Shown here: piece by piece, positions 1 through 64,000 of the stretch
Layout: every line of letters begins with the position of its first letter
How positions within the stretch are numbered: position 1 is the stretch's first letter
Virus record (IMG/VR): IMGVR_UViG_3300024239_000013
Span: 97,142-161,141 of that record
Length of the DNA: 64,000 nucleotides
Direction: 5' to 3' (one strand)
Origin: a virus
Notes under the pieces: generated by a model
The model's input: the letters and a program-made list of their open reading frames with translations, nothing else
Told to the model about the DNA's origin: nothing
The model's database searches: none
Made by a program: the position numbers and the translations under genes

Positions 1-222
1 AATGTGTTTATCACCGTCCGGAATTGACTCAGTAATTAAAGACTCTGACCAAACAATCCCTTTTTTCGAAAGAGCTGAACTATTATCCCAAAATTCAATT
101 CTTTTTCCAAGACGTTTTATCATTCCATCAGGGCCCCATCCATAAAAAGGATTGTGCCCATTCTCGTCTATTTTAATCTCTCCGGAAACAAGTCCATCGT
201 AGAGCTGTTTTATTGTTATCAT
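1..222 (-). CDS. hypothetical protein, C-terminus beyond left edge
   Basis: An open frame of 74 codons starts with ATG at 222 and runs off the window without a stop, so only the N-terminal part is visible. It begins MITIKQLYDGLVSG and has a Gly/Pro/Trp-rich stretch (HNPFYGWGPDG, residues 23-33). I recognise no family. It follows a decayed S24-like gene on the same strand. Confidence 0.6.
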   Translation of the reverse strand, partial: MITIKQLYDGLVSGEIKIDENGHNPFYGWGPDGMIKRLGKRIEFWDNSSALSKKGIVWSESLITESIPDGDKHI

Positions 223-288
223 AAAGTAAATAATTTCATTTTTTTTAATCTAACTTCTTCTTTTGTCATTTTTCAGAGTCCTCTATAT

Positions 289-574
289 TTAAAAAATATC
301 AACTACACGTCTGCAAACTTTCTTTGTCCACCAGTTAATTCCACCTTTATTGTTTCTTATAATCAATCTCTTTTCGTTGTTTCCCTTTACAGGTGAGTGT
401 AAAATCTACCTTTCGCCTTGCAATAAACAATATCTCCTCCGTTGCAATATTTCCGTTTTACAGGAGAAAGTTTATATCCTTGACCTGATTTAATTAAAGG
501 TACCGTTGAATTTCCTTTTCGATTGTAACGAATGTTTCCTCGTTCTCTAATTTTTCTAATTTATAATTTTTCAT
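289..574 (-). pseudogene. decayed copy of the S24-like peptidase-fold gene
   Basis: This is a broken paralogue of the intact gene at 5089-5379. It starts MKNYKLEKLENEETFVT at 574 and then loses frame through a one-base deletion relative to the intact copy. The next frame reads GNSTVPLIKSGQGYKLSPVK and CNGGDIVYCKAKGRFYTHL, followed by a stop. Further small deletions separate the last segment (NNKGGINWWTKKV, approximately). Start, end and most codons can be aligned with 5089-5379, so at least two frameshifts inactivated it. It could instead be sequencing error, but multiple lesions make true decay more likely. Confidence 0.8.
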
Positions 575-606
575 TTGTATAAAATTTTTGATATTAAATA
601 TAGCAG

Positions 607-614
607 CAAATATA
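607..614 (-). promoter_or_regulatory. TATATTTG -7-like box
   Basis: The minus strand reads TATATTTG, an exact match to the Bacteroidetes -7 element TAnnTTTG, 33 nt upstream of the decayed S24-like gene. No clear TTG -33 element or CG-N11 partner is seen upstream. It may now serve the gene at 1-222. Confidence 0.4.
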
Positions 615-655
615 AGAAATAAATATAACTGTTGCTTTCAATCTTATAGTGAATT

Positions 656-847
656 TTAAACCCCTACAGTCATACATTTTGTTGTTGGTACAAATTCATA
701 TTCTTTACCTGATGGGTATTTGACTTTTATCAAAGATGATAGCCCATTATCCAAAATTTCCACAATGACATCATCCCATTCCATCCAACCTATGCACCAT
801 AACCTTACCTTATCTCCGGTTTTGCAATCTTTAAGTTCTTTTTCCAT
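656..847 (-). CDS. small hypothetical protein
   Basis: 63 residues, rich in alternating hydrophobic and charged residues (GDKVRLWCIGWMEWDDVIVE), which suggests a small beta-barrel such as an SH3-like fold. That fold is inference only. The start is the only ATG with an A-rich leader. A terminator-like hairpin lies just upstream at 872-896, so it probably has its own promoter. No function can be assigned. Confidence 0.6.
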   Translation of the reverse strand: MEKELKDCKTGDKVRLWCIGWMEWDDVIVEILDNGLSSLIKVKYPSGKEYEFVPTTKCMTVGV

Positions 848-871
848 AATAAAACGTACTATAATATTTCA

Positions 872-896
872 CAAAAAACAAGAGTGCCGAAACTCT
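872..896 (-). terminator. putative rho-independent terminator
   Basis: On the minus strand the stem AGAGT/ACTCT encloses a 6-nt loop and is followed by TTGTTTTTTGT. It lies after the end of the gene at 946-1146. The stem is only 5 bp, so strength is uncertain. Confidence 0.45.
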
Positions 897-945
897 GTCT
901 GTATGTTTTGGTTATTTTAGACCTTTTTTAGTGTATTTCTTGATG

Positions 946-1146
946 TTAGGAGTAATTTTTACCACACCTATTACACTTAGTGTTTTTTGGCATACGTCCA
1001 TCACTTGGTACGTATCCAAATTCATCTATACAATCTTGAATCTTACAAGTGAATTGATGCCAACCAATTAAGCAAAGTAATCTTGAAACAAAACTACGCC
1101 TAGCAGAAGTGATATTCAATTTTGGATTTTTTTCTTCTTTTCCCAT
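946..1146 (-). CDS. small zinc-ribbon protein (DUF1660-like)
   Basis: 66 residues. The C-terminal half has the order CLIGWH, then TCKIQDC, then CNRCGKNYS, resembling the small phage/prophage DUF1660 zinc-ribbon pattern (Leu-Cys-x-x-x-Gly-His ... Cys-x-x-Cys-Gly-Lys). The first 20 residues are basic and polar. The role is unknown; metal binding is inferred from paired cysteines. The family assignment is from pattern memory and not certain. Confidence 0.6.
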   Translation of the reverse strand: MGKEEKNPKLNITSARRSFVSRLLCLIGWHQFTCKIQDCIDEFGYVPSDGRMPKNTKCNRCGKNYS

Positions 1147-1165
1147 TTTTGTTATCTAATTTAAG

Positions 1166-1270
1166 TTATTCATATTTTGATAATTTGTGATTCTGAGCCC
1201 GCAAGTAAATATTTTCATCTTTAGACACACTGCATATAAACCCAGGTTCTGTTTCAAAAAATTCAAAGGC
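1166..1270 (-). pseudogene. orphan coding-like 3' remnant
   Basis: A 34-codon stretch without any ATG reads AFEFFETEPGFICSVSKDEN... and ends with TAA at 1166-1168, directly after an in-frame stop at 1271-1273. Its composition looks protein-like, so it may be the last part of a deleted gene. It sits in the 140-bp gap between the zinc-ribbon gene and the TPR-glycosyltransferase. Confidence 0.3.
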
Positions 1271-1288
1271 TTATAGTTTTATATCAAG

Positions 1289-2269
1289 TTAAATCTGAAT
1301 AATTTCAAATCCTTTATATAAATCATTTTTCCAACGCCAGTCTAGATAATCTTTTTTTAGTAGTTTAACCTTTTTACCAAGAGAAAGAGCAAGATGTGCA
1401 ACAACGGTATCAATAGTCCAAATCTCATCACATTTTAGAATCAATTCTGATGTATCTAATAAATTATTTATTTCAACATAATCCGCAAAATCTAATTTTT
1501 GATCATGTTGAAGAGATACTATTTTTTTATCGTTGATTTTATCTCTGATTAAATTTGGATCTATACTTCTTTCCTTGGTATTTTTAGATTTTGAATTTGC
1601 TGACCAGCAAAGACCAATATCCCATTTTCTACTTTCCTGTTGAACCTCTATCAGATAACTTTGATCCGATAAATCAAAGAAGAAATCACCAGATAATAAA
1701 AATCTGTCGTGATTCATTACAAATTCGTATGAAATTGATCTTTCTGTAAAGAATGTAACATTTTGAAATTTAAAATATTTTTTAAAGAATTCTAAGGTTT
1801 CTTCATATACCTGATAAGATACGCTTTTATATTTTTTTGATAAAAATTCTATCTGCCGGGAGAACAGAATCTCGTCACCAAATCCTTGTTCGTTCAAGAC
1901 AAGAATTGCATCTGCTTCCTCACCGAATTTCAATCTTTTTATAGGTAGATCTGGATATGATTTTCTGATACCCTCACATCTAAATTTCCAATATCCCTTA
2001 GCTTCTTCTGCTTTTTTGAGATGCATTAAACATAAAAATATTTCATACTGTGATTCACCACCATTTAATTCAGATTTTCTATAACATCTTAAAGCAGATT
2101 TCCAATCAAATATTGCAGATTTACAAAGACCCATATTGTAGTAAATTATTGATAGTGTTTTACTATCTAATTTTTTACCGAGTATTTTTTTTAGTATATC
2201 ATAGGAACCTTTATAATCACCATTATTATAAAGTAAAATAGATTTCCCAACTATAGCCGAAATGTCCAT
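1289..2269 (-). CDS. TPR protein with GT9-like (heptosyltransferase-fold) glycosyltransferase domain
   Basis: 326 residues. Residues 1-110 are helical repeats of tetratricopeptide type (YNNGDYKGSYDILKKILG; YNMGLCKSAIFDWKSALRCY). The rest follows the TPR-linked ADP-heptose:LPS heptosyltransferase-like pattern: LNEQGFGDEILFSRQIEFL opens the N-terminal Rossmann half, GLCWSANSKSKNTKERSI opens the C-terminal half, and DEIWTIDTVVAHLALSLGKK is the sugar-nucleotide binding stretch, with DWRW near the end. It probably transfers a sugar to a glycan or protein in the cytoplasm. Donor and acceptor are unknown. One of five glycosyltransferases in the window. Confidence 0.85.
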   Translation of the reverse strand: MDISAIVGKSILLYNNGDYKGSYDILKKILGKKLDSKTLSIIYYNMGLCKSAIFDWKSALRCYRKSELNGGESQYEIFLCLMHLKKAEEAKGYWKFRCEGIRKSYPDLPIKRLKFGEEADAILVLNEQGFGDEILFSRQIEFLSKKYKSVSYQVYEETLEFFKKYFKFQNVTFFTERSISYEFVMNHDRFLLSGDFFFDLSDQSYLIEVQQESRKWDIGLCWSANSKSKNTKERSIDPNLIRDKINDKKIVSLQHDQKLDFADYVEINNLLDTSELILKCDEIWTIDTVVAHLALSLGKKVKLLKKDYLDWRWKNDLYKGFEIIQI

Positions 2270-2300
2270 ATTTTATTTTTTTAATCTATTAATTTCTAGC

Positions 2301-2741
2301 TTAATTTTTCTGTTTTCGTATTCCTATTTGTTTTACTGCGTTTTCGGTTAATATAGGTTCATAGTGTATTAAGCATTCTATTGTAGTTTGATATAAATCC
2401 TTTACTTTTAATATAGGGACTGAACACATGTAAATAGTTCCTTTAAAAATTTCAAATCCTTCAAACAAAACTTTTTCTTTTGCTTTTTTATATCTGTAAA
2501 TTTCATCATTGTACTCTGTCATAATATTAGGAAGTCTCTGTTCATAGTCTTTAGGTTCGTATAAAATTTCATCATCTTCATCACAAGGCGCAACCATTTC
2601 TAATTTTAAAGGCTGTTTTAGAAAATTATCATAATTAGTTCTTATTTCTTCATACCAAGCAAGATATACATTTCTTGTAGGAAATTCTTTTTCTTTTGAT
2701 TTACATAACTCACCAAAAGAAGTATTTGATATTAGTTTCAT
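2301..2741 (-). CDS. hypothetical protein
   Basis: 146 residues starting MKLISNTSFGELCKSKEKE. I chose the ATG at 2741 rather than one four codons upstream because a conserved hairpin (2750-2766) lies exactly 8 nt before it, as at the gene starting at 3378. The protein is mostly helical and polar, with a YEPKDYEQRLPNIMTEYNDE region in the middle. No family recognised. Confidence 0.65.
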   Translation of the reverse strand: MKLISNTSFGELCKSKEKEFPTRNVYLAWYEEIRTNYDNFLKQPLKLEMVAPCDEDDEILYEPKDYEQRLPNIMTEYNDEIYRYKKAKEKVLFEGFEIFKGTIYMCSVPILKVKDLYQTTIECLIHYEPILTENAVKQIGIRKQKN

Positions 2742-2936
2742 AATTATTACCACTTACTACAAGTGGGAAGTTTATTTTTTTGTTATATATTTCAACACTT
2801 ATAATTCTTTCTGAGGTACGATTAATTTTCCAAATCGCTTGTTCTATTGCTCTTTCAAATGATAATGCTGAAATATTTATCCTTCGTTTTTTTTTCCAGA
2901 AATATCATTTATAATGGTAATTCTATAAGTTTCCAT
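2710..2936 (-). pseudogene. small gene split by a frameshift in an A9 run
   Basis: Starting at ATG 2936 the frame reads METYRITIINDISGKK and stops soon after a run of nine A (plus-strand T run 2887-2895). A one-base shift at the run opens RRINISALSFERAIEQAIWK and INRTSERIISVEIYNKK and continues to a stop at 2710-2712, overlapping the next gene start. Both halves look coding. It is a homopolymer sequencing error, a recent inactivation, or slippage; sequence alone cannot tell. Confidence 0.45.
2750..2766 (-). promoter_or_regulatory. leader hairpin, copy 1
   Basis: Stem CCACTT/AAGTGG with a 5-nt loop (plus-strand reading), 8 nt before the ATG at 2741, next to the shared sequence GGGAAGTTTA. The same element is found at 3387-3403, with variants at 3567-3587, 5009-5026 and 6845-6861. 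Confidence 0.6.
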
Positions 2937-2947
2937 AATTATGATTT

Positions 2948-3214
2948 TTAAATATTAATAGAATCTAATTTTTTTTCTAATTCTGCAAATAATTCCTTGT
3001 CTTTTCCTTCTTTAATTATTCCCAAAATACAACTAGTTTGATAACGCAATGAACCAACGATGTCTTTTATTCTTTGTTCTTCTAATTCTTCATCTATATG
3101 AAAATTCAAATCAACTTCATTATCTTGAACAAAATCAATTGTAAACTGTTCATAATTTCCACTATGGATTTTATCCTCATAATACCTGAAAATTTCTAAA
3201 GCTTGTTTTAACAT
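2948..3214 (-). CDS. small helical hypothetical protein
   Basis: 88 residues, acidic and helical (MLKQALEIFRYYEDKIHSGN at the start, ELFAELEKKLDSINI at the end). No family recognised. It begins 11 nt after the stop of the 50-residue gene at 3226-3378, so the two are probably cotranscribed. Confidence 0.6.
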   Translation of the reverse strand: MLKQALEIFRYYEDKIHSGNYEQFTIDFVQDNEVDLNFHIDEELEEQRIKDIVGSLRYQTSCILGIIKEGKDKELFAELEKKLDSINI

Positions 3215-3225
3215 GTTTTTAATTT

Positions 3226-3378
3226 TTATTTTTTTATTATCTTTATCTTGTCTATTGTAGGAACTATAATGTTCAATTCATGGCATTTATTACGAATTAT
3301 CATCCAAGCAGCTACTTTACTAATTGCTTTAGCTTTAAATCCATGAATTTCATCAATAAATTCTTTATTATTTTTCAT
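3226..3378 (-). CDS. small hypothetical protein (50 aa)
   Basis: Short gene reading MKNNKEFIDEIHGFKAKAIS, KVAAWMIIRNKCHELNI and ending IKIIKK. Support comes from the leader hairpin 8 nt upstream (3387-3403), an A-rich leader, and close packing with neighbours. It is mostly helical and basic at the C-terminus. Function unknown. Confidence 0.55.
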   Translation of the reverse strand: MKNNKEFIDEIHGFKAKAISKVAAWMIIRNKCHELNIIVPTIDKIKIIKK

Positions 3379-3386
3379 AATTTTTA

Positions 3387-3403
3387 CCACTTTCTACAAG
3401 TGG
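3387..3403 (-). promoter_or_regulatory. leader hairpin, copy 2
   Basis: CCACTT/AAGTGG stem with a 5-nt loop, 8 nt before the ATG at 3378. It sits in a 31-nt gap between two genes on the same strand (3410-3556 and 3226-3378), so it more likely acts in the mRNA than as a promoter. Confidence 0.6.
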
Positions 3404-3409
3404 GAAGTT

Positions 3410-3556
3410 TTATTTAAAGCCAAATTTCTTTTTACCTTTAATTTTACGCTCCGTTTTTCTACGATAGTTACGTTTTTCTCTGCTAGAAACTAAGTCAGAC
3501 TTACCTAAAAACTCGTAATCTCTAGTTATTTTATAACTATTTGTTTCTTTTTCCAT
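3410..3556 (-). CDS. small basic protein (48 aa)
   Basis: MEKETNSYKITRDYEFLGKS followed by a Lys/Arg-dense C-terminus (REKRNYRRKTERKIKGKKK). The high positive charge suggests nucleic-acid contact, by inference only. Its start is preceded by hairpin copy 3 at 10 nt. No family recognised. Confidence 0.5.
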   Translation of the reverse strand: MEKETNSYKITRDYEFLGKSDLVSSREKRNYRRKTERKIKGKKKFGFK

Positions 3557-3566
3557 TTTAGTAATT

Positions 3567-3587
3567 CCACTTCTCTATGCCTAGTGG
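3567..3587 (-). promoter_or_regulatory. leader hairpin, copy 3 (variant)
   Basis: CCACT/AGTGG stem with an 11-nt loop, 10 nt before the ATG at 3556. It is followed (plus-strand reading) by GGGAAGCTTTAAGG, shared with the copy at 5021. Confidence 0.5.
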
Positions 3588-3655
3588 GAAGCTTTAAGGT
3601 TAAATGCTCCATAGCGATTTTGTATTACTTTTATTTCGTCTATATGGATGTTATA
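3583..3655 (-). repeat. duplicated leader/promoter cassette, copy 1
   Basis: This stretch and 5021-5081 share GGGAAG.TTTAAGGTTAAA and then TGTATTACTTTTATTTCGTC through to GATGTTATA. The second copy lacks about 14 bp in the middle. Both lie directly upstream of a hairpin and a small gene, so they are probably duplicated promoter regions. No clean TAnnTTTG box is seen inside. Confidence 0.6.
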
Positions 3656-3702
3656 CACAATACTACATTAGGGTTTCAATTATAGTTCTGTGTAAAATAA
3701 AA

Positions 3703-4023
3703 TTATGAAGGTATAAATCCATATCTAAAACCTTCTCTACCGTATAACGCATCGGTACAAATAATTCCATCTGAGTTGTTAATTTCGTCTATATCTTCTT
3801 TTGTAAGTTCAGTTCTAATTAACATACTTACCATTCTATTGTTCTCATAAGAAAGTCTTTTGTTTCCATTCACATCATCAATAATTTCTAATGGTTCTAT
3901 ACCATTTTCACCAACAATACATTTTCTTGATAAAGACCAATTAACAACGCTTGGATGTTTTGTTGTAATTATTTTGTTTTGATGAACACCTGCTTTAACA
4001 TATTTTTCTACTAATTCCTTCAT
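3703..4023 (-). CDS. hypothetical protein
   Basis: 106 residues starting MKELVEKYVKAGVHQNKIIT. The ATG at 4023 was chosen over the upstream one at 4047 because it has the A-rich leader used by neighbours. The C-terminus reads DGIICTDALYGREGFRYG. No family recognised. The 147-bp gap downstream holds the duplicated leader cassette and no gene. Confidence 0.55.
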   Translation of the reverse strand: MKELVEKYVKAGVHQNKIITTKHPSVVNWSLSRKCIVGENGIEPLEIIDDVNGNKRLSYENNRMVSMLIRTELTKEDIDEINNSDGIICTDALYGREGFRYGFIPS

Positions 4024-4047
4024 ATTTTTATTTTTTTCACCGCACAA

Positions 4048-4272
4048 TTAGTTTTTAGTTAAATCTGTTCTTATCCAACAACCTATAAATTTAGCCTGCT
4101 CAATTAATTGTCTTTCAAATTCTTTAGCGTCTTCTTTTTTGATGAAAACCTTTGCTTGTCTTCTTGTGTCGTCTGACCACCCTGTTTTTACATACCAAGT
4201 TACCGTCCAGCTTTCAAGTTCTGTAACTGTTTGCATTTTCTCTTTTGGAATAAATAATTTAAATAATTTCAT
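4048..4272 (-). CDS. small hypothetical protein
   Basis: 74 residues from MKLFKLFIPKEKMQTVTELE. The upstream extension of 24 codons in the same frame is hydrophobic but lacks a leader, while ATG 4272 follows an A-rich tract. The middle reads SWTVTWYVKTGWSDDTRRQA, a probable strand-loop-strand, and the rest is helical. The 135-bp gap upstream (4273-4407) shows only short imperfect hairpins, such as TGACA/TGTCA. Confidence 0.55.
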   Translation of the reverse strand: MKLFKLFIPKEKMQTVTELESWTVTWYVKTGWSDDTRRQAKVFIKKEDAKEFERQLIEQAKFIGCWIRTDLTKN

Positions 4273-4407
4273 TTTTTTAAATTTGTTTAAGCCAACCCAC
4301 AAAAAATAAAAATATCCTATGACACGGGTTTGGCGTAATGTCACCAGATAATTTAGTGCTAAAATTTAAGCTCATGGAAAGGTGCACTAACACCAAGCAG
4401 AAAAATG

Positions 4408-4587
4408 TTAGATGAAATTCTTTTCAATAAAATCATCTAATCCCATTTTACGAAGTTTGCTATTTAATATCTCCCCTTTTTTATTACATTCTGTACCTCT
4501 TTTTGATTTTTCAAGATAGAATGTGTAAAACTCTAAACCTATTGGGTTTTCATATTTTTTTGATAATTCTGCTTTATAAATTTCCAT
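4408..4587 (-). CDS. small hypothetical protein (59 aa)
   Basis: Starts MEIYKAELSKKYENPIGLEF at 4587, chosen because TTTAACTTAAAAAAAA lies immediately upstream; a longer in-frame start at 4629 is less likely. Basic and helical, single Cys. No family recognised. Confidence 0.5.
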   Translation of the reverse strand: MEIYKAELSKKYENPIGLEFYTFYLEKSKRGTECNKKGEILNSKLRKMGLDDFIEKNFI

Positions 4588-4689
4588 TTTATTTTTTTTT
4601 AAGTTAAACATTTGTTTTTCCAAAGTCACTACATCACAAATGCTTTAGCGAGACCATAGTTATTAAGTTAAATTTTAGTTATAGTCCTT

Positions 4690-4998
4690 TTACGAAAGTG
4701 ATAACTCCTCTTCGCAAATAGTTTGAATCATTGCAATCCTAAATCCGGAACGAAGTCCAAACTTAGAATCATTACAATCTACATCTTTAATTTTTGTATA
4801 AACTTTTTTCCAAAACTCTATGTCTTGCTTCATTTCATCGATAATTAAATCAACCAAATTGCAAAACATATCCCAAGATTGGTTATCAAACGAATCAACG
4901 TTTTCTAAAACAAATTTTTGAAACTCATTTTTTGCTTCTTCGGAATTATGTCTTTGATTTCCGAGTTGTATCATTTTTACTTTATTATCCCAGTGCAT
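4690..4998 (-). CDS. helical hypothetical protein
   Basis: 102 residues, predicted almost wholly helical and acidic (EEAKNEFQKFVLENVDSFDN; NLVDLIIDEMKQDIEFWKKV). No family recognised. A degenerate leader hairpin and the second copy of the duplicated cassette lie just upstream. Confidence 0.6.
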   Translation of the reverse strand: MHWDNKVKMIQLGNQRHNSEEAKNEFQKFVLENVDSFDNQSWDMFCNLVDLIIDEMKQDIEFWKKVYTKIKDVDCNDSKFGLRSGFRIAMIQTICEEELSLS

Positions 4999-5008
4999 AA
5001 TTTTATTT

Positions 5009-5026
5009 CACTTGCTTTATAGCGGG
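5009..5026 (-). promoter_or_regulatory. leader hairpin, degenerate copy 4
   Basis: CACTTGCTTTATAGCGGG occupies the same place as the other leader hairpins but pairs poorly (GCT/AGC core only). It sits 10 nt before the ATG at 4998. Confidence 0.3.
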
Positions 5027-5081
5027 AAGTTTTAAGGTTAAAGGTTTGTATTACTTTTATTTCGTCTATATAGATGTTATA
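5021..5081 (-). repeat. duplicated leader/promoter cassette, copy 2
   Basis: Second copy of the cassette at 3583-3655, shorter by about 14 bp. It lies between the S24-like gene (5089-5379) and the gene it probably serves (4690-4998). Confidence 0.6.
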
Positions 5082-5088
5082 TGCAAGG

Positions 5089-5379
5089 CTAAATAACCTC
5101 TACCACACGACCATAAACTTGCTTTGTCCATCCATTGATACCACCTTTATTATTTCCGATGAGCAATCCCTTTTCGTTGTTTTTGCCCTTAACCAAGTGA
5201 GTGTAAAAATTACCTTTCACTTTACAATAAACAATATCACCTTCATTACATTCTTCCCACTTTACAGGAGCAAGTTTATGTTCCTGTCCTGATTTAATTA
5301 GTGGTATCATTGAGTTTCCTTTTTCACTTGTTACAAACGTTTCTCCATTCTGTAACTTTTCTAATTTGTAATTTTTCAT
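5089..5379 (-). CDS. S24/LexA-fold phage protein, probably non-proteolytic
   Basis: 96 residues. GNSMIPLIKSGQ (about residues 21-32) matches the serine-containing start of the S24 fold. GDIVYCKVKGNFYTHLVKG and IGNNKGGINGW match the core and the conserved end of a phage-specific branch of the family. In LexA-type proteases the catalytic Lys would lie near the YTHLV segment, where this protein has His, so cleavage activity is doubtful. It lacks a DNA-binding domain. A frameshifted second copy is at 289-574. It starts one base after the stop of the upstream gene. Confidence 0.75.
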   Translation of the reverse strand: MKNYKLEKLQNGETFVTSEKGNSMIPLIKSGQEHKLAPVKWEECNEGDIVYCKVKGNFYTHLVKGKNNEKGLLIGNNKGGINGWTKQVYGRVVEVI

Positions 5380-5380
5380 T

Positions 5381-5671
5381 CTATTTAACTTTAAATTTTA
5401 CTAGTTCTCCAAAATCCATTAATTTACCTCTAAAATCACAAATTTTAGATTTTCCTGAAACCTTATAATAAGGGCAATCCTTATTACATTCAGATTTATC
5501 ACCAACAGTTTCTAATTCTGAACACCATATATAATCTTTTTCTTTTGAAGGAATTGCTTCAAAAAGTTCTATTTCATTCAATCCTTCTTCTTTTGCTCTT
5601 TCTAAATAAGTTTGTAAAGGATAACAAATGTTAGCATCTTCATTTTCAAAATATAATTTTTCTGTTTTCAT
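5381..5671 (-). CDS. Cys-rich hypothetical protein
   Basis: 96 residues. The middle has four to five cysteines (IWCSELETVGDKSECNKDCP, then KSKICDFRG), so metal binding is possible. No family recognised. It is tightly linked to the S24-like gene (one-base gap) and to the tandem genes upstream. Confidence 0.6.
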   Translation of the reverse strand: MKTEKLYFENEDANICYPLQTYLERAKEEGLNEIELFEAIPSKEKDYIWCSELETVGDKSECNKDCPYYKVSGKSKICDFRGKLMDFGELVKFKVK

Positions 5672-5674
5672 AAC

Positions 5675-6163
5675 TTAATTTTCTTTCAATTTAATCCAAC
5701 CATATTCAATTAGGTTATCTACAGATAAACCCACGTAAGGTAATGCATAACCTTTAGAACGGAGGTAATCAAAAACTTGCATCCAATTTTTAATTCCATT
5801 AGTACTAGAAGTAGTTCCGCTGTCATTAATTGAAGTTCTAAAAATTGATAGTATTAATTCTTTAATTGCACCAGATAAATGACCTAGTCCAAATATTTTA
5901 GAAACCTCAATAGCATCTTCATCACTTATCTGTGAAAGTGGGTTTAGTATTAATTGGCATTCATTTATATTTGCATTACATGATAATTCATTTTTTTCAA
6001 AATTTTCATCTTCTAATGATACTATCCAAACCTGCTTTGTAAAATTTCCACATGATAAATAGAATGAAACTATATTTCCTATTCTATCTTGGTAAAATAC
6101 TTGTTGATTTAAATACTGAGCAAAAAACTTTGCTTTATTTTCTAATGTGTTTTCTGTTTTCAT
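5675..6163 (-). CDS. tandem paralogue 1 of a Bacteroidetes phage family
   Basis: 162 residues. The ends, NTLENKAKFFAQY at the start and YLRSKGYALP...LSVDNLIEYGWIKLKEN at the finish, are almost identical to those of the next gene (6167-6628), while the middle is quite different. The pattern LENKAKFFA...L.PLSQISDEDA...YLRSKGYALP is common in Bacteroidetes phages and prophages; function unknown. The pair arose by tandem duplication, followed by divergence of the core or conversion of the ends. Confidence 0.75.
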   Translation of the reverse strand: MKTENTLENKAKFFAQYLNQQVFYQDRIGNIVSFYLSCGNFTKQVWIVSLEDENFEKNELSCNANINECQLILNPLSQISDEDAIEVSKIFGLGHLSGAIKELILSIFRTSINDSGTTSSTNGIKNWMQVFDYLRSKGYALPYVGLSVDNLIEYGWIKLKEN

Positions 6164-6166
6164 AAC

Positions 6167-6628
6167 TTAATTTTCTTTCAATTTAATCCAACCATATTCA
6201 ATTAGGTTATCTACAGATAAATCCATCCAAGGTAATGCATAACCTTTGGAACGAAAGTAATCACATTCCTTTGACCCAATTTTTCTATCACCATTCCAAT
6301 GATGGAGACTTCTGAAGGTCTTAAAATTACGACCTAATTCAATCGAGGCAATTTCACTAAAAGTAAAATAATGATTAACTTCCAATATCTCCCCTAGTTC
6401 ATCATAAGTTTTATTATATGTAAACATAATGCCCTGGATCGTGTCTTCATTACTAATCTGTGAAAGTGGTTTTAGCTCTAAGTAACTCCTATCTATACCA
6501 TACATATTCGATGTATCTACAGGATAAATTTCTTTATTCCCTGAATTTGATATATCCGATAAAACTTTTTGTCCCCAATACTGAGCAAAAAACTTTGCTT
6601 TATTTTCTAATGTGTTTTGTGTTTTCAT
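6167..6628 (-). CDS. tandem paralogue 2 of a Bacteroidetes phage family
   Basis: 153 residues with the same start (MKTQNTLENKAKFFAQYWGQ) and end (DYFRSKGYALPWMDLSVDN) as 5675-6163 and a diverged centre that keeps LKPLSQISNEDTI. Gaps of 3-5 bp to both neighbours indicate one transcript with 6634-6834. Confidence 0.75.
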   Translation of the reverse strand: MKTQNTLENKAKFFAQYWGQKVLSDISNSGNKEIYPVDTSNMYGIDRSYLELKPLSQISNEDTIQGIMFTYNKTYDELGEILEVNHYFTFSEIASIELGRNFKTFRSLHHWNGDRKIGSKECDYFRSKGYALPWMDLSVDNLIEYGWIKLKEN

Positions 6629-6633
6629 AATTT

Positions 6634-6834
6634 TTAATCTTTTTCTAAGTAAATTATCCCTTCACCTTCCAATAAGATATTGTCTGCAATATCTGAAAAA
6701 ATGTCTGGTGCCTCTATTAATGCATCGTCACTTTGCTGTATACATTCTCCTATTCCATGTTTTTCTAAAAACTCTGTTATTTTTTCTATTGCTAATTCTT
6801 TTTTTTCGGTTGTCCAATTTACTTGATATGCCAT
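6634..6834 (-). CDS. small acidic hypothetical protein
   Basis: 66 residues (MAYQVNWTTEKKELAIEKIT start), acidic, helical then beta. No family recognised. It is the first gene of an operon: a leader hairpin (6845-6861) is 10 nt upstream and a CG-N10-TATATTTA promoter candidate (6948-6967) lies further up. Confidence 0.6.
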   Translation of the reverse strand: MAYQVNWTTEKKELAIEKITEFLEKHGIGECIQQSDDALIEAPDIFSDIADNILLEGEGIIYLEKD

Positions 6835-6844
6835 AATCTTTAAT

Positions 6845-6861
6845 TCACTTAATATAAGTGA
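6845..6861 (-). promoter_or_regulatory. leader hairpin, copy 5 (compensatory change)
   Basis: TCACTT/AAGTGA with a 5-nt loop. Relative to copies 1 and 2 (CCACTT/AAGTGG) both partners of the outer pair have changed, preserving pairing. That supports a selected RNA structure. It sits 10 nt before the ATG at 6834. Confidence 0.6.
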
Positions 6862-6947
6862 GAATTTTTTATTAAATAAGATTAAATTAAATATTATTTC
6901 TGGGATAAAGTTGTTATTTTAATGAGGTATAAAAACCTATCTGAATG

Positions 6948-6967
6948 TAAATATAGATGATTAATCG
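6948..6967 (-). promoter_or_regulatory. CG-N10-TATATTTA promoter candidate
   Basis: Minus strand: CG at 6967-6966, 10 nt, then TATATTTA at 6955-6948. It is a slightly off-consensus member of the CG-N11-TAnnTTTR set described in the findings. The 154-bp gap 6835-6988 holds this, hairpin copy 5 and no gene. Confidence 0.45.
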
Positions 6968-6988
6968 TGAATCTAAAATAAAACTCCA

Positions 6989-7261
6989 TTACCTTTCGAT
7001 TTCTTTCTCCTTTACTATAACAGGGAAACATATAGTGTCACTTTCTTTAAAACTCATATATTCATGGAGGTTAACTTCTCTCAATTCACTATTATCGAGC
7101 AAAAAGTAATACCTTTCTACTATAATTCCTCTTCCTATAGATCCCGTTACATACTTTTTGGATTTGATTTCATAACATTGATCTTCATAAGTGTAAACAT
7201 AACTTTCTTTTTCACAAGAAAAAAGAAATGATAAAATAATTAAAAAATTTACTAATCTCAT
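6989..7261 (-). CDS. putative lipoprotein
   Basis: 90 residues with a short signal peptide, MRLVNFLIILSFLFSC. FLFSC fits a lipobox, so Cys16 is the probable lipidation site. The mature part is beta-rich (YYFLLDNSELREVNLHEY). No family recognised. Phage lipoproteins may act at the host membrane, for instance in superinfection exclusion; that is inference. Confidence 0.65.
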   Translation of the reverse strand: MRLVNFLIILSFLFSCEKESYVYTYEDQCYEIKSKKYVTGSIGRGIIVERYYFLLDNSELREVNLHEYMSFKESDTICFPVIVKEKEIER

Positions 7262-7278
7262 ATAATTTAAAAATTTTA

Positions 7279-7773
7279 CTATTTATTTTTAAATTCTTTT
7301 TTAATGAATCTTTCACCGTCTCTCTTAATGGAATCTAGTATGGAATCATTTGATGAATAATAGGAATAGAAAGAATCTTTAATGTATTCGTATTTTTTAT
7401 CTGGTGGAAGATTCTCAAAATAGCTGTTCATTTTACCGATAATAAATTCAACTAATCCATCTAAAGAGCAAATGAAAGAAATAAAATTATTATTTGTCTC
7501 AATTTCTTCCTGAGTAATATTCTCCTTATTTATTCTAGATTTTAGAATTCTCATCTGATATTGAACATTAGTGGATAATATTGCTATTTTATAATAATCA
7601 TTTTTTGTAAAATTATTATTGTTTTTTTCACAATATTCTAGGAAAAAATATTGAAATATCGAAATCTCCCGGTCAGAATAAGGAAGCCACTTAACGATGT
7701 TTAAGTATTTATTTATTCTATCCTTTGATGAAATTTTCTCAGTAACATCTTGCTGAATATTATCTAATCCCAT
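7279..7773 (-). CDS. hypothetical protein
   Basis: 164 residues, helical, Asn/Ser/Lys-rich (MGLDNIQQDVTEKISSKDRI). No family recognised. It has its own promoter candidate (TAATTTTG at 7795-7802 with CG 11 nt upstream) and follows a terminator at 7821-7856. Confidence 0.6.
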   Translation of the reverse strand: MGLDNIQQDVTEKISSKDRINKYLNIVKWLPYSDREISIFQYFFLEYCEKNNNNFTKNDYYKIAILSTNVQYQMRILKSRINKENITQEEIETNNNFISFICSLDGLVEFIIGKMNSYFENLPPDKKYEYIKDSFYSYYSSNDSILDSIKRDGERFIKKEFKNK

Positions 7774-7794
7774 TTGATCTTTTTTTTAATCCAA

Positions 7795-7815
7795 CAAAAT
7801 TAATAAACATCTACG
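7795..7815 (-). promoter_or_regulatory. CG-N11-TAATTTTG promoter candidate
   Basis: Minus strand CG at 7815-7814, 11 nt, TAATTTTG at 7802-7795, 22 nt before the ATG at 7773. A T-run precedes the CG, as at the other members of the set. Confidence 0.55.
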
Positions 7816-7820
7816 ATAAA

Positions 7821-7856
7821 TAAAAAAAATTACGGAAATCCCATAATTTTTTTTAA
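7821..7856. terminator. bidirectional hairpin flanked by A and T runs
   Basis: AAATTA.GG/CC.TAATTT hairpin with eight A before and eight T after, so it can terminate on either strand. It probably ends the transcript of the small membrane-protein gene (7953-8141). Confidence 0.5.
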
Positions 7857-7952
7857 TATCAGTAAATGCCTGTCAATTTAACTATCTCTTTTAAGACACA
7901 GGAGAAATAAGATGAAATTGCTTTTAATTTGGTTATATTATCTATTAAATCT

Positions 7953-8141
7953 TTATTTATATAAATTAACCAAATAGTTTATGATCAAAAAAATTGAGAT
8001 TGCGTGGATAAATGCTGATGTGTAAAATATAATTTTAGTGTAGTTAAATTTTTTAAAAAATTCACCATCATCCAAAATTAAATATTTAAAAACATATAGA
8101 ATTCCTATTACTGGAATATGAATGTTAAATAATTTTCTCAT
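7953..8141 (-). CDS. small two-TM membrane protein
   Basis: 62 residues from MRKLFNIHIPVIGILYVFKY. The ATG at 8141 overlaps the stop of the upstream family C gene by 4 nt (ATGA), which fixes the start. Two hydrophobic segments (about 8-20 and 37-57) flank a charged loop (LDDGEFFKKFNYTK). Function unknown. Confidence 0.6.
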   Translation of the reverse strand: MRKLFNIHIPVIGILYVFKYLILDDGEFFKKFNYTKIIFYTSAFIHAISIFLIINYLVNLYK

Positions 8142-8503
8142 ATTGTATAATGTTTTAATGCTTTTAATAAACATTGTTCCAAACACTCTTCATAGTCCGT
8201 AAAATTTGATCCTATTGATATATTTACGTCATCTCCTACGATCAAACCTTCAAAGAAAAACCTCTTATCTTTTTTCTTAGGTATCACTGCTATGTGAATA
8301 TTTTTATATTCCCTTAGCCACTTTTGGAGAAGAGATTGTGTGGGGACTTCTATCTGAAAATATCCAATCTGGCTATTATATTGGCTCCTTGTAAGATCCC
8401 CATTCTTTTCATAATAAACATTCGAATAAGATGTAAATATAGTGCTAAATCCTATGTCTCTTGCAGCCTTAGCTGTTTTGAAAGATACTAATTTTTCTTG
8501 CAT
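8138..8503 (-). CDS. family C paralogue (TAKLAK type)
   Basis: 121 residues, first member of the paralogue array. It has the N-terminal signature SFKTAKAARDIGF, the central PTQSLLQKWLREYKNIHIAV and the C-terminal YEECLEQCLLKALK. The region between signatures is unrelated to the other copies. Families B and C share this layout and are probably one superfamily; function unknown. Confidence 0.7.
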   Translation of the reverse strand: MQEKLVSFKTAKAARDIGFSTIFTSYSNVYYEKNGDLTRSQYNSQIGYFQIEVPTQSLLQKWLREYKNIHIAVIPKKKDKRFFFEGLIVGDDVNISIGSNFTDYEECLEQCLLKALKHYTI

Positions 8504-8507
8504 TTTA

Positions 8508-8807
8508 TTATAGTTCTCTAATTATTTTCATTTTTTCTGCTAAAATCCATTCACCTCCTTGTGATTCTGGTCTGTTGAAAGTTTCAAAATTTTCAACCTC
8601 AACTTCAACCCAAACCCTATCTTTTTTGGATAGATGAGGAGCTTTTGGTTTCTTTAGACAATGCCACCCCTTTCTAGATGAATATCCTTTGGTCGGATGT
8701 TCCTCTGCTACCATCCACTCGTCGATCGATAATCGCTGTTTTTTGTTTATAAAAAGAGGGGAAAGCGAACCATCTTTAAGTTTTCTAACTAATTTATAAG
8801 CCTTCAT
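8508..8807 (-). CDS. conserved phage hypothetical protein
   Basis: 99 residues. The pattern MKAYKLVRKLKDGSLSPLFI, GWHCLKKPKAPHL, VWVEVEVENFETFNRPESQG matches a small conserved family seen in phages of several hosts; the biochemical role is unknown. The N-terminal 5 codons overlap the lipoprotein gene upstream by 14 bp. Confidence 0.7.
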   Translation of the reverse strand: MKAYKLVRKLKDGSLSPLFINKKQRLSIDEWMVAEEHPTKGYSSRKGWHCLKKPKAPHLSKKDRVWVEVEVENFETFNRPESQGGEWILAEKMKIIREL

Positions 8808-9099
8808 CTAATGTTGTCTTTTGTTGTTCAATGGTTTGTTGGGTTTTAGTTATCTCAGAACCTAAAACTTCATACGAACACCCAGATCCCGAAGATTTAC
8901 AGTTTATTTTTTTTAACCAGTACGTCCCATCATATTCATTAAAAGATTCCACAATGAAACTTTCATTTGAGACATAGACCAATGATCCTTCTTTAAATTC
9001 TTTTTTAACTGTTTTATCTGGCTGATACTGTTGTAGATTTGTCCCACAATCTTTACACCCAATAGTGAATAAAACTAAAATCAATAATAATTTTTTCAT
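8794..9099 (-). CDS. putative lipoprotein with SH3-like region
   Basis: 101 residues. Signal MKKLLLILVLFTIGC ends in a good lipobox (FTIGC). The mature part has a KEGSLVYVSNESFIVES strand pattern suggesting a small beta-barrel, plus a Cys pair (NCKSSGSGC). Its 3' end overlaps the next gene. Likely exported and membrane-anchored; role unknown. Confidence 0.65.
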   Translation of the reverse strand: MKKLLLILVLFTIGCKDCGTNLQQYQPDKTVKKEFKEGSLVYVSNESFIVESFNEYDGTYWLKKINCKSSGSGCSYEVLGSEITKTQQTIEQQKTTLDEGL

Positions 9100-9140
9100 A
9101 CTATTTTTAAATGTGATTTATGTTCTTTCTTACGTATCAA

Positions 9141-9701
9141 TTAGAAGTTTATAGAATCTTGTTCGTCTTGTTCTTTTTTATGAATTAAAAAGTTTAATCT
9201 ATTCTCATATACCAACTCTATGCATTGTGTTTTGTGGATTTTTACTGAATATCCAGTTGTGTCGAGGATCCAAAAAGAGGTATACCTTGCTTTCTCGAAT
9301 CTTACTGCCTGAAGTTCATATCCATCACCTTCATAATAAGGGGATTCAAAAGATTCGTATCTGTCTTGTGTTATCCCATATTTTTTATTGAAAATTTCTA
9401 CATATTTCCTATATTCGTCCTTTAGGCTATACCAGCTTGTTTGTTCTGGTAAATAAACTGCAAATTTCCAAACTGTATAAGATTTTGGACTGCTTACCAA
9501 AACTATATTAGCATTAGAATATTGGACCTTTCCGCTTAGAACTATGATGTTTTTATCACTGTCAATTACTTTAAATCCCTTTGCTTTAAATTTGGCAACA
9601 ACTTCATAAAGTTTACCTGAAACTTTAACTCCTAAAAATTCTTGTGAGTATCCTAAAGTTATTGTAAAAATTAACATTAGGAATGTGATGGTTTTTTTCA
9701 T
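9141..9701 (-). CDS. secreted hypothetical protein
   Basis: 186 residues with a Sec signal peptide (MKKTITFLMLIFTITLGYSQ, cleavage probably after residue 20). The mature protein opens FLGVKVSGKLYEVVAKFKAK, a pattern I associate with secreted Bacteroidetes proteins of unknown function. No catalytic motif. The 153-bp gap upstream (9702-9854) holds only a weak coding-like stretch. Confidence 0.65.
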   Translation of the reverse strand: MKKTITFLMLIFTITLGYSQEFLGVKVSGKLYEVVAKFKAKGFKVIDSDKNIIVLSGKVQYSNANIVLVSSPKSYTVWKFAVYLPEQTSWYSLKDEYRKYVEIFNKKYGITQDRYESFESPYYEGDGYELQAVRFEKARYTSFWILDTTGYSVKIHKTQCIELVYENRLNFLIHKKEQDEQDSINF

Positions 9702-9854
9702 TAAGATATATTTTAATAATTATTTTTTTTTATAAAATTTAATTCTGGATCATATCATTTATTCCCAGTTTGATTGATATCTACTGAACGATCTTCAGCG
9801 GATCCAATAGAATCTAAATCAATTGAAAATTCATAGAAAAACAAATATTTTATT

Positions 9855-10271
9855 CTATTGTATTAATTTTAAAGATTCCTTTAAAGCAGACTCCAATGCA
9901 GATTCATAGGTACAACCCCCTTCTTTTATGAAGAAATATAAATAGTGGTCTGAATATTCATCAGTTTTATAGATCTCTACTTTATATTCATTATATCCAG
10001 GTTTATTTCGTAATATTTGGATATCTATTTTATGTTCTTCTCTAAGCCACTTCTGTAAAAGAGATTGTGTTGTTACGTAATACCTTTCACCTTCGTCGAA
10101 TTCATTATTGCAATCATATATTACACCATCCAAATCTTCGACTATTAAAAACTCATCATGCTCCGTGCATAATCCTTTATAGTTGTCACAATAAAAATCT
10201 GCAAATCTTAAATTGAATCCTTTTTTCTTAGCCAATTTTGCGGTTTCCTCCGATATCTTTGTTTCTAGCAT
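9855..10271 (-). CDS. family C paralogue
   Basis: 138 residues: ISEETAKLAKKKGFNL at the start, TTQSLLQKWLREEHKIDIQI in the centre, YESALESALKESLKLIQ at the end. The central variable part is acidic (DCNNEFDEGERYY). It is separated from the rest of the array by the broken gene at 10339-10584. Confidence 0.7.
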   Translation of the reverse strand: MLETKISEETAKLAKKKGFNLRFADFYCDNYKGLCTEHDEFLIVEDLDGVIYDCNNEFDEGERYYVTTQSLLQKWLREEHKIDIQILRNKPGYNEYKVEIYKTDEYSDHYLYFFIKEGGCTYESALESALKESLKLIQ

Positions 10272-10338
10272 TTTTTTGTTTTTAAAAAATATAATAATTC
10301 TAATATCTTTATAGATTCAATAAATTCCTTATGAAATA

Positions 10339-10584
10339 TTATTCATAATCTTCCGAATCCTTATTTATATCAAGACTGTCACAAACAGAAAAGATTCCTT
10401 TATACTTTTCGTCGTAATCTTCTTCCCAATTCTTCGATATTTCGTTCCAAATATATCCTTATGAACCTTTAGAGTTTTCCGAATATCTAAATTCAACAAT
10501 CTCGTCATCAACATCAACCTTTCACTGGATACTTTCGACTCGCCATACAACTTGAACGTCCTCAAGTAACTTAATTTTTTCCAT
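10339..10584 (-). pseudogene. gene with two in-frame nonsense codons
   Basis: The frame from ATG 10584 reads MEKIKLLEDVQVVWRVESIQ, TGA (codon 21), KVDVDDEIVEFRYSENSKGS, TAA (codon 42), then GYIWNEISKNWEEDYDEKYK to a stop at codon 82. The frame is never lost, so two point mutations inactivated it. It overlaps the end of the upstream family A gene by 14 bp, normal spacing here. A 66-codon frame in another register (10365-10565) is not protein-like. Family unknown. Confidence 0.65.
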
Positions 10585-11431
10585 ATTTTTTATATTGTTC
10601 AAAACATTTTTTCATTCCACTATAGATTTTAGAATAGTCCTTATTATCTCTTAATTCTACACTATGTAAAGCATTTATAATTTCCTCCTCACTATACATT
10701 CTTTCTTGTTGCCATTTAGCAATATGAATAAACATTGATTTTATCCAAGTTTTTTCATGGGGTTGAATGGTTTTTGCTTCTAATAATTCTAAACTATACT
10801 TTTCAGCAGCTTCTTCAAGGGTTTCTTGTTTTTGATTTTCTAAAAACTCTTTAACTCCTTCCTTATCTAAATGTTGAAATTCATTCCAATCTCCAAGAAC
10901 TTTTTCTTTCGGGTTATTTTTTAGATATTCTTGTAAATTTTCAACAATTGTTTTAGGTTTGTGTTTTTCTTTTGAAATGATTATTTTGTAAAAAATTTGT
11001 GGGTTACATTTATAAGTATAATCACAAGATGATTTAACAGAACTATCACAAGATGTGCATTTACAAATAGAATCAAATTTAACCTCCTCACAATTAGGAT
11101 TTTTAACAAACCATTCTAAAAACTCATCATCAATAGCTTGTACACCATCTTTGATTAAGTCTTGGTCTGTTGTCATTATGACTAATTTACATTCGGATAA
11201 ATCAGTTAGATAATTAGGAAACTTATTTAAAATATTTCCTTTTTCTAAATGCCATTTCCCTTTATGTAGTCTTACATCTTTAATTTCTTCATCATAAGTG
11301 ATGTAAATGTGTTGGTTATTCAATCTTCCTCCTCTAATAATACAATTCTTATCAAGTCCTAAATTATTTGTCAATTCAGATCTAAATAATCTACTTGGTT
11401 TATCTGTTGGCACTAAATGTATGTTTTTCAT
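10571..11431 (-). CDS. family A paralogue (KNIH-LPT type)
   Basis: 286 residues. Layout: KNIHLVPTDKPSRLF (2-16), HIYITYDEEIKD (41-52), MTTDQDLIKDGVQAIDDEF (86-104) and LEWFVKNPNC (105-114), a Cys cluster (Cys123, 125, 128, 136, 142) likely binding zinc, YKIIISKE, then QETLEEAAEKY (202-212) and AKWQQERMYSEEEI (238-251). This order is kept across family A while the stretches between differ. The family is common in Bacteroidetes phages and has no known function. It is followed at 6 bp by a family B gene upstream. Confidence 0.75.
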   Translation of the reverse strand: MKNIHLVPTDKPSRLFRSELTNNLGLDKNCIIRGGRLNNQHIYITYDEEIKDVRLHKGKWHLEKGNILNKFPNYLTDLSECKLVIMTTDQDLIKDGVQAIDDEFLEWFVKNPNCEEVKFDSICKCTSCDSSVKSSCDYTYKCNPQIFYKIIISKEKHKPKTIVENLQEYLKNNPKEKVLGDWNEFQHLDKEGVKEFLENQKQETLEEAAEKYSLELLEAKTIQPHEKTWIKSMFIHIAKWQQERMYSEEEIINALHSVELRDNKDYSKIYSGMKKCFEQYKKYGKN

Positions 11432-11436
11432 GACCT

Positions 11437-11829
11437 TTATTTTTCTTTAACAATTTCAATTAATTTCTTTAAACATTCAAGTTCTGCTTCTTCTTGTGTT
11501 CTACACAAGTACCATTCTCCTATTCCGATTTCCTTATAATTTCCAAAATGTTCATATTGGAATATGTCAAAACAGAATTTGGGATCTGTTGTTCTGTCTA
11601 TTTGAATTTCACAAAATAGGTTATATTTCTCTCTAAACCATCTAAATGCTTGTGAGAATGTCGGGGCATATATATTTTGAATTGCTTCTTCTAAATAATT
11701 GTAATCATTAGGAGAATCCTGATAGTAGATTAAACTATTATTTTGACTATAAAATCCAAAACAAGATTCATCAAATCCTAATTCTTTTAAAGCTAATGCA
11801 ATTTTATAAGGTACGAATTCCCTTTCCAT
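11437..11829 (-). CDS. family B paralogue (LGFDE type)
   Basis: 130 residues: FVPYKIALALKELGFDESCF at the start, APTFSQAFRWFREKYNLFCE in the centre, EEAELECLKKLIEIVKEK at the end. The parts between the signatures are variable. One-base gap to the family C gene upstream. Confidence 0.75.
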   Translation of the reverse strand: MEREFVPYKIALALKELGFDESCFGFYSQNNSLIYYQDSPNDYNYLEEAIQNIYAPTFSQAFRWFREKYNLFCEIQIDRTTDPKFCFDIFQYEHFGNYKEIGIGEWYLCRTQEEAELECLKKLIEIVKEK

Positions 11830-11830
11830 T

Positions 11831-12241
11831 TTAAATTAATTTTAATGCTTCTTGTAACCCAACCTCGTAGGCTTCTTCATAAGTATCGTAAGTAATATCA
11901 CCTCTTTTCCACATTTGGATAATACCAACTGGTAATCTATGTAAATCAAATGACCAATTTAATAATTTATTGTAATTATTATTACTTATTTCAATATGGA
12001 TATTATGTTGTTCTCTCAACCATTTAGCAAGTAGTGATTGTGTTGGTGCATAAGCAACTATTGTTAATATATTACCAAAACTATCTACACTTCCTACAGA
12101 ATGACTATGATGTAGCTTTATTTTCTTATACTGCTTATTATCACTATTAGGAGTGTTAGCAAAACAAACATCTGTAAAAATGTTAAATCCTTTTTCTTTT
12201 GCAAGTTTTGCTGTTTTAAATGTTATAAGTGTATCTTCCAT
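11831..12241 (-). CDS. family C paralogue
   Basis: 136 residues: LITFKTAKLAKEKGFNI, APTQSLLAKWLREQHNIHIE, TYEEAYEVGLQEALKLI. The variable section has a His-rich loop (LHHSHSVGSVDS). Part of an A-B-C-B gene run. Confidence 0.75.
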   Translation of the reverse strand: MEDTLITFKTAKLAKEKGFNIFTDVCFANTPNSDNKQYKKIKLHHSHSVGSVDSFGNILTIVAYAPTQSLLAKWLREQHNIHIEISNNNYNKLLNWSFDLHRLPVGIIQMWKRGDITYDTYEEAYEVGLQEALKLI

Positions 12242-12259
12242 AGTTTTTTGTTTGGTAAG

Positions 12260-12745
12260 TTAAAGTTGTTTTTCATTTTGCCCTTTAACAATTTCAAATA
12301 ATTTCTTTAAACATTCAAGTTCTGCTTCTTCATACGTAAGTGGATGAATGTTTAAATCTTCTAAAGTTTCACCTTCATCAAACATATCTAATGTTGCGGT
12401 AAACCATTCACCTACAGGATATCCCATATAATAAGAATTTTGAGTCCCCTTATTAGTTATAAAAATATCGTAATCCCCCCCTAATATAGGGAAAGAATCG
12501 TACCCATTTTTTGAACCTAATATGGGTTTCATTGCGTAATGAATATTATATTTCTCTCTAAACCATCTAAAGATTTGTGAGAACGTTGGAGAAAGACATC
12601 CATTATTTCTCTTGAATATATTTCCATTTCTAGCATACTGAATATACAAATAACCATCAGTACCATAGAAACCAAAGCAAGGTTCATCAAAACCTAAGTC
12701 TTTAAGTTCTAATGCTTGTTCATAAGGTATAAATTCTTTTTCCAT
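12260..12745 (-). CDS. family B paralogue
   Basis: 161 residues, the longest B copy. It has FIPYEQALELKDLGFDEPCF, SPTFSQIFRWFREKYNIHYA and EEAELECLKKLFEIVKGQ. The extra length lies between the centre and the end, where an acidic segment (FDEGETLEDL) is inserted. Confidence 0.75.
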   Translation of the reverse strand: MEKEFIPYEQALELKDLGFDEPCFGFYGTDGYLYIQYARNGNIFKRNNGCLSPTFSQIFRWFREKYNIHYAMKPILGSKNGYDSFPILGGDYDIFITNKGTQNSYYMGYPVGEWFTATLDMFDEGETLEDLNIHPLTYEEAELECLKKLFEIVKGQNEKQL

Positions 12746-12782
12746 TTATTACTTTTTAATTATATAAACACCATGAATTTCT

Positions 12783-13004
12783 TCATATTGAGGTAATCCA
12801 TTTTTTAAGTTCTTTTATTTCCTTTTTGTAATCATCTTGTTGTACTATTAAACTAAAGTTTAAAGCGATCGAAAATCCAAATAAAACCACCATTAAAAAT
12901 ACATAATATATTCTTGAATATTTTTTATCATCAATGGCATAGCATACTTTAAAATATCCTATTATAAATAGAATAATCATTATTACAAGCACTGTTTCTC
13001 TCAT
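12783..13004 (-). CDS. small membrane protein
   Basis: 73 residues with two predicted transmembrane helices (VLVIMIILFIIGYF; IYYVFLMVVLFGFSIALNF) and a charged C-terminal tail. It overlaps the upstream detached A-module gene by 4 bp (stop/start overlap). No family recognised. Confidence 0.6.
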   Translation of the reverse strand: MRETVLVIMIILFIIGYFKVCYAIDDKKYSRIYYVFLMVVLFGFSIALNFSLIVQQDDYKKEIKELKKWITSI

Positions 13005-13354
13005 AATTTATTTCTTTTATATTGTTCAAACCATTTTTTAAAAACATCTTTCTTAGATATTTCAATAATTTCCCATTTTTCTAATTTTATTAACTCTTTA
13101 TATTGATAATAAAAATCAGCAAATTCAATCATATCTTCCTCTGTATACAAGTTTTTATTTTGTTCTTGTTGCCATTTAGCACCTTCGATCCATTCGTCCC
13201 TATATTGTTTATTTTTATCCCATTCATCATCTTCTAAAACAATTGGGTATAACATATAAGCAATCTCTTCAAGTGTTTCTTGTTTAGGTTCTTCTAATGG
13301 AGTACAATCACAATAAATTGTATGACCACAATAACATTTTGTTTTATTTTCCAT
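13001..13354 (-). CDS. detached C-terminal module of family A
   Basis: 117 residues: a short zinc-ribbon-like start (KCYCGHTIYCDC), then the family A C-terminal signatures PKQETLEEIAYMLYP and GAKWQQEQNKNLYTEEDM, ending KWFEQYKRNKL. It lacks the KNIH-LPT and DEFLEWFVKNP parts. DNA 13130-13295 is nearly identical to 16767-16932 in another A gene, showing recent duplication or conversion. Confidence 0.7.
   Translation of the reverse strand: MENKTKCYCGHTIYCDCTPLEEPKQETLEEIAYMLYPIVLEDDEWDKNKQYRDEWIEGAKWQQEQNKNLYTEEDMIEFADFYYQYKELIKLEKWEIIEISKKDVFKKWFEQYKRNKL
13130..13295 (-). repeat. 166-bp near-identical block, copy 1
   Basis: By eye this differs from 16767-16932 at three positions over 166 bp. 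Both copies encode the QETLEE...AKWQQEQNKNLYTEED module, in two different genes. Surrounding sequence is unrelated, which points to gene conversion or a recent segmental copy. Confidence 0.8.
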
Positions 13355-13358
13355 TATT

Positions 13359-14144
13359 TTACTTTTTAAATTGTTTTAAAATTAATTTATTAAACCAATC
13401 GCCAAACTGTATTTTTGAAAAACCTACAGATGATAATGCTTCATTATAAGAGTGTTTAGCAATTTTTTCAACCTCTTCCTCATTATACAAGTTTTTGTTT
13501 TGCTCTTGTTGCCATTCTGAACCTAGTCTAAAAAATAATATAAGACTATCAATTAGTGTTTCGTTTGATATTTTTCCACCTTTAGGATAATCTGAAAAAG
13601 TCTTATTAAAAGTTTCTAAAGCAATTCTTTTTGCTATTTGTTCAAGTGTTTCTTGTTTAGGTTCTTTTTTTGGAATGATTATTTTATATAATTGACCACC
13701 GTTATTTAACCACTCATCAAATTCCCTGTCAGTTAACCCTATATCATGTCCGTGAATATTTAATTCAACTTCTATCTCATCAGGAGTTTTTTCATCAACA
13801 TTAATAAACTCACAACTAGGATTTTTAACAAACCATTCTAAAAACTCATCATCAATAGCTTGTACCCCATCATTTATTAAGTCTTGGTCTGTTGTTAAGA
13901 TGATTTTAGAAGCATTATCTAATTCTTTAGAAAGTAAATATGATACTTGAACCAATCTACCATCTTTAGTGATTATCCAATCATTATCTTTAATGTCTTT
14001 TTCAGAAGTAATGTAGATATTTTTAGGTTCAACATATTCAACACCTCCTCTAGGAAATTTATCAAATATCAAATAGTTTTCCTTTCTAGTTGATAACCAT
14101 AACCTACTTGGTTTATCTGTTGTTAATAAATGTATGTTTTTCAT
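13359..14144 (-). CDS. family A paralogue
   Basis: 261 residues. KNIHLLTTDKPSRLW opens it; NIYITSEKDIKDNDWIITKD, TTDQDLINDGVQAIDDEF, LEWFVKNPSCEF, YKIIIPKKEPKQETLEQIAK and SEWQQEQNKNLYNEEEVEKI follow. It has no Cys cluster between the two halves, unlike most copies. It ends WFNKLILKQFKK. Confidence 0.75.
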   Translation of the reverse strand: MKNIHLLTTDKPSRLWLSTRKENYLIFDKFPRGGVEYVEPKNIYITSEKDIKDNDWIITKDGRLVQVSYLLSKELDNASKIILTTDQDLINDGVQAIDDEFLEWFVKNPSCEFINVDEKTPDEIEVELNIHGHDIGLTDREFDEWLNNGGQLYKIIIPKKEPKQETLEQIAKRIALETFNKTFSDYPKGGKISNETLIDSLILFFRLGSEWQQEQNKNLYNEEEVEKIAKHSYNEALSSVGFSKIQFGDWFNKLILKQFKK

Positions 14145-14149
14145 AATAA

Positions 14150-14539
14150 TTAAATTTTAAAATCAATATTTTCAGGTTTTAGAATATTTTCATATGCTTC
14201 TTTATAAGCTTTTTTTATATAATATGACCCAATTCCTGCATAATAAAAAATATCTGCAAGTGTTTTGTCTTCTGATTTATTAAATTCATTAGTTGCTAAT
14301 ATTTTTATAAGTCTATCTACTTCATTCTTTAAAGAAGTAAAATAATTATATTCTTCACTACCAATTTCGAATTTTTTTACTATTCTATCTTTACCATTAT
14401 TAATCCAAGTGAAATTATATCTATCAGGTTTATAATCAATATGTTCTATTCTTAAATTTTTTCCTTCTTCTGCCGATACGTAATAGTATTTAATACGACC
14501 TCTAAAATTTATAAGAGCGTAATAATCTTTATTTTCCAT
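14150..14539 (-). CDS. hypothetical protein inside the array
   Basis: 129 residues from MENKDYYALINFRGRIKYYY. The ATG at 14539 was chosen because it overlaps the upstream B gene by only 11 bp, whereas an ATG 8 codons earlier would overlap more. The N-terminal half is beta-rich, the C-terminal half helical. Not related to families A-C by eye. It may be a cargo gene in the array. Confidence 0.55.
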   Translation of the reverse strand: MENKDYYALINFRGRIKYYYVSAEEGKNLRIEHIDYKPDRYNFTWINNGKDRIVKKFEIGSEEYNYFTSLKNEVDRLIKILATNEFNKSEDKTLADIFYYAGIGSYYIKKAYKEAYENILKPENIDFKI

Positions 14540-14924
14540 AATTTTGTTCTTTAGCAATTTCAATTAATTTCTTTAAACATTCAAGTTCTGCTTCTTCGTA
14601 AGAATTAAATGATATTCCTTCATGTAAAGTCCAATACATTTCAATATCGCAAAAAACAGCAAATGTATATGAAGGTTTTGTATGATAATGCACAAATTTA
14701 TGTAAATTGTGGGTTTTTCTAAACCATCTAAATGCTTGTGAAAATGTTGGTGCAGCAATCATTAGTTTATCTCTATTTGAATGAAATGAACATATTTCAT
14801 CTTTCATAGGAATAGGTTTTAATTTGTTATTTTCTTCTATATCAAAATAAAAACTCAATGCTTCATCAAATCCTAATTCTTTTAAAATTAATGCTAAATT
14901 ATAAGGGATAAATTCTTTTTCCAT
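14529..14924 (-). CDS. family B paralogue
   Basis: 131 residues with FIPYNLALILKELGFDEALS, APTFSQAFRWFRKTHNLHKF and YEEAELECLKKLIEIAKEQ. The copy has lost the Cys/Phe after LGFDE that most others keep. Confidence 0.75.
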   Translation of the reverse strand: MEKEFIPYNLALILKELGFDEALSFYFDIEENNKLKPIPMKDEICSFHSNRDKLMIAAPTFSQAFRWFRKTHNLHKFVHYHTKPSYTFAVFCDIEMYWTLHEGISFNSYEEAELECLKKLIEIAKEQNYGK

Positions 14925-14928
14925 TATT

Positions 14929-15843
14929 TTACTTTTTAAATTGTTGAATCAAGTAAGTTATAAACCAATTTCTTTTTCTAACCCACTCATCAAAATTTGT
15001 GTTGGAGTTATCTTTTAATTCTTTAGTGTTAATATAATTACTTATATTTATAAGCATGTCTTTAACTTCTTCCTCTGTATACAAATTTTTATTTTGTTCT
15101 TGTTGCCATTTAGCACCATTTATGAAGATTAATCTTTCTGTTTCACTCATATCAAAACCTGAATCAGTAAAACTATTTATTGTTGTAGGATATAATCTTT
15201 CGGCAGCTTCTTCAATTGTTTCTTGTTTTATTTCTTCTTTATCTTGCATCATTGGAATAGCTAATTTGATTGTCTCTTCACCTATACTTACTAATTCAAA
15301 CTCTTCTTCTTTTGGTGAATATCCACAATAACATTGTGTTTTAGGTGTTAATGTCATTCCTTTTGAACCACATTCAGGACAAATATCTTCTTCTTTTGTA
15401 ATAATTAACACATAAGAATGACTACTTTCATCAAAATAAGGAACTTTGAGAGTTCTAACAAAATCACAATTAGGATTTTTTACAAACCATTCTAAGAACT
15501 CATCATCAATTTCTTGTACACCATCATTAATTAAGTCTTGGTCTGTTGTTAGGATAATTTTTTTACAATCACAAATTAAAACTTCAATACCATTAATATG
15601 ATAGTTTTTTTCTCTAAAAGATTTATTACCGTTCGATTCAGTAATTACTCCAACTTCTAATATTCGATTTGTATATAAATGTAAAACAAAACCTTCTTTA
15701 ATTTCTTCATCAGAAGTGATGTAGATATGTTGATTTAATATAGTATCAGTGCCATATTGAAATCCTTTAGCAAATCCTAACTTTCCATTATAAATATATA
15801 ATCTACTTCGTTTTTCTGTTGGTAATAAATGTATGTTTTTCAT
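14929..15843 (-). CDS. family A paralogue with Cys4-type ribbon
   Basis: 304 residues, the longest A copy. KNIHLLPTEKRSRLYI, HIYITSDEEIKEGFVLH, TTDQDLINDGVQEIDDEF and LEWFVKNPNCDF form the first half. A ribbon (CPECGSKGMTLTPKTQCYCG) lies in the middle. QETIEEAAERLYPT and AKWQQEQNKNLYTEEEV form the end. The ribbon argues for zinc and perhaps nucleic-acid or protein binding. Confidence 0.75.
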   Translation of the reverse strand: MKNIHLLPTEKRSRLYIYNGKLGFAKGFQYGTDTILNQHIYITSDEEIKEGFVLHLYTNRILEVGVITESNGNKSFREKNYHINGIEVLICDCKKIILTTDQDLINDGVQEIDDEFLEWFVKNPNCDFVRTLKVPYFDESSHSYVLIITKEEDICPECGSKGMTLTPKTQCYCGYSPKEEEFELVSIGEETIKLAIPMMQDKEEIKQETIEEAAERLYPTTINSFTDSGFDMSETERLIFINGAKWQQEQNKNLYTEEEVKDMLINISNYINTKELKDNSNTNFDEWVRKRNWFITYLIQQFKK

Positions 15844-15845
15844 AA

Positions 15846-16262
15846 TTATTCTTTAATGTATGTGTATTTTGTTAGAATCATAGTTTTAAGTCTCCTTACT
15901 TCTCCTATTTGAGCACCTCCTTGACATTTATTAACAAGTTCATTATACTCATTGTACCAGATTTTTTCTAAATCTTCTTTAGTACCTGTTTTATTTACTA
16001 ATTCTTCAAAATACTCAGCATAATTCCAGAATATAATAGATTTTCTATTTATAGATATCGCAAGAATAACCAACCAAGAAAATATCATTCCCATTAAAAC
16101 ACCATATTTTAAATAATTAAGATTATCAGTAAATGTTCTTTCTCCAGAAATGTAGTCTAATCCATAGAACAAAGTTGATATAAAAAATATTAAAATTGGA
16201 TATATTACTATCCACACCTTAAATAAATGTGTCTTTTCGAAAAATCTGTTAAATGTTTTCAT
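15846..16262 (-). CDS. membrane protein
   Basis: 138 residues from MKTFNRFFEKTHLFKVW (an ATG two codons earlier at 16268 is possible). Two transmembrane helices (VWIVIYPILIFFISTLFYGL; YGVLMGMIFSWLVILAISI) precede a soluble helical tail. It overlaps the upstream gene's stop. Family unknown; pattern resembles small phage membrane proteins placed among accessory genes. Confidence 0.6.
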   Translation of the reverse strand: MKTFNRFFEKTHLFKVWIVIYPILIFFISTLFYGLDYISGERTFTDNLNYLKYGVLMGMIFSWLVILAISINRKSIIFWNYAEYFEELVNKTGTKEDLEKIWYNEYNELVNKCQGGAQIGEVRRLKTMILTKYTYIKE

Positions 16263-16690
16263 AGACATTTTTTCTTAAATTGTTCAAACCATTTATCATA
16301 AGTAATATGAACAGGATTATTTTCAACATTATTTTGATAAGATTCAATTATATCGTGAACTTCTTCCTCACTATACAATTTTTTATTTTGTTCTTGTTGC
16401 CATTTAGCACCATTAATAAAATCTAATTTATTTACTTCACTTGGAACAACATTTTCATAATCTAAACCTGTTATTTCTTCCCAATTTTCTGAATATTTTT
16501 CAGCAGCTTGTTCGAGTGTTTCTTGTTTAGGTTCAATTTTTTTATAATCAATCCATTCAAACTTACCTTTATTTTCATAAGAAAATTTACTTGACCATAC
16601 TTTAATACCTTCATCATAATCATAAAAAGGTTCAGTTTTTAAAATAGTACCATCATTCCATTTAATAATACCAATCCAATGTTTTCTCAT
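16259..16690 (-). CDS. family A C-terminal module with a different N-terminus
   Basis: 143 residues. The first 50 (MRKHWIGIIKWNDGTILKTE) are unlike family A and look like a small beta domain. From residue 54 the A signatures return: PKQETLEQAAEKYSEN, AKWQQEQNKKLYSEEEVHD, WFEQFKKK. This shows the C-terminal module is exchanged as a unit. Confidence 0.7.
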   Translation of the reverse strand: MRKHWIGIIKWNDGTILKTEPFYDYDEGIKVWSSKFSYENKGKFEWIDYKKIEPKQETLEQAAEKYSENWEEITGLDYENVVPSEVNKLDFINGAKWQQEQNKKLYSEEEVHDIIESYQNNVENNPVHITYDKWFEQFKKKCL

Positions 16691-16691
16691 A

Positions 16692-17489
16692 TTATTTCTT
16701 TTTGAATTGTTCTAAACTTTCATTTTCTGTAAAATGACCAATACTACCAAAATCATACATTTTTCTCATATCTTCCTCTGTATACAAGTTTTTATTTTGT
16801 TCTTGTTGCCATTTAGCACCTTCGATCCATTCGTCCCTATATTGTTTATTTTTATCCCATTCATCATCTTCTAAAACAATTGGGTATAACATATGAGCAA
16901 CCTCTTCAAGTGTTTCTTGTTTTGGTTCTTCTGTGTAGTGACCTTCACTTCCGCAAGGAGCATCACAAGTTACACATCTGTAAAATTTATTAGCTTCTCC
17001 ACATAGAATGTATTTAGTTTCTTCTTTTGTAATTATTATTTGATACCCTATTTTTTCATGGTAAATATATGGTAGTCCATTAAGATGTCTCTCTCTTAAT
17101 TCATCAATATTAAAATACCTTAATTTATCAATAACTTCAATAAATTCACATTTTGGATTCTTTACAAACCATTCTAAGAACTCATCATCAACTTCTTGTA
17201 CACCATCTTTGATTAAATCTTTGTCAGTTGTTAGAATAATTTTACTATAATGTTCAACATCATTGTATGCTTTTTCAAGTCCTTTAAAAACCTTTTGAAT
17301 ATCGTAGTCTTGTGAAGTGCTATGAACATAATCTCCTTTTTTAATCTCTTCATCAGAAGTTATGTAGATATGAACCCCTTTATTAAAAAATGAATTCTTT
17401 GAACATAATTCAAATTCAAATTCATTTATACCTTTAAACAATTGTAATCTACTTGGTTTTTCTGTTGGTAATAAATGTATGTTTTTCAT
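16692..17489 (-). CDS. family A paralogue
   Basis: 265 residues. KNIHLLPTEKPSRLQL, HIYITSDEEIKKGDYVHS, TTDKDLIKDGVQEVDDEF, LEWFVKNPKCEF, a Cys-rich centre (CGEANKFYRCVTCDAPCGS), then the C-terminal module shared at DNA level with 13130-13295. It ends SLEQFKKK. Confidence 0.75.
   Translation of the reverse strand: MKNIHLLPTEKPSRLQLFKGINEFEFELCSKNSFFNKGVHIYITSDEEIKKGDYVHSTSQDYDIQKVFKGLEKAYNDVEHYSKIILTTDKDLIKDGVQEVDDEFLEWFVKNPKCEFIEVIDKLRYFNIDELRERHLNGLPYIYHEKIGYQIIITKEETKYILCGEANKFYRCVTCDAPCGSEGHYTEEPKQETLEEVAHMLYPIVLEDDEWDKNKQYRDEWIEGAKWQQEQNKNLYTEEDMRKMYDFGSIGHFTENESLEQFKKK
16767..16932 (-). repeat. 166-bp near-identical block, copy 2
   Basis: Partner of 13130-13295; see that entry. The identity ends abruptly on both sides. 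Confidence 0.8.
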
Positions 17490-17511
17490 GCCCTTATTTT
17501 TTTAGTGATTA

Positions 17512-17985
17512 TTACATAATATCAGTAGAATGATCAATAAGTTTAAGAGATTCATACAAACCCTCCTCTAGTGCATTCTCGTAGGTTTTATGGTGAATAG
17601 TAAAGAAAGATAATCTTTTCCAAGGTTTACCCGACGGATTTTCCTTATTTGGAACATAGATTTCGAATCCAAAATCTCCAGCGATTTTTTGGACTATTAG
17701 GACCCTTATTTTATGGGTCTCTCTTAACCAGCATTGAAGATGTGATTGAGTAGGAGCAGAATATACCTCATAAGAATTATTCGACATATCAAAACCATCG
17801 ACACCATTCTTATGATAAAAATTTGACATTTCGACCTGATCTTTTTTATAAGATTCTGGGTGATCTGGATCATCGTCATAAACGTAATCTTTCTTATAAA
17901 TCACATATGAATTATAAACTCCTAAATCAAAATTCTTATTCTTAGCTAATTTTGCGGTCTTCTTTGATATCAATCTATCTACCAT
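17512..17985 (-). CDS. family C paralogue
   Basis: 157 residues: LISKKTAKLAKNKNFDLGVY, APTQSHLQCWLRETHKIRVL, KTYENALEEGLYESLKLI. The segment QKIAGDFGFEIYVPNKENP is nearly repeated in the C gene at 21553. It has its own promoter candidate 20 nt upstream, inside a duplicated DNA segment. Confidence 0.75.
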   Translation of the reverse strand: MVDRLISKKTAKLAKNKNFDLGVYNSYVIYKKDYVYDDDPDHPESYKKDQVEMSNFYHKNGVDGFDMSNNSYEVYSAPTQSHLQCWLRETHKIRVLIVQKIAGDFGFEIYVPNKENPSGKPWKRLSFFTIHHKTYENALEEGLYESLKLIDHSTDIM

Positions 17986-18119
17986 ATCGTTTTATATTAT
18001 GAAGCAAATCTATAAAATTATTACGGAGATAAAAAATAACAACAAAAAATGCACGCTCTTTATGTGTGATAATTTTTTGGATTCATATTTAGTCACATTG
18101 ATCCTTGCATAATCTAATT
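17981..18119 (-). repeat. duplicated promoter segment, copy 1
   Basis: From ATATCGTTTT through TTATGTGTGATAATTTTTTG to TCCTTGCATAA this matches 19146-19281 with a few changes. It carries the promoter of a family C gene and the 3' end of a family B gene. Confidence 0.75.
18005..18025 (-). promoter_or_regulatory. CG-N11-TAGATTTG promoter candidate
   Basis: Minus strand CG at 18025-18024, 11 nt, TAGATTTG at 18012-18005, 20 nt before the ATG at 17985. ATTTTTTATCTC lies just before the CG. Confidence 0.6.
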
Positions 18120-18460
18120 AATGTGTTAAGGCACTCTAGTCTGGCTTCATCGTAGATACTAAATTCTTTAGATTTAATAAAAGTAAAACCGGGTTTCGTT
18201 ACTACAGAGTAGTATAGTGGTAATTTAGGATTTTCGAAAGCATAGGAAACACTACTCTCCATTTTATAGTTATATCTAAAAAAATCAAAAGCTTGCTGCC
18301 AAAGGGGAGCTGATGCAACTTGACCATGGAAACTGAATTGTTTTTTACAATACTCCATATTAAGGTACTTATCATCAAGATAACAAGCATAGCATGGTTC
18401 ATCAAATCCAAGTTTTTCAAGTTCTAATGCTTGTTCATACGGGATAAATTGTTCTTCCAT
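18089..18460 (-). CDS. family B paralogue
   Basis: 123 residues: FIPYEQALELEKLGFDEPCY, APLWQQAFDFFRYNYKMESS, YDEARLECLNTLIRLCKDQ. One of the more diverged B copies, since the central TFSQ has become LWQQ. Its last codons lie within the duplicated segment 17981-18119. Confidence 0.7.
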   Translation of the reverse strand: MEEQFIPYEQALELEKLGFDEPCYACYLDDKYLNMEYCKKQFSFHGQVASAPLWQQAFDFFRYNYKMESSVSYAFENPKLPLYYSVVTKPGFTFIKSKEFSIYDEARLECLNTLIRLCKDQCD

Positions 18461-18466
18461 AATCTT

Positions 18467-18781
18467 CTATTTTCGTTTGACAATTTCAATTAATTTCTTT
18501 AAACATTCAAGTTCTGCTTCTTCGTATGTTTTAAAAACGCTCAGGTTCCACTTTTCAAAAAACCACATTCCGTATTTTATTTGTATTGAGTAGTACAGTC
18601 CATACTTTTCCCTAAACCATCTAAATGTTTGTGAAAATGTTGGTGCTTTATTGATACCATCGGAATATCCATAACAAACTTTATTGTTACTAAACTCGTC
18701 ATAAAATCCCAAACAAGATTCATTAAAACCTAATTCTTTTAAAGATAATGCAACTTCATAAGGTAAAAACTCTTTTTCCAT
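18467..18781 (-). CDS. family B paralogue, short
   Basis: 104 residues, the shortest B copy. The three signatures (FLPYEVALSLKELGFNESCL; APTFSQTFRWFREKYGLYYS; YEEAELECLKKLIEIVKRK) are kept and the variable parts are reduced. Its 3' end is nearly the same as that of 19283-19651. Confidence 0.7.
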   Translation of the reverse strand: MEKEFLPYEVALSLKELGFNESCLGFYDEFSNNKVCYGYSDGINKAPTFSQTFRWFREKYGLYYSIQIKYGMWFFEKWNLSVFKTYEEAELECLKKLIEIVKRK

Positions 18782-18782
18782 T

Positions 18783-19150
18783 TTAAATTAATTTTAATGC
18801 TTCTTGTAAACCAATCTCGTAGGATTCTTCATAATTATTTTTTTCTACACTTTGATACCCTTTTACAATTGGTTTGTCAAAACAAGGTGTTAATATATAT
18901 TTTTTAATTCCATTGGAAAAAGCTCTCTGAACTAAATATCAATTTCATGTTCTTCTCTCAGCCATTTAGCAAGTAGTGATTGAGTTGCCCTTTCGTACCA
19001 TTCTTTACAAGTATCAACCATAGCACCACCTATCCCTAAATTTTCTATACTACCATCATCTCTAAACTTTCCTTTTGTTTTTCTTGATTGTGGAAATCCT
19101 TTTTCTTTAGCAAGTTTTGCTGTTTCAGATGTTATTCTTGTATCTACCAT
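18783..19150 (-). pseudogene. frameshifted family C copy
   Basis: Starts MVDTRITSETAKLAKEKGFP at 19150 and keeps ATQSLLAKWLREEHEIDI, then hits TAG near 18932. Shifting by one base there restores LVQRAFSNGIKKYILTPCFD and then NNYEESYEIGLQEALKLI to a stop at 18783-18785, the expected C ending. A single-base deletion therefore explains the truncation. Confidence 0.75.
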
Positions 19151-19281
19151 ATCGTTTTTATTATGAAGCAAATCTATAAAATTATTACGAGGATAAAAAA
19201 TAACAATAAAAAAAATAGATGTTCTTTATGTGTGATAATTTTTTGGATTCATATTTAGTCACATTGATCCTTGCATAACCT
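19146..19281 (-). repeat. duplicated promoter segment, copy 2
   Basis: Copy of 17981-18119. After the shared CCTTGCATAA it joins sequence matching 18462-18530 (CTTCTATTTTCGTTTGACAA), as if the family B gene at 18119-18460 had been deleted from the duplicated unit. Confidence 0.75.
19169..19189 (-). promoter_or_regulatory. CG-N11-TAGATTTG promoter candidate
   Basis: Minus strand CG at 19189-19188, 11 nt, TAGATTTG at 19176-19169, 19 nt before the ATG of the frameshifted family C copy. It is inside the duplicated segment. Confidence 0.55.
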
Positions 19282-19282
19282 T

Positions 19283-19651
19283 CTATTTTCGTTTGACAAT
19301 TTCAATTAATTTCTTTAAACATTCAAGTTCTGCTTCTTCGTATGTACCATTATAGTTCATAGGTTCAGTTCCAAGTTGTCTATTTCCTTTATTATCAAAA
19401 ACTTGATAAGAAAACTCTTGTGTTCCAATCTCAATTAAACCACATAATTTATACTTTTCTCTAAAGAATCTAAATGCTTGTGAGAATGTTGGGCAGTTAA
19501 TTGTATTATACAACATTGAACCTCTTGGTGAAGATTTACTTCCTTTAACGTGAATGTAACCTATTTGGTCTATACTACCAAAACAAGTCTCATCAAATCC
19601 TAATTCTTTAAGTTCTAATGCCAAATTATAAGGTACAAATTCTTTTTCCAT
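19283..19651 (-). CDS. family B paralogue
   Basis: 122 residues: FVPYNLALELKELGFDETCF, CPTFSQAFRFFREKYKLCGL, YEEAELECLKKLIEIVKRK. Its start follows the small zinc protein gene by one base. Confidence 0.75.
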   Translation of the reverse strand: MEKEFVPYNLALELKELGFDETCFGSIDQIGYIHVKGSKSSPRGSMLYNTINCPTFSQAFRFFREKYKLCGLIEIGTQEFSYQVFDNKGNRQLGTEPMNYNGTYEEAELECLKKLIEIVKRK

Positions 19652-19849
19652 TTATTTCTTTTTAAATTTATCACATCTTTTAATCCAGTGTGGGTCATAA
19701 TTACTAGGAAAAAAGAAAGACCATTGATTCCATGTAGCATCTAATTTTTTATTTCTTCCTTTAAAATCTTCTTTTTGCCATTCAGCATTACATTTTGAAT
19801 GAGCGTCTCCTATAATTTTTTCTCTAAATTTACAATTTATACAATTCAT
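19652..19849 (-). CDS. small Cys-rich protein, paralogue of 39221-39436
   Basis: 65 residues: [40 protein letters not shown]. Four conserved Cys (4, 7, 20 and near the end) and one His suggest a single zinc site. The gene at 39221-39436 keeps [15 protein letters not shown] and [19 protein letters not shown]. The family is small and its function unknown. Confidence 0.65.
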   Translation of the reverse strand: MNCINCKFREKIIGDAHSKCNAEWQKEDFKGRNKKLDATWNQWSFFFPSNYDPHWIKRCDKFKKK

Positions 19850-19852
19850 GAT

Positions 19853-20716
19853 TCATTTATTTTTAAATTGTTCAAACCATTGTTGTTCTGTTAAATTAGA
19901 GTCTAATCCATATGTTTCAGAATAACTAATATTTTGTTCTCCTTGTCTAAATGCTTCCCTTAAATCTTCCTCACTATATAAGTTTTCATCTTGTTTTTGT
20001 TGCCATTTAGCACCAGTTATAAATGAACCGTAGTTGTCTCCTGCGGTATTATCGTTATTTGACCACTTATTACCATTGATTTCAAATACCCATTTTTTAG
20101 CAGCTTCTTCTAGTGCTTCTTGTTTAGACTCTAACTCATGAGAATATTTTTCTAAACCTTGTTGCTCGTATTCTTGAACTGTTTGTTTAGGCTCTTTTTT
20201 TCTCATAGGACAATGTATTGAATGACAATTTTTAAAATTAGAGGTTCTACATTTTGGACAATTGATAGGTTCTTCTTTTGATATTTCGGTATCTTCTTTT
20301 GGAATGATTATTTCATAGTCGTAAGTATCCCCAACTTCATGAAAATATTTTTCAACTTCAACCTCCTCACAATTTGGATTCTCAACAAACCACTCTAAAA
20401 ACTCATCATCAATTTCTTGAACACCATCTTTGATTAAGTCTTGGTCTGTTGTTAAAATGATTTTTTTAGGTTTATTATTACTTCTTAAAGCCATTGTGTT
20501 TTGCCAAAACCAAACTCTACCGTTATTATAAACCCAAACATCATTTTCAAAACCTGTTATTTCTTCATCAGAAGTGATATAAATATTAACATATTCTTTA
20601 AATGAGTCATTTACTTCAACATCTAATTTTAATGTGAAAGTTTCTCTATTAACATCATTGTAAATTTTAACTAATCTACTCGGTTTATTTGTTGGTAAGA
20701 TGTATAAGTTTTTCAT
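19853..20716 (-). CDS. family A paralogue
   Basis: 287 residues: KNLYILPTNKPSRLVKI, NIYITSDEEITGFENDVWVY, TTDQDLIKDGVQEIDDEF, LEWFVENPNCEEVEVEKY, a Cys/His cluster (CPKCRTSNFKNCHSIHCPM), then two adjacent QE modules (PKQTVQEYEQQGLEKYSHE; KQEALEEAAKKW) before AKWQQKQDENLYSEEDL. The double QE region is particular to this copy. It is first in its transcript, behind a canonical promoter. Confidence 0.75.
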   Translation of the reverse strand: MKNLYILPTNKPSRLVKIYNDVNRETFTLKLDVEVNDSFKEYVNIYITSDEEITGFENDVWVYNNGRVWFWQNTMALRSNNKPKKIILTTDQDLIKDGVQEIDDEFLEWFVENPNCEEVEVEKYFHEVGDTYDYEIIIPKEDTEISKEEPINCPKCRTSNFKNCHSIHCPMRKKEPKQTVQEYEQQGLEKYSHELESKQEALEEAAKKWVFEINGNKWSNNDNTAGDNYGSFITGAKWQQKQDENLYSEEDLREAFRQGEQNISYSETYGLDSNLTEQQWFEQFKNK

Positions 20717-20737
20717 TGTTGTTTTAATTTTCTATAA

Positions 20738-20766
20738 CAAATATATAACAATTATTTTTTATTCAA
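20738..20766 (-). promoter_or_regulatory. Bacteroidetes-type promoter TTG-N18-TATATTTG
   Basis: Minus strand TTG at 20766-20764, 18 nt, TATATTTG at 20745-20738, 22 nt before the ATG at 20716. This is close to the known -33 TTG / -7 TAnnTTTG arrangement of the Bacteroidetes primary sigma factor. Confidence 0.65.
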
Positions 20767-20853
20767 CGGGATATTTTATAAAAATTTAATACTACTACAA
20801 AATCATCATTTACTTTTAATCTTTTGAAATTGTTCAATCATTTTAATATGTTT

Positions 20854-21513
20854 TTATAGGTTTTTTTCAACCCATTTATCCCATTCAAAAAAGACACTAT
20901 GCAAAGAATCCGATTTCCAGCCATTTTCACAATATTCCTTTACTTTATTAGCAAATTCAATAACCTCTTCCCTACTCCAGCTATCTTTTGCTATCTTAAT
21001 TGTAATAGTATTGTCTTGTGGATTTATTTTTAATATAGATTTAACCTTATCATAACCATATGCATCTAGTTCATCCACATATTCTTTACCCTCAAATTTA
21101 TTTTCACATTCAACTAATACATCGGTAATAATGTTCCCACGATTATATTCTTCAATATATTTTTGAATAAATTGTTGTGATGGTTGAGGTAATTCTAAAG
21201 AAGAGTCAGTCGAAGCAATTACTTTTTTAGCTACATTTTTAAATTCCTTAGTAATAGCCTCTAATCTTTTTGAATCACATTTATGTAATCCATAATAAGA
21301 AGATTTCATAGATGTACCTAAATACCAGTCATTTTCTTTAATTTCATCATCTGAAATAATATAAAGATGATGCCCAATATAATCTTCATGTTCCATTAAA
21401 TATTTAGTTTTAATAGCAATTATTTTATCTTGTCCTGTTATATCTTTACAAATCATTCCATCTGTTTTTTGATTAGTTGGTAGCATTACCACATTCGCAT
21501 TAATAAAGCTCAT
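20854..21513 (-). CDS. divergent family A-like protein
   Basis: 219 residues. It keeps the first half of the A layout in altered form: VVMLPTNQKTDGMICKD, HHLYIISDDEIKENDWYLG, KKVIASTDSSLELPQPSQQF, then IQKYIEEYNRGNIITDVLVE instead of DEFLEWFVKNP. The end (SWSREEVIEFANKVKEYC) replaces the QQE module. The LPQPS..FI..YI version is the form I associate with other Bacteroidetes phages, so this may be the ancestral type. Confidence 0.65.
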   Translation of the reverse strand: MSFINANVVMLPTNQKTDGMICKDITGQDKIIAIKTKYLMEHEDYIGHHLYIISDDEIKENDWYLGTSMKSSYYGLHKCDSKRLEAITKEFKNVAKKVIASTDSSLELPQPSQQFIQKYIEEYNRGNIITDVLVECENKFEGKEYVDELDAYGYDKVKSILKINPQDNTITIKIAKDSWSREEVIEFANKVKEYCENGWKSDSLHSVFFEWDKWVEKNL

Positions 21514-21552
21514 TTTTTTTATTTTTTTTAAGTTCTGTAAAATTATTATTTT

Positions 21553-21963
21553 TTAAATTAATTTTAATGCTTCTTGTAATCCAATCTCATAGGCTTCTTC
21601 ATAAGTTTTAAAATGCAGTGTGAAGTATGCTAATCTTTCAAAAGGTTTTCCGACAGGATTGTCTTTATTTGGAATATAAATTTCGAATCCAAAATCTCCT
21701 GCAATTTTTTGTATTGGGTATACTCTTATACTATATTCTTCTCTCAACCATTTAGCAAGTAGTGATTGTGTTGGGGCAGAAACAAATTCTATATCAGATG
21801 TATTTTCTCCTCTTATATACTTTCTTATCCTCCAATCTGATACATCTCCTTTAAATTCTCCCTTGTAATTATAATAAGGAATTTCAAGTCTGTTAGTTTC
21901 TTGGAAAAATCCTTTTTCTTTAGCAAGTTTTGCGGTTTCAAATGTTACTCTTGTATCTTCCAT
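21553..21963 (-). CDS. family C paralogue
   Basis: 136 residues from MEDTRVTFETAKLAKEKGFF; ATG 21963 was chosen because family members start MED or MVD. It has APTQSLLAKWLREEYSIRVY, QKIAGDFGFEIYIPNKDNP and YEEAYEIGLQEALKLI. The FGFEIYIPNK block links it to 17512-17985. Confidence 0.75.
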   Translation of the reverse strand: MEDTRVTFETAKLAKEKGFFQETNRLEIPYYNYKGEFKGDVSDWRIRKYIRGENTSDIEFVSAPTQSLLAKWLREEYSIRVYPIQKIAGDFGFEIYIPNKDNPVGKPFERLAYFTLHFKTYEEAYEIGLQEALKLI

Positions 21964-21987
21964 ATTTTTTTGTTTAGTAAGCAAAAG

Positions 21988-22422
21988 TTATTTTATATTT
22001 TGTTTTTTAACAATTTCTATTAATTTTCTGATACAAGCAAGTTCTGCCTCCTCGTAAGAGTTATAAATTATTCCACTTTGCATTTCAGATAAAAAGTCTT
22101 GCCTTATGTTTTCAGAAATATTTTTAATCTCATAAGCATAATCTATTTTATTAATTGGTAAAACTATACAAGAGTGTAATTTATACTTCTCTCTAAACCA
22201 TCTAAATGCTTGCTGATATAGTGGTGCGGATATAGGTTCATTTTCAAATCCTTCTAATTGACTATTTAGAAGTAAATGAGGACAATGTGATAGAGGATTA
22301 CCTTCATTTACAGTATCATAACAAAATAAACTTATTTCATCAAAGCCTAATTCTTTGAGTTCTAATGCTAATTCGTAAGGACAGAAAAGACTTTCCATTC
22401 CTTGTTTTTTTACTTCTTCCAT
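21988..22422 (-). CDS. family B paralogue
   Basis: 144 residues: FCPYELALELKELGFDEISL, APLYQQAFRWFREKYKLHSC, YEEAELACIRKLIEIVKKQ. The start could be at MEEVKKQG or 7 codons later at MESLFCPY; the second matches the other copies better. Confidence 0.7.
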   Translation of the reverse strand: MEEVKKQGMESLFCPYELALELKELGFDEISLFCYDTVNEGNPLSHCPHLLLNSQLEGFENEPISAPLYQQAFRWFREKYKLHSCIVLPINKIDYAYEIKNISENIRQDFLSEMQSGIIYNSYEEAELACIRKLIEIVKKQNIK

Positions 22423-23283
22423 TTATTTCTTTTTAGATAATAAAAAATCTTCTTTTGCATCTACTCTAAATGAACTAGCATATTTATGAAATAATAAATC
22501 AATAATTTTTAAAACCTCTTCTTCACTATACATTCTTTCTTGTTGACATTTGACTAATTCTATTGCTCGTTTGATGACTATAGGTTTTGTTATATCTCCA
22601 AAACCGTCAAATATTCTTTCAGCAGCTTCTTCAAGTGTTTCTTGTTTGGGTTTTAAATTTTGTAACTCAATAATACTTCTAGTACCAAAGCCTATTTGTT
22701 TTAGTTTACTTTGTTCTATATTAAGTGCTTCTTCTAAAGTTAGATTAAATTGTTTTAAAGAGTTCTCTAATCTTACTGATATTACTTGTTTCTTTTCTTC
22801 TTTTGGAATGATTATTTTAAATAGTATGTGAGTTCTATAATTACCATGACAGGTTTTATATTTAGGATTGTTTTTGTCTTCATTACAATTACTACATACG
22901 TAATTATATTTAACATCAACCTTTTCACAACTTGGATTCTTAACAAACCATTCTAAGAACTCATCATCAATTTCTTGAACACCATCTTTGATTAAGTCTG
23001 GGTGTGTTGTTAGGATTACTTTTTTATACTTATAATCAGTACCTGTTGATATATTCAAGACTTGTTCCTCATTACATTTAAATAATTCAGTAATTTTTTC
23101 ATTATTAGGTGTAAATTCGATACACCAATCTCCCTTTTTAATTATTTCATCAGAAGTAATGTAGATGTGTTGAGATGTATTGAATGGTAATACATTTTTT
23201 GATAATTCTAACTTACCTTGAAGTAAATTATTTTTCCATAATCTACTTGGTTTATCTGTTGGTAATATATGTATATTTTTCAT
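22423..23283 (-). CDS. family A paralogue with an RpoA-CTD-like insertion
   Basis: 286 residues. The usual signatures are at 2-15 (KNIHILPTDKPSRL), 39-47 (HIYITSDEI), 91-110 (TTHPDLIKDGVQEIDDEFL) and 111-119. A Cys cluster (Cys130, 133, 145) follows. Residues about 168-210, starting ISVRLENSLKQFNLTLEEAL and ending KQIGFGTRSIIELQNL, match the helix-hairpin-helix pattern of the RNA polymerase alpha C-terminal domain (SVR..N.L, L.I..fG..S..El). The rest is the QE module and CQQERMYSEEE. No other A copy has this insert. Confidence 0.75.
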   Translation of the reverse strand: MKNIHILPTDKPSRLWKNNLLQGKLELSKNVLPFNTSQHIYITSDEIIKKGDWCIEFTPNNEKITELFKCNEEQVLNISTGTDYKYKKVILTTHPDLIKDGVQEIDDEFLEWFVKNPSCEKVDVKYNYVCSNCNEDKNNPKYKTCHGNYRTHILFKIIIPKEEKKQVISVRLENSLKQFNLTLEEALNIEQSKLKQIGFGTRSIIELQNLKPKQETLEEAAERIFDGFGDITKPIVIKRAIELVKCQQERMYSEEEVLKIIDLLFHKYASSFRVDAKEDFLLSKKK

Positions 23284-23675
23284 AGTTTTTCTTCTTTAAC
23301 AATTTCTATTAATTTTTTTAAACACTCATGTTCTGCTTCTTCGTAAGAATAGTAAGGACTTGAATAAAAATCTTTTTTAATGTAATCATCTATTCCAAAA
23401 TAGAACCCTTTATTTTCTCTTTGTTGATACAATGACTTAATATGAGACTCTATATTATATTTCTCTCTAAAAAATCTAAATGCTTGAGAAAATGTTGGTG
23501 CTCCACATAAATCTTCCCATTCACTATTTTTTGCTAAATAAGGAAAATCTTTTAATATGTGCCTTTCAATATAATCTAAATCTCCATTTGGTTCATAATA
23601 ACCAAAACAAGGTTCATCAAAACCTAAGTCTTTAAGTTCTAATGCCAAATTATAAGGTATAAATTCTTTTTCCAT
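23280..23675 (-). CDS. family B paralogue
   Basis: 131 residues from MEKEFIPYNLALELKDLGFD (ATG 23675, matching the other B starts and 22 nt from a promoter box). Centre APTFSQAFRFFREKYNIESH, end YEEAEHECLKKLIEIVKEE. It is the first gene of the right-hand unit of the array and overlaps the A gene by 4 bp. Confidence 0.75.
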   Translation of the reverse strand: MEKEFIPYNLALELKDLGFDEPCFGYYEPNGDLDYIERHILKDFPYLAKNSEWEDLCGAPTFSQAFRFFREKYNIESHIKSLYQQRENKGFYFGIDDYIKKDFYSSPYYSYEEAEHECLKKLIEIVKEEKL

Positions 23676-23696
23676 AATGTCCATCTTATTAAAGGA

Positions 23697-23717
23697 CAAA
23701 TTTATAAAAATGTTACG
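23697..23717 (-). promoter_or_regulatory. CG-N11-TAAATTTG promoter candidate
   Basis: Minus strand CG at 23717-23716, 11 nt, TAAATTTG at 23704-23697, 22 nt before the ATG at 23675. TTTTTTTATT precedes the CG. Confidence 0.6.
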
Positions 23718-23738
23718 AATAAAAAAAATATCAGAAAT

Positions 23739-23987
23739 CTATAAGTTTCCTGATATTAATCTTTTAGCATTAGAAATAATTTCTTCTATTTCATAAGCCC
23801 CTTCAAAGGTTCCTGTGCTAAGTACACATACACATTTTCCATTTTTATCTAATATTCTAGGAGGTGATTTACCATCCCATTCAAATGTCCATGGGGTTTC
23901 TAGTGAATCTTTAATATTAGCAATAGAAATTCTTCTTTGAGCTTCAGCATTATGCTCTTCTGGAGTCATTTGTTTCTTTTTAGCCAT
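23739..23987 (-). CDS. small hypothetical protein
   Basis: 82 residues from MAKKKQMTPEEHNAEAQRRI. The in-frame upstream extension (to 24086) is hydrophobic, overlaps the next gene and contains the promoter, so ATG 23987 is preferred. The C-terminal half is beta-alpha (PWTFEWDGKSPPRILDKNGK). No family recognised. Confidence 0.6.
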   Translation of the reverse strand: MAKKKQMTPEEHNAEAQRRISIANIKDSLETPWTFEWDGKSPPRILDKNGKCVCVLSTGTFEGAYEIEEIISNAKRLISGNL

Positions 23988-24005
23988 TCCTTTATTATTT
24001 GAATG

Positions 24006-24026
24006 CAAAAATAATAAAAGATAACG
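24006..24026 (-). promoter_or_regulatory. CG-N11-TATTTTTG promoter candidate
   Basis: Minus strand CG at 24026-24025, 11 nt, TATTTTTG at 24013-24006, 19 nt before the ATG at 23987. TTTTTTTTATCT precedes the CG. Confidence 0.6.
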
Positions 24027-24042
24027 AGATAAAAAAAATAAT

Positions 24043-24306
24043 CTATAATAATATGTTTTTAATACACATGACCAAGCAATCCTCAATTGTTTTTATATTT
24101 TCTGTGCAGTAATCGCCACCAAATCCCCCATGAACAGCATGCATTCCTCTTTCATCTGTTACAGAAACATAAAAATCGTCTATTCTTTGTTTCTCTATAA
24201 TTATTTGATGGTTTTTGTAGTAGCATTCAAGAGAATTTTCACTTTGATGTGTTATCATTTTATCTCTTATTATTCTGGTCTTACCTTCAACTAAAACTTT
24301 TATCAT
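24043..24306 (-). CDS. small hypothetical protein
   Basis: 87 residues (MIKVLVEGKTRIIRDKMITH). A Gly/His segment (HAVHGGFGGDYCTENIKT) lies near residue 60. The C-terminus is a short hydrophobic helix. No family recognised. Confidence 0.55.
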   Translation of the reverse strand: MIKVLVEGKTRIIRDKMITHQSENSLECYYKNHQIIIEKQRIDDFYVSVTDERGMHAVHGGFGGDYCTENIKTIEDCLVMCIKNILL

Positions 24307-24332
24307 AATAATAATTTTTTATTTTATTTCGA

Positions 24333-25121
24333 CTATCCCGTTACTGATTTATTACTTATTAGAGAATTGTAACCATTTTTAATGGAGTCATATTTTAGAA
24401 TATATTCTGATTCTATTCTAAAAACTTCTTTATCTGGAGTATCTGGTGGTAATTCATCCAGAACTTCGAATGTCCATTCGCTTAATTTCGTTTCCCTTAG
24501 ATATAAACCAAATGGGCTTGACGAGTGTGTTAAATGGTTCCACCATCTAAAAAATGGAGCATTTCTTGTTTTCCCTATGTAGCTTTTACCTGTTGATTTT
24601 TCTGTACATTTATAGATGTAATTAGGAGATCCTTCATTTATATAATTGATATCATCCTCTAGTTCTGCATTTTTATAATACTCAATTTTCCAATTTTCGT
24701 AGCAATCCGGGGTCTCTATAATATCGTTACCAGTTCTATAGTCGCTTCCACAAAAAACCTTTCCGGGAAAAATTCTACTCACTAGAGGTCTGCTTTCATA
24801 TCTATTCTTATGAACATTTCCGCAATAATCACATTTCCATTCTCCTTTTTTTATATCATTTATTTCATATTGATATAATGGAAATATAACAACATAAAAA
24901 AATTGTGCTTGATCCTTGGTCTCTCTTTCATAGACCTTGTTATTAGGAAAGAATTGTGGATATTTTTCTAATAATATCGATTTTACTTCAGTTTTATCCT
25001 TGGCCTCTATAAGAGGCTCTCTTAGAACCTCGACTGTGTCAAATCCACTATAAGAATCAGTAGCTATAGATTTAACGACCCTTATAATTGCTTTATAGTA
25101 ATTAGTTTCATTTTCTATCAT
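24333..25121 (-). CDS. GIY-YIG nuclease with novel N-terminal region
   Basis: 262 residues from MIENETNYYKAIIRVVKSIA (ATG 25121; the longer frame starts with TTG). Residues 1-95 are of unknown type. Residues 97-124 have three Cys and a His (CDYCGNVHKNR, VFCG) in a half-ribbon. Residues 167-262 are a GIY-YIG nuclease: YIYKCTEKSTGKSYIGKTR, then FRWWNHL, WTFEVLDELP, RIESEYI and GYN, supplying the Tyr, Arg and Glu positions. It is probably a free-standing (homing) endonuclease or a DNA repair/restriction nuclease. No LAGLIDADG or NUMOD motif. Confidence 0.85.
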   Translation of the reverse strand: MIENETNYYKAIIRVVKSIATDSYSGFDTVEVLREPLIEAKDKTEVKSILLEKYPQFFPNNKVYERETKDQAQFFYVVIFPLYQYEINDIKKGEWKCDYCGNVHKNRYESRPLVSRIFPGKVFCGSDYRTGNDIIETPDCYENWKIEYYKNAELEDDINYINEGSPNYIYKCTEKSTGKSYIGKTRNAPFFRWWNHLTHSSSPFGLYLRETKLSEWTFEVLDELPPDTPDKEVFRIESEYILKYDSIKNGYNSLISNKSVTG

Positions 25122-25140
25122 ATTCAATCAACCCTTTTAT

Positions 25141-25470
25141 CTAATATAAAAAATTTCCATCTGGCCCTTTCGGCAATCTTCTCCAGTGAGTGTATGCTAG
25201 ACCAGAAGGTTCACTTCCTGAAACCCCACCAGTACTCATCCAACATTTCCTTTCCGGAGACCACCATGCTGTATCGATAACCCATCCACAGTCATAAGTA
25301 TCTATAGAAGCAAGAACCACCTCGTGACCGGGTTTTTTCTTTTCAAAATCAAACCAAACTTCATTCTCGTCGGTTTCCGGATCTTTTTCTAATTGGTATT
25401 GTAAAGCGAATTCAATCTTCGGTTCTTCTTTCTTTCCAAAGAATCTTTTAATAAGTTTTTTAATTTTCAT
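25141..25470 (-). CDS. DUF551-like protein 1
   Basis: 109 residues. After a basic start (MKIKKLIKRFFGKKEEPKIE) the protein reads KPGHEVVLASIDTYDCGWVI, WWSPERKCWMSTGG and ends YTHWRRLPKGPDG. The pattern P..g..V....... and HW..LP resembles DUF551, a small phage family of unknown role. It overlaps the second DUF551-like gene by 11 bp. Confidence 0.65.
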   Translation of the reverse strand: MKIKKLIKRFFGKKEEPKIEFALQYQLEKDPETDENEVWFDFEKKKPGHEVVLASIDTYDCGWVIDTAWWSPERKCWMSTGGVSGSEPSGLAYTHWRRLPKGPDGNFLY

Positions 25471-25804
25471 ATTTCCATTTAATTACTTTAATCATCAAAC
25501 AGCATCCAGAAAGGGAACATCTCCATTCTAAGCAGTTATCATTTTTACAATCGCATCTAAAACAACAATATGAATTCCCATCTTCGTCTTTTGCTATTAC
25601 GTCCACACCTTTTTCAGGAAGTTGGTCTGATATAGATATAAAATTCTCTTCTTGTTGTCTATAATATTCCGACTCTTGGTTAGTTGCACCTATTATTCTT
25701 TTTATAATTGATGGATTTGCTTTTTTATTGTCCCAATCTAAAATAGCGTCCGCTTTTTTAGTGAGTTTTTTTAGAATTCTTAATTTAGATCCCCCAGCTT
25801 TCAT
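25460..25804 (-). CDS. DUF551-like protein 2
   Basis: 114 residues. FISISDQLPEKGVDVIAKDE is the DUF551 opening and VIKWKYEN its ending. A Cys-rich loop (CCFRCDCKNDNCLEWRCSLS) lies between, which the neighbour lacks. The N-terminal 45 residues are basic and helical. Confidence 0.65.
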   Translation of the reverse strand: MKAGGSKLRILKKLTKKADAILDWDNKKANPSIIKRIIGATNQESEYYRQQEENFISISDQLPEKGVDVIAKDEDGNSYCCFRCDCKNDNCLEWRCSLSGCCLMIKVIKWKYEN

Positions 25805-25805
25805 A

Positions 25806-26264
25806 TTAATTTTTTTTTAATCTTTCTTCGATGTATTCGGCTATATCTATAATCGATCTTGAATCTATCCAATTATAATCAACACCGTTTAGAGTTACTG
25901 AAAAATCCCCATCACTCCAGTCCCATACAACACTATCAAAAGAAGTAATTTTTATGGTTTGGTTATTTAGATCCTCCACAATCTCATCGAATATTTTTAT
26001 TCTTTTTTTAGTTTTAAGTTCCATTTTTTTACCAAAATAGACCACGTTCTCGTGGTTAGCACATCTCAATGTTAGTGATAGATCAGAGTAATCCTCAATC
26101 CTATTATAATTGTCCAGTATATAGATTTTAGCACATTCTAAAACAGATCTTAACTCTGATGATAATTTATAGTAATTACCATAAAAATTCCCGTCTTTAT
26201 ATTTATTAGATTCTCTTATTACATCTAATATATTTTCTTCATTTTTAGATAGATCAACTAACAT
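25806..26264 (-). CDS. hypothetical protein
   Basis: 152 residues, helical in the first 90 (NEENILDVIRESNKYKDGNF), beta-rich later (VVWDWSDGDFSVTLNGVDYN). No family recognised. One-base gap to the gene upstream-coded at 25460-25804. Confidence 0.55.
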   Translation of the reverse strand: MLVDLSKNEENILDVIRESNKYKDGNFYGNYYKLSSELRSVLECAKIYILDNYNRIEDYSDLSLTLRCANHENVVYFGKKMELKTKKRIKIFDEIVEDLNNQTIKITSFDSVVWDWSDGDFSVTLNGVDYNWIDSRSIIDIAEYIEERLKKN

Positions 26265-26331
26265 ATTTTTTTTATTTTATTGATTTAATCTTAATCTTTT
26301 TATCCTGGTATCCAATCGGTTTCCGTGATTC

Positions 26332-26601
26332 TTAATCTTTATATGAACCTATGTGTATATGATACCATCTACAAAATGTTTTGTTGGTTTCCTTTAGTGC
26401 TTTTAGCCCGTTTATAGTATAATTTCCTTCTATTGCTTTTTTTAAAACTGTCTGCCTCCAGGGTAAACCTATACTTATATAAAGTTTAAAAAATTGAATG
26501 CCTAAATGATTAGCACCTCTAGATTTCCAAAATTTTTTATACCAATCTCTTTTTCTTATGGATATCCAAAAAACCCATGGAAATTTTATTTTTTCTGTCA
26601 T
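26332..26601 (-). CDS. small basic aromatic protein
   Basis: 89 residues, rich in Trp, Phe, Lys and Arg (MTEKIKFPWVFWISIRKRDW; GLPWRQTVLKKAIEGNY). No family recognised. It lies just downstream of the helicase gene's end in transcription order. Confidence 0.5.
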   Translation of the reverse strand: MTEKIKFPWVFWISIRKRDWYKKFWKSRGANHLGIQFFKLYISIGLPWRQTVLKKAIEGNYTINGLKALKETNKTFCRWYHIHIGSYKD

Positions 26602-26627
26602 ATTTATATCTATTTAATTAAATTAAT

Positions 26628-28076
26628 TTAAAACCTTTTCAGAACATACATCTTTCTACTTGCTCTTGTGTATGCAGTGTATTTTATTCTATTTCTCTCT
26701 ATTATGTCTAGATTCATATCAATATCATCCTCGAGAACAAAAGTTGTGTTATATGTGCTTCCTTGTGATTTATGTGCTGTTATAGCATATGCATAATTAA
26801 CATCTGCATAAGACCTTAGAAAATTGTAATAATCTAACCAGGATCTATCTTTACCTTTCTTTCTTATTGCTCTAAGTTTTAATATATTTGCAATCTTCTG
26901 GAATTCGATTTCACTGTCTTCGTGAAGTATTTTAATGGTTTCTTCTTTATGCTCATCAGAATCGTCTAAATATTCAACAACAGTTTTATAATACTTCAAT
27001 TCAATCTCTAACGGTTCTGCGTCTGGATGGTCGTCAATGACAAATCTTCTGGATTCGGTTTTTGTTTCATATTTAATCACCGAGAATTCATCGTTTGTGT
27101 TGAATACGATCTCCCTTTCTTCAATAATCGGATTATTAGCTATTAGTTTTTCCCCCTTTAATATCTTAGATTTCTCTGACAATTCACCATATATAGCTTT
27201 TCTGATTATTCCATTCATTGTTGACACTGTCTTATTCCTCCAAGCTATCACCTTAGAATATTCAGAATCATTCGCAAATTTATCAGTTACGAAATACTCT
27301 TTTAACTTTTCAGAAAATCCCCTTCTTACCTCCGGAGAATTGAGATTTAAAAACTCAACACCCTCCCCATTTGAATTTACCTTAGAAATATTATCTATAC
27401 TAAGTTTATTTGAATGTAATTCTTTTCTTATTATTACAGACGAATCTATTATTGCATTACCTTCTTTCTGTCTCATTATCTGATTAAGCTGAAGGGTCTT
27501 GATTCTATAGTGGTCCGCTAATTCTTCTCTGAAAGGTATACAGTCCGGCTTACCTACTGGTGGTATCTGAGCAGGATCTCCCATGCATATAATTTTAATC
27601 TTATCCCTGTATTTTAATATCTCGTGAAATAAATCGTCATTTAGCATAGAAACCTCGTCGATGATAAGTAGTCTAACTGTTTTTATCTGAGGCTTAAAGT
27701 CCCCTTGATTTACGAATTCTTGTTTGCCATCATTTGTTATTTTTTCAGTCAACCCAAGCAACTTATGTATTGTTTGAAATGTTACTCTACTATTTCTTAA
27801 TCCGCTAGTTTTCTTAATAACTCTAACAGATTTATTTGTAGGTCCAGTAACTGCTATTTTAAACCAATTATGTTTAGGATGTATCACTTCAAGAGCATAT
27901 CTAACCAGTAAACTCACACAGTAAGTTTTACCGGTTCCTGCCCAACCTTTAAGAACATAAACACTATCGTCGGATTTATCATATATGAAATCCCTTAATT
28001 CTTCAAAAGCTTTCTTTTGATCTGAATTAAGGGTTTCTAGATTTATTATTGGTTTTTTGCTTTTAAATTTAGACAT
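26628..28076 (-). CDS. dda: SF1B DNA helicase, Dda/RecD-like
   Basis: 482 residues. Walker A GWAGTGKT is at 44-51. Motif II reads LLIIDEVSMLNDD, motif III ICMGDPAQIPPVG, and the C-terminal motifs are YAYAITAHKSQGSTYNTTFV and YTAYTRASRKMYVL. This order and the SH3-bearing insertion between motifs III and V match T4 Dda and RecD2-type 5'-3' helicases, which remodel replication forks and start origin melting in phages. A long acidic insertion (about 300-390) carries much of the extra length over T4 Dda. The gene symbol is by analogy. Confidence 0.9.
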   Translation of the reverse strand: MSKFKSKKPIINLETLNSDQKKAFEELRDFIYDKSDDSVYVLKGWAGTGKTYCVSLLVRYALEVIHPKHNWFKIAVTGPTNKSVRVIKKTSGLRNSRVTFQTIHKLLGLTEKITNDGKQEFVNQGDFKPQIKTVRLLIIDEVSMLNDDLFHEILKYRDKIKIICMGDPAQIPPVGKPDCIPFREELADHYRIKTLQLNQIMRQKEGNAIIDSSVIIRKELHSNKLSIDNISKVNSNGEGVEFLNLNSPEVRRGFSEKLKEYFVTDKFANDSEYSKVIAWRNKTVSTMNGIIRKAIYGELSEKSKILKGEKLIANNPIIEEREIVFNTNDEFSVIKYETKTESRRFVIDDHPDAEPLEIELKYYKTVVEYLDDSDEHKEETIKILHEDSEIEFQKIANILKLRAIRKKGKDRSWLDYYNFLRSYADVNYAYAITAHKSQGSTYNTTFVLEDDIDMNLDIIERNRIKYTAYTRASRKMYVLKRF

Positions 28077-28126
28077 CGCCTTTTATTTTTTTAAGTTATT
28101 TAGATGGACTGGATAACTTTTATTCA

Positions 28127-28735
28127 CTAGGGGCAGTATAATATAACCATATTATCTTTATGTACATCTATATTTGGGTAAACCTCTCTAAATTTTTTAA
28201 GGTTGAAAGGTCTACATATCACATGAATCCCATTTTTTGTAGGGATCGTATGAACACTATCATCTCTTCCTGTTTCGAAAATTAATTTCTGAACAAATTC
28301 AATAATTTCATTAATTCTCATATCATGGTCGCCTTCCAGATCCTTATAGTCTATATCTACTATCCACTTTTTATCTGGATCTGAATGATGCTCCCCTGTA
28401 GAGGATGCATACGCGTTTTTTACGGCTTTGTAATTTCCTGAAGTGATATGATCCACAATTTTCTTTAAAGTCTGCATAGCCACCTTATTTGCGTCTCTAA
28501 CATTAAGTCTGAAGTATGCCCTAGCATTATGTTGGTTACATGTGGCTATGATATCAGATTTCATACCATCAAATTGTTCCAGACTATAGATATAGTGATC
28601 TGATATATGGACCATATCCTTATTTAGATCCGGATTGTCTTTTCTTCTTTTAAGTATCTGAAGGAAGTAGAATGAATTCTCATTATCAAATTTTAAAAGA
28701 TTTCTTATTGTATCAAAGTTGTTTACGATTTTCAT
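28127..28735 (-). CDS. conserved phage protein, possibly primase-fold
   Basis: 202 residues. CNQHNARAYFRLNVRD, KKWIVDIDYKDLEGDHD and HTIPTKNGIHVICRPFNLKK follow a pattern widely conserved in large phages. The hxDxD motif (VDIDYKD) followed by a His-containing strand is reminiscent of archaeo-eukaryotic-type primases, but length and motif spacing are not decisive. It sits between the helicase and the HD hydrolase, which fits a replication role. Listed as unknown. Confidence 0.65.
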   Translation of the reverse strand: MKIVNNFDTIRNLLKFDNENSFYFLQILKRRKDNPDLNKDMVHISDHYIYSLEQFDGMKSDIIATCNQHNARAYFRLNVRDANKVAMQTLKKIVDHITSGNYKAVKNAYASSTGEHHSDPDKKWIVDIDYKDLEGDHDMRINEIIEFVQKLIFETGRDDSVHTIPTKNGIHVICRPFNLKKFREVYPNIDVHKDNMVILYCP

Positions 28736-28776
28736 GATTTTAACATATCTAATTTTTTATTCCATTTTTATCTAAA

Positions 28777-29607
28777 TTATTCAAGAACCTCTGTTTCTAT
28801 CACATCCCATCTTTCAAAAGTTCCAAATTCATATGGCGGATCTTGATCGATATACTGATACGTTTCATAGAATTCCTTTCTTTTCTCTTCCTTGTGTAAT
28901 TGCATTGCAGTTTCTGCACCTTTTCTGGTTCTATGTAGACTGATCGTTACATATGGGCTTTCCTGGATGCAATCACTAAATACAAATTCGTATAATACAT
29001 TTCCTAAATCGGGTTTAGATTCTCTGGTATTTCCAGATTCCCCCAGATTATTATATTTTTTTTCTGCTAAAAGATTATCAAGATCATTAAACATTTCTTG
29101 ATATTCAATTGACCAAAGTTGTTTTTTAAAGTGCTCGTTTTCTTTTCTATAAGATTCGAACATTCTGCTTCCCGATTGCTTTGAATATGATACATTTGCA
29201 AGTCTATCGCAAATTTTTACATAGGTAGCAAATGGAGTGTTTCTTATACCTTCATAATATTTTGAATTTGCTCTTTCCCTTCTATTTTTCCCCTTCTCAT
29301 TACTTAATGCATAGACAATATCAGCAACTTTTTCACCTAAAACTTTTTTTACGTCATTGTAAGTTTCTCTACAATCTTCAATTACATCATGCGTCCAACA
29401 TGAAGCTAGCACTTCTTCTATGGTTTCATTATTGGGTAATATGTGAATATATTTACAGCCAAAATCATAAACCATTTTTAAATGAACATCATAAGGCTTA
29501 CCGTCATATTTATGATTGGTTTCTGAATGTTTAAGAATAGCATATTCTCTTGCTTTGTTAATAAATTCGGACGAAAATGTTTGTTCTAAAATTCTATTGG
29601 TTGACAT
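28777..29607 (-). CDS. RelA/SpoT-type HD hydrolase ((p)ppGpp hydrolase-like)
   Basis: 276 residues. Residues 15-165 match the hydrolase half of RSH enzymes: KYDGKPYDVHLKMV supplies the first His, WTHDVIED is the HD motif, LGEKVADIVYALSNEKGK follows, and KICDRLANVSYS gives the last Asp. There is no synthetase or TGS domain, so it resembles small alarmone hydrolases (Mesh1/SAH type). The last 80 residues, after SGNTRESKPDLGN, are of unknown type. It may remove (p)ppGpp or related alarmones during infection. A promoter candidate lies 30 nt upstream. Confidence 0.85.
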   Translation of the reverse strand: MSTNRILEQTFSSEFINKAREYAILKHSETNHKYDGKPYDVHLKMVYDFGCKYIHILPNNETIEEVLASCWTHDVIEDCRETYNDVKKVLGEKVADIVYALSNEKGKNRRERANSKYYEGIRNTPFATYVKICDRLANVSYSKQSGSRMFESYRKENEHFKKQLWSIEYQEMFNDLDNLLAEKKYNNLGESGNTRESKPDLGNVLYEFVFSDCIQESPYVTISLHRTRKGAETAMQLHKEEKRKEFYETYQYIDQDPPYEFGTFERWDVIETEVLE

Positions 29608-29636
29608 TTTATTATTTTTTTAATTTTATAGATCCG

Positions 29637-29657
29637 TAAATATAATTAAAAAATCCG
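29637..29657 (-). promoter_or_regulatory. CG-N11-TATATTTA promoter candidate
   Basis: Minus strand CG at 29657-29656, 11 nt, TATATTTA at 29644-29637, 30 nt before the ATG at 29607. TTTTTTTAAT precedes the CG. The last box base is A rather than G. Confidence 0.5.
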
Positions 29658-29676
29658 GATTAAAAAAATAAATTAA

Positions 29677-30471
29677 TTATAAAAATCTAGAAGCATATTT
29701 TTCAAAGGATTCTTTATGGAAAGTATTTGCATTTTCTCTTATGAATTCGTAATATTTGAAATAAACTTTTTCTAAATCAAAATCATTTCTTAGAGGTCTT
29801 TTTACAAAATCTAAAGAAGCTATTTTGTGATTTTTGAAATTATCGGGATTGTTTATGTCCCCTGACTGTTTATGTCCTGATATTTCATGAGGATCGCTCC
29901 AATTAAAGCAATATGACGGAACGTAATTCCAGAAGTTTTCGTCCAGATTACCCTCGTCTCTTAATTTGGTGTACCAACTTAGTCCCTCGTACCCAGTTAA
30001 ATCTGATCTGAATCCTATTTCTCTAATTCTTTCCATTTTAACTATAACTGAAGCCTCCAAAGTATTCTGACACATTTCTATTCTTTCCGGAGATGCAAAC
30101 ATACTGGCTGCAGGTTTCCAAGCATCATTTCCATTAATCTTTATCCCATCCACTGCTTGCTCAATATGCCAGGGAAGATATATGTCATCGTCATCAGCCA
30201 GCATGAAATACTCTCCTGTTGCATGTCGGACTGCATCTCTACAAATTTGTCCTCTATTTTCGTAAGGTCTCCCAGTTTCATAATCAATGTTATTGTTGAT
30301 AATTATAATATCAGGATCAGAAAATCCAAGTTCATATGGATATTCTTCGTCGGTGTTAAATATAATCAGTTCCTTATTAGAGTATGTCTGTGCATAATAC
30401 TGGGCAACGATTCTTTCAACACAAGTAAATCTTCTATATGTCGTGCAAACGAAACTAACTTTATCCCTCAT
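29677..30471 (-). CDS. family 2 glycosyltransferase
   Basis: 264 residues. VSFVCTTYRRFTCVERIVAQ is the GT2 opening, NRGQICRDAVRHATGEYFML leads into the metal-binding ADDDD (residues about 92-96), and PWHIEQAVDGI follows. The GT-A fold transfers a sugar from a nucleotide sugar; substrate unknown. It overlaps the upstream GT32-type gene by 11 bp, so the two are coexpressed and may act on one glycan. Confidence 0.85.
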   Translation of the reverse strand: MRDKVSFVCTTYRRFTCVERIVAQYYAQTYSNKELIIFNTDEEYPYELGFSDPDIIIINNNIDYETGRPYENRGQICRDAVRHATGEYFMLADDDDIYLPWHIEQAVDGIKINGNDAWKPAASMFASPERIEMCQNTLEASVIVKMERIREIGFRSDLTGYEGLSWYTKLRDEGNLDENFWNYVPSYCFNWSDPHEISGHKQSGDINNPDNFKNHKIASLDFVKRPLRNDFDLEKVYFKYYEFIRENANTFHKESFEKYASRFL

Positions 30472-31120
30472 AATACCCCAAATAATTTATATTACCCTCT
30501 TCAAAATTCCTCTTGTTTTCTGGACTCCATGAATAAAGAGCTCTATGTGTGCAATAATTATTTTCCAATTCCTGAAACATCATATATTTTATATTTCTAT
30601 TTTCCATCTCTTTCCCTACGATACTGTGATCCGTCTCATAACTAAATCCTAAATATCTTTTGACAACTTCACCCATCCAACTTGGACCATACCATCCACC
30701 AAAATCAGGAGATATATCATTTAGCAAATATTCAGATATCTCACTCCCTTTGGAAGATCCAAAGCATCCATTTGGAATGGTATAATCATTACCTCCGTGA
30801 TAGAAAAAAACAGAATCATGTTTACCAAGATCAGATTTACTTAGAGGTCCTATAGGCTGAAAATCTACGTCAAGATAAAGCCCGCCGAATTTATTAACTA
30901 TAAAAACTCTTAGAACATCAGCAACATGAGCATAATCTTTTTGTGAAAGAAACATATCACATCTTTTTCTGATGTTCTTGGGTAGTTCCGGCAAATTAGA
31001 ATCTGTCCATAAAATATGTTCCCAGTCTGGATTCATATTCTTCATTCTTTGGACAAATATTTTCTCTCGATCTGGCATTTGATATGGACCAATCCAGATT
31101 TGATGTATTATTTTTTCCAT
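30461..31120 (-). CDS. GT32-type (Och1-like) glycosyltransferase
   Basis: 219 residues. KIIHQIWIGPYQMPD, WEHILWTDSNLPELP, YAHVADVLRVFIVNKFGG and LYLDVDFQPIGPL are the family's consecutive motifs, with DVD as the DxD metal site (about residue 94). It transfers a hexose onto a glycan acceptor. It ends within the GT2 gene. A strong terminator lies upstream of its promoter region at 31142-31170. Confidence 0.85.
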   Translation of the reverse strand: MEKIIHQIWIGPYQMPDREKIFVQRMKNMNPDWEHILWTDSNLPELPKNIRKRCDMFLSQKDYAHVADVLRVFIVNKFGGLYLDVDFQPIGPLSKSDLGKHDSVFFYHGGNDYTIPNGCFGSSKGSEISEYLLNDISPDFGGWYGPSWMGEVVKRYLGFSYETDHSIVGKEMENRNIKYMMFQELENNYCTHRALYSWSPENKRNFEEGNINYLGYYEG

Positions 31121-31141
31121 ATTTTATTATACCTATCTAAA

Positions 31142-31170
31142 TAAAAAAATTCCAATCTAAAGATTGGAAT
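31142..31170 (-). terminator. rho-independent terminator
   Basis: Perfect 9-bp stem ATTCCAATC/GATTGGAAT with a 4-nt loop, followed on the minus strand by seven T. It ends transcripts of the virion-like genes 31200-34298. Confidence 0.8.
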
Positions 31171-31199
31171 TCGGTAATATTCTAAATTGTATGTTTTAT

Positions 31200-31457
31200 T
31201 TAATGACGAAAATCATCAAAATGAATTAGGTTTTCTAATCCATTTTCTAATCCATTTTCTGATAATTTTTGATTTGGCTGCATCGCAGGAGCATCTTGAA
31301 CCCATTTAGCTACACCTAGTGCTTTAACTGCTGCTCTTTCGTGGTATGCTTTATGAGGAAATGTTCCACAGTATGGACATTCTTTTTCAGGATCTAATAT
31401 TGATTTACCACACCCTGAACATGTATCCTGTCTTTTTCTCTCAAGTAGATTTTTCAT
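31200..31457 (-). CDS. zinc-ribbon protein
   Basis: 85 residues. A classic ribbon (CSGCGKSILDPEKECPYCG, Cys13, 16, 27, 30) is followed by a helical part and a small internal duplication (ENGLENGLENL). No family recognised. It is the last gene before the terminator and is probably cotranscribed with 31473-32729. Confidence 0.65.
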   Translation of the reverse strand: MKNLLERKRQDTCSGCGKSILDPEKECPYCGTFPHKAYHERAAVKALGVAKWVQDAPAMQPNQKLSENGLENGLENLIHFDDFRH

Positions 31458-31472
31458 CTTCTTTATTTATTT

Positions 31473-32729
31473 TTAGATGAATCTAAGTGCTCTTGAAACC
31501 TTAATTAATTTCTTAGTTAACTCGTCAATATCTTCTCCTCTGGTTGTAATGTTAACAAGTTCTTGTAGATCCTCATTTTCTCCGATTATTCCCTTTAATC
31601 TAACAGAACCATTTTTTAAAAGATATTTTATTAATAGTGCTTTAGCATTTTTATGAATAGCTGATCCTTCCTGACCTGGATCTATGAAAACGCTTGCAGA
31701 TAAGGTCTCTGCAGCTTCGGTGAAATAATCACTCAGTAATCTGTTCAATTCATTAATGGTTTCGATTTTTTCCTGTGCATTACTTCTGATGCTATATGTA
31801 GGCGTTATTAAATGTTCCTTTTCATATCTGCCTTTAGCTCTCTTGAAAGTTCTTTTAAATATTGCGATAAAAACTGAACCAAATATTTCGTTATCTTGAA
31901 TATTACATTTAACCGAATTGTCACCCGTTCTAAAATTAACACTATTTAAAGGCATCCTATTAGAATTATTAACCCTCCATACCTCATAGCTTGAGCCATA
32001 CATCGTTCCAGCTAAAGAACTTTGGCTAACTCCTACTATCCGTGCTACTAATTCCCCGTATAATTCCCCAACTCTCTTCGTTGCTCTTGAATAGAACCTA
32101 TATTTTGGAGATATCTGATCAACTTTATTTATTATAGTTCTATCGTTTTTATCACCCTTACCAACAATTCCCATGTCATCCAGATTTTGTATAGTCGGTA
32201 ATGCTACAACTGCATTAACATCTAAATCTGATAGCTCATGTCCTCCTATAACTTCTTTCATTCTAGAAAGAATCTCTGGCATATCCATTTTGGATCCAAT
32301 AGGAACAAGCTCTTCGAAATTTAATTTAGGTATATCTTTCTTTGGTATGATAGCTGCTGGTATATTATTTCTTATAATTCTTAATAGAAGAGCTCTTAAA
32401 CATTCCTCTGGTGTATTGAACTTAGAAAGGTTATATCTTTCAACCCCCAATTTAGACGAAAGGTACTCATAGCAATATTCACCCTCTTCGTTTTTAAATA
32501 TAGCAACCTTTGCCATAGGACCGGTTCTTCTTTCTAGAACTACCTCTCTATATCTTATTTCATAAACATCAACTCCGATGGATTTTAAGTCTCCTCCTTC
32601 TATGCTATTTCTGAATGAGTCATACATTTCCTTAGTACTATCATTAAGAGAATACCATTTTCTACCTTCGTCGAGTTCAAATTCAGAAGAATTAGATTCG
32701 AATGTTTTATAACCAAGTATTTTTTCCAT
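31473..32729 (-). CDS. putative virion-associated protein
   Basis: 418 residues. N-terminus MEKILGYKTFESNSSEFELD weakly resembles the leader shared with other genes here (see findings). The rest is mixed alpha/beta with an FIDPGQEGSAIHKNAKALL stretch and a helical C-terminus (DIDELTKKLIKVSRALRFI). No domain recognised. Size, position next to 32742-34298 and the leader suggest a head-packaged or structural protein; inference. Confidence 0.55.
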   Translation of the reverse strand: MEKILGYKTFESNSSEFELDEGRKWYSLNDSTKEMYDSFRNSIEGGDLKSIGVDVYEIRYREVVLERRTGPMAKVAIFKNEEGEYCYEYLSSKLGVERYNLSKFNTPEECLRALLLRIIRNNIPAAIIPKKDIPKLNFEELVPIGSKMDMPEILSRMKEVIGGHELSDLDVNAVVALPTIQNLDDMGIVGKGDKNDRTIINKVDQISPKYRFYSRATKRVGELYGELVARIVGVSQSSLAGTMYGSSYEVWRVNNSNRMPLNSVNFRTGDNSVKCNIQDNEIFGSVFIAIFKRTFKRAKGRYEKEHLITPTYSIRSNAQEKIETINELNRLLSDYFTEAAETLSASVFIDPGQEGSAIHKNAKALLIKYLLKNGSVRLKGIIGENEDLQELVNITTRGEDIDELTKKLIKVSRALRFI

Positions 32730-32741
32730 ATAACTATATAT

Positions 32742-34298
32742 TTAAATTCTTTTATCAAACTGTTCAATTATCCAGTCTCTATTAGCTACTATATTTTCCA
32801 TATCGATAATGTCCCTTTCCTTAACCCCAAGTGAATCTAGATCATCCAAATTTAGTATATCCTCCATAGCTTGAATCCCGTCTAGTGAGGTTTCTTTAAT
32901 TTTTTCCATCTCCTCTTTTGTATACTCCTTTCCTACAAGAGCATCAAAAACATTAAATGTTGCTTCTGTATAAATTCCAAATTCTGTGAACATTTTCATA
33001 AAAGTTGATTTAGATAAACCTTTATCCTTAGCTATAATTTCGGCTACAATACCAGAAACTTGTTTCCAATCTTCCTCTGACATTACTCCAGATAGGAAAC
33101 CTTTGTTCATCGAAATTAATGAATGTATAATTTTTGACGGTGTAAGACTTTCCCCTTCTCTGTAATAATATTCCAATGCTAATTTAATGTCACACTCCTT
33201 TTCAAATTTATTTTGTACCTCAGATATCAAATCTTCAGGATATCCAAGTCCTCTTAGAGCATCTATATAATTTCTGAAATAGTTACCATTTTTATCCCTA
33301 AGTCTATTGTTTGGTCTATTTGCATCGGTATGTATAGTTCCGTCTGGGTTTACTGTCATTCCAATTAAGCTTAAATCGTTCGTTATTGGTAATTTTTTGT
33401 TAAGAATGTTAATCTGTACTCTTCCTTTACCGTAAGACCAAAATGTTGAATCTGTTCTAATACACCAGTTTGTATCTGCACATACTGCTCTCTGAGCCTC
33501 TGGTGTTCTAGCTGACATCGCAATATATCCACCTTTTGAATATAATATCCCTGCTTTTGGACCAAGTTCTTTTAGACTTTTAAGTAAACCATTTTCATCT
33601 TGACCCCAAGTTTTTATGTGATCTAAAGCATCTTGGATAAGGTCTTTTAATGCAACTTTCTCGTCGCTATATTGAGGATATAATTCGACATGATCGTACT
33701 TCTTCATAGTTTTGGAGAAAGTCTTCCATGCGTTTTTAACAGTACCCTCGTCGTCTACTACATCTTTCAATCCTTTTAACTGATTTGAAATGGTAGTTAA
33801 TTCATCAAGTTCTTCTTTGGATGCTCTATTAAATGCTTTTTTCATTCTAGGAGTTAGCTCATTGTAAAACTCCTTAAGTTTTCTTCTTCTTTCTATATTT
33901 CTTAATTCGTCACCCAAACGTTCATATCCTGGTCTATGATCTTCATCATCAGGAACTACCTTGGTAAAATCTCCTACTGGCATACTAAGCTCTGAAAGCT
34001 GTCCTTTGAATCTAGTAAGGTATGTTAATATTTCTTCTAGTTCCTCCATATGAGCTTTTTGTTCTATGTAAAATACTAAGAAAGGGAAGACATACCCAGG
34101 TTGTTTACTAAGAAGATTCTTAATTTCAATAAATTTACGATCCATTAAAATTTCTTTCTTTTCTTCATCACTCAATTCTGATGGTTTAACTTTCTTCTTC
34201 TCTGCATATTTTTTAATTAAATAATCTTTTGCAGCTTGAATATTCTCCATCAAAGGGGCAACTTCAAAAAACCCATGGAAACTTTTAATTTTATTCAT
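32742..34298 (-). CDS. large protein with TxWC-type domain, putative virion protein
   Basis: 518 residues. N-terminus MNKIKSFHGFFEVAPLMEN resembles a capsid-targeting leader. Residues 1-240 are helical, with long coiled-coil-like runs. The middle has CADTNWCIRTDSTFWSYGKG, then INILNKKLP, LIGMTVNPDG and TDANRPNNR, the T.WC...T...F..Y motif that I know from unannotated proteins of many large phages. The end is helical. Function unknown. Confidence 0.6.
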   Translation of the reverse strand: MNKIKSFHGFFEVAPLMENIQAAKDYLIKKYAEKKKVKPSELSDEEKKEILMDRKFIEIKNLLSKQPGYVFPFLVFYIEQKAHMEELEEILTYLTRFKGQLSELSMPVGDFTKVVPDDEDHRPGYERLGDELRNIERRRKLKEFYNELTPRMKKAFNRASKEELDELTTISNQLKGLKDVVDDEGTVKNAWKTFSKTMKKYDHVELYPQYSDEKVALKDLIQDALDHIKTWGQDENGLLKSLKELGPKAGILYSKGGYIAMSARTPEAQRAVCADTNWCIRTDSTFWSYGKGRVQINILNKKLPITNDLSLIGMTVNPDGTIHTDANRPNNRLRDKNGNYFRNYIDALRGLGYPEDLISEVQNKFEKECDIKLALEYYYREGESLTPSKIIHSLISMNKGFLSGVMSEEDWKQVSGIVAEIIAKDKGLSKSTFMKMFTEFGIYTEATFNVFDALVGKEYTKEEMEKIKETSLDGIQAMEDILNLDDLDSLGVKERDIIDMENIVANRDWIIEQFDKRI

Positions 34299-34348
34299 AT
34301 CTATAATATTTTAATTTAGATATATATCAAAAATCAAAATCAAATAAT

Positions 34349-34633
34349 ATGAAAATTATCACTAAAATTGATGAGTTTTTGGCTACTAAAACAGCTAATC
34401 AGCCTTCAACTAAGCCTGCAGAGCCTATTACTATACCAAAAACCAGACCGGGGACTACACCAACCCCGACCCCATCTAGGCCAAGTCCAATCAGAAGAGA
34501 TAAACCTTCAGTTGAACCTGCTCCGAAGGCTAAGGTTAATGACGTTATGAAAAGATTCATGGAGGAACTTAGAAAAACTAAAGCACCAATAAATTTCAAT
34601 TTAAGCAAACTAAAAGAAAAGTATGAAGATTAA
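34349..34633 (+). CDS. proline-rich small protein
   Basis: 94 residues on the plus strand. Start MKIITKIDEFLATKTANQPS, then a Pro/Thr linker (PTPTPSRPSPIRRDKPSVEP) and a charged helix (DVMKRFMEELRKTKAP). It could be a scaffold or internal head component. The 50-bp gap to the divergent gene at 34298 must hold both promoters, but no clear box is seen. It overlaps the next gene by 11 bp. Confidence 0.6.
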   Translation: MKIITKIDEFLATKTANQPSTKPAEPITIPKTRPGTTPTPTPSRPSPIRRDKPSVEPAPKAKVNDVMKRFMEELRKTKAPINFNLSKLKEKYED

Positions 34634-36023
34634 TAAAATTAACCAAAGAATAGAGGAAGCATCTCTTAAAGGAAATCCTGCTATACCAGGAGAAGGTGGT
34701 AAAGAAGGGGGATATCTTTCTGATGTTGAAAGAAGAGCAGAAGAAAGAAATGCAGAGCTTGCTAGAAGACACGGAGGAGATATCCCTCGTTTTATGAGTT
34801 TCGTTTCACAAGCTAGACAAATACAATCTGGAAAGGAAAAAGAACTAGAAAAACTTGCAGAAAAAGCAATAAGAGCAATGTATGGAAGTATATTGGATGA
34901 GGTTGAACTTAAAATTAGATTTCCCAAACCTGGAGCAATTAAGGACATGATGGAGAAAGTCCAACCAGAGCCTATGGAAATGCCTCAATTGAAACAACTT
35001 GAAGATGCTGGCATTATTTCGGAAATACATAAGAGAAAGATTGCAAACAATATAACTCAAGGAGAAGCAAAGAACACGAAACTTATGCTAAATTTACCTG
35101 AAGTTGTTGATGGATTGGAGGAAATAATGGGGGGAGAAAATGGCAGAAAATACGTCGATTTGCTTAATAAGATAACAGAAATTGCTGGGTTTTTTGATTG
35201 GAACATACCAATGGAGGTTCAAAAAGAAATGTGGGCTAGAGATAAATCAGGATTCTCCGGATCTGTTAAAGTGGAATGGGAAACTCCGGAAGACTCTAAA
35301 GAGAACGAAGAGAATGCACAAGACATCCTAGATAAGTTAATGAATAGCTCAGATTTACCAGAAGACGACGTGGAAGATCTTTTTGATGAGACTAAACCAA
35401 CTATTCATGCATTGGGTACAGATTTTGCTATGCTGCTTCATGAAACGGTTAAAGGTATCTACGAACTAATCGCAGCTAATGCGATACCGGACGATGAGGA
35501 AGATGCAGAGATTATAATTTCAAATACGGATTCATTAGCAGATGAAATCGAGGATCTTAGATACGGTCCTGAAATTGCTGCAGATCTTAGAGATTTTATA
35601 AATGGATTTCCCGAATCTAACAAGGTTGAGAATTTAAGAGAACACGTTTTTGGTAAACTTATGTTATTACCAGCAAAACAATTCTTAGATACCATATTCT
35701 ATATTCTTAGCGACGATCCTAGAGGTAAACATGCTATTCAAAAACTAATCAATGAGGTTGTAGAAGAGATTAATGATTATAAGGATGCTATAAAAAATGG
35801 GGATTTCGAATCTCCATCTGATAATGAGCCGGAAGAAGAAGGAGAAGTAGATTACGAAAATATGTCAAAAAGAGATCTAATGGCTCTAATTGATCAGGCT
35901 TTAGATGCTGAAGATTATGATAGAGTAAGAGATCTTTCTCAATATTTAAAAGAATCGAAGCAGAGGGATCTTTTCGAAAGAGTCCATCAAAAATTAGGAT
36001 ATCCAGGTAAAAGAGATATTTAA
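34623..36023 (+). CDS. putative virion protein, acidic and helical
   Basis: 466 residues. It opens MKINKINQRIEEASLKGNPA and has a Gly-rich segment (IPGEGGKEGGYLSDVERRAE), long helices and three very acidic stretches (ETPEDSKENEENAQ; DDEEDAEIIIS; EPEEEGEVDYEN). No domain recognised. The acidic, DNA-mimic-like composition and cotranscription with the Pro-rich gene suggest an internal head or scaffold role; inference. The transcript ends at the bidirectional terminator 36050-36085. Confidence 0.6.
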   Translation: MKINKINQRIEEASLKGNPAIPGEGGKEGGYLSDVERRAEERNAELARRHGGDIPRFMSFVSQARQIQSGKEKELEKLAEKAIRAMYGSILDEVELKIRFPKPGAIKDMMEKVQPEPMEMPQLKQLEDAGIISEIHKRKIANNITQGEAKNTKLMLNLPEVVDGLEEIMGGENGRKYVDLLNKITEIAGFFDWNIPMEVQKEMWARDKSGFSGSVKVEWETPEDSKENEENAQDILDKLMNSSDLPEDDVEDLFDETKPTIHALGTDFAMLLHETVKGIYELIAANAIPDDEEDAEIIISNTDSLADEIEDLRYGPEIAADLRDFINGFPESNKVENLREHVFGKLMLLPAKQFLDTIFYILSDDPRGKHAIQKLINEVVEEINDYKDAIKNGDFESPSDNEPEEEGEVDYENMSKRDLMALIDQALDAEDYDRVRDLSQYLKESKQRDLFERVHQKLGYPGKRDI

Positions 36024-36049
36024 TAAAATAAGGACAAAATAAAAAAAAA

Positions 36050-36085
36050 TAAAAAACCTAGAACTTTAAAATTCTAGGTTTTTTT
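36050..36085. terminator. bidirectional terminator between convergent genes
   Basis: 9-bp perfect stem AACCTAGAA/TTCTAGGTT, with an A run before and T7 after. It serves the plus-strand gene ending at 36023 and the minus-strand nadV gene ending at 36106. Confidence 0.85.
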
Positions 36086-36105
36086 ATTTTATATTCTAAA
36101 TTTAT

Positions 36106-37662
36106 CTATGAATTCTTTAAACTTTCTTTTAGACGATTTCTAACATCCTCTAGAGTTGTTCTATTTTTAAATTCACCATTTAGATATATTGTTTTTAGTT
36201 CACCTTGATTTTCTCTTTCCCAATCACAGTGATCGTATAATTCATATTTACCATCAACGTCATTTTTAAATACTGATAATAAACCGGTTGCAGATTTTTT
36301 AATACCATCATCTGTAATAGGATCTTTGAAGATTTCTCTTGCTTCTCCATTTACTTCTACGTAGGTTGCTTTCATTGCGAAACCGAAAGTATCACGTGTA
36401 TTGTACTGATATGTAAATGAACCAATTCCTAAAACAACGTTGGTTGATGCGAATCCTTTTTCTGCTAATCTTCTACAAATTTCTTCTGCTCTTTCTAATG
36501 TAATAGAATCTCCATAAATTGCACCGATATGAGGATCTAAAACCTTATATCCCTGCTCGTTCACCTCCCCGCCGAAAACATCCCATAAAAGTTCAATAAC
36601 ACCCTTAAATTCAGGTCTATCCCATTCGTCAACATCATCGTAATACTTAAATGCTTCTAGCGCTTTTGGATTGGTATTAAGTCCGCATAAGATATCTACT
36701 GGATCCCCACTATCAGGTCTAATTACCAATTTACCATCTCTGGATAGAATTTCATCCTTTAATTCTTTGACATGACTAGTACAAACTTTCCACAAATCCC
36801 ATGTATCCGATACCACAGATAGAATCCCAGTAGGATATGTCTTAATGAGTCTTCTAAAAGTTTCTAGTTCGTCTTCCTTTCCTCCTGCGCACATTACAGA
36901 ATGTTCAGTTGCATTTACACTTCCACAAACCATTCCTTCTGCATGATAGTATTTACGAGCTCCGTAAATAGTTGGTAAGCTATCAGATCCCAAGAAAGAA
37001 GTAAGGTGAGAAACACCGGAAGAGATTACAGCCTCTACCGAGTCCATCCCTCTCATAGAGAAATCGTGACCTTGCCAATCAACGAACCAAGATTTTTCGG
37101 CATCTGTTTTTTCTTGCCATTTTGTAAGAATCTTTCTGTATTGGTGTGCGATGGTTGCTGAAGTCATCGGTTTCCATAAAAGATTTGATAATATAGTTTC
37201 TAGATAATTGGTAACCCAATAGAACTTAGGGTGTGTGTTGTATATGGTTAAAACCGGAACCCTAATAGGAACTAAGCTACCTTCATCTATAGCTTTAACG
37301 TGGATTGGAAGATATCCAAGATCCCATAATTCCTGGAAGTGCGTTACATCGTAATCAGATCCCAGATACATTGAAAGTTCTTTTTTCATTTCTTCAACAA
37401 CTGGAACTAGATAAGTTGGATCGTTTTTTCTTTTAACTAACATAAGATCTCTTTCTAGACCGTGTTGGAAAAATTCTTTTTCAAAAGCTTCGTGTATTTG
37501 CATCATCGTCATCTGCTCTCCAAAGCTAACGACTGCGTCACAACCAGAAGGTGCATATTTATTACTTCTTGGAGTGAAATTAGAGTAAACTAGTTCTGTT
37601 CCTTCTGGGTATTGTTGATGGTGTCCTGTTTTATAACCATCTGTTAAAAGTAGTGGATTCAT
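36106..37662 (-). CDS. nadV: nicotinamide phosphoribosyltransferase (NadV/NAMPT) family
   Basis: 518 residues, close to NAMPT length. NPLLLTDGYKTGHHQQYPEG, YSNFTPRSNKY, GHDFSMRGMDSVEAVISSG, ATEHSVMCAGG, LVIRPDSGDPVDILCG and GIGSFTYQYNTRDTFGFAMK are the family's signatures, including the phosphate-binding RPDSGDP and GIGS loops. It joins nicotinamide to PRPP to make NMN. In phage NARP1 modules a homologue (Namat) instead uses ADP-ribose pyrophosphate to make NAD+ directly. The adjacent prs-like gene (18-bp gap) makes either activity possible. A terminator follows. Confidence 0.93.
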   Translation of the reverse strand: MNPLLLTDGYKTGHHQQYPEGTELVYSNFTPRSNKYAPSGCDAVVSFGEQMTMMQIHEAFEKEFFQHGLERDLMLVKRKNDPTYLVPVVEEMKKELSMYLGSDYDVTHFQELWDLGYLPIHVKAIDEGSLVPIRVPVLTIYNTHPKFYWVTNYLETILSNLLWKPMTSATIAHQYRKILTKWQEKTDAEKSWFVDWQGHDFSMRGMDSVEAVISSGVSHLTSFLGSDSLPTIYGARKYYHAEGMVCGSVNATEHSVMCAGGKEDELETFRRLIKTYPTGILSVVSDTWDLWKVCTSHVKELKDEILSRDGKLVIRPDSGDPVDILCGLNTNPKALEAFKYYDDVDEWDRPEFKGVIELLWDVFGGEVNEQGYKVLDPHIGAIYGDSITLERAEEICRRLAEKGFASTNVVLGIGSFTYQYNTRDTFGFAMKATYVEVNGEAREIFKDPITDDGIKKSATGLLSVFKNDVDGKYELYDHCDWERENQGELKTIYLNGEFKNRTTLEDVRNRLKESLKNS

Positions 37663-37680
37663 TATATTATTATTGTTTAA

Positions 37681-38559
37681 TTAAAATATGTTCATTTGTG
37701 TTACTTTACTTGTATCTCCTTTTAAATCTTCTAAGTCTGAATAAGAATTAGTTGTAAAAATTCCTTCGAAATTTTTATTTAGCTCATCGAACCCGGCTGA
37801 AAATATACCGTGCGTTACAACTAGATATATTTTAGCATCCTGATCTTTCTCTTTAATCGCTTTAGAAAGCTCGTTGAACGTTCTTCCCCCGTCACATATG
37901 TCATCTACGATAATGTAATTTAAACCCTTTTTAATAAGCTCTGGGATTTCTGTTTTAATAATCTTACCAATAGAAAGGTCTCTTATCTTATTAGCAGTAA
38001 TTATATTTTCTATTTGGAAATTCTGGGCTACGTCAAAAACTTTCTTATAAGCTCCAGAATCTGGACTGACTAGACATACTCTATCACGTGCACCGTTTCT
38101 ATTGTCAATTTTTGTTAGTGCAAATTTAACTAGTTCGTAATTATTAATCTTAGTGTAGTTTTCTAAGCATGCTTCTAAAACATCAGAATGAGGATCCGTT
38201 ACTGTAACTCTATTAAATCCTTGAGCATTGATAATTGGTGAAATAACTTTTTTAAGGTAATTTACACTTCCCATTTCAAATTTTCTATCACTTCTAGATC
38301 CAATAAAATACGGAACATAAAGATCCACTGATTTAAACCCAATTTCTTTTAAAGCTTGGTTTGCACATATGATAATCTCTAAATCTCTAAAGTTATTCAA
38401 TCTTGATTTTATCGTAACCGATTCCTCTCCGGCTATTTTCGGAAAAAGCATATTGGTAAATTTCACATTCTGTTGACCGTCCGGGAATTTAATTATTTCA
38501 TATTTTAAACTCCAAATGTCTTTTGGGTTTACTAAATTTAATATTGTTCGTGAAGACAT
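37681..38559 (-). CDS. prs: ribose-phosphate pyrophosphokinase family (PRPP or ADPR-PP synthetase)
   Basis: 292 residues, somewhat shorter than bacterial Prs. IIKFPDGQQNVKF opens it, VDLYVPYFIGSRSDRKFEMG is the ATP-binding flexible loop region, VTVTDPHSD is the catalytic His region, LVSPDSGAYKKVF follows, and NYIIVDDICDGGRTFNELSK is the PRPP-binding loop. It would supply PRPP to the NadV neighbour, or, as Adps in NARP1, pyrophosphorylate ADP-ribose. Telling the two apart needs comparison with biochemically tested members. Confidence 0.9.
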   Translation of the reverse strand: MSSRTILNLVNPKDIWSLKYEIIKFPDGQQNVKFTNMLFPKIAGEESVTIKSRLNNFRDLEIIICANQALKEIGFKSVDLYVPYFIGSRSDRKFEMGSVNYLKKVISPIINAQGFNRVTVTDPHSDVLEACLENYTKINNYELVKFALTKIDNRNGARDRVCLVSPDSGAYKKVFDVAQNFQIENIITANKIRDLSIGKIIKTEIPELIKKGLNYIIVDDICDGGRTFNELSKAIKEKDQDAKIYLVVTHGIFSAGFDELNKNFEGIFTTNSYSDLEDLKGDTSKVTQMNIF

Positions 38560-38571
38560 AATCTATTTTTT

Positions 38572-39240
38572 TTAATATTGTTTTCTTAATAATTCTATAA
38601 CATCCCATGCATCCTCAAGTGCATTATGTGTTACCTTTCCTTTCAATCCTGCTCTTTCCTTACATAAATCTAGAGAAGGAACAGAATCGTCATCTTTCCA
38701 ATCTATAAAATATACGCCAGGATCTATAATTCTCTGTCTAATTCTTATTGCTTGCTTCCATCTAGGCAATCTTTCCAGGAAAAGCTTATCAAAAGTTCCG
38801 AAATTCTTACCTGCGACATTAATCTGTGCAGGAGTCATTCTAGAAGTTAAGATTGGGTATGATTTTCCATTAATCACTTTCATAGGAGTATCTAGAGAAG
38901 AGACTGATACTAATCCATTTTCATATAGAAAATCATGGAATGCTTCTACGACATCTTCTTCTTTTAAAAATTGCATACCTGTCATATGAACAATATCATT
39001 CTTTTCATCCTGTGATTTTGCAGTTTGGTATTCAACCAAAGTCTCTATGAGATCCCGATTCATATTAATGGCAAATAGAGATCCAGATATATCCTGTCTT
39101 AATATACCCACATGAAATTTAGGTAATTCGTCAAAGGGTAATTTTTTTTCAGTGTCTTCGATTATTGCTCCAATCGAAAGTATCTGATTTTTTTCGATAT
39201 CGAGACCACTGGTCTCGATATCAATGCTTATGTATTTCAT
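38572..39240 (-). CDS. DnaQ-like 3'-5' exonuclease (DEDDh)
   Basis: 222 residues. [20 protein letters not shown] is Exo I (Asp/Glu pair), NVAGKNFGTFDKLFL is Exo II (Asp), and THNALEDAWDVIELLRKQY is Exo III with the His and Asp of the DEDDh type. An insertion (about 60-110) separates Exo I and II. Probably degrades ssDNA or RNA ends during replication or recycling. It ends 12 bp from prs, and its start overlaps the small Cys-rich gene. Confidence 0.85.
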   Translation of the reverse strand: MKYISIDIETSGLDIEKNQILSIGAIIEDTEKKLPFDELPKFHVGILRQDISGSLFAINMNRDLIETLVEYQTAKSQDEKNDIVHMTGMQFLKEEDVVEAFHDFLYENGLVSVSSLDTPMKVINGKSYPILTSRMTPAQINVAGKNFGTFDKLFLERLPRWKQAIRIRQRIIDPGVYFIDWKDDDSVPSLDLCKERAGLKGKVTHNALEDAWDVIELLRKQY

Positions 39241-39436
39241 TTTTTTCTATTTTAGATTCATATTTTTTACATGACTTGATCCAAATTGGATCGTAGTTAT
39301 ATGGGAATAGAAATGACCATTGATTAACATGGATCTTTACGTCACCATCTTTAATCTCAGCATCACATTTAGAGTGTGCATCACCAATTAAATTTTTTCT
39401 ATATTTACAAGTGTAACATTTAGGCTTTTCGCTCAT
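39221..39436 (-). CDS. small Cys-rich protein, paralogue of 19652-19849
   Basis: 71 residues. [18 protein letters not shown] and [20 protein letters not shown] align with the array copy 20 kb away. It overlaps the exonuclease gene by 20 bp and the epimerase fragment by 4 bp. One zinc site is likely; role unknown. Confidence 0.65.
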
Positions 39437-39774
39437 CGCTTAATCTTTTGAAGTGTTCTAATGTCTTTTTTTAAACCTTCTGCTCTTTTAATCACTGGTT
39501 CCCATCCAAGTATATTTTTTGCCTTCGTTATGTCAGGATTTCTCTTTTTAGGATCGTCCTGCGGAAGAGATTTGTATTGAATCTTATTATAAGATCCTGT
39601 TAATTCTATGATCTCTTCAGCAAATTGTTTTATCGTTACTTCTTCCGGATTCCCTATATTCATTGGATAACTATAATCACTCAGAAGGAGTCTATAAATT
39701 CCCTCTACTAGATCATCTACGTAGCAAAAACTCCTGGTTTGATTTCCGTCACCAATTCTAAAATTTACCGTCAC
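39433..39774 (-). pseudogene. C-terminal fragment of a UDP-glucuronate decarboxylase-like SDR
   Basis: 113 residues matching only the last third of UXS-type NAD-dependent sugar epimerase/decarboxylases: [73 protein letters not shown]. The Rossmann NAD site and the catalytic Tyr-x-x-x-Lys are absent, and no remnant of them lies upstream. The frame opens with GTG inside the 3' end of the glucosaminidase gene. It is probably a deletion remnant, though a domain-only function cannot be excluded. Confidence 0.7.
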
Positions 39775-40303
39775 TCTTATCTGATGGAATTTCTCCTATT
39801 ATATCCTTATGCTTTTTTATAATAGCTTTTATCTTTATGCTGTATGAAGAGTTAGAAGAATAGTTTCTATTTAATTTTTCTAAGTATTCTGTCCTAGTGA
39901 TATTTCCTCTTTTTAGAATTCTTTCCTGATATAATTTATAATCATCCACGCTATCGTGCCATGTTTCATAAAAAGAAAATCCTCTTTTTTCTCCCTTTGC
40001 TGTTGTTGGCCTTTTTTTAGGCATTTTCATACCAAATATATTGGAATTTGATTTAGAGATCTTACTCTTAAAATATCCAGACTCGAGAATAGCTTGAGCA
40101 AAAGCAATATCGGGAAACTCTATTCCGGATTTTAAAATCCTTTTGTATAGATTTTCCAGCGTCAGAATCAAATCATCTGGATCCTCATCTTTTTGATTGT
40201 AGTAATATGAATTTGGATAGTATTCATATACTTGATTTGCTTTTATACTCAGACTAAAAAAGACCGATAGAATTGTAATAAATAAACTTAATTTCATTTT
40301 CAT
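39758..40303 (-). CDS. secreted glucosaminidase-like peptidoglycan hydrolase
   Basis: 181 residues. A Sec signal peptide ([20 protein letters not shown]; start at 40303 or two codons later) precedes a domain with [34 protein letters not shown] and [18 protein letters not shown], the pattern of GH73-type endo-N-acetylglucosaminidases. The Glu in ILESG is the likely catalytic acid. It would act in the periplasm on the host wall. It is divergent from the GH19 endolysin, with a promoter candidate between. Confidence 0.8.
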
Positions 40304-40328
40304 ATTTTATTCTTTTTCTATTATAGTG

Positions 40329-40349
40329 CAAATTTATATAAAGAATCCG
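40329..40349 (-). promoter_or_regulatory. CG-N11-TAAATTTG promoter candidate
   Basis: Minus strand CG at 40349-40348, 11 nt, TAAATTTG at 40336-40329, upstream of the glucosaminidase gene. TTTTTTTATCC precedes the CG. Confidence 0.6.
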
Positions 40350-40397
40350 GGATAAAAAAATAATAGGTTAAGAATTATCTATTATTAGAATATATAA

Positions 40398-41225
40398 ATG
40401 AAAAAAACTATTATGTTATTAAAAAAAGGATCTAAAGGAGAAGAAGTTAAAAAACTTCAGACTAAACTAGGGATAGTTCCAGACGGAGACTTCGGATCTG
40501 GAACAGAGGCTAAAGTGAAAGAGTGGCAAAAATTAAATGGGCTTGCTGATGATGGTGTAGTTGGAGATGAAACATGGAAAAAATTATTTCCGTCCGAATC
40601 GGATAAAAATAAGGTAGTCTCTACTAAATTTAAATTAGAAGCACTTAAAGGACATGTTCCTGATTATATAATATCACAAATACCGGAAACTGCCGAGAAA
40701 TTTGGCATCAATACAGTTCTTAGACTGTCACATTTTTTAGCACAATGTGCACATGAATCAGGAGGATTTAAAGTGTTCGAAGAGAATTTAAATTATTCTT
40801 CTGCTAGACTAAAGGCCGTTTTTCCTAAATACTTCCCGGGAAACCTTAACGAATCATATAACAGAAATCCACAGAAAATAGCGAATAGGGTTTATTCTTC
40901 TAGAATGGGGAATGGCAACGAGTCATCCGGTGATGGGTGGAAATATAGAGGTAGAGGAGCAATCCAATTAACTGGGAAATCTCATTACTTGGAATTTGAT
41001 AAATTTGTAGATGATAATATATTAGATAATCCTGAATTAGTAGCAACAAAATATCAACTAATGTCAGCTGCATGGTTTTTCTGGAAAAATAAAATATTTG
41101 ATATATGCGATCTGGGTTCTGATACTAAAACAGTAGCCAAAGTTTCGACTAGAGTTAATGGAGGTAGCATAGGTCTAGACGACAGGATAATGAAATTTCA
41201 GAAATTCTACAATCTATTAAAATAA
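40398..41225 (+). CDS. endolysin: PG-binding domain plus GH19 chitinase-type lysozyme
   Basis: 275 residues on the plus strand. Residues 7-67 are a peptidoglycan-binding type 1 domain (GSKGEEVKKLQTKLGIVPDG, DDGVVGDETWKKLF). Residues about 85-275 are a GH19 hydrolase: LSHFLAQCAHESGGFKVFEE with the two catalytic Glu, NLNYSSARLKAVFPKYF, KYRGRGAIQLTGKSHY, ATKYQLMSAAWFFWKN. It lacks a signal peptide, so release needs a holin or another route. Followed by a bidirectional terminator. Confidence 0.9.
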   Translation: MKKTIMLLKKGSKGEEVKKLQTKLGIVPDGDFGSGTEAKVKEWQKLNGLADDGVVGDETWKKLFPSESDKNKVVSTKFKLEALKGHVPDYIISQIPETAEKFGINTVLRLSHFLAQCAHESGGFKVFEENLNYSSARLKAVFPKYFPGNLNESYNRNPQKIANRVYSSRMGNGNESSGDGWKYRGRGAIQLTGKSHYLEFDKFVDDNILDNPELVATKYQLMSAAWFFWKNKIFDICDLGSDTKTVAKVSTRVNGGSIGLDDRIMKFQKFYNLLK

Positions 41226-41230
41226 TTAAT

Positions 41231-41270
41231 AAAAAAATCTCATAAAATTTATTTTATGAGATTTTTAATT
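41231..41270. terminator. bidirectional terminator
   Basis: 14-bp stem (AAATCTCATAAAAT/ATTTTATGAGATTT) with a 2-nt loop, flanked by A7 and a T run, between the convergent endolysin and thioredoxin genes. Confidence 0.85.
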
Positions 41271-41277
41271 TTCTTAT

Positions 41278-41565
41278 CTAGTCTTTTAGTAATTCTTCTA
41301 TTTTATTTACAAGTTCTTCTTTTCTCTGTGTTCCAGAAATCCTGTAAACTTCTGATCCATCTTTAAGAAAAACTAGAGTTGGTATGGATCTTATTCCATA
41401 CTCCGCTGCTAAATCCGTTTCTTCATCAACATCAGATTTCTTTATTTCAACATCAGAACCATCTTTATTATATTCTTCCATAAGAGAATTTATAATAGGA
41501 TTCATCACTTTGCATGGGCCACACCATTCTGCGTGGAAATCAATTAGCTCTATTCTTTTTGCCAT
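41278..41565 (-). CDS. trxA: thioredoxin
   Basis: 95 residues. The active site WCGPCK is at 14-19 within LIDFHAEWCGPCKVMNPIIN, and the cis-Pro loop is GIRSIPTLVFLKDG. It is full length for a minimal thioredoxin. Phage thioredoxins usually reduce ribonucleotide reductase or act as polymerase processivity factors; no reductase gene is visible in this window. Confidence 0.93.
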   Translation of the reverse strand: MAKRIELIDFHAEWCGPCKVMNPIINSLMEEYNKDGSDVEIKKSDVDEETDLAAEYGIRSIPTLVFLKDGSEVYRISGTQRKEELVNKIEELLKD

Positions 41566-41593
41566 TTTATATAATTTTATATATTATAGTCCC

Positions 41594-42409
41594 TTATGCA
41601 GATTTTGTTCTCTTTGGAGCGTTTTTAGTTCTAGCAGTTGGGTTCTCGTTATCTAGCGTATCTATTGAAACCTGATATGTTGGTTTGAAGTCCCTTCCTG
41701 TTATCTCGTACCATCTGGTATGATTGTCTCTCTTAGCTAGCCAGTGATCATTTTCAACTTTATACTTATAAGGGTCGCCAGGTCTAACTATGATATTGGA
41801 TTGTATTGACTCATCCTCTTTTGACTGTACTTTTTTAACAATTGGATCCTCCTTTTTTGATGTGTTAGCTAAATCTTCAAGTCCTCCAGTTAAAGTTTTA
41901 TCTATAGCTGAACCAATTTGAGAATATATTGGAAGATTAATATGTGGATCTGCTACATCTCCTATTGGTGGTTCTAGCACATTAACACCCTCAGCTCTAA
42001 ATATATCATAATATTTCTTAACAGTTATCGGAGTTACTTTTTTATTTCCTCCCCATCCCCAAGATCCTTGTACAGCAAAAAGATTAGCTTTAGGAAAGGC
42101 CCTTTTTATTTCCTTAACCAAACCTTTTATATCGTCCTTAAAATTAAACCCCCCATTAGTTCCAATATTAATAACAACATTTCTAACATTTTCATTAACC
42201 TGATATTTAGCAACAGCTTCTTTTAAATGTTTAACATTCATTCCACTTTTCCATAAAGATCTCTCGGATGAAGCGTTACCTATTACATCTAATGATTTTG
42301 AATTTTTTAGAATTATTGGGGTTGTTGAATCCCCGATAATAATATTAATGTCTGCATCACTTTCATATAATTTTATAAAAGTTGAAAAGTTATGTATCTT
42401 ATTTTCCAT
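41594..42409 (-). CDS. SGNH-hydrolase-like virion protein
   Basis: 271 residues. Leader MENKIHNFSTFIKLYESD is of the suspected capsid-targeting type. Then INIIIGDSTTPIILKNS (block I with the GDS nucleophile), VRNVVINIGTNGGF (the GTN block) and AFPKANLFAVQGSWGWGG follow the SGNH/GDSL esterase order, with a D..H near 165 (VADPHINLPIYSQIG) as the final dyad. The C-terminal 90 residues are polar with a WYEITGRDF strand motif. It may deacylate or cleave a glycan ester from the virion or inside the head. Confidence 0.7.
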   Translation of the reverse strand: MENKIHNFSTFIKLYESDADINIIIGDSTTPIILKNSKSLDVIGNASSERSLWKSGMNVKHLKEAVAKYQVNENVRNVVINIGTNGGFNFKDDIKGLVKEIKRAFPKANLFAVQGSWGWGGNKKVTPITVKKYYDIFRAEGVNVLEPPIGDVADPHINLPIYSQIGSAIDKTLTGGLEDLANTSKKEDPIVKKVQSKEDESIQSNIIVRPGDPYKYKVENDHWLAKRDNHTRWYEITGRDFKPTYQVSIDTLDNENPTARTKNAPKRTKSA

Positions 42410-42434
42410 GTTATATATACCTCAGATTAAACGT

Positions 42435-42539
42435 TTAATTGTAAACTATTGGCCAATGTTTCAGTCTTCCGTATCTTGGTTTTGTTGCATTATATATCAT
42501 GGTTATCTCAGACTTGGTAATGTTCACATATATGACTTT
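42435..42539 (-). other. in-frame open extension after an amber stop
   Basis: Directly after the TAG of the gene above, the frame reads KVIYVNITKSEITMIYNATK and PRYGRLKHWPIVYN before TAA. An ATG inside (codon 14) would give a 21-residue peptide. It may be a readthrough extension, a nonsense-truncated end, or a separate micro-ORF. Confidence 0.35.
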
Positions 42540-43322
42540 CTATAATTCGCTCAGAAGAATCATCTCCTTATCCCAAGCTCCTAATATCTGCCAATAGAAA
42601 CCGAACGGACTTTGGACCAATAAAATCGGGTCCCTCTTTTCGTAAGCTTTTCTAAATTTATCAGGTTCTGCTATCACATAAAATACAGGCTTCTTTTTAC
42701 ATATAGACATTACTTCATCAGTGTAACTCTTCATGATTGAAATAGCAATATCAGGAAATTCAGGTACGAAAAGATCAGAGGTTTTCATAACAAGATCATA
42801 TTTGTTTAATAACTTTTCTATTTTTTCATCTGTTGTATTTTGAAACCCTTCGAAGAAAATTCTATGTTTGTCCCATTTTTTTCTATTATGTAATCTTTCT
42901 ATCATAGCTTCGACCTCTCTCCTTGAATATTTCTGAGTTATTAAATCTCTTTTATACTCAAGAACTTCTATCTTGTCATCTAAATTGGAGAGGGTCCATG
43001 GGGTTGGTATAGTCTCAAGTTCATTCAAAACATCTATCGGTTTAACCCCAATTTTTTTTATAACGTTACCAGAACTTTTAGAATCGTTATCAGATTCTGA
43101 CGAATCTGATCCATTTATAAAAAATGTTGAAATTGAAGTGTTATTAATATTAGAATATCCTGATTGGTAGTTTTTGAAATCAAATAGAAATGATTCATCA
43201 AGACCTCTTGGGTAGTCATCAAGACTGCTTGAAACCTCATTACGTGTACCCTGCAAATAATAATCCTTTTTGATGAATTTTTTATATTTATAAATTAAAT
43301 CAAGTAACTTTTTTTTAATCAT
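42540..43322 (-). CDS. hypothetical phage protein
   Basis: 260 residues. Basic start (MIKKKLLDLIYKYKKFIKKD), Ser/Asp-rich linker (NGSDSSESDNDSKSSGN), helical centre, and a C-terminal alpha/beta part with FYVIAEPDKFRKAYEKRDPI and SPFGFYWQILGAWDKEM. After the amber stop the same frame stays open for 34 more protein-like codons down to 42435. No family recognised. Confidence 0.6.
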   Translation of the reverse strand: MIKKKLLDLIYKYKKFIKKDYYLQGTRNEVSSSLDDYPRGLDESFLFDFKNYQSGYSNINNTSISTFFINGSDSSESDNDSKSSGNVIKKIGVKPIDVLNELETIPTPWTLSNLDDKIEVLEYKRDLITQKYSRREVEAMIERLHNRKKWDKHRIFFEGFQNTTDEKIEKLLNKYDLVMKTSDLFVPEFPDIAISIMKSYTDEVMSICKKKPVFYVIAEPDKFRKAYEKRDPILLVQSPFGFYWQILGAWDKEMILLSEL

Positions 43323-43329
43323 ATCTTAT

Positions 43330-43890
43330 CTATTTAAAAAAATTAATTATCTTCTCTTTTATTCCCATTTGTTTTATACCTTCGCTAGATCTTGAGACAA
43401 GTACAAAATTATCAAGACCATAACCTCCATTATATTCATTGCTCATATCCAGATCATCGACAGCAACCCATTTATCCACATTAGGGTTTAACCTTAGATA
43501 TTCCTTAATTTCAAGGATTCTTTTTCTTTCTGACCATCCCTTTCCGCTAAAAAGTTCATAAGTGAGCCAATCAAAAACATCGAGATCTGGAGTTGTTGCG
43601 ATTGGTTTCTTTATTATTCCCTGTGAAATGTAATAATTTCCAAGATCCTCTAGTGTCGCATGCTTTTTCCAATCAGAAGAAACCACGATTTCTGCTTCGG
43701 TTTCCTCTAGAATTTTATTAAGGACCAAGATGGCTTTTTTATCAAAATTATCAAATCTTACCTCTACTGGTCTTTCTGTGAATTCGACTTCGGGATTCAG
43801 CTTGAAGTATTTTGTGGCTTTCTTATGTCTACTTCCCCAATTATTACTTAGACATATAACTCCATCATTATCTAAAAATATAACTTTCAT
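43330..43890 (-). CDS. HAD-superfamily phosphatase (HAD_SAK type)
   Basis: 186 residues. Motif I VIFLDNDGVICL supplies the nucleophile Asp with the second acid Asp two residues on, motif II is EIVVSSDWKK, and motif IV is WVAVDDLDMS. This matches the small HAD domain of Swiss-army-knife RNA-repair proteins and many phage homologues. Substrate unknown (polynucleotide 5'/3' phosphate or nucleotide). A shorter paralogue is at 46083-46535. Confidence 0.8.
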   Translation of the reverse strand: MKVIFLDNDGVICLSNNWGSRHKKATKYFKLNPEVEFTERPVEVRFDNFDKKAILVLNKILEETEAEIVVSSDWKKHATLEDLGNYYISQGIIKKPIATTPDLDVFDWLTYELFSGKGWSERKRILEIKEYLRLNPNVDKWVAVDDLDMSNEYNGGYGLDNFVLVSRSSEGIKQMGIKEKIINFFK

Positions 43891-43895
43891 TTCTT

Positions 43896-44072
43896 TTATA
43901 ATATTATCTTGATAACTATAGTTTCCTTTCCGTCTTGGTACTTGGTTCTTTCTTTGATCTCCGTAGTGATCTTGTCTATATTTTCATTAATAAGTCTCTG
44001 AATCTCACTTTTATTAACAACCGTTCCGTTGTAATATTTCTCTCTATAAACTATTTTGGGTTTATTTGCCAT
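43896..44072 (-). CDS. small hypothetical protein (58 aa)
   Basis: MANKPKIVYREKYYNGTVVN, then KSEIQRLINENIDKITTEIK and a beta end (GKETIVIKIIL). Charged and helical. Support is its tight fit between neighbours (5 bp and 9 bp gaps) and an A-rich leader. No family recognised. Confidence 0.6.
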   Translation of the reverse strand: MANKPKIVYREKYYNGTVVNKSEIQRLINENIDKITTEIKERTKYQDGKETIVIKIIL

Positions 44073-44081
44073 TTTTTATTA

Positions 44082-44357
44082 TTATTCTGTGTAAGTTAAA
44101 TCGTTCCAAACCTCTTGAACTGGTTTATCCTCAAATTCATCGGATAAAATAACTGACCTTCTAGCCATATTAGATGTCCATTTTCCACCTCCGTTTAATC
44201 TAGCGTAAGTTGCAAATGCATTTAAATTCCAATGTGATTTTTTATCTGAATTTGGATTATCTGCACAGTCTCCAAACCAGATATCTATAAATCCGTCCTT
44301 GAAATAATATCTTCTAAATTTAAACCATTTTTCAGATAACGTTTCATTTTTTATCAT
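44082..44357 (-). CDS. hypothetical protein
   Basis: 91 residues (SEKWFKFRRYYFKDGFIDIW; NAFATYARLNGGGKW). Trp/Tyr-rich, alpha/beta. No family recognised. Confidence 0.55.
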   Translation of the reverse strand: MIKNETLSEKWFKFRRYYFKDGFIDIWFGDCADNPNSDKKSHWNLNAFATYARLNGGGKWTSNMARRSVILSDEFEDKPVQEVWNDLTYTE

Positions 44358-44379
44358 TTTTATTTCTCTTTAATATTTT

Positions 44380-44739
44380 TTAATATAAATCTTCAGAATA
44401 TAAAAATCCTTCCATTCCACTTTCTTTGTTTATTATCTGATTGGATTTCTCTGCAATCATCCATCCCTCTTTTCTATCAACAAACCTATTTTTATTGGTT
44501 AAAAATCCTTGAATATATTCTCCAATTTCACTATAAACTGATCTTAGTCCAGTTATTGAAACAATTTGATGTATGCAATTTGAATGTCTCCACCCGCAAA
44601 CAACAACACCAGATTTAATATTATATGGTCTAGATCCACGAACTTCTAAAATCTCCGGTTTTTTTAACGGAATTTCTTTATACCATATAGCAGAGCATAT
44701 GATATATTCAGTTTCAAAATCTACATTTAATTTTGGCAT
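44380..44739 (-). CDS. conserved phage/Bacteroidetes hypothetical protein
   Basis: 119 residues. IICSAIWYKEIPLKKPE, SGVVVCGWRHSNCIHQI, EYIQGFLTNKNRFVDRKEGW and a terminal LYSEDLY form a pattern conserved in phages and Bacteroidetes genomes. Two Cys and three His in the centre could bind a metal. The activity is not known to me. Confidence 0.65.
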   Translation of the reverse strand: MPKLNVDFETEYIICSAIWYKEIPLKKPEILEVRGSRPYNIKSGVVVCGWRHSNCIHQIVSITGLRSVYSEIGEYIQGFLTNKNRFVDRKEGWMIAEKSNQIINKESGMEGFLYSEDLY

Positions 44740-44752
44740 AATTAACTACTTT

Positions 44753-45202
44753 TTATATCTTATTAAAGGAATAACCTAAAAAAACCTCTAGATACATTCT
44801 ATCGGGTTTATCCTGGGTCATTCTAAAAATAGATCCTACTCTATTTGAAAAATTATCACACTTGCTATAGACATTTTCGAAATAGTAAATAATAGGCTTA
44901 AGTTCATCCTCACTATATTCATCCTTTATCGGGATCATTAACCGATGAACTGGAAGATATGTTTCTGCAGAATCCGATGTTCTATCAGAAACTTTTGAGT
45001 AAACCTCTTTATAAAATTCAGATTCTGTTTTTGGGTAAATCAATCTTGGGTTTCCGTCAGAACGATAAAATAAATCATCAAATTTATATTTTTTAATTTG
45101 ACTCATATTGGATTCCTTAGATTCGGAAGAAAGTAGGGGAGTAGCAATAAATATTCCCGCACCTATTTGAACCAATCTTTTTAAAAAATGAGAACGTTTC
45201 AT
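44753..45202 (-). CDS. exported protein with Tat-like signal
   Basis: 149 residues. N-terminus MKRSHFLKRLVQIGAGIFIA resembles Bacteroidetes Tat signals (RRxFLK...GAG), but only one Arg of the pair is kept before FLK. A start at the internal MSQIKKYK would make it cytosolic. The rest is mixed alpha/beta (DSAETYLPVHRLMIPIKDEY). No family recognised. Confidence 0.55.
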   Translation of the reverse strand: MKRSHFLKRLVQIGAGIFIATPLLSSESKESNMSQIKKYKFDDLFYRSDGNPRLIYPKTESEFYKEVYSKVSDRTSDSAETYLPVHRLMIPIKDEYSEDELKPIIYYFENVYSKCDNFSNRVGSIFRMTQDKPDRMYLEVFLGYSFNKI

Positions 45203-45229
45203 AGTATATTAATTTATATCAGTATTTGG

Positions 45230-45556
45230 TTATTCTTCACAATCAAACTCTTTTTTTAGTCTTAGATAGGTTTCATATCTCCTTTCCTTTGCTAATTTTT
45301 GAGACCTCTCGATTGTTTCGACTCTTTTTTCGAATTCCTCGTCAGTTTCCTCACTCATTCTGATGATGTGTGCATTATAATGACCATCCCAAGATTCATT
45401 TTCGGAATAATATGGTTCAACCCATCCAATTGTAAATATATCATCATCTTCCAAATCTAGGTGTTTTATATCACACCATTTAAAGGGAGTATTTTTTCGA
45501 TCGTAAAAAATTCGTTTCTCGACTTTTATCTTTTCGTATTTTTTATCATTTTCCAT
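45230..45556 (-). CDS. hypothetical protein
   Basis: 108 residues: a beta-rich acidic first half (YDRKNTPFKWCDIKHLDLED, FTIGWVEPYYSENESWDGHY) and a charged helix to the end. Its ATG overlaps the upstream stop by one base (TAATG). No family recognised. Confidence 0.55.
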   Translation of the reverse strand: MENDKKYEKIKVEKRIFYDRKNTPFKWCDIKHLDLEDDDIFTIGWVEPYYSENESWDGHYNAHIIRMSEETDEEFEKRVETIERSQKLAKERRYETYLRLKKEFDCEE

Positions 45557-45822
45557 TAGATGAAATTTTTTATATTATACGCTTCATAATCATAGAGATT
45601 AACAGAATAATGTGGGTATTCTGGATCCACAAGATAGTTTATAATACTACCGCTGACTAAGTTTCTGCTTTCCCATTCATATTGACCATCCTCATTTAAT
45701 TCCGGCAAAGTGATAACCTCACATTTGATGGCCACTCCATACTCGTACTCGTAATGTACGTCTCCGATTTTAATATCTTCAACTATCACATTACCTCTTG
45801 TTCTAGTTTTATTCTGTGCTTT
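45556..45822 (-). CDS. hypothetical protein
   Basis: 88 residues from MKAQNKTRTRGNVIVEDIKI. The ATG at 45822 gives a 14-bp overlap with the upstream membrane-protein gene, whereas the alternative at 45852 gives 44 bp. The core DIKIGDVHYEYEYGVAIKCE is an SH3-like strand pattern. No family recognised. Confidence 0.55.
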   Translation of the reverse strand, partial: KAQNKTRTRGNVIVEDIKIGDVHYEYEYGVAIKCEVITLPELNEDGQYEWESRNLVSGSIINYLVDPEYPHYSVNLYDYEAYNIKNFI

Positions 45823-46078
45823 CATTTTCTTTAGAGAGTTCAGCATTTTCATCTTCTCTATTTAATTTCTCAAATTCCTTAATTTTTGAATTCATATTAA
45901 GGTATAGTACAGTAAAAATAGCTCCGCCGAAAGTTATAACTATCCAAGAATAGTCTTCATTTTCTTTGTTATTTGGGGCAAAGATAAAAACTAGTGTGAA
46001 AATCCAACAGATAATGGACATCCATTTCAATTGTTTTCTGAAATTCTTGGCATCCCCAATAAATTCTTTTGTTAACAT
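45809..46078 (-). CDS. small membrane protein
   Basis: 89 residues, two transmembrane helices (WMSIICWIFTLVFIFA; WIVITFGGAIFTVLYLN) and an acidic C-terminal helix. No family recognised. Confidence 0.55.
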   Translation of the reverse strand: MLTKEFIGDAKNFRKQLKWMSIICWIFTLVFIFAPNNKENEDYSWIVITFGGAIFTVLYLNMNSKIKEFEKLNREDENAELSKENESTE

Positions 46079-46082
46079 ATAT

Positions 46083-46535
46083 TTATTTTTTTAAAATTTT
46101 TATAGCTTTATCGGTACAGATTTTGGTTAAACCGTATCCTATATCTACACAATCCATATGATCGAAATTCTCCGATGTTTTTACAAAGTTTGGTATTTGT
46201 GAATCCAGCATATCGTTATCGTCATCCAATATAACATAATTTTCAACATCCGGATTTCTGTCCAACCACATTTGTATTTCATGACCTCTTGTAAAATTAG
46301 TATCCGGTGTTGTTCCTATGATTTCCCCGGGATAGTTTCTAAACTTCCACATATCTCTCAAAAATGAAATTCCGCTAAGCCTCCAAGTAGAGCTGACTAC
46401 AATTTTAGCTCCAGTTTGATCTATTATGGATTTTAGATTCTCAACAAATTCATCATGAAAGGTTCCACCAAATTGATCATAACTTTTTGGTATTATGTTA
46501 AGAACCCCATCAAAATCTAAAAATATAACTTTCAT
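46083..46535 (-). CDS. HAD-superfamily phosphatase, paralogue of 43330-43890
   Basis: 150 residues. VIFLDFDGVLNI (motif I), KIVVSSTWRLSG (motif II) and NYVILDDDNDML (motif IV), the same HAD_SAK-like layout without the extra N-terminal loop of its paralogue. Complete for the fold's minimal form. Substrate unknown. Confidence 0.8.
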   Translation of the reverse strand: MKVIFLDFDGVLNIIPKSYDQFGGTFHDEFVENLKSIIDQTGAKIVVSSTWRLSGISFLRDMWKFRNYPGEIIGTTPDTNFTRGHEIQMWLDRNPDVENYVILDDDNDMLDSQIPNFVKTSENFDHMDCVDIGYGLTKICTDKAIKILKK

Positions 46536-46538
46536 GAA

Positions 46539-46961
46539 TTACTTCTTTTTCTTTTTAAATGAATTTTCAATTTTTTTCCAGGGATCCTTTGGTATTCTAT
46601 TGTGATATTTCTCAAGATATTCCCAAGTAGATTCTATTGAATAACATATTGGATTTCCTTCCTCGTCATGGGCTCCGAATCTGTCTTTTTTTACCTCCTC
46701 GACTTTAACAATTTCGTCATTTATCTTCTTATATAAAGGTAATCCGCTCCAATCCTTCTCGCCGAAATCATTCTCATAACAAAACCACGTAAACCATTCA
46801 TAACCTTCATCCCCATAAACTTCTTTGATTAAAATATCTATGACCCGATTTAATTCATCATTAAAATCAATTAGGTCTATTTTTAGATTGTATGCAGCAT
46901 TAACTTTGTCTGATTGGCTCTTTAATAAGCTTATAATTTCGGAAAATTTAACATACTCCAT
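46539..46961 (-). CDS. conserved phage hypothetical protein
   Basis: 140 residues. YEWFTWFCYENDFGEKDWSG and NPICYSIESTWEYLEKYHN are a pattern found in phage genomes of several groups; function unknown. Lys-rich end (ENSFKKKKK). First gene of its transcript, with a promoter candidate 34 nt upstream. Confidence 0.6.
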   Translation of the reverse strand: MEYVKFSEIISLLKSQSDKVNAAYNLKIDLIDFNDELNRVIDILIKEVYGDEGYEWFTWFCYENDFGEKDWSGLPLYKKINDEIVKVEEVKKDRFGAHDEEGNPICYSIESTWEYLEKYHNRIPKDPWKKIENSFKKKKK

Positions 46962-46994
46962 TATTCTAAATAACTTTTTTAATTAATAACGTTG

Positions 46995-47015
46995 CAAATT
47001 TAATAATATGTTACG
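46995..47015 (-). promoter_or_regulatory. CG-N11-TAAATTTG promoter candidate
   Basis: Minus strand CG at 47015-47014, 11 nt, TAAATTTG at 47002-46995. TTTTTTTAACA precedes the CG. It lies in the divergent gap between 46961 and 47045. Confidence 0.6.
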
Positions 47016-47044
47016 TGTTAAAAAAATATTTAGGTATATAGTTT

Positions 47045-47263
47045 ATGAAACCATGTAAAGAATATTTAGATTACATAGCAAAAAAGTTAGATTCTATGAA
47101 TGCTTTATCTCCTATTAGGAATGCTAAAGATTCTGATGATAAATTAACCGGATATAAAATACTGGAACTTATGGATCAAATGGGATCTACTGCTTTAGAA
47201 TATTTAAAAAATAAAAAGGACCAGGTAATTAAACCAGATCCTTTATTTCCAGATAGGAATTAG
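47045..47263 (+). CDS. small hypothetical protein on the plus strand
   Basis: 72 residues: MKPCKEYLDYIAKKLDSMNA, GYKILELMDQMGSTALEYLK, helical and charged. No family recognised. Its last codons form an AAAGGA..GGT/ACC..TCCTTT hairpin that may act as terminator against the convergent gene 3 bp away. Confidence 0.55.
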   Translation: MKPCKEYLDYIAKKLDSMNALSPIRNAKDSDDKLTGYKILELMDQMGSTALEYLKNKKDQVIKPDPLFPDRN

Positions 47264-47266
47264 TCG

Positions 47267-47653
47267 TTATTTTTTTAAAGCAGAACCAATTGTCTCATAT
47301 TCAATTTTATTTGGCTCCGAAACTTTTTTTCTATTTCGACCTAGATTTAGATTAATTCTGGATTTACCGGAAATTAAATCTGTTATTTTGCTAATTAACC
47401 TATAATAAGATTTCCAGACAAAATTAATATGATCCATTAAGATCTTATTGATGTCAAATTCCAATTTCGGCTCATAACTACTCTTCTTTGAATTGTTACT
47501 CGATTTTTTATTTGTGATTAAATTTGAATATTGATTCATAATTTTTTCAGTAGTTTTAGACGTTCCGATATCTTTTTTTAAAGATTTGGAGATCTTATAT
47601 CCTATATTGGGGTACTTACTATAATTATTAACTCTTCCCATCTTCTGTATCAT
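47267..47653 (-). CDS. basic hypothetical protein
   Basis: 128 residues (or 124 from the ATG at 47641), Lys/Ser/Asn-rich (SKSLKKDIGTSKTTEKIMNQ; NKKSSNNSKKSSYEPK) with a central amphipathic helix (HINFVWKSYYRLISKITDLI). No family recognised. Cotranscribed with the peptidase gene (3-bp gap). Confidence 0.5.
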   Translation of the reverse strand: MIQKMGRVNNYSKYPNIGYKISKSLKKDIGTSKTTEKIMNQYSNLITNKKSSNNSKKSSYEPKLEFDINKILMDHINFVWKSYYRLISKITDLISGKSRINLNLGRNRKKVSEPNKIEYETIGSALKK

Positions 47654-47656
47654 TTT

Positions 47657-48742
47657 TTAATATTTAAAAGATATTTTTGGATTTTTTACATCATCAATCC
47701 ATTCAGGTGTTATTTTTTCTAAAGACTTTGTGAAAATCTCTATAGCGTTTTTTACATCTTTTTTATGAACCATTTCCACAGTTGTATGCATATACTTTAA
47801 AGGCGATGCTAAAATTGCTGTTGGAATGTTTTCTAGAAAAAATGAAACAGTATCATTTCCGTAAGAACCTATCGTATCCTGTAACTTAATATCATTTTCT
47901 TCAGCAACCGATTTAAAAAGGTTAATGATCTTCCTATGATTCTGTGCAGTGTATTCTACACAAGGACCTTCACCTCCTTTAACATCACAGTCTTTAGCCT
48001 TTATAGTGTTTGGATGGTTTGTATTATGACAAACATCATGAACAAGAGCAACATCAGGTTTAATTGTCTGTGCGATCAATCTAGCTCCAAATAAGCCGAC
48101 TTCTTCCTGAACCGAGTTAACCACATATAAATCGTACGGAAGATCCTTATTCTTAAGGTTTTTAAGAGTCTCGGCAATGATATAGCCACCTATCTTGTTA
48201 TCTAAAGATCTACCGACATAATAGTCACCAATTTCACTAAACTCAGTGTCAAAGGTAACTATATTACCAACACCAATCCCGAGTTTTTTAACCTTTTCAG
48301 CAGAGTCTACTCCAAGGTCCACCCAAAGCTCGTGAACTTCGCTTCCCATATCGGTTCTTTTTTCTCTCATGTGAATTGCAGGGGAACCGAAAACCCCAGG
48401 AATTTTCTTGCCATCGTGTGTATGCACAAGAACGGTTTTTGATGGAGCTATCATGTTATCCGATCCTCCGTGTGTTTTTACTCTTAAAAACCCATCACTC
48501 TCAATATAAGTAACTATCCAGGCAATTTCGTCACAGTGTGCTTCTATAACTACTTTGTATGGAATTGATTTATCCCTATTATTTCTCTTTTTGATTGCGT
48601 ATGCAGTTCCATATGCATCTAATTTAACCACATCAGCAAAATCTTTTACATAGTTAATCCATATATTTTGACCCTCAGTTTCCTGAGCAACCGGAGAATA
48701 TGCATTTAAATAATTCTCTAAAAACTTTTTACTTTTTCCCAT
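47657..48742 (-). CDS. M42 family metallo-aminopeptidase
   Basis: 361 residues, full length for M42. Metal and catalytic residues lie in VVIEAHCDEIAWIVT (His, Asp), YVGRSLDNKIGGY (bridging Asp), VNSVQEEVGLFGA (catalytic and metal Glu), ALVHDVCHN (Asp) and KYMHTTVEMVHKKD (His). Bacterial members are cobalt/zinc aminopeptidases of the glutamyl/PepA or FrvX type, usually dodecameric. It is uncommon in phages; possible roles are peptide recycling or cleavage of peptide signals. Confidence 0.9.
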   Translation of the reverse strand: MGKSKKFLENYLNAYSPVAQETEGQNIWINYVKDFADVVKLDAYGTAYAIKKRNNRDKSIPYKVVIEAHCDEIAWIVTYIESDGFLRVKTHGGSDNMIAPSKTVLVHTHDGKKIPGVFGSPAIHMREKRTDMGSEVHELWVDLGVDSAEKVKKLGIGVGNIVTFDTEFSEIGDYYVGRSLDNKIGGYIIAETLKNLKNKDLPYDLYVVNSVQEEVGLFGARLIAQTIKPDVALVHDVCHNTNHPNTIKAKDCDVKGGEGPCVEYTAQNHRKIINLFKSVAEENDIKLQDTIGSYGNDTVSFFLENIPTAILASPLKYMHTTVEMVHKKDVKNAIEIFTKSLEKITPEWIDDVKNPKISFKY

Positions 48743-48765
48743 TATTTATTATTTCAAATCTATTA

Positions 48766-48984
48766 TTAAAAACCCAGTTCTTTTTTAAATTGAACTCTAA
48801 GCTCCTCTATGTTATCAATTTTTGAAACAATGCCCTCACACTTATATGGACATTTACCATCATCAACGTCTTTTCTTTTCTGAAAAACTCCATGAACAGA
48901 ACAGTCATAAGTCTCGTAATTTTCTCCGCCTGTTGCAATTATCGTTTTCTCGATTTTTAAATATTTTCTTTTTTTATTTTTCAT
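48766..48984 (-). CDS. small Cys/His protein
   Basis: 72 residues: YDCSVHGVFQKRKD, then KCPYKCEGIV form a probable zinc site (C.VHG...CPYKC), a pattern seen in small phage and endonuclease-associated ribbons. Basic start. Function unknown. Confidence 0.55.
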   Translation of the reverse strand: MKNKKRKYLKIEKTIIATGGENYETYDCSVHGVFQKRKDVDDGKCPYKCEGIVSKIDNIEELRVQFKKELGF

Positions 48985-48987
48985 TTT

Positions 48988-49176
48988 TTATTTTTCTTTT
49001 TTTTCATCAATTCCTAAAAATAGGAAGAGTAAAGATAACGGAAACCCTATCAATAGGAAAACCAATAAGCTTTCATATATGGTATCATCTTGCTTTCTTA
49101 ATAAAGATCCCATTAATGTTATTAAGAAAACTATTGAAAATCCAGTCCAGTTTAGTTTTTTTATAAATTTCATCAT
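48988..49176 (-). CDS. small membrane protein
   Basis: 62 residues, two transmembrane helices (WTGFSIVFLITLMGSLL; LLVFLLIGFPLSLLFLFLGI) and a charged tail. It could be a holin-like protein by size and topology, but it is not next to the endolysin; inference only. Confidence 0.5.
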   Translation of the reverse strand: MMKFIKKLNWTGFSIVFLITLMGSLLRKQDDTIYESLLVFLLIGFPLSLLFLFLGIDEKKEK

Positions 49177-49199
49177 AATATTTAAGTTTAAATTAGGTT

Positions 49200-49393
49200 A
49201 AAAGTTTCATATTGTCTTTTTATTAATATTATTTGTGAATTCAGGAGGACCCGCATCATCTTTGATATTTAAAGTTTTCGTACTTTTAATTAGTTAAAGG
49301 TGCTTTAATTGCTGGAAGTGAATCATATCTCCATAGTTGAATCATAATAAAACTGTGTTTAGTATTTATTAATCCATTTATCCATCTAAGGTA
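49200..49393 (-). pseudogene. intergenic remnants, including a third ThyA-like C-terminus
   Basis: Frame 49393-49286 reads YLRWINGLINTKHSFIMIQL then WRYDSLPAIKAPLTN and stops, matching the ThyA ending SHPAIKAPLSN. In another frame downstream, IKSTKTLNIKDDAGPPEFTN runs to a stop near 49228 and looks like the end of a second lost gene. Neither has a convincing start. The 224-bp gap 49177-49400 thus holds degraded 3' gene ends. Confidence 0.5.
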
Positions 49394-49400
49394 TTATAAT

Positions 49401-49805
49401 TTATATAGGTTTTATTGATTCAAGTTCTTCTGATAAGGTTTTAGAATTTATATTTTTTATCATTGGGAATATTAACTCATCACATTTAATATTATTATCA
49501 TTTATTTTTTGAATTTCGTCTATAATGAATTCACCATTATCGTAATGAAAACATTTGTTACCAATGATCCATTCACCGGATGAATACTCTGTTGCTCGTA
49601 ATCCACTCTTTGTTATGTATTCATAGTAATACCCCTTACCGAAAGAATGCCCATAACCACCAGTTTTATATAAGATTTCACCATTAAAAATATATTCACT
49701 AATTTTTTCTTCACTTATCTCATTAACAAGATTTCTGACCTCATTTTCAATATCGGATTCTGTAATTGTCACAAAGTGAAATCCAAACTTTTTATTCTTA
49801 TTCAT
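49401..49805 (-). CDS. hypothetical protein
   Basis: 134 residues from MNKNKKFGFHFVTITESDIE (ATG 49805; the longer frame needs a TTG). Beta-rich centre with KTGGYGHSFGKGYYYEYITK and EYSSGEWIIGNKCFHYDNGE. No family recognised. Confidence 0.55.
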   Translation of the reverse strand: MNKNKKFGFHFVTITESDIENEVRNLVNEISEEKISEYIFNGEILYKTGGYGHSFGKGYYYEYITKSGLRATEYSSGEWIIGNKCFHYDNGEFIIDEIQKINDNNIKCDELIFPMIKNINSKTLSEELESIKPI

Positions 49806-49813
49806 TCGTTTTA

Positions 49814-50050
49814 TCAATTTGATAGAGGCGATTTAATTGCTGGGTGTGATTGTAGCTTGCTTATTACTTCAACCCATTGATTACTTTCGATATTCATAGC
49901 TTCTTCAGTTTGTCCTTTATCTGCAAAATCTTTAAATAATTTAGCTAACTCTATTGCAGCTAATACATTTTCTTTTTTAGATAATTTACCTGAATATGGA
50001 TTATGATCAGAAGAGCGTAAGAGAAGATTTCTCAGTTTTAATGTTGTCAT
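49814..50050 (-). CDS. small protein ending in a ThyA-like C-terminal tag
   Basis: 78 residues. Residues 1-66 are of unknown type (MTTLKLRNLLLRSSDHNPYS; NVLAAIELAKLFKDFADKGQ). The last 12, QSHPAIKSPLSN, are almost the same as the end of the adjacent ThyA (QSHPAIKAPLSN), and the DNA shares at least 20 identical bases (AATCACACCCAGCAATTAAA). This implies that a new gene was joined to a copied thyA 3' end. Confidence 0.65.
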   Translation of the reverse strand: MTTLKLRNLLLRSSDHNPYSGKLSKKENVLAAIELAKLFKDFADKGQTEEAMNIESNQWVEVISKLQSHPAIKSPLSN

Positions 50051-50062
50051 AGTTTTTGTTTT

Positions 50063-51289
50063 TTAATTACTTAAAGGTGCTTTAATTGCTGGGTGTGATT
50101 GATAATTTTCTAAAATTATATCGTCACTTCCAAATGATTCAATTCCATCTCTAACAAATACTCTTGGAAGAGGAAATGGTTCTCTTTTGATCTGTTCTTT
50201 TGCCTGTTCAATGTGGTTTGAATATAGATGAACATCTCCTAAATTACCAATTAATTCATCAGGAACCATATTTACTTCGTCTGCAATCATTAATAGTAGT
50301 AATCCGTATGAAGCAATGTTAAATGGTAAACCTAAAAATGTATCCACCGAACGCTGATTCCACATTAAAGAGATTGCTCTTTTAGGTATATTCATTCTAT
50401 CGTAATGTTCAGTTGTTTTTACATCATCGGTATCAACATATCCTTCCATTTTTTTAGAATATAAAATACTTCTTTCACCTTCACTCAACTCTCTCGTATA
50501 AACTTGAAATCCATAGTGACAAGGGGGAAGTACCATTCGATTTAGTTCTGATGCATTCCACGCATTAACCATTAATCGTCTTGAGTCTGGGTTTGTTTTA
50601 AGGTCGTTGATTAGATTTGCAATTTGGTCTATATAATCAAATGTAACTTCCTTATTACCCGGAAAAATATTTGAAGGTTCATTGAATATCTTAGCTGTAT
50701 TGACAATTTCCCACCTTCTCCATTGCTTACCATAAATTGGGCCTAATTCACCCCACTTCTTAGCAAACTCATCATCTGTTTTGATTTTGTTGATGAATTC
50801 TTCTTGTGTATATGGAGTTAAACCCCCACCACAATCTTCTTTTATTGGCTTCCAATTACCACAATACCGCTTATATGCGTCTCCGTTCCATATGTTACAT
50901 CCATTATCAACCAAATACTTAATATTCGTGTCTCCTCTTAAAAACCAAAGTAACTCTGTTACAATTGATTTCCAGTGCATCTTTTTAGTTGTCAATAAAG
51001 GAAACCCCTCTGACATTCCATGTCTGATTTGTCTTCCGAATACTGATAGTGTTCCTGTTCCTGTTCTGTCTTCTTTTTTTACACCATTCTCCAAAATATC
51101 CTTTAATAAATCTTGGTATTTTTGATCGATACTTACTCGAGATTCATTCTTAATATTAGACCTCAGTCTATTAATCTCACTAATCACATCATCTCCAAGT
51201 TCAATTTTTGACATAATTGAGAGTTGTGCCACCTGATCCTCAAGTAACTTAATTAATTCATCTTTATAATCCGTCCCTAAATTTTTCAT
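50063..51289 (-). CDS. thyA: thymidylate synthase with N-terminal extension
   Basis: 408 residues. Residues 1-52 are an extension not found in ThyA (KDELIKLLEDQVAQLSIMSK). The enzyme proper begins near 55 (YQDLLKDILENGVKKEDRTG). Arg-loop GTGTLSVFGRQIRHGM, catalytic Cys257 in MVLPPCHYGFQVY, MWNQRSVDTFLGLPFNIASY and the end SHPAIKAPLSN are intact. Insertions at 150-180 and 268-295 lengthen it. It makes dTMP from dUMP with methylene-THF. Its 3' end recurs twice downstream. Confidence 0.93.
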   Translation of the reverse strand: MKNLGTDYKDELIKLLEDQVAQLSIMSKIELGDDVISEINRLRSNIKNESRVSIDQKYQDLLKDILENGVKKEDRTGTGTLSVFGRQIRHGMSEGFPLLTTKKMHWKSIVTELLWFLRGDTNIKYLVDNGCNIWNGDAYKRYCGNWKPIKEDCGGGLTPYTQEEFINKIKTDDEFAKKWGELGPIYGKQWRRWEIVNTAKIFNEPSNIFPGNKEVTFDYIDQIANLINDLKTNPDSRRLMVNAWNASELNRMVLPPCHYGFQVYTRELSEGERSILYSKKMEGYVDTDDVKTTEHYDRMNIPKRAISLMWNQRSVDTFLGLPFNIASYGLLLLMIADEVNMVPDELIGNLGDVHLYSNHIEQAKEQIKREPFPLPRVFVRDGIESFGSDDIILENYQSHPAIKAPLSN

Positions 51290-51290
51290 G

Positions 51291-52007
51291 TTAATTTTTA
51301 TCTTTGTTTATTTTATTAGTAAATTCTGTTGAGGTTTTTATATTCTCGATCATTAACTTATGCTTATCCTCATGCATCTTCGAAATCTCATCTCTTCTAC
51401 CATTTTCAATAAATGTATTATAAACAAGATTTGAGAGTTTATGGTATAATTTATCCCTAATTGCAGTAGGTGCTGATTCGATGGGAATATGAAAGACCCT
51501 TTCAATTTCATAACAATCAAACATCACCTTAAATTTAGCAGATCTGCTATATTTCTCAAGAACTTCCAATTTCACATCAATAGTAACAATTGGTCCTAAT
51601 TTTACCCAAAATGTCTTACCGTCTTCCATCGGCCTTGGTATACTGACTTTAATGGATTTTGAGATCACATTATCCAGAACAAAATCCAAATATTTCTCGC
51701 TCAATGTAACCTTTAATTTTCTTTTTGGAGTTGGTTCGTAATTAGGATCTTCAAAATTTGGAATGATATTAGGATTATACTCCATCCCGGTCTCATAATT
51801 TCTAGTAAACCATATACTATATCTTTCCTCTTCCGTTAGTTCCTCTGCACAGCAATCTCCCCATTTTTCATAGAATACATCATCTAGCTTTAACTTCTCT
51901 ATGAAATCACCAACATTAAGAGGGGTTTCCGAGCCATTTTCATCTAATGAAAAAGACTCTAAATAGTTATTGTATGCTCTTCTTGCAAGTGATGTTAAAA
52001 TTTCCAT
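51291..52007 (-). CDS. hypothetical protein
   Basis: 238 residues. GDFIEKLKLDDVFYEKWGDC resembles EFINKIKTDDEFAKKWGEL in the neighbouring ThyA insertion, a short helical motif also seen in other phage proteins. The C-terminal part is beta-rich (VTLSEKYLDFVLDNVISKSI; WVKLGPIVTIDVKLEVLEKY). No domain recognised. One-base gap to thyA. Confidence 0.6.
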   Translation of the reverse strand: MEILTSLARRAYNNYLESFSLDENGSETPLNVGDFIEKLKLDDVFYEKWGDCCAEELTEEERYSIWFTRNYETGMEYNPNIIPNFEDPNYEPTPKRKLKVTLSEKYLDFVLDNVISKSIKVSIPRPMEDGKTFWVKLGPIVTIDVKLEVLEKYSRSAKFKVMFDCYEIERVFHIPIESAPTAIRDKLYHKLSNLVYNTFIENGRRDEISKMHEDKHKLMIENIKTSTEFTNKINKDKN

Positions 52008-52096
52008 ATTTTTATTTTTTTATAGATTCATTAAATTTACATGGGTATTGTTTCCTATCTGGCGTAGTTGTTTTTATTTTAAAGGTATTCTGATAG

Positions 52097-52270
52097 GTTT
52101 ATTGCTGCTTTTGACATACTCCCACGGTTGAAACACGTGGGATTCTACTTTCAAACCTAAACCGCCAACTGTATGTTGGTCTCACATTTAGTACGGTATA
52201 AGCGAATGCCCTCGCTTAGTATATTATTTGATGCTAATAAATCTCTTGAGTGTATTTCTCCACAACTCGA
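52097..52270 (-). ncRNA. probable omega-RNA/reRNA region of the TnpB element
   Basis: In IS200/IS605 elements the 3' end of tnpB and the right end encode the TnpB guide RNA, whose guide is the flank just beyond the right-end TCAA. Here the hairpin at 52111-52131 fits, and the guide would start at about 52097 reading AAGCAGCAATAAACC. The 5' limit is a guess. Confidence 0.5.
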
Positions 52271-53257
52271 ACAAGCCCACTCTCTATCAGAGAGCTTTAA
52301 CTCTTTATTTACAACTCCACAAGTACAAGTTTTTGATGAAGCAAACCACCTATCAACTTTTTGAACTACTGTGTTGTACTTATTGGCTACCTGTTCTAAT
52401 TTCAGAACAAAACTTGAAAAACTTAAATCGGAAACTTTTCTTCCCCAAATCTTCTTCATACCTTCTATGTTTAAATCTTCTAAAGCTATGAAAGAGTGGT
52501 TTTTACAAAGTTCATGAGCTAACTTCCACTCAAAATCATTCCTTTTATTTGATATATCAATATGAGTTCTTTGAAGATTCTTTAAAGATTTCCTTCTATT
52601 TTTAGATCCCTTTTTCTTTTTCGAAAGTTGTCTGTTTAGAGATTTTATAGCTTTTAAATTACTTTTGAAAAACTCTGGGGATTGTATTTCTTGCCCATTA
52701 GATATTGTTAGATATGTTTTTAAACCAAAATCTATTCCGATGGTAGTATCACCTACTCTTTCGTATTTTATTGGTTTTAAATCACAACAAAGTACAAAGA
52801 AAATCTCTCCAAGTTTGTTTCTCTTTACTACTATTCTTTTTATTTTTTCATATTCTCTTGATTTGCTAAATTTATATCTTCTTTTATTTATTGTTAAAAT
52901 ATTATCTTCTATTTTCCAACCGCTTTGTTTTAGTACAAAAGAATTGAAGTGTTTAGCTTTTTTAAACTTAGGAGGTCGTTTAGCTAAACCTTTAAAAAAT
53001 CTTTTATAAGCTTCATCAACTCTTTGACATATCTCTTGTACAGACTGTGAATTAAGTTCTTTCCATTTTGGATTTTTATTTCTAAGTTTAGCAATATGTT
53101 TTTGGAGTCTGTTTACATTTATATAACCTCCATATAAACTATAATATCTTTTTTGAAGCGAAATACAATAATTCCAAATCCACGCAGAAGTAGATACACT
53201 CCTATGTAGGTGCTTTAGTTTCTTTGTTTTATATGCCTTGTATGAGAGGTTATACAT
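52157..53257 (-). CDS. tnpB: TnpB RNA-guided nuclease
   Basis: 366 residues, full length. RuvC motifs are intact: TTIGIDFGLKTYLTISNG (Asp176), FIALEDLNIEGM (Glu260), HSRDLLASNNIL (Asp339). The zinc finger reads TCTCG ... CSSCG, with C-x-C spacing in its first half, one residue shorter than the usual C-x2-C. N-terminal helix-turn-helix region YNLSYKAYKTKKLKHL. It cleaves DNA at sites matching its guide and so retains the element. The ATG overlaps tnpA by 8 bp. Confidence 0.93.
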   Translation of the reverse strand: MYNLSYKAYKTKKLKHLHRSVSTSAWIWNYCISLQKRYYSLYGGYINVNRLQKHIAKLRNKNPKWKELNSQSVQEICQRVDEAYKRFFKGLAKRPPKFKKAKHFNSFVLKQSGWKIEDNILTINKRRYKFSKSREYEKIKRIVVKRNKLGEIFFVLCCDLKPIKYERVGDTTIGIDFGLKTYLTISNGQEIQSPEFFKSNLKAIKSLNRQLSKKKKGSKNRRKSLKNLQRTHIDISNKRNDFEWKLAHELCKNHSFIALEDLNIEGMKKIWGRKVSDLSFSSFVLKLEQVANKYNTVVQKVDRWFASSKTCTCGVVNKELKLSDREWACSSCGEIHSRDLLASNNILSEGIRLYRTKCETNIQLAV

Positions 53258-53654
53258 TCTTTTGGCCTTTTATATATTTTTTAACCGCTTCTTCTGAAAT
53301 ATGTCCAATACTTTCACAATAGTAGGAACGTGTCCATAGTGTAGGTATTCTACTTTTTAGTTTAGAAAATTCCTTTCTTAGAATCTTACTTGTATAACCC
53401 TTCAATTGTTGTACAATATAGTGGGGTGCTAACATTAGTTTAGCTTTGATAAATATATGTACGTGGTCTGGCATTACTTCTTGTATTGATATTTCACAAC
53501 CTATTTCTTCTGCTTTCTCAACTAATAACGTCTTCAATCTATCTTCCCCTTCATTCACTAAAACTTTACGTCTGTATTTAGGACACCAAATAATATGGTA
53601 TGCTATATTAAAAATAGTTGCATTACTATGTGTCCATCTTTCTGCATTATTCAT
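53250..53654 (-). CDS. tnpA: TnpA Y1 HUH transposase
   Basis: 134 residues from ATG 53654 (the longer frame uses TTG). FNIAYHIIWCPKYRRKVL is the family opening, MPDHVHIFIKAKLML contains the HUH pair, and EEAVKKYIKGQ holds the likely catalytic Tyr. It excises and inserts single-stranded element DNA during replication. All key residues are present, so the element may be active. Confidence 0.93.
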   Translation of the reverse strand: MNNAERWTHSNATIFNIAYHIIWCPKYRRKVLVNEGEDRLKTLLVEKAEEIGCEISIQEVMPDHVHIFIKAKLMLAPHYIVQQLKGYTSKILRKEFSKLKSRIPTLWTRSYYCESIGHISEEAVKKYIKGQKNV

Positions 53655-53717
53655 TTTCAAACTTAACTTTAATTTTTCCTTTATATGGAGTCGTGTTTTT
53701 TATTAGAATGTTCCAGA

Positions 53718-54341
53718 TCATTTGGCTCGTTTAGATTTTTTAGATTCGTTTATATTATTATTTTCCTTATATTCATTAATTTTCTTTTCAAGAATAAGAT
53801 TAGCAGATCTTGCATTTTTCCAATAATAGTAAAATTTATCACAAAGAGGTTTTATTAAATCTAATTTTTCCTTATGTATAAATTTTGCTTCTTTTACTGT
53901 CTTAACTTTATCCCCGATTACGTACATAAGTCCGGCATATTCAGGAACCTCTTCAATTTTTATTAGGTTTTCTGGTACACAATAATAAAATCGATTTGGT
54001 CTGAATTTCCACTCTTTCGTCACATAGTAATGATTAGTTACGGTTTTTTTAGTTTCTGGATCAAATTTATATCTGTACTTTTTTACCTGATGAGTTCCTT
54101 CTCTAAGTATGGTATGCTTTTCAACTTTCTTAAAATCATTAAAAAAATCTGATCTTGATGTCTTTATCTCAATCTCATAGCAATAACCAGATGTTTTCTG
54201 AACTAATAAAAAATCAGTTTCCCAATTATTCTTGAAAAGATATAAATTACTGACAGTGTACTTTATTCCACCTCGATCATAATGCTTTTCTAAGACATCC
54301 TGGATCTGTTTTTCCGTGTATTTAATTTTATTATTTTCCAT
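53718..54341 (-). CDS. PD-(D/E)XK-like putative nuclease
   Basis: 207 residues from ATG 54341 (one-base overlap with the upstream stop, TAATG). YLFKNNWETDFLLVQKTSGY followed by CYEIEIKTSRSDFFNDFKK gives the D ... ExK pattern of PD-(D/E)XK enzymes, with RFYYCVPENLIKIEEVPEYA and GLMYV as the later strand region. The family is conserved in phages. Activity (DNA repair, packaging or restriction) is unknown. Very basic C-terminus (NESKKSKRAK). Confidence 0.65.
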   Translation of the reverse strand: MENNKIKYTEKQIQDVLEKHYDRGGIKYTVSNLYLFKNNWETDFLLVQKTSGYCYEIEIKTSRSDFFNDFKKVEKHTILREGTHQVKKYRYKFDPETKKTVTNHYYVTKEWKFRPNRFYYCVPENLIKIEEVPEYAGLMYVIGDKVKTVKEAKFIHKEKLDLIKPLCDKFYYYWKNARSANLILEKKINEYKENNNINESKKSKRAK

Positions 54342-54973
54342 TAGTCCCACCAACCATTTAATCCAGAACCATCAAACCAATTAGAGTAATGTGAATAATC
54401 ACCTCTTTCTTTCTCTGGAATAGAATCTAGTAGCTTTCTAAATTCTTTAATGTCCTGACCTCTGAATATATCCCAGAGCTCGTTCCATTCATTCTCCTCT
54501 ATTTCTCTGGATCTATCATAGACTTTCGAATTATGCTCTTTAGCAAACTCGTCACCATCGTCAACAAGTTTATATGTTTTTCTTTCTTCGTCAGCAATCT
54601 CGAAAGACCAATTTCTAAACATAATCTTCCCGAGCTCCTTTTCGGCAATTTCTATATATAGATCTTTTTCTATATTATTTAAAATCTGAATTGCTCTTTG
54701 CATCTTAGCAATTTTCTTGTTTCTGGTCTCCTCTACCTCTAGGCCATTGTGCATTCCCTTCTCCATTATTTCCAAGGAGGTTTTCATAATCGATATGGTG
54801 TATTTATAATCATACCATCTATGATTCCATAAATCTTTTCTAAATAAATAAACGTTTTTGAAAAATCTAGGAATCCCGTACCTTAAAGCTCGATATATTC
54901 TATTCCACCATTTTGTTCTTCTAATAAGAGTTTTTAGAGAATCTGTAAATGTTTTTGTTATATGTACATCCAT
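54341..54973 (-). CDS. conserved phage hypothetical protein
   Basis: 210 residues. YGIPRFFKNVYLFRKDLWNH, RWYDYKYTISIMKTSLEIME, KGMHNGLEVEETRNKKIAKM and a terminal GSGLNGWWD form a pattern widely conserved in tailed phages of diverse hosts. No activity known. Coupled by start/stop overlap to the putative nuclease. Confidence 0.7.
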   Translation of the reverse strand: MDVHITKTFTDSLKTLIRRTKWWNRIYRALRYGIPRFFKNVYLFRKDLWNHRWYDYKYTISIMKTSLEIMEKGMHNGLEVEETRNKKIAKMQRAIQILNNIEKDLYIEIAEKELGKIMFRNWSFEIADEERKTYKLVDDGDEFAKEHNSKVYDRSREIEENEWNELWDIFRGQDIKEFRKLLDSIPEKERGDYSHYSNWFDGSGLNGWWD

Positions 54974-55020
54974 AAGATCATTTTCATATCATATACATGT
55001 ATAAAGATTTAGTTTCAATA

Positions 55021-55056
55021 AAAAAGGCAGATTAATTCGAATTAATCTGCCTTTTT
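55021..55056. terminator. strong bidirectional terminator
   Basis: 17-bp perfect stem (AAAAAGGCAGATTAATT and its complement) around CG, followed by T on either strand. It ends the transcript of 55074-55544. Confidence 0.9.
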
Positions 55057-55073
55057 TTGTATTATTCATATTT

Positions 55074-55544
55074 TTATTCGTCTTCTTCGCCTTTCTCACC
55101 CTCTTCTTCACCTTCTTCATCATCCACTTCTTCATCTTCTTCATCATCCACTTCTTCATCTTCATCTTCGTCTTCTATCTCAACTTGGATATTTTCTGGA
55201 CCCTCGATAAATTCAGGCGAATCTATTTCTACTTTTTCTATATCATCAGATTCTTCTGGTTCTAATTCATTCATTAACCAATCTGAAACTTCCTGAACAT
55301 CATCTTTAGATGTTGCTAAGTGATCTAATGCCCACCCATGCCCATCTTTAATCAACTCATCAACTTTAGATGGGTCTAATTTAAGAATATTTTCTATGCT
55401 ACGTTTAATTGAAGCTAGATTTTGGAAAAGCATATAATTCTCCTTTTTCTTTCCACCTTCAGGGGCTAGAACTTCTTCTGCTTCCTCGTTAAAACCAGAA
55501 GCCATTTTTTTAAACTCCTCAAAAGAAGCTATCTTGTTATCCAT
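55074..55544 (-). CDS. acidic-tailed putative internal virion protein
   Basis: 156 residues. Leader MDNKIASFEEFKKMASGFNE resembles capsid-targeting leaders. A helical middle (IKRSIENILKLDPSKVDELI) follows, and the last 50 residues are almost only Asp/Glu. The tail explains the Ser-rich antisense frame. Possible roles are DNA mimicry, scaffold or core protein; inference. Confidence 0.6.
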   Translation of the reverse strand: MDNKIASFEEFKKMASGFNEEAEEVLAPEGGKKKENYMLFQNLASIKRSIENILKLDPSKVDELIKDGHGWALDHLATSKDDVQEVSDWLMNELEPEESDDIEKVEIDSPEFIEGPENIQVEIEDEDEDEEVDDEEDEEVDDEEGEEEGEKGEEDE

Positions 55545-55585
55545 ATTATATTTTTTTTAAGTTATATATCTATTTATATATCAGA

Positions 55586-57907
55586 TTAAATTAATTTCTC
55601 TTTTTTGATCCTGTCAATTACCTGTTTAGCTGATATTTTCTTGGTGCATTCAAATTCTCTTGCCGTCCCTTTATATAAAGGACACCACATCCAATCGCCT
55701 TTATCGAACGTATATTTGTTGGGTTGATTGAAACAAGAATTACAAACATCCTCCCGATGAATCCTAATGCAATTATGTGTAAATTCATTATCTTTAGAAG
55801 TAACCCCCGATATCATAACAACCTTCTTACCTAACCCGTGGGCAAGCCAAGAAAGTCCACTGGATAGCCCTATAAAGAATTCGCAATTTTCAATAATAGC
55901 TATCATTTCATCTAGATCTCCTCCTGTCATATCCACACAGTTTCTAGGTATCGGGTTCCAATTTTCAGGAGTACCAAAGGAGCTGTACCTATCAATGCAA
56001 ACTGGTATAAGTTTATTCTTTCTTAATTCTTCACAAAGTTTAAACCAAGCTTCGTTATTATTCCAATGTTTAGCCTGTGCAGTACTGTGCATAGAGAAAC
56101 AAATGTATTTACCTTTAATTTTTCTTTCTTTTACATAAGATTTCTTTATAATTGGAGATATCTCACTGTATTCTAAGAGAAGTTGATCAGAAAACCCTTT
56201 CTGTAAAGGAACATCAAATAGATATTCTAGACTTATGTAATTAGTGTACTTTGCCGATTCTGTGTTATCTACAAAATTTATGTTGGAATAAATACCATCA
56301 AAAAGATAGCTGAACTCACAAAAAACATCAACAATAATATTATGTTTTAACCCATATTCGTTAGCATAAGGAACAAATGCAATATTATCACCTAGAGACC
56401 TTGAAGTTAATTTAATCAATGTTCTTTCTGGTATTCTTATTTTTTCCTCATAATAGTCTTCAATCTGACCAATATTAAATTGACAATAGAAAAAATCTTC
56501 TGATTTATCTCCTAAATAGAAAAATCCAGAAATACAAGTATCTAGAGTAATTATAGACCCGGTTTCCTTTGAGAATATTTCCAGAAGATTCTTATGTGAT
56601 GAATTAGCTCCCTTAATAATTATATGTCGATTTCTTATGTCCATAGATTCCCTATAGATAATTTTAGCCCCCTCCTTAACAACTATTTCCCAATCGACAT
56701 ATCTATTTGGATCTGTTTTTGAATATATCCAGGATCTAGAGTCAGTAGGCATTTCTGATTTTGTTATGATTTCTCCCGTTAATTTATCTATAAAGGAAAC
56801 TGATGTGCCTGGTTTAGTTATTCTTGATTTATGTAAGAAAGGTACAGATTTAAACCAGGAATAAATGCCGGAATTCCCACTTTTATTATTCTCAATTTTC
56901 TTAGTAGATGTATAACTATCCATAAGAATTTTACCTTGATCTATTCCCAGGTAACTGGTATATTCCATTAACATTCTAGAAACAATTACTTCCCATGAAA
57001 TTAGATTTCTATATTCTTGACACTCCATTACATATGAGGGATATCTTTTAATAACATCGGATATACCATCGGCTAGCTCAGTATGATCAACCATAAGAGA
57101 TTCAGAGAGACTAATCTTTTTAGTTCCTGGTAATTCTTCCTCGCACGTACCAACAACAGGGACTCCTTTTGCTATAGATTCTGTTACTGTTAGGTTTGGA
57201 TGACCTGCCTCTAACATAGACGGATTTAAAAATATTTCATGTTTATTCATTTCCTCCAGTACATCTTCATACGGTAGATCGTAAATAATTTTTAATTTAT
57301 CGTATGGTTCTATAGAAGAAAGGAGTTCTTTATTTCCCTTACTTGGACAGATTATAGTTATCGGTAAATCTAAAGATCTAGCTGCATCAATACCAGGTAA
57401 AAATCCTTTCCTATCATACATAGGATTTCCACCAAGTCCATTGTTTGCCATCATTAAAAGTCTAAAATCTCCATTATTTACTTTTTCTGATCTATCTAAA
57501 AATGAATAGTCCTTTATATTTACTCCATGCTCCAGATATCTAAGATTTTTTGGTGATCCGAAATAATCAACAAGATATTTAGCATGAACGAATGAAAGCT
57601 GTGATCCCTCTATTGCCTCCATATTTTGCTTATAAACGTCCGAATTCTTTCCGAAATGGTATGCATGGTGATCGTGGTGAGAGAAGACGTATGGTATTCC
57701 TCTTTCTTTTAAAATGAGAGCAAGATTAGCCATATGAACATGCACCACATCCCATTCTCCTTTTACTACTTCATCTGTATATAGAATCTCGACATCATGG
57801 CCAAGGTCTCTCAAAACCTTTGTGTATTCCCATATTACTTTTTCCACCGCACCCCATCCATCAGTGGGGATTGGTATATTACCTGGTGTTATTTGGGCTA
57901 TTCTCAT
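55586..57907 (-). CDS. two-domain glycosyltransferase: GT4 fused to autotransporter-heptosyltransferase-like domain
   Basis: 773 residues. Residues 1-330 are GT4: MRIAQITPGNIPIPTDGWGA start, SFVHAKYLVDYFG, LMMANNGLGGNPMYDRKG, and the donor-site EAGHPNLTVTESIAKGVPVV. Residues about 340-470 are a beta-rich linker. Residues about 480-773 match TibC/Aah-type O-heptosyltransferases: FSMHSTAQAKHWNNNEAW, FIGLSSGLSWLAHGLGKKVV, GDWMWCPLYKGTAREFECTK, with Cys722, 725, 742 and 754 in the iron-finger positions. It probably glycosylates proteins, in the virion or host. Confidence 0.85.
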   Translation of the reverse strand: MRIAQITPGNIPIPTDGWGAVEKVIWEYTKVLRDLGHDVEILYTDEVVKGEWDVVHVHMANLALILKERGIPYVFSHHDHHAYHFGKNSDVYKQNMEAIEGSQLSFVHAKYLVDYFGSPKNLRYLEHGVNIKDYSFLDRSEKVNNGDFRLLMMANNGLGGNPMYDRKGFLPGIDAARSLDLPITIICPSKGNKELLSSIEPYDKLKIIYDLPYEDVLEEMNKHEIFLNPSMLEAGHPNLTVTESIAKGVPVVGTCEEELPGTKKISLSESLMVDHTELADGISDVIKRYPSYVMECQEYRNLISWEVIVSRMLMEYTSYLGIDQGKILMDSYTSTKKIENNKSGNSGIYSWFKSVPFLHKSRITKPGTSVSFIDKLTGEIITKSEMPTDSRSWIYSKTDPNRYVDWEIVVKEGAKIIYRESMDIRNRHIIIKGANSSHKNLLEIFSKETGSIITLDTCISGFFYLGDKSEDFFYCQFNIGQIEDYYEEKIRIPERTLIKLTSRSLGDNIAFVPYANEYGLKHNIIVDVFCEFSYLFDGIYSNINFVDNTESAKYTNYISLEYLFDVPLQKGFSDQLLLEYSEISPIIKKSYVKERKIKGKYICFSMHSTAQAKHWNNNEAWFKLCEELRKNKLIPVCIDRYSSFGTPENWNPIPRNCVDMTGGDLDEMIAIIENCEFFIGLSSGLSWLAHGLGKKVVMISGVTSKDNEFTHNCIRIHREDVCNSCFNQPNKYTFDKGDWMWCPLYKGTAREFECTKKISAKQVIDRIKKEKLI

Positions 57908-57911
57908 TTTT

Positions 57912-59861
57912 TTAGTCTATTCTGGTTGCAAAAATTGTACCTCTATCATTATTCTCATTGGCTGTGTATCTAGTATCATCGTCTCTAATATCGACAGTGA
58001 ATCCTGCTTCTACGATTTTTCTAATAAGCTGAGTCGCTCTACCTTCATTATTATGAAATTCAATTAGTAGATTTTTGAACCTTCTTAGATCTTCAGTTGT
58101 GACCGTGCTAAACATTTGGTATTCAGCTCCCTCTATGTCAACTTTTAGGAGATCAGCCCCTTGTATATTATATTTTTCCAGCAGATCCATGAGAGTTATG
58201 GTTTCTACCATCTGTCTTTCGCTATAACCTTCTCCGGTTCCCTCTATACTAGAGATTAAACTGTTTTCTGGATTCACAAGCATCTCTATAAATTCCCCTG
58301 ATTTATCAGAAAGTGCATATTTTGCTAATTTAACATTAGTATTATTTCTATGAATAGCATGGAATGCCTTTGCTGCAGTTTCGTTAGGTTCAACTGCGAT
58401 CACCTCAGTATCTCTACCAAATCTATCAAGAACCCATTCAGTAAAAAGACCAACATTAGCACCAATATCGATAGCTGTTTTTATTCTCTGTCCGGCAAAG
58501 AATAAATTATAAACACCGTCTACAAAGAACTGCGTATAATTCACAAAAACTGGATCGAAGTTCATATAAGGGTTGCTTGGTAATTTTTTCTTATTAATCC
58601 TTTTTTTAATAACATATTCCTCAAATATTAGAGGAATTTCATCACCTCTATTACTATAAATTTCAATCCCAAATCCACTAAAGTTTTTATCTCCGTAAAA
58701 ATCATAGAATTCTTTTGGGATCGGAACGCACCAAAAACTTTGTCCTGGTTCAATTTCTTGCATTTTAAATCCGTATATACATGCGTTAGAATCTATATCT
58801 TTAATAGAAACCCAAAAATTTCCTTTAATGCTATATAAAGGTCTAATGTCGATTTGATTATTTTCTGGATTAAAGTTTATTTCTAATTCCTTTGATTTAT
58901 TTCCCGTAGAATTCATTTTTATAGTATTTCTTATTAAACTTATATTTTCTTCTCTTGTCGGTTTCATAAATATTACGCTATCTGATTCCTGATACATACC
59001 AACATAAACCGGAAGATCCCTCATTATCAAAGGGGTCCCGATATTTATGGTTTCTCTTATTACAAGTGGACTTGTTTCTTTATCGTTAAATAGTGCTATT
59101 GACGGAAATATAACAGCATCGCATGCTTTATAGAACAAATCAACTTCATCTCTTTCCCCCCAAATCCTACAGTTATTTGGTTTATTGTTAATTATGGGTT
59201 CCCAGTACCATTTATAATTTTCTGCTAATGTCCCGACGAAATGAAAATCAACATCCGGTAAATCCCTTGCTAAATCAAAAGTTTCTATCTGATTTTTTCT
59301 CGGGGTAAATATACCAACTTGAACTATATGCTTTCTTTTTGGATCTAATCCAAGAATTCTAATACATTCTTCTTTTGAAGGAATCTCTTTTTTATCGATT
59401 TGATTCTCGATAACCTCCATAGGAACACCAAGATCGCTAAATAAATTTACTTGCCATGGACTAACCACAAGAAATTTATCAGGGAGGTATCTTTTTTCTT
59501 TTGGATTGATGGAAGAATCATGAAACGTTTCAAATATTTTATAATCCCTATCTTTGGAGTATATTTTATCTAGTAAAAAATCATCTACAAATTGTTCACA
59601 GGGTTCTTCGAAGTGTATTATATCGGGATTAATTCCAAAAAGCCTATCTAACAAAAGTTCGGTTTTTTTATCACCCCAAGTTATTATACGTTCTTCACCT
59701 ATTTGCTTCTCTATTCTGAGTCTTACTGTATTATAAACACTCTCTTTGGATTTTTCGAAAATCCAAATATCAGCAACATTCTTTAGTTTTTCTATTTTAT
59801 TTCTTAAATATTCTGGCATTCCACCAGTGGAAAGATGTGGTACTATATAAGCTATTCTCAC
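57912..59861 (-). CDS. two-domain protein: GT4 glycosyltransferase plus FkbM methyltransferase
   Basis: 649 residues. Residues 1-320 are GT4 (MRIAYIVPHLSTGGMPEYLR; VQVGIFTPRKNQIETFDLAR; ETSPLVIRETINIGTPLI). Residues about 330-440 are a beta-rich linker similar in kind to that of 55586-57907. Residues 463-649 are FkbM-type SAM methyltransferase: AIDIGANVGLFTEWVLDRFG (SAM loop), VIAVEPNETAAKAF and LLKVDIEGAEYQMFS. It could add and then O-methylate a sugar. The 4-bp gap to the next glycosyltransferase gene indicates one operon. Confidence 0.87.
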   Translation of the reverse strand: MRIAYIVPHLSTGGMPEYLRNKIEKLKNVADIWIFEKSKESVYNTVRLRIEKQIGEERIITWGDKKTELLLDRLFGINPDIIHFEEPCEQFVDDFLLDKIYSKDRDYKIFETFHDSSINPKEKRYLPDKFLVVSPWQVNLFSDLGVPMEVIENQIDKKEIPSKEECIRILGLDPKRKHIVQVGIFTPRKNQIETFDLARDLPDVDFHFVGTLAENYKWYWEPIINNKPNNCRIWGERDEVDLFYKACDAVIFPSIALFNDKETSPLVIRETINIGTPLIMRDLPVYVGMYQESDSVIFMKPTREENISLIRNTIKMNSTGNKSKELEINFNPENNQIDIRPLYSIKGNFWVSIKDIDSNACIYGFKMQEIEPGQSFWCVPIPKEFYDFYGDKNFSGFGIEIYSNRGDEIPLIFEEYVIKKRINKKKLPSNPYMNFDPVFVNYTQFFVDGVYNLFFAGQRIKTAIDIGANVGLFTEWVLDRFGRDTEVIAVEPNETAAKAFHAIHRNNTNVKLAKYALSDKSGEFIEMLVNPENSLISSIEGTGEGYSERQMVETITLMDLLEKYNIQGADLLKVDIEGAEYQMFSTVTTEDLRRFKNLLIEFHNNEGRATQLIRKIVEAGFTVDIRDDDTRYTANENNDRGTIFATRID

Positions 59862-59915
59862 TTCAGTTACTTTTAATGTGGATTATAGTAGATAAAATAG
59901 ATTTAATTTCGTAAA

Positions 59916-59943
59916 TTGTATTGAAAAGGTGCCTTTTATACAA
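59916..59943. repeat. interrupted palindrome, left copy
   Basis: TTGTAT tg AAAAGG tg CCTTTT ATACAA. A related palindrome lies at 60881-60903 on the other side of gene 59951-60799. It could be an operator or hairpin, or mark an inserted unit. Confidence 0.5.
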
Positions 59944-59950
59944 AATTAAA

Positions 59951-60799
59951 TTATACTATAGACTGTCCACAATTAGGACAGAATTTCCAACTTTTCTTTT
60001 TCATTCTGGTTCCACATTTTGTGCAGTATGATCTGATTTCGGAAACTTCCATAGGTTTAGCTGATTTTGGCAGAATCTTATATTCTGATGAATATGCCCA
60101 AATTGTTGAATATGTTCCATGATCCCTTCCGAAAGATTGTTCGGATTTTTCACCTTTCTCTATCCTACCGGTTTCAATTAAATCCGGATTGACTAAATTA
60201 TTGGTAGTTGAATATGTAAAATCAGATAAATTTGAGCTTATTGAGTTCGTTGACGAATAATAAGAAATGTTTGTTGTTTTAGTGGAATCACCTAGATTGG
60301 TTTTTCCGATTACACTACCGGAAGAGTCTGAAGTCACCAGATTTACAAGATTTCCGATGTATGTACCGTTCCAACTATTATGTGGTACGTATGTTGGAAA
60401 CGGAAGTGAGAAATGGTTCATAAAGACCTCCGGATAAAACTCAACTTTAATATTGCCATTATTTTCAATGGCTTTCTTAACTTCTTCGGAGGAATCCACA
60501 TCATATGTAGAAAAAAGAAGTTTTTTGTTCTCGTCTATGTGTCTATCTAAGAAATATCTCTGTCCTGGTTTAATAACTAAACCCGACTTACTGATCAAAT
60601 TTCCATTCAAATAAATTTTTGCTAAATATGAAATTTGTGTTGGGTTGAAGAGCTCTATTTGAAACTCCTGTCCATCTTCAAGATAAACTACATCATCGTC
60701 TGATCCGTAGATCTTTTGTCTGTTGTTGGATATTGCTACCCAAGCTTCTGGATTTTGCTGCAGAATATTACTACACAGCACTTTGTTTTTGTTTTTCAT
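59951..60799 (-). CDS. putative virion protein with C-terminal zinc ribbon
   Basis: 282 residues. NPEAWVAISNNRQKIYGSDD, VVYLEDGQEFQIELFNPTQI, SGLVIKPGQRYFLDRHIDEN and KKLLFSTYDVDSS form a beta-sandwich-like pattern found in proteins of large DNA viruses and phages. A Ser/Thr/Asn-rich linker follows (ISYYSSTNSISSNLSDFT). The end is a ribbon (CTKCGTRMKKKSWKFCPNCG). Possibly a decoration or fibre-associated protein; inference. Palindromes flank the gene on both sides. Confidence 0.6.
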   Translation of the reverse strand: MKNKNKVLCSNILQQNPEAWVAISNNRQKIYGSDDDVVYLEDGQEFQIELFNPTQISYLAKIYLNGNLISKSGLVIKPGQRYFLDRHIDENKKLLFSTYDVDSSEEVKKAIENNGNIKVEFYPEVFMNHFSLPFPTYVPHNSWNGTYIGNLVNLVTSDSSGSVIGKTNLGDSTKTTNISYYSSTNSISSNLSDFTYSTTNNLVNPDLIETGRIEKGEKSEQSFGRDHGTYSTIWAYSSEYKILPKSAKPMEVSEIRSYCTKCGTRMKKKSWKFCPNCGQSIV

Positions 60800-60880
60800 T
60801 TTATTTACCTTTTTTTTAAAATCTCTTCGTTACTCATTTAAATGAATAACTCAAAGGCCTTTATTGGCCCGAGACAATAA

Positions 60881-60903
60881 GTATGAAAGGCACCTTTCAA
60901 TAC
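60881..60903. repeat. interrupted palindrome, right copy
   Basis: GTAT GAAAGG ca CCTTTC a ATAC. It is in the 129-bp gap 60800-60928, which also holds the palindromes AAAGGCCTTT (60853-60862) and CATTTAAATG, and no gene. Confidence 0.5.
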
Positions 60904-60928
60904 GAATTTTAATATATATATTTATAGT

Positions 60929-61372
60929 CTAATAATCTTCTCTAAAATCTCTATCATCATAAGAAGGATAGTCATCATCGTCCCACTCATCCTCATCTAA
61001 GAATCCTCTTTCATGATAGTTTATAAGCGATTCCCAAGAATCCCCATCTTTAAACCAAACATAAGCCGCGCTAGGAGGTAATTCTGTAACCCATTCAATT
61101 TTAGAATCATTTTCCCAACCTTCAGGAATAAGTTCATCTAAGATTTCTATAAAGTTCTTAACGTCAGATAAAACGTCAGATTCAAATGGGTAATCCTCTA
61201 TATAAATTTCAAGATGACCTGAAAAATTTATTTCAGCATACTTTGAAAATAATTCACAAAAAATAAGAAAGTCGTCATTTAGCTCTACTGAATTTTTGAA
61301 TTCTTCTAGATCACTTTTATCGAACTTTTTATTTGATGTTAATTCTACATTTAAAAAATAATCCGTTTTCAT
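60929..61372 (-). CDS. acidic hypothetical protein
   Basis: 147 residues, strongly acidic, ending in an Asp-rich tail (DEDEWDDDDYPSYDDRDF). The centre has NDSKIEWVTELPPSAAYVWF. No family recognised. Confidence 0.55.
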   Translation of the reverse strand: MKTDYFLNVELTSNKKFDKSDLEEFKNSVELNDDFLIFCELFSKYAEINFSGHLEIYIEDYPFESDVLSDVKNFIEILDELIPEGWENDSKIEWVTELPPSAAYVWFKDGDSWESLINYHERGFLDEDEWDDDDYPSYDDRDFREDY

Positions 61373-61416
61373 TTACTATTTTTATTTTACCTATATACCC
61401 AAAAATAAAAATGATT

Positions 61417-61875
61417 TTATTGACCTTTTTTGAACATTTTCTTAAAATATCTAATCTGAAAGTCTATTAAATCCATTGGTGATTTAAAATTCTCAGGATT
61501 TTCTACTTTACAGTTGAATAAATCTAAATTATAATCGTCGAAGATATACTTTATTATATTAGATTTACCTAATAAATCGCTTGTTACTAATGTAAAATTC
61601 TGTGAAATATTATTTTCTTTTAATATCAGATTTATATAGGATCTTAAATTGTCAATATAACAAGAATTTCTTCCTTCCGATGCTATTTTTTCCAATGAAT
61701 ATAAAGATTTTTTAACATTCTCATGTTTAATTATATACTCTTCTCTTAGAATATTAATTTCTATGTAGTTAACTGTATCATCTTTGTCACTAAACACTGA
61801 TATGTAAATAGAAGCAAGATCTTCTATACTGTCTATACCATTGAAAGTTGAAACGTTGAAAGAAAGAAATTCCAT
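61417..61875 (-). CDS. hypothetical protein
   Basis: 152 residues (MEFLSFNVSTFNGIDSIEDL start; FQIRYFKKMFKKGQ end). It is possibly alpha/beta with VTSDLLGKSNIIKYIFDDYN. No family recognised. Confidence 0.5.
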   Translation of the reverse strand: MEFLSFNVSTFNGIDSIEDLASIYISVFSDKDDTVNYIEINILREEYIIKHENVKKSLYSLEKIASEGRNSCYIDNLRSYINLILKENNISQNFTLVTSDLLGKSNIIKYIFDDYNLDLFNCKVENPENFKSPMDLIDFQIRYFKKMFKKGQ

Positions 61876-61893
61876 AAAGTATTGTTTTTCTTG

Positions 61894-62187
61894 CTATTTG
61901 GTTCTTTTTTTCCTAGTTTCTTCTGACATTTTTCTACAAAAAAGTCTCATTGTTTTTTTACCGTCGGGAGATTGAAAAATAATGCTACTCTCGGAATCAG
62001 CAAATAAAACAAAATTGAGCTGACCAGGTTCAGATTCGGTACTACTCCATGCCATCACTACAGGCTCGTCATCATCAAACTGAAAAACCCATTCAGCTTG
62101 TTCGAATTGTTCGATTCCTAGTATTTCCTTAATTTCACCTTCTGTAGGTAAATTTCCTTCTATGATAAAGTCTTTTGATTTTTCCAT
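61894..62187 (-). CDS. hypothetical protein
   Basis: 97 residues: LPTEGEIKEILGIEQFEQAE, beta-rich middle (WVFQFDDDEPVVMAWSSTES) and a Lys/Arg end (MSEETRKKRTK). No family recognised. It sits one base after the rnhB stop. Confidence 0.55.
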   Translation of the reverse strand: MEKSKDFIIEGNLPTEGEIKEILGIEQFEQAEWVFQFDDDEPVVMAWSSTESEPGQLNFVLFADSESSIIFQSPDGKKTMRLFCRKMSEETRKKRTK

Positions 62188-62188
62188 G

Positions 62189-62792
62189 TTATATAAAATT
62201 TTGACAAAATGATTTTCTGTGATATTTAGTAATTCCTATTTCTTTTATAGCTTTAATGTGATCTGCAGTACCATATCCAACATTTCTAATCCATAAATAA
62301 TTTGGAAATTCCGAATCTAGATTTTGCATTAACTGATCCCTATGGACCTTAGCAAGAATAGAAGCTGCAGAGATTTGTAATATTTTGGAATCACCCTTTA
62401 CTACACATTCATATGGAATGTTATTGTGGCCTATAAATCTGTCACCATCAACATAAAGGAAATCTGGGGTTTTTGAACATGCATCTATAGCTCTTTTCAT
62501 AGCTAAGTAAGTTGCTTGTAAAATGTTAATCTGATCTATCTCCAGAGGAGAACTAGCTCCAATTCCCCAAGATATTGCATTTTCTTTAATGACATTAGCT
62601 ATCTCTTCCCTTTTTTTTGCGCTTTTGATAGATTTACTATCTTTTATTCTAGGATCTGAAAATCCCTCAGGTAATATCACAGCTGCTGCAACAACCGGTC
62701 CTGCTAGACATCCTCTGCCTTCAGCCCACCTCGTCCACGCCAGCAATAAATTTCAGCTCGCGAAGAAGAGGTGGATTATTTTTTTCTATCAT
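62189..62792 (-). CDS. rnhB: ribonuclease HII with an apparent frameshift at the active site
   Basis: The natural start is ATG 62792: MIEKNNPPLLRELKFIAGVD then EVG, then TGA. The rest is in another frame from about 62740: GRGCLAGPVVAAAVILPEGF, KDSKSIKSAKKREE, DFLYVDGDRFIG, KGDSKILQISAASILAKVHR, VGYGTADHIKAIKEIGITKY. A 7-bp insertion (TGAAGGC) after GVDEVG would explain the break; without it the frame reads GVDEVGRGCLAGPV as in intact enzymes. The open frame 62189-62746 alone lacks the catalytic Asp-Glu pair and would need a TTG start. It is either inactive or a sequence error. Confidence 0.8.
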
Positions 62793-62930
62793 TATTTATA
62801 TTTTTAATTGATTTCCTTATTCTATCTATGGTTTCTTCTGAATGTTTCGTTCCATAGAATGGATTTTTTATCCTTCATCTTTTTCTTTATATTCAAAACT
62901 AGGATTCCTATCTGGACCCTTATTTGAGTT
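62776..62930 (-). pseudogene. remnant of a NUMOD3-containing homing endonuclease-like gene
   Basis: Between the phosphoesterase stop and rnhB the minus strand reads GPDRNPSFEYKEKDEG in one frame and, after a one-base shift, KNPFYGTKHSEETIDRIRKS then IKNINNDRKK and stop. N-P-F-Y-G-x-K-H-S-E-E-T is the NUMOD3 DNA-binding motif of GIY-YIG/HNH homing endonucleases. No catalytic domain remains. The stop overlaps the rnhB start. Confidence 0.6.
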
Positions 62931-64000
62931 TTATTGTGGTGTATTCACCTTTAATAAAGTTTATATGTTGAGCCTTACCGTCATGATGTATTATAACATG
63001 AGACTGCAACCACCCGCTAGGGCCTAGGTTATAGTTAACCCTCAATTTAGTGGATGTTCCTACAGCTAAAGCTCCATCTTTTCTTCCTGGGCAGTGATAA
63101 TGACCAACTACTATCTTGGTATTTAGTTTTCTGAATTGTAATAACGAACCTCTCGATCCATTTGATCCAATATCTCCATGTTGACCTAATTCCCATCCAT
63201 TAACAACAAAACTATCACTCCTACCTAAGGTTCTGAATTCTGGATATCTTTGATTGATTAGATATGGAATAACCCCATTTGGCGCTTCTCCTTTCAGTAT
63301 CAAAGAACTATATTCCATGTATTCTATAGAATTTTTTAGTGTTGGCGCTTTTCTCCAATCGGTTCCCTTTAACCATCGGTCTAGAAAATCGTCATGATTA
63401 CTTCTAACTATGGTAACATTATACTCAGAAAATTTACCCAATCCATCTAGCATAGAATCTATTTCACCTTTTAGTGAATTAGTTCCATCCATTTCCCTTT
63501 GAAATTGTACAAACGGGTCTTTTATCTCGTGATGATTTATAGAAAGACCGTCAAAAACATCATGGAGGACTATATTATCTGGTTTTATTATCTTGAACAT
63601 GTCAAGAGTTTTTTGAATGACCCTATCGTCATGTTGTCCGTAGTGGAGATCTCCTAATATAGCTGCTGATATGCTTTCGTTTTGACTTATAACATTTTTT
63701 CCCAAATCGGGATCATATTTTACATTATAATATAAATCATTAAAATCCCCATCGTCAGTTGCTGTTACCTGTCTAGCAAAAAATGTCGAAGAATCTTTTA
63801 TTTCTACAATCACAAATCCTAGAGTATGATGAAATTCTCCTTTTTTTCCAGATTTAGAATCCGTATAATTTTTAACCGTACATGCTCCAGTTGTCATCAT
63901 CATCTTGGGTAGATTTCCCTCCAATACTGGTATAGTTTCTAAATGTACCTTAGGAGATCCAAAAACACAAGAATTAATTCCGCTCATACCTTGAAGTCCT
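62920..64000 (-). CDS. calcineurin-like phosphoesterase, A1-type DNA exonuclease family, 5' end outside
   Basis: At least 355 residues. The frame is open through the right edge (GLQG precedes the first ATG at 63987), and family members I recall are longer at the N-terminus, so the gene is truncated by the window. Metal-site motifs are AAILGDLHYGQHDD, IVLHDVFDGLSINHHE, IVRSNHDDFLDRWL, WELGQHGDIGSNGSRGSLLQ and VVGHYHCPGRKDGALAVGTS. This matches phage T5 A1-like phosphoesterases, associated with host DNA degradation and takeover. Specific activity is not proven by motifs. Confidence 0.8.
   Translation of the reverse strand, partial: GLQGMSGINSCVFGSPKVHLETIPVLEGNLPKMMMTTGACTVKNYTDSKSGKKGEFHHTLGFVIVEIKDSSTFFARQVTATDDGDFNDLYYNVKYDPDLGKNVISQNESISAAILGDLHYGQHDDRVIQKTLDMFKIIKPDNIVLHDVFDGLSINHHEIKDPFVQFQREMDGTNSLKGEIDSMLDGLGKFSEYNVTIVRSNHDDFLDRWLKGTDWRKAPTLKNSIEYMEYSSLILKGEAPNGVIPYLINQRYPEFRTLGRSDSFVVNGWELGQHGDIGSNGSRGSLLQFRKLNTKIVVGHYHCPGRKDGALAVGTSTKLRVNYNLGPSGWLQSHVIIHHDGKAQHINFIKGEYTTIKLK

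Follow-up and report, generated by a model that had tools for sequence, protein, structure and literature searches.

A start-associated hairpin leader with conserved pairing before small genes of Flavobacteriaceae phages

The window, a stretch of 64,000 nucleotides, comprises bases 97142-161141 of a 319,334-base (319-kb) phage record. Five small genes on its minus strand are preceded by a common leader, which in the mRNA sense consists of (T)AAAACUUC, a hairpin of 4-7 bp, an A/U-rich spacer of 8-10 nt and the AUG. The hairpin most commonly has the form CCACUU-N5-AAGUGG, and the consensus of the aligned leaders is TAAAACTTCCCACTTGTAGTAAGTGG.

Leader 1 (2739..2786, minus strand; 56.9 bits, MFE -6.7) contains AAACTTC, the hairpin CCACTTG-TAG-TAAGTGG (2750-2766) and an 8-nt spacer before the ATG of the gene at 2301-2741. 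In leader 2 (3376..3423, minus strand; 56.1 bits), AAAACTTC is followed by the hairpin CCACTT-GTAGA-AAGTGG (3387-3403) and, after 8 nt, by the ATG of the gene at 3226-3378. An earlier note on this DNA had reported CCACTT-N5-AAGTGG before the starts at 2741 and 3378, and both copies could be located on the plus strand at these positions, 8 nt from the CAT. The second copy lies in the 31-nt intergenic gap inside a gene run that the note had described (3379-3409). Likewise, the TCACTT-N5-AAGTGA version reported before 6834 was found in leader 5 (6832..6881, minus strand; 40.2 bits), where AAAAATTC precedes the hairpin TCACTTA-TAT-TAAGTGA (6845-6861), with both partners of the stem altered, and a 10-nt spacer leads to the ATG of the gene at 6634-6834. 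The variants described before 3556 and 4998 proved to be two weaker forms. Leader 3 (3554..3607, minus strand; 42.2 bits) combines AAAGCTTC with the hairpin CCACT-N11-AGTGG (3567-3587), a 5-bp stem with an 11-nt loop, and 10 nt before the ATG of the gene at 3410-3556. Leader 4 (4996..5045, minus strand; 38.9 bits) combines AAAACTTC with the degenerate hairpin CGCT-N8-AGTG (5009-5024), a weak fold with a 4-bp stem including one G-U pair, and 10 nt before the ATG of the gene at 4690-4998. The conserved adjoining 'GGGAAGTTTTA' is present as well, but the note had left its strand unstated; because the leader genes are on the minus strand, it reads TAAAACTTCCC in the mRNA, 5' of the hairpin.

Several other genes of the window were noted. 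The region 300-600 resembles a decayed copy of the gene at 5089-5379, which shows 81% identity to a 634-kb uncultured phage (LR745206). Related genes lie in tandem at 5675-6163 and 6167-6628, their leaders being devoid of the hairpin, and a nicotinamide phosphoribosyltransferase is encoded at 36106-37662 (phrog_448, E 8e-193).

The exact form CACTT-N5-AAGTG occurs three times in the window, compared with 0.06 expected, and 0 of 100 shuffles reach three; the 23-nt form gave two matches at up to three mismatches (0 expected). When two mismatches were permitted, the palindrome on its own was at background level (29 versus 29.2 expected), and the signal therefore lies in the exact stem together with AAACTTC. 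Individual hairpins have low stability (-2.5 to -10.8 kcal/mol) and the folding energy of single copies was unremarkable (z from -2.7 to +0.2); the evidence for the hairpin is comparative.

The number of five small genes given in the note holds for the window and is too low beyond it, as 12 copies are present in the record and dozens in other phages. Besides the five in the window, the record contains six copies in the adjoining 80-97 kb stretch and one at ~54.5 kb, so that 11 of the 12 are clustered within 12.3 kb. In total, 52 distinct leaders were gathered from ~25 viral contigs and prophages (Flavobacterium, Myroides, Paenimyroides), part of them with patterns favouring CCACT/AGTGG. A pattern scan of viral contigs returned 33 stretches, ~20 of which lie in A/T-rich DNA of flavobacterial type with the full TAAAACTTC context; the remaining ones look like chance matches. 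Seven of the eight loci from a genome scan belong to Flavobacteriaceae (Flavobacterium, Myroides, Paenimyroides), and the eighth, on a contig filed as Atribacteria and lacking the context, is probably a chance match. Among 299 genomes of one group, 10 copies were detected in 7 genomes, versus one match for a reversed control pattern. A covariance search of 397 Flavobacteriaceae genomes, with a coarse first filter, identified the element in one of them. BLAST of the consensus against phage and plasmid collections gave weak chance matches alone, and searches for relatives returned only the query.

Large phages carry the element, as do siphovirus-like prophages and a Mu-like prophage; shared genes divide the carriers into at least four phage groups in addition to the Mu-like prophage. 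At the host loci that were checked, the surrounding genes are phage genes (portal, head protease, DnaB helicase). In a Flavobacterium prophage, an AbiH-like abortive infection gene (L047:2353-3441) lies near two of the hairpin leaders. An HNH-endonuclease-like gene that has a hairpin leader of its own (L009:13195-13712, minus strand) seems to have been inserted close to the 5' end of a paralogue, with a ACTAATATCAA-like repeat at both ends. As far as searched, the element was not found in host genes. A tie to the downstream gene was rejected, as the leader is absent from 12 of 14 lipoprotein orthologues and from 30 of 31 loci with the MxTGIEL gene. With host genes and most orthologues lacking it, the element is, judged by its sequence distribution, a portable, phage-borne leader.

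Such a distribution could also arise if the hairpin were a recombination joint where phages swap small gene cassettes, its association with starts being a by-product. Three large phages indeed share the same upstream RHH-like gene and hairpin with different downstream genes, 50-nt leaders are near-identical between unrelated phages, and orthologues exist both with and without the leader. However, exchange alone would not keep the pairing across different stems or the spacing of 8-10 nt, and no recombinase, nor any other gene family, is common to all carriers. This explanation is considered highly improbable.

When the 52 leaders were aligned, 95.8% of cells were paired. Both sides were changed in three of the six stem pairs, amounting to 16 such cells compared with 1.9 in shuffles, although relatedness inflates such counts and the independent changes are therefore fewer than 16. 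The covariation score of 0.201 (0.073 in shuffled alignments) was reached in 0 of 500 shuffles and fell to at most 0.03 with slid partners. The earlier note had named a loss of pairing in homologous leaders as evidence against its hairpin; on these values, pairing is kept. The stems comprise CCACUU/AAGUGG, CCGAUU/AAUCGG, CCUAUU/AAUAGG and UCACUU/AAGUGA, with G-U and U-G intermediates, and at least four stem types were seen across unrelated phages. New stems were obtained with a degenerate pattern that equally admits unpaired combinations; every match in the right context paired 5 of 5, whereas matches with unpaired positions sat in unrelated contexts. Orthologous genes can have stems that differ yet pair, namely CCACTT/AAGTGG in L016 and L009 and CCGATT/AATCGG in L096, where the orthologue is a shortened reading frame. 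In a second orthologue pair, CCACTT/AAGTGG in L041 and CCGCTT/AAGTGG in L093 are both paired.

The distance between hairpin and AUG is 8-10 nt in nearly all of 50 leaders, with a mode of 9. One leader has 11 nt, and four seemingly shorter spacers result from an earlier ATG within the spacer. This distance stays fixed while the loop varies from 3 to 11 nt, and with queries that contained no ATG, every match still had an ATG 8-10 nt downstream. An A is present at -3 in 36 and at -6 in 33 of the 50 leaders, in agreement with the published start context of Flavobacterium (PMC6847099). This Kozak-like context has A at -3 and -6 and makes no use of a Shine-Dalgarno sequence (PMC6847099, PMC9976891), and ribosomes of Flavobacteriaceae do not engage in Shine-Dalgarno pairing (PMC9976891). 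The leaders resemble it in both A positions and in having no Shine-Dalgarno. In this context, A at -12 and -13 aids initiation and structure near the start codon tends to reduce it (PMC6847099, PMC9976891); Flavobacterium host genes prefer A at -12/-13 and low structure, whereas the element has a hairpin there. No complementarity of 7 nt or more was found between TTTAAAACTTCCC and host 16S rRNA, the longest match in three host 16S sequences being 6 nt; matches of at most 6 nt speak against a Shine-Dalgarno or other 16S-pairing leader.

No conserved box could be identified upstream. Between -60 and -2 relative to AAAACTTC, no more than a weak A bias was observed anywhere, and only T at -1 stands out. 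A Bacteroidota promoter, with -33/-7 boxes at a fixed distance, is disfavoured since no conserved box lies within 60 nt upstream, and an intrinsic terminator was dismissed because the coding-strand stem leads into an A/T-rich spacer and ATG, not into a T run. N4-type promoters for virion RNA polymerase are hairpins with a fixed 3-nt loop, in phages that also encode the giant virion RNA polymerase; here, loops have 3-11 nt and the carriers share no gene family. Some leaders are preceded by the promoter- or operator-like repeat ATATAGACGAAATAAAAGTAATACAAA, at 3619..3645 (minus strand) before leader 3 and at 5045..5071 (minus strand) before leader 4. The repeat also occurs in another large phage, upstream of hairpin leaders or of a small RHH-like gene; sites outside the window are L009:11933-, L009:12581- and L029:4241+. 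Separately, 334 long ORFs of record G000 have 36 occurrences of a GATATATA box in their upstream 70 nt (1.8 expected). Most of these lie at -24 to -39 relative to the starts of longer genes (window 34298- and L167:5632- are examples), and the box resembles a late promoter of this phage. Also enriched before starts in G000 are AGTATAGC at ~-43 and AAATGATCT at -24 to -30, a possible second promoter class.

The repeat before some copies would fit a DNA-level element before accessory genes, either a promoter or an operator bound by a dimeric repressor. The co-changing arms of an inverted repeat would suit a dimer site as well, and the ESAS repeats of mycobacteriophage Adephagia were later interpreted as promoters (PMC11373665). 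Nevertheless, loops of 3-11 nt occur with the same arms, G-U intermediates exist, copies sit within 31-nt gaps of gene runs, and the element has a single orientation and a fixed AUG distance but no conserved upstream box. Since a palindromic operator is unlikely to tolerate such loop variation or to need one orientation and a fixed distance to the AUG, the data fit best with an RNA function close to the ribosome, and a DNA-level function seems quite unlikely. The preference of the earlier note for an RNA-level role over a promoter is supported by the missing upstream box, the variable loop, the single orientation and the 8-10 nt to the AUG.

At the RNA level, the element could serve processing or stability, with an endonuclease cutting polycistronic mRNA at the A/U-rich AAAAC-UUC just 5' of the hairpin and leaving a protective 5' hairpin on each downstream gene. 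An A/U-rich single strand immediately 5' of a stem, as found here, is the usual context of RNase E-type cleavage. Many of the copies occupy short gaps separating co-directional genes, and the upstream stop is often located in TAAAAC or in the loop; this location is common but not universal, and strict coupling to the upstream stop codon was rejected. Processing leaves both the tight AUG distance and the exact conservation of AAAACUUCCC in unrelated phages unexplained, and is regarded as unlikely.

The preferred reading, to which a probability of roughly 60% is assigned, is that of a portable cis-acting RNA element working at translation initiation. The anatomy, the conserved pairing, the fixed spacing, the start association and the spread over unrelated phages are established from sequence; the choice of translation control over RNA processing is one that we infer. 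The mRNA would present a conserved single-stranded AAAACUUC and then a short hairpin that is kept in its pairing rather than in its exact letters and that ends 8-10 nt before the AUG, at the place of a Shine-Dalgarno helix. The element would then act in the 30S initiation region of Flavobacteriaceae, where the 30S platform may hold the hairpin as one compact body, or a host factor may bind it there, so that the A-rich AAAACUUC is drawn near the AUG. If the hairpin counts as one unit, AAAA would lie ~14-17 nt before the AUG, near the A-rich host determinants at -12/-13 described in F. johnsoniae (PMC9976891). In this way, the start efficiency of small accessory genes in operons could be set regardless of the upstream sequence.

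Within this reading, the simplest alternative is that the element binds a protein acting as repressor or activator. As structure near the start tends to reduce initiation (PMC6847099, PMC9976891), the hairpin, lying at roughly -10 to -27, may be repressive instead of helping. Phage bS21 was rejected as a reader, since phage-encoded bS21 is absent from 15 carrier records, and so was a trans-acting phage gene common to the carriers, none being present across them. With no gene family shared by all carriers, the partner of the element, if any, is probably host-encoded. More specifically, a preformed mRNA helix might replace the Shine-Dalgarno helix on ribosomes that disregard Shine-Dalgarno sequences, its reader being a host ribosomal component not employed in this way by host genes, an idea that is doubtful. 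Because pairing is kept despite letter changes, the hairpin looks like a common, previously undescribed translation switch or docking signal of Flavobacteriaceae viruses. For the question of how Bacteroidota choose start codons without Shine-Dalgarno pairing, a paired element found in unrelated phages that infect a single bacterial family offers a compact, testable handle, as well as a marker for small phage genes expressed under common control.

No Rfam match was obtained at the elements of 6 multi-copy loci (E up to 5), and a literature search for publications printing a piece of the sequence gave no phage work among the matches listed. Translational operators and 5' hairpins of the T4 type likewise place a short hairpin near the start codon of phage genes. 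They occur as one per phage, whereas here one element is common to unrelated phages and a homologous regulator was not found. The nearest analogue is the SAS/ESAS of cluster K mycobacteriophages, a repeated short element of 13 bp, GGGATAGGAGCCC, with a Shine-Dalgarno core (PMC3203893). Like the present element, it directly precedes the starts of some, but not all, small non-structural phage genes, in certain cases contains the upstream stop, is rare in host genomes and is variably present among orthologues (PMC3203893). In contrast, TAAAACTTCCCACTTGTAGTAAGTGG has no such core, and its carriers are unrelated phages of another phylum. The inverted repeats of SAS/ESAS were reported as not supporting RNA pairing and were later read as promoters (PMC11373665), whereas the pairing described here covaries (0.201 versus 0.073). 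Given these differences in sequence and RNA covariation, the element is filed as a phage start-associated element, here with a conserved RNA structure.

Follow-up and report, generated by a model that had tools for sequence, protein, structure and literature searches.

Independent exchange of two small cassettes between fixed anchors in arrayed genes of a jumbo phage

We found that three fixed anchors frame two variable cassettes (V1 and V2) in the B and C genes of a jumbo-phage gene array, and that each cassette is exchanged independently of the other, also between unrelated viruses. The exchange of these small cassettes is what is new; the array and its three families (A, B and C) had been described in the original prediction, made from the window (the whole 64,000-nucleotide stretch analysed), and are confirmed. 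We consider it probable that the region as a whole is an accessory-gene island storing modular chimeric genes, which would be shuffled by recombination at their anchors and encode binders of host targets.

ORFs, alignments and profile searches of the whole 319-kb record (G000) placed 23 A, B and C features within 15.5 kb (Table 1). The three families were reproduced at their predicted positions with the same make-up, i.e., eight B genes, five intact and one broken C gene, and six full A genes, one divergent A gene and two detached A C-terminal modules; only the total differed, at 23 rather than about 22. By profile search, every B and C gene of the record lay inside the array, and three more weak A-like matches lay outside it at G000:18-30 kb. 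The 23 copies compare with a maximum of 8 in any other locus (241 loci, each up to 21 kb); that is, the clustering is far beyond chance. Reading frames were intact in nearly all features. The broken C gene was interrupted by TAG, with pieces at G000:116073-116291 and 115927-115998.

Table 1. Features of the array and its surroundings, in window positions.
Feature	Position	Strand	Evidence or remark
C gene	8138..8503	-	profile match G000:105288-105644
C gene	9855..10271	-	V1 0.67 with L116, V2 0.19
A gene, full	10571..11431	-	alignment, profile search
B gene, structure-model representative	11437..11829	-	V2 0.63 / V1 0.15 with L261
C gene	11831..12241	-	phrog_12005 E 9e-31
B gene	12260..12745	-	V2 0.75 / V1 0.19 with L024:10408-10914
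Detached A C-terminal module	13001..13354	-	carries cassette 13129-13295
A gene, full	13359..14144	-	alignment, profile search; no phrog_15656 match in profile search
B gene	14529..14924	-	alignment
A gene, full	14929..15843	-	phrog_15656 E 2e-9, part of profile only
Detached A C-terminal module, N-terminus unrelated	16259..16690	-	alignment, profile search
A gene, full	16692..17489	-	donor or recipient of 167-nt intragenomic copy
C gene	17512..17985	-	with same-phage C 21553-21963: V2 0.69, V1 0.14
B gene, most divergent	18089..18460	-	alignment
B gene	18467..18781	-	V2 0.81 / V1 0.26 with L034:10001-10342
Broken C gene	18781..19171	-	N-terminal and central parts 18932-19171; C-anchor remnant ~18781-18858
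B gene, chimera	19283..19651	-	V2 0.91 / V1 0.12 with L024:9633-10001
A gene, full	19853..20716	-	alignment, profile search
Divergent A gene	20854..21513	-	phrog_15656 E 2e-13, most of profile
C gene	21553..21963	-	alignment, profile match
B gene	21988..22422	-	start probably internal ATG at 22398
A gene, full, structure-model representative	22423..23283	-	phrog_15656 E 3e-3, part of profile only
B gene, chimera	23280..23675	-	V1 0.72-0.84 with L067 and L331; V2 0.18-0.22
GIY-YIG-like gene, array edge	24333..25127	-	below Pfam cut-off; kept in nearest relative (66%)
Window part of ~32-kb variable island	1..25805	.	whole island G000:90632-122946

The island is flanked by a conserved gene (25806-26264) and by a T4-type RNA ligase/phosphoesterase/kinase cassette (G000:88430-90631). 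It was missing in L248, a relative whose helicase was 75% identical and in which the two flanks were 2 bp apart. Copy number differed strongly between related phages, as anticipated, with 14, 3, 1, 0, 0 and 0 B/C copies across related records, several of them incomplete. Phage accessory hotspots such as the hyperplastic regions of T4 occupy a fixed site between conserved genes and are filled with small genes of unknown role, which vary from one relative to the next. The island likewise has a fixed site between conserved genes and relative-specific content; we know of no such hotspot whose genes are made of shuffled cassettes.

On profile evidence, B and C are one superfamily, as had been proposed: iterated B profiles and iterated C profiles both converged on the same 305 ORFs of the loci, and a profile of either family matched members of the other. 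The proteins (~130 aa, with cassettes of 30–40 aa, ~100 bp) carry N-terminal (LxxLGF / LAKEKGF), central (APT.S..RWFRE / APTQSLL.KWLRE) and C-terminal (YEEAEL.CL..L) signatures, in the layout given by the earlier reader. C genes matched phrog_12005 over most of the length (E 1e-21 to 1e-31), and among 150 B/C members 96 matched phrog_12005 and 123 matched phrog_25117; the function of both, and of phrog_15656 matched by A genes, is unknown. Members are annotated only as hypothetical proteins, despite the presence of A, B and C on hundreds of viral contigs. A tree contained no single window-specific clade, and it should not be over-read because of mosaicism.

Linkage was assessed in 323 unique B/C proteins (52,003 pairs), a cassette being taken as shared at identity >= 0.6 and as unrelated at < 0.35; each set of identical whole proteins was counted as one, and intact whole-gene inheritance is therefore under-counted. 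V1 was shared in 54 pairs, with V2 also shared in 4 and unrelated in 48. Conversely, V1 was unrelated in 64 of the 69 pairs sharing V2. Recurring cassettes had at least two different partners in 32 of 34 cases for V1 and 41 of 43 for V2. The two halves of control families from the same loci agreed in 226 of 372 pairs and strongly disagreed in 28. In V1-shared pairs, residue identity of ~0.9 dropped to 0.03 where the central anchor ends; in V2-shared pairs it was high from that point onward. The ends of shared tracts fell inside anchors, and the 80-bp gene flanks were at background in nearly all cassette-sharing pairs. The predicted pattern of fixed anchors with replaced interiors thus holds literally, the interiors being swapped as cassettes.

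Most of these sequences came from metagenome contigs and the anchors are repeated within a genome; assemblers might have joined unrelated halves at such short conserved stretches. However, the pattern was also present in cultured-phage records. The finished genomes FpV4 and Fpv1 were ~98% identical around a C gene whose interior was unrelated while both ends aligned; since the whole interior differs, this pair shows interior replacement, not independence of V1 and V2. Leptolyngbya phage Lbo-JY46 and L168 shared V2 (0.96), with V1 at 0.18. In addition, shared cassettes had a median pS of 0.35 at synonymous sites, and within the central anchor of exchanged pairs the longest run of exact identity had a median of ~20 nt, too short for most such joins. 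Because two comparisons resting on cultured-phage genomes gave the same pattern, we regard assembly error as largely refuted and extremely improbable as an explanation.

Within shared cassettes, dN/dS was 0.24 for V1 and 0.18 for V2, showing that selection within each cassette is purifying. This per-cassette estimate replaced a whole-gene pooled dN/dS (~0.6 in interiors), which was dropped because homologous and non-homologous interiors had been mixed. The interiors do vary, as first described, but each cassette is under purifying selection (~0.2); diversity therefore comes from whole-cassette swapping, not from diversifying point mutation. Diversity-generating retroelements also combine a fixed scaffold with hypervariable positions; however, the reverse transcriptase profile PF00078 was absent from G000 and found in controls, and the cassettes are near-identical or unrelated, not point-mutated. 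We also considered that the genes could be dispensable filler whose anchors are carried along by recombination while the interiors drift, in keeping with a copy number of 14 to 0 in related records, one broken C copy and no known function. The low dN/dS inside shared cassettes and conserved buried positions nevertheless amount to selection on the interiors, and nearly all frames are intact, and we regard filler as distinctly unlikely.

The second half of the B representative was modelled as alpha-beta-beta-beta-alpha, and B/C models have an extra N-terminal helix and hairpin beyond this core. On the modelled strands, exposed positions had an entropy near 4 bits and buried positions were conserved. 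A conserved core with a hypervariable outer face would suit binding proteins with many different host targets, and we infer that B/C proteins bind such targets, most probably to commandeer host functions or counter defences. Of the anti-defence or recognition repertoire originally suggested, recognition fits; anti-defence is a guess and the weakest step, as Pfam, NCBIfam, PADLOC and PDB-sequence searches of A, B and C gave no convincing family. Seven of eight PADLOC-DB queries were without a match, and one had a weak partial PtuB match (E 0.001). Assignment of B/C to the Pfam Phage_ABA_S or DUF2591 fold found no support in the Pfam search, which gave no match.

Foldseek of the B model gave many matches to dsRBDs and, at probability 1.0, one to a mimivirus DRBM protein. 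Shuffling might accordingly concern nucleic-acid targets, with each cassette setting the RNA or DNA specificity of a dsRBD-like core. Against this, none of the PDB dsRBD matches had E below 0.1 and no PDB match reached E 1e-3. Moreover, dsRNA-binding domains have a basic KKxAK-type motif at the start of the last helix, which is absent from the B/C consensus TYEEAELxCLKKL, and nucleic-acid targets appear rather unlikely. A similar core was found in T7 Gp1.2, a dGTPase inhibitor (PDB 7u66; Foldseek probability 0.92, target TM 0.53), although E was 0.16, there is no sequence relation and Gp1.2 differs by the extra N-terminal helix and hairpin of B/C. Foldseek of the A model matched nothing; its N-terminal domain (residues 1–130) was well predicted, and its low-confidence C-terminal half may have spoiled the search.

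We propose that a B/C gene encodes a small scaffold protein in which V1 lies between an N-anchor and a central anchor helix, and V2 between that helix and a C-anchor helix. Homologous recombination between copies, at their conserved anchor DNA, would swap V1 and V2 independently. Co-infecting phages would exchange cassettes in this way, as would, to a degree, copies within the array; each phage would hold a particular set of combinations out of a large common pool, and selection would keep each cassette intact. A genes would be built likewise, with at least three cassettes. Anchor recombination is strongly suggested by the end products read in the sequences, rather than by crossovers seen. More speculatively, and with somewhat less than even confidence, phages, mostly of Bacteroidota, may share a pool of at least ~1000 V1 and ~1000 V2 cassettes for one scaffold, continually reassorted at anchors, with comparable pools for A and probably for a further family, D; this would be a population-level library of binders, kept in expandable islands and directed at changing host defences.

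Homing endonucleases may trigger recombination at the anchors. GIY-YIG-like genes adjoined A/B/C genes 17 times versus 7.4 expected (p 0.002; 64-gene profile set); with a smaller, regex-made set of 10 endonucleases, no excess beside A/B/C genes was seen. A GIY-YIG gene lay just upstream of the replaced C gene in FpV4, with none in Fpv1, and in L181 an A module was fused to an HNH-like protein. These observations would also suit passenger genes, in which cassette moves are a by-product of endonuclease-driven gene conversion and recognition plays no role. However, most A/B/C genes had no GIY-YIG-like neighbour, and the passenger reading, to which we give a low probability, accounts for movement, not for cassette conservation.

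Variable domains of HsdS are exchanged by recombination at conserved repeats, also between different loci (DOMO; Furuta et al. 2011, PMC3077401). B/C genes share this mode of variation, i.e., two exchangeable variable cassettes set apart and followed by conserved segments; however, HsdS is a large subunit that recognises DNA, whereas the B/C products are small phage proteins with short cassettes, and no HsdS/TRD sequence was found in B/C by Pfam or NCBIfam. Ongoing fragment shuffling between phages was described by Smug et al. (2023, PMC10684548) for receptor-binding proteins, endolysins and replication proteins; that study covered proteins of assigned function, set a minimum of 50 aa for a shared fragment, and pointed to unknown and accessory proteins as a probable hidden reservoir. 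B/C cassettes are, in contrast, shorter, are framed by three fixed anchors and show almost no linkage. Homing-endonuclease islands are likewise accessory regions with endonuclease genes at exchange boundaries; there the exchanged region exceeds 10 kb (Barth et al. 2023, PMC10448857), whereas here the unit is a ~100-bp cassette inside a gene.

The array thus resembles a natural construction kit for new proteins, which are probably binders of host-cell targets. Near-complete unlinking of V1 and V2 is unusual in proteins this small, and separable, conserved cassettes offer a handle on function; host defence or takeover factors, if these prove to be the targets, would become identifiable through the cassettes. 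Clustering by whole-protein identity hides such families, and the signature of anchors with interchangeable interiors can be used to find further diversified families in phage dark matter.

The A family behaved like B/C on small counts: V1 was shared in 7 pairs, with V2 shared in none and unrelated in all 7. A and B/C are interleaved and often occur in the same loci (81 with A and B), as would suit cognate toxin-antitoxin or effector-immunity pairs that co-diversify. However, the array has no regular gene order, and B and A can each be found without the other. Sequences flanking a shared cassette are unrelated, so that cassettes do not move together with a partner, and we reject toxin-antitoxin pairing; cognate pairs in general are very improbable. 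Inside the array, A cassettes 13129-13295 and 16766-16932 were 98.2% identical over 167 nt, with unrelated flanks, and same-locus B/C genes shared one cassette among 236 pairs. Synonymous-codon identity was 0.76 within versus 0.69 between phages in the N-anchor and 0.72 versus 0.65 in the C-anchor, with no difference in the central anchor. Since same-phage anchors are only slightly more alike, recombination within the array is weakly supported relative to exchange between phages. Family E had too few relatives for cassette comparison. Family D, from the same island, gave hints of the same signature: its 435 pairs included a clear one at 1.00/0.14, besides a single match over the whole gene.

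Profile searches across the whole 319,334-bp record of this virus, G000, in which the window spans 97142-161141, recovered families A, B and C interleaved on the minus strand. A comprised six full genes, one divergent gene and two detached C-terminal modules, B eight genes, and C five genes and one copy interrupted by TAG; all B and C genes of the record lay within the array. The original prediction of about 22 genes was right as to the families, and the count was revised to 23 in the window; none of the others among 241 loci, each up to 21 kb long, exceeded 8. By their sequences, B and C form a single superfamily, as had been proposed: the B profile matched C members and vice versa, and iterated profiles begun from either reached 305 ORFs in 194 loci.

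The families are already known by name only, corresponding to PHROGs 12005, 25117 and partly 15656, all annotated as unknown function; no Pfam, NCBIfam or solved-structure family was matched. They are common on viral contigs, where relatives number at least 474 for B, 158 for C and 414 for A. Cultured Cellulophaga and Flavobacterium phages and crAss-like genomes also carry C relatives, and a Leptolyngbya phage and huge-phage genomes carry B relatives. A scan of 84,980 prokaryote species (one genome each) yielded a single B gene, located on a contig of 4.3 kb, so these are phage genes.

The window's B genes aligned with their nearest relatives as chimeras. The B gene at 19283 and one on another viral contig (L024:9633) were unrelated upstream of the central anchor and near-identical over the rest of their length, that anchor included, and the B gene at 23280 was near-identical to L067:9998 as far as the central anchor and unrelated downstream. 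Among 323 unique B/C proteins, the cassettes between the N- and central anchors (V1, median 30 aa) and between the central and C-anchors (V2, median 36 aa) were each near-identical or unrelated, and were hardly ever linked. V1 was shared (identity ≥0.6) in 54 pairs, with V2 also common to 4 and unrelated (<0.35) in 48; conversely, V1 was below 0.35 in 64 of the 69 pairs with a common V2. At least two different partners were found for 32 of 34 recurring V1 and 41 of 43 recurring V2 cassettes, and a rough Chao1 estimate put the pool at no fewer than ~1,460 V1 and ~975 V2 types. In control gene families taken from these loci, 372 pairs had one similar half; the second half was similar too in 226 of them and strongly discordant in 28. 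Two C genes of the window had V2 in common and not V1. In family A, where numbers are small, V1 was common to 7 pairs and V2 to none of these, and one A cassette recurred in two different genes of the window.

Assembly joins at the anchors could produce such chimeras; synonymous differences and short exact matches in the anchors speak against this. Two comparisons involving cultured phages also show the pattern, so it is not an assembly artefact. In the Flavobacterium phages FpV4 and Fpv1, the sequence is 97.6–98.7% identical either side of a C gene whose first codons and last part align and whose interior is unrelated (V1 0.12, V2 0.18); a GIY-YIG gene is inserted directly upstream of it in FpV4. 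Leptolyngbya phage Lbo-JY46 and the viral contig L168 share V2 (0.96) and not V1 (0.18), their nucleotide match beginning in the central anchor and fading in the C-anchor. In V1-sharing pairs, residue identity was ~0.9 across most of the central anchor and fell to 0.03 at its end; in V2-sharing pairs, it was high from the central-anchor end to the beginning of the C-anchor. The 80-bp gene flanks of sharing pairs were at background identity and the tracts end in anchors, indicating that the unit of exchange is intragenic.

Between window copies with unrelated interiors, anchor stretches of 46–106 nt were ~86–100% identical, and so offer repeated homology that recombination could use. Exchange would occur mainly between co-infecting phages; anchor likeness within one phage was only slightly above that between phages, and exchange inside the array was seen in one or two cases. 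GIY-YIG-like genes adjoined A/B/C genes 17 times against 7.4 expected (p 0.002, one profile set only), which agrees with endonuclease-driven exchange as described in the literature (PMC10448857). A diversity-generating retroelement was ruled out because no reverse transcriptase is present in the record.

The nearest analogue is HsdS (PMC3077401), limited to the mode of variation. Mosaicism is known in phage proteins of assigned function (PMC10684548); that study set a minimum of 50 aa, and its authors anticipated further cases among accessory proteins of unknown function. Cassette shuffling in A, B or C was not found in a limited search of open-access literature.

The B/C model was confident (pLDDT 88, pTM 0.81), with an N-terminal helix and hairpin followed by alpha-beta-beta-beta-alpha, the central anchor forming a helix and V2 spanning all three strands. 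On the strands, every second position (75, 85, 87, 89) is conserved and presumably points inward, and the remaining ones have entropy near 4 bits, so the model suggests that the core is conserved and the face hypervariable. Its closest PDB neighbours, T7 Gp1.2 and many dsRBDs, were not significant; in BFVD it matched three uncharacterised phage proteins well. In the A model, residues 1–130 form a confident N-terminal domain, for which known relatives were not found, and the C-terminal part is helical and less certain.

Within shared cassettes, median nucleotide identity was 0.86–0.89 and pooled dN/dS, rough owing to overlapping pairs and short stretches, was 0.24 (V1) and 0.18 (V2), indicating purifying selection. 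This selection counts against a neutral role of the genes, which we disfavour. Cognate A-B pairs are likewise disfavoured, as cassettes travel without their neighbours. The conserved cassettes sit on a variable face, each phage carries many combinations, and relatives differ through strong turnover; this pattern fits a candidate role in binding many different host targets, for which anti-defence would be one plausible use.

Copy number was compared in five records whose neighbouring Dda-like helicase is 70–83% identical. As the original prediction anticipated, it varied: the window's phage and these relatives, some of whose records are incomplete, held 14, 3, 1, 0, 0 and 0 B/C copies and, in the same order, 9 or more, 4, 1, 0, 0 and 1 A copies; the 348-kb L248 record has none. 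In relatives, a variable gap lies between the helicase-adjacent gene and a cassette of T4-type RNA ligase, phosphoesterase and kinase. The A/B/C genes of the nearest relative lie ~40 kb from this gap, so these families are not bound to a single site.

Features of the array, the variable island and related records (L###, other viral loci; L255, a stretch of G000)
Feature	Position	Remark
A/B/C array	window 8138-23675	
Repeated A cassette	window 13129-13295; 16766-16932	167 nt, 98.2%
Repeated tract	window 17930-18115; 19094-19281	189 nt, 86%; intergenic stretch and start of two C genes
Cysteine-rich small paralogues	window 19652-19849 (inside array); 39221-39436	IGDAHSKC...NYDPxWIKxCxKF
Helicase-adjacent gene	window 25806-26264	missing in L247
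Variable gap, window's phage	G000:90632-122946	~32 kb
Variable gap, L248		2 bp
Variable gap, L249		~0.3 kb
Variable gap, L250		1.4 kb
Variable gap, L246		5.1 kb
Variable gap, L247		~7 kb; one A gene within
Family D genes	window 5675-6163; 6167-6628	
Family E copies	window 2301-2741; L255:14098-14535; L255:15687-16043	
Peptidase S24-like protein	window 5089-5379	in island; 96 aa; weak, E 8e-4, under Pfam cut-off
TnpA-like ORF	window 53250-53660	
TnpB-like ORF	window 52157-53257	
Split gene	L255:1717-4300 (G000:78858-81441)	extra ORF 2448-3416; undivided in L250 (20140-21282)
Fused A N-terminal modules	L181:10722-11693; L218:1399-2553	HNH/NUMOD-like and other homing-endonuclease-like domains directly past KEEPKQE joint
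Triple A N-terminal module	L211:5379-6935	518-aa ORF, without C-terminal module

The repeated 189-nt tract may contain a shared promoter. The split gene looks like an intein or homing-element insertion, and the neighbouring TnpA-like and TnpB-like ORFs (52157-53660) look by eye like an IS200/IS605-type pair. Family E consists of small proteins with the fixed signature FLKQPLKLEMFxPCDEDG, in three copies in this variable island. Family D, present in 38 viral contigs, has variable interiors between fixed parts at the N-end (NTLENKAKFFAQY), in the middle (LxLxPLSQI) and at the C-end (RSKGYALPWMGLSVxxLxEYGW); between contigs L434 and L427, V1 identity was 1.00 and V2 identity 0.14.

Follow-up and report, generated by a model that had tools for sequence, protein, structure and literature searches.

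The locus holds two neighbouring genes of the Prs and NAMPT families, referred to here as adps-like and namat-like, which are transcribed in that order and separated by 18 bp (Table 1). They lie in the window, by which we mean the whole 64,000-nucleotide stretch of DNA analysed, corresponding to positions 97142-161141 of a 319,334-base (319 kb) virus record. The sequence-only reading had described adjacent NAMPT and Prs homologues with this short gap, and coordinates, strand and family matches all agree with that description. The two genes are presumably co-transcribed, and a terminator-like hairpin follows the second of them; this 15-pair stem is a consensus match only, from a scan that returned 3 sites against 2.1 expected in shuffled sequence. 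The record's major capsid protein is of T4 type (Gp23, E = 2.5e-41), identifying a giant (jumbo), T4-like phage. Because 23 of the 31 phage records matched by this capsid protein bear the names of Bacteroidota hosts (Prevotella, Tenacibaculum, Chryseobacterium and Flavobacterium), at an identity of about 45% among the matches listed, the host is probably a member of the Bacteroidota. Elsewhere in the window, a 113-aa open reading frame at 39433-39774 resembles a nucleotide-sugar epimerase/dehydratase in the C-terminal portion alone and has the look of a gene remnant or of one fragment of a split gene.

Table 1. Features of the adps-like/namat-like locus, in window coordinates
Feature	Position	Strand	Description
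Terminator-like hairpin with U tract	36051-36084	-	Just downstream of the namat-like gene; common to the convergent gene 34623-36023
namat-like gene	36106-37662	-	518 aa, NAMPT family; predicted nicotinamide ADP-ribose transferase; second of the pair
Selectivity-clamp helix GSFTYQYNTRD	36391-36423	-	Residues 414-424 of the namat-like protein
Selectivity-clamp loop PRSNKYAPSG	37543-37572	-	Residues 31-40 of the namat-like protein; K35 then Y36
adps-like gene	37681-38559	-	292 aa, Prs family; predicted ADP-ribose pyrophosphate synthetase; first of the pair
Sugar-phosphate loop DDICDGGRTF	37876-37905	-	Residues 219-228 of the adps-like protein

The namat-like protein matched Pfam NAPRTase (3.6e-40) and NAMPT_N (1.5e-7), NCBIfam PRK09198 (561 bits) and PHROG 448 (8e-193). 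Namat is distinguished from NAMPT by an adenine-binding clamp, formed by a helix whose consensus, GSX-Phi-X-Phi-X-Phi-TRD, has aromatics as its third and seventh residues, and by a loop that adds a further stacking residue, either Arg or a Lys/Tyr followed by the stacking residue, the Lys-first arrangement having been described for Bas63 (PMC12774641). Both elements are present in the namat-like protein: its helix fits the consensus with both aromatics in place, F416 and Y420 being the counterparts of the residues that stack on adenine in SPbetaL1 Namat (F392 and Y396), and the loop of the namat-like protein supplies the stacking residue through K35 and Y36 (Lys then Trp in a Felixounavirus relative). 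The NAMPT-type catalytic core (F189, R192, D215, A242, R306, D308, D361 and R399' in SPbetaL1 numbering) is entirely identical, and all tabulated nicotinamide and ribose-phosphate contacts are kept. Across the 25 positions of the residue table only two differ from SPbetaL1 Namat (Arg40 to Lys, Ala362 to Ser), both known from other Namats, with Ser362 in the tested DyoEdafos enzyme and Lys40 plus an aromatic in a Felixounavirus. The seven NAMPT-type controls, by comparison, carry GGxL at the clamp helix (GG(G)L-type in ordinary NAMPTs). The best PDB matches by sequence were the Namat structures 9w5x/9w5w (E = 9e-152), and an AlphaFold2 model (pLDDT 87) again ranked these first by fold (TM 0.87 normalised to query length, at 48% identity), ahead of HdNadV and then human NAMPT. 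In a 43-row tree, which used all columns including the clamp, contained several long branches and had no HdNadV row, the Nampt and Namat sides separated at 100/99 and the window protein fell on the Namat side together with the tested enzymes, among viral contigs (100/99) that join a Flavobacteriia group (100/100).

Tree side alone cannot settle the substrate: the Haemophilus ducreyi enzyme HdNadV (PDB 9ke8, 9keo) produces NMN in cells (PMC6095924), yet it matches the namat-like protein better than human NAMPT does and is the nearest solved NMN-making enzyme. HdNadV shares the NAMPT family, 42% identity and the helix register with the namat-like protein, and its helix GAQTYQRNTRD retains the TYQ-NTRD frame, but Gln and Arg replace both adenine-stacking aromatics, and its loop PRSNEQAP has Glu-Gln where the namat-like protein has Lys and Tyr. 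Family position is therefore not enough, as HdNadV has the shared frame without the aromatics, and the namat-like protein passes a residue test that HdNadV fails.

The adps-like protein matched PHROG 619 (6e-65) and scored 94 bits against TIGR01251, under the cut-off of 113. It keeps the near-invariant Prs/Adps residues R89, D91, H124, D167, K191, R193, D219 and D220, and in an AlphaFold2 model (pLDDT 94.3) it adopts the Prs fold, identity being 16-21%, with no Adps structure among the PDB matches by sequence or fold. A 41-row tree separated it at 100/100 from seven housekeeping Prs, one from E. coli and six from Bacteroidota, and grouped it with the SPbetaL1 and DyoEdafos Adps that have been tested, to which it is 26-28% identical. 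It also differs from Prs in the sugar-phosphate loop, which in Prs holds ribose 5-phosphate. Housekeeping enzymes read DD(M/I)xDT(G/A)GTL there (for example DDMIDTGGTL), and the counterpart in the adps-like protein has no such Thr; loop position 6 is Thr in 7/7 housekeeping Prs and in 0/125 Adps-like proteins. A loop without this Thr would suit a substrate in which the 5-phosphate forms part of a pyrophosphate. The trees and pocket comparisons that the sequence-only reading had proposed thus both favoured its suggestion, each protein falling with tested Adps or Namat apart from housekeeping Prs and Nampt, with the adenine-clamp residues present and the ribose-5-phosphate loop Thr absent.

Among known systems, the NARP1 module of Bacillus phage SPbetaL1 (WIT26982.1, WIT26983.1; Namat PDB 9w5x, 9w5w) likewise consists of two adjacent genes with Adps first; its Namat has an identical clamp helix and the same nicotinamide and ribose-phosphate contacts at 50.7% identity, but differs in an Arg clamp loop instead of Lys then aromatic and in length (491 aa versus 518 aa), and the two Adps proteins share 28% identity. 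The module of Mycobacterium phage DyoEdafos (gp77/gp79) has an Adps with DDICDGGxTF and a Namat with GSFTYQHNTRD (48% Namat identity), and differs in having RyDEP gp78 between the pair, where our phage has no intervening gene; the RyR domain (PF02026) had no match in the record, a weak absence, as the search had no positive control. ValSX1 and CcrSwift, which combine NAMPT/NadV with NMNAT for classic salvage, share the NAMPT fold and catalytic core, yet their clamp-helix residues are GGGL-type, and the neighbouring gene is one for NMNAT or a cytidyltransferase rather than an Adps-like gene.

The same division runs through related viral loci. Of the 53 loci whose flanking DNA was long enough to judge, 47 had an Adps-like gene near the Namat-like gene, and this linkage was not built into the retrieval patterns; the pairing is not a matter of chance, because it recurs so widely. 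The clamp consensus was found in 84/84 viral and 80/80 bacterial Namat-like proteins, a uniformity that is partly built in because most sets were retrieved with patterns including part of the clamp motif; it was also present in all 11 loci retrieved by other patterns. NAMPT-type phage loci had a Prs-like gene in 0/4 cases and a cytidyltransferase or NMNAT gene in 3/4, partners of the Nampt-type gene being NMNAT, Nudix or cytidyltransferase genes. The 84 related phage loci also contained genes of DrHyd (38), macro-like (20), HAD-like (15) and NADAR (8) type, the macro-like and HAD-like names being based on visual inspection of sequence motifs, with no match in Pfam. Genes of DrHyd type (PF15891), macro-like, NADAR or HAD-like are sometimes found between the two NARP1 genes (L011 5867-6861, L012 4519-4956, L014 6541-7008, L116 and others), and a macro gene next to NARP1 was noted earlier in phage Adele (PMC12846349). 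No DrHyd, macro, HAD or NADAR gene was found in the window; macro (PF01661) and NADAR (PF08719) had no match in the phage's own genome, which was queried with individual families and proteins, and searches there for copies of the relatives' DrHyd and HAD neighbours, run without a positive control, found none.

Taken with the residue evidence, these comparisons make it very probable that the pair is a NARP1 module of Adps and Namat with the predicted chemistry. A defence NADase of the host, of TIR, SIR2 or SEFIR type, would split NAD+ into ADP-ribose and nicotinamide; Adps would pyrophosphorylate ADP-ribose at its free ribose, with ATP as the donor, to make ADPR-PP; and in the Namat step nicotinamide would displace the pyrophosphate of ADPR-PP and so form NAD+ directly, with no need for NMN or an NMN adenylyltransferase, restoring the NAD+ needed by the phage. 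Activity has been assayed by others for the pairs of SPbetaL1, Paenibacillus foliorum and DyoEdafos (PMC12774641, PMC13232231), and the substrate specificity and anti-defence effect of the present pair are inferred. Counter-defence as its main role is held with less confidence than the NARP1 assignment itself.

Both proteins belong to superfamilies, Prs and NAMPT, that would equally suit two-step salvage, in which the Prs-like protein would make PRPP, the NAMPT-like protein would turn it into NMN, and an NMN adenylyltransferase of phage or host would complete NAD+. PRPP activity is indeed retained by a tested Namat, which makes NMN from PRPP too in vitro (PMC12774641). The absence of an NMN adenylyltransferase, which the sequence-only reading had counted in favour of NARP1, holds for the window, where PF01467 has no match, but is weak as an argument, since the genome elsewhere encodes an NMNAT-like domain, in which the HxGH and SGTxxR motifs read GRFQPFHNGH and SGTDVR. 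This domain, the sole PF01467 match in the 319-kb record (201586-201723, outside the window and about 65 kb from the pair), forms the C-terminus of a 658-aa protein (L009 1096-3072; about 201-203 kb of the record) whose N-terminal half is RNA-ligase-like. An NMN adenylyltransferase encoded elsewhere had been named as a finding that would refute the NARP1 reading, and in part this is what the genome holds; however, the domain is unlinked to the pair, is fused to the RNA-ligase-like domain and scores 26-35 bits where NMNAT-model cut-offs are 127-181. We claim no NMN specificity for it, because its likeness to the NMNATs of Nampt-type loci is mostly limited to the nucleotide-binding motif GRFQPFHxGH, and its presence does not decide the matter, since the argument from the clamp holds with or without an NMNAT. 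Against salvage there is also the full adenine clamp, missing in PRPP-type NAMPTs and HdNadV, together with a Prs-like partner that falls outside the housekeeping clade and lacks the DT(G/A)GT loop Thr. On these grounds NARP1 fits better than Prs plus NadV, as first suggested, and salvage as the function of the pair is very improbable. PRPP use may still occur as a side reaction, and given the NMNAT-like domain and the in vitro PRPP activity of the tested Namat, salvage is possible as a side route. The record additionally encodes, outside the window at about 261 kb (L010 1378-1959), a 193-aa Nudix protein, weakly NudE-like, a possible ADP-compound hydrolase of the same phage.

No relatives in bacterial genomes came up in a single-sequence scan; a profile scan then gave at least 577. 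In the 80 best bacterial loci (L036-L115), from Flavobacteriia above all and from other Bacteroidota, an Adps-like match lay near the Namat-like gene in 46, and an NrtR-family regulator was found upstream in 38, on the same strand in 36 and within 300 bp of the first gene in 30. No NrtR-family regulator was found in the 84 viral loci. The pairs of Flavobacteriia (Maribacter, Tenacibaculum, Cellulophaga) encode a Namat 58-68% identical to ours with an identical or near-identical clamp, and in the nearest group the DGGRTF loop is found in the Adps-like protein as well. Gene order in that group is Namat then Adps, and the Flavobacteriia pairs further differ in the upstream NrtR-family regulator and, at times, in the presence of DrHyd, NADAR or HAD genes. 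Each of six Bacteroidota genomes checked has one housekeeping Prs and one Adps-like paralogue. In Aquimarina, Kordia and some Flavobacterium the Namat-like gene has no Adps-like neighbour (L075, L114 and similar loci), the genomes of L075 and L114 holding an Adps-like gene elsewhere (L195 and L197). ADP-ribose releases NrtR of other bacteria from DNA (PMC6800001, PMC12735969), and the NrtR-linked bacterial pair is plausibly an ADP-ribose-induced NAD+ recycling operon; an NAD role of these regulators is no more than possible, because part of the NrtR family in Bacteroidetes governs the use of arabinose instead (PMC4666351).

This chromosomal setting, with close relatives adjoining NrtR-family regulators, suggests a metabolic role in Flavobacteriia, and the phage pair could by the same token serve mainly to keep up NAD+ during a long jumbo-phage infection, drawing on ADP-ribose from any source, with counter-defence secondary. 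Such a view concerns role rather than chemistry and is compatible with the NARP1 reading. We consider it unlikely, as NAD-depleting defences are countered in cells by tested pairs (PMC12774641) and Nezha-bearing cells keep more NAD+ when the infecting ICP1 has the homologous NrsAB (PMC11559045). Somewhat better placed, but still tentative, is the idea that a single system has been exchanged, represented both by the NARP1 module of the phage and by the NrtR-linked Flavobacteriia pairs: in bacteria ADP-ribose would both lift NrtR repression and serve as substrate, and Bacteroidota phages may have taken the pair without the regulator, often with DrHyd, macro, NADAR or HAD genes possibly supplying ADP-ribose from signal molecules or conjugates.

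The NARP1 pathway is already known, and the phage pair represents a further well-supported instance of it, not a new kind. Four clamp positions separate Namat from NMN-making NadV, with HdNadV as the negative control, and a known counter-defence pathway is extended to a lineage of jumbo T4-like phages with probable Bacteroidota hosts, on evidence that reaches the level of single residues.
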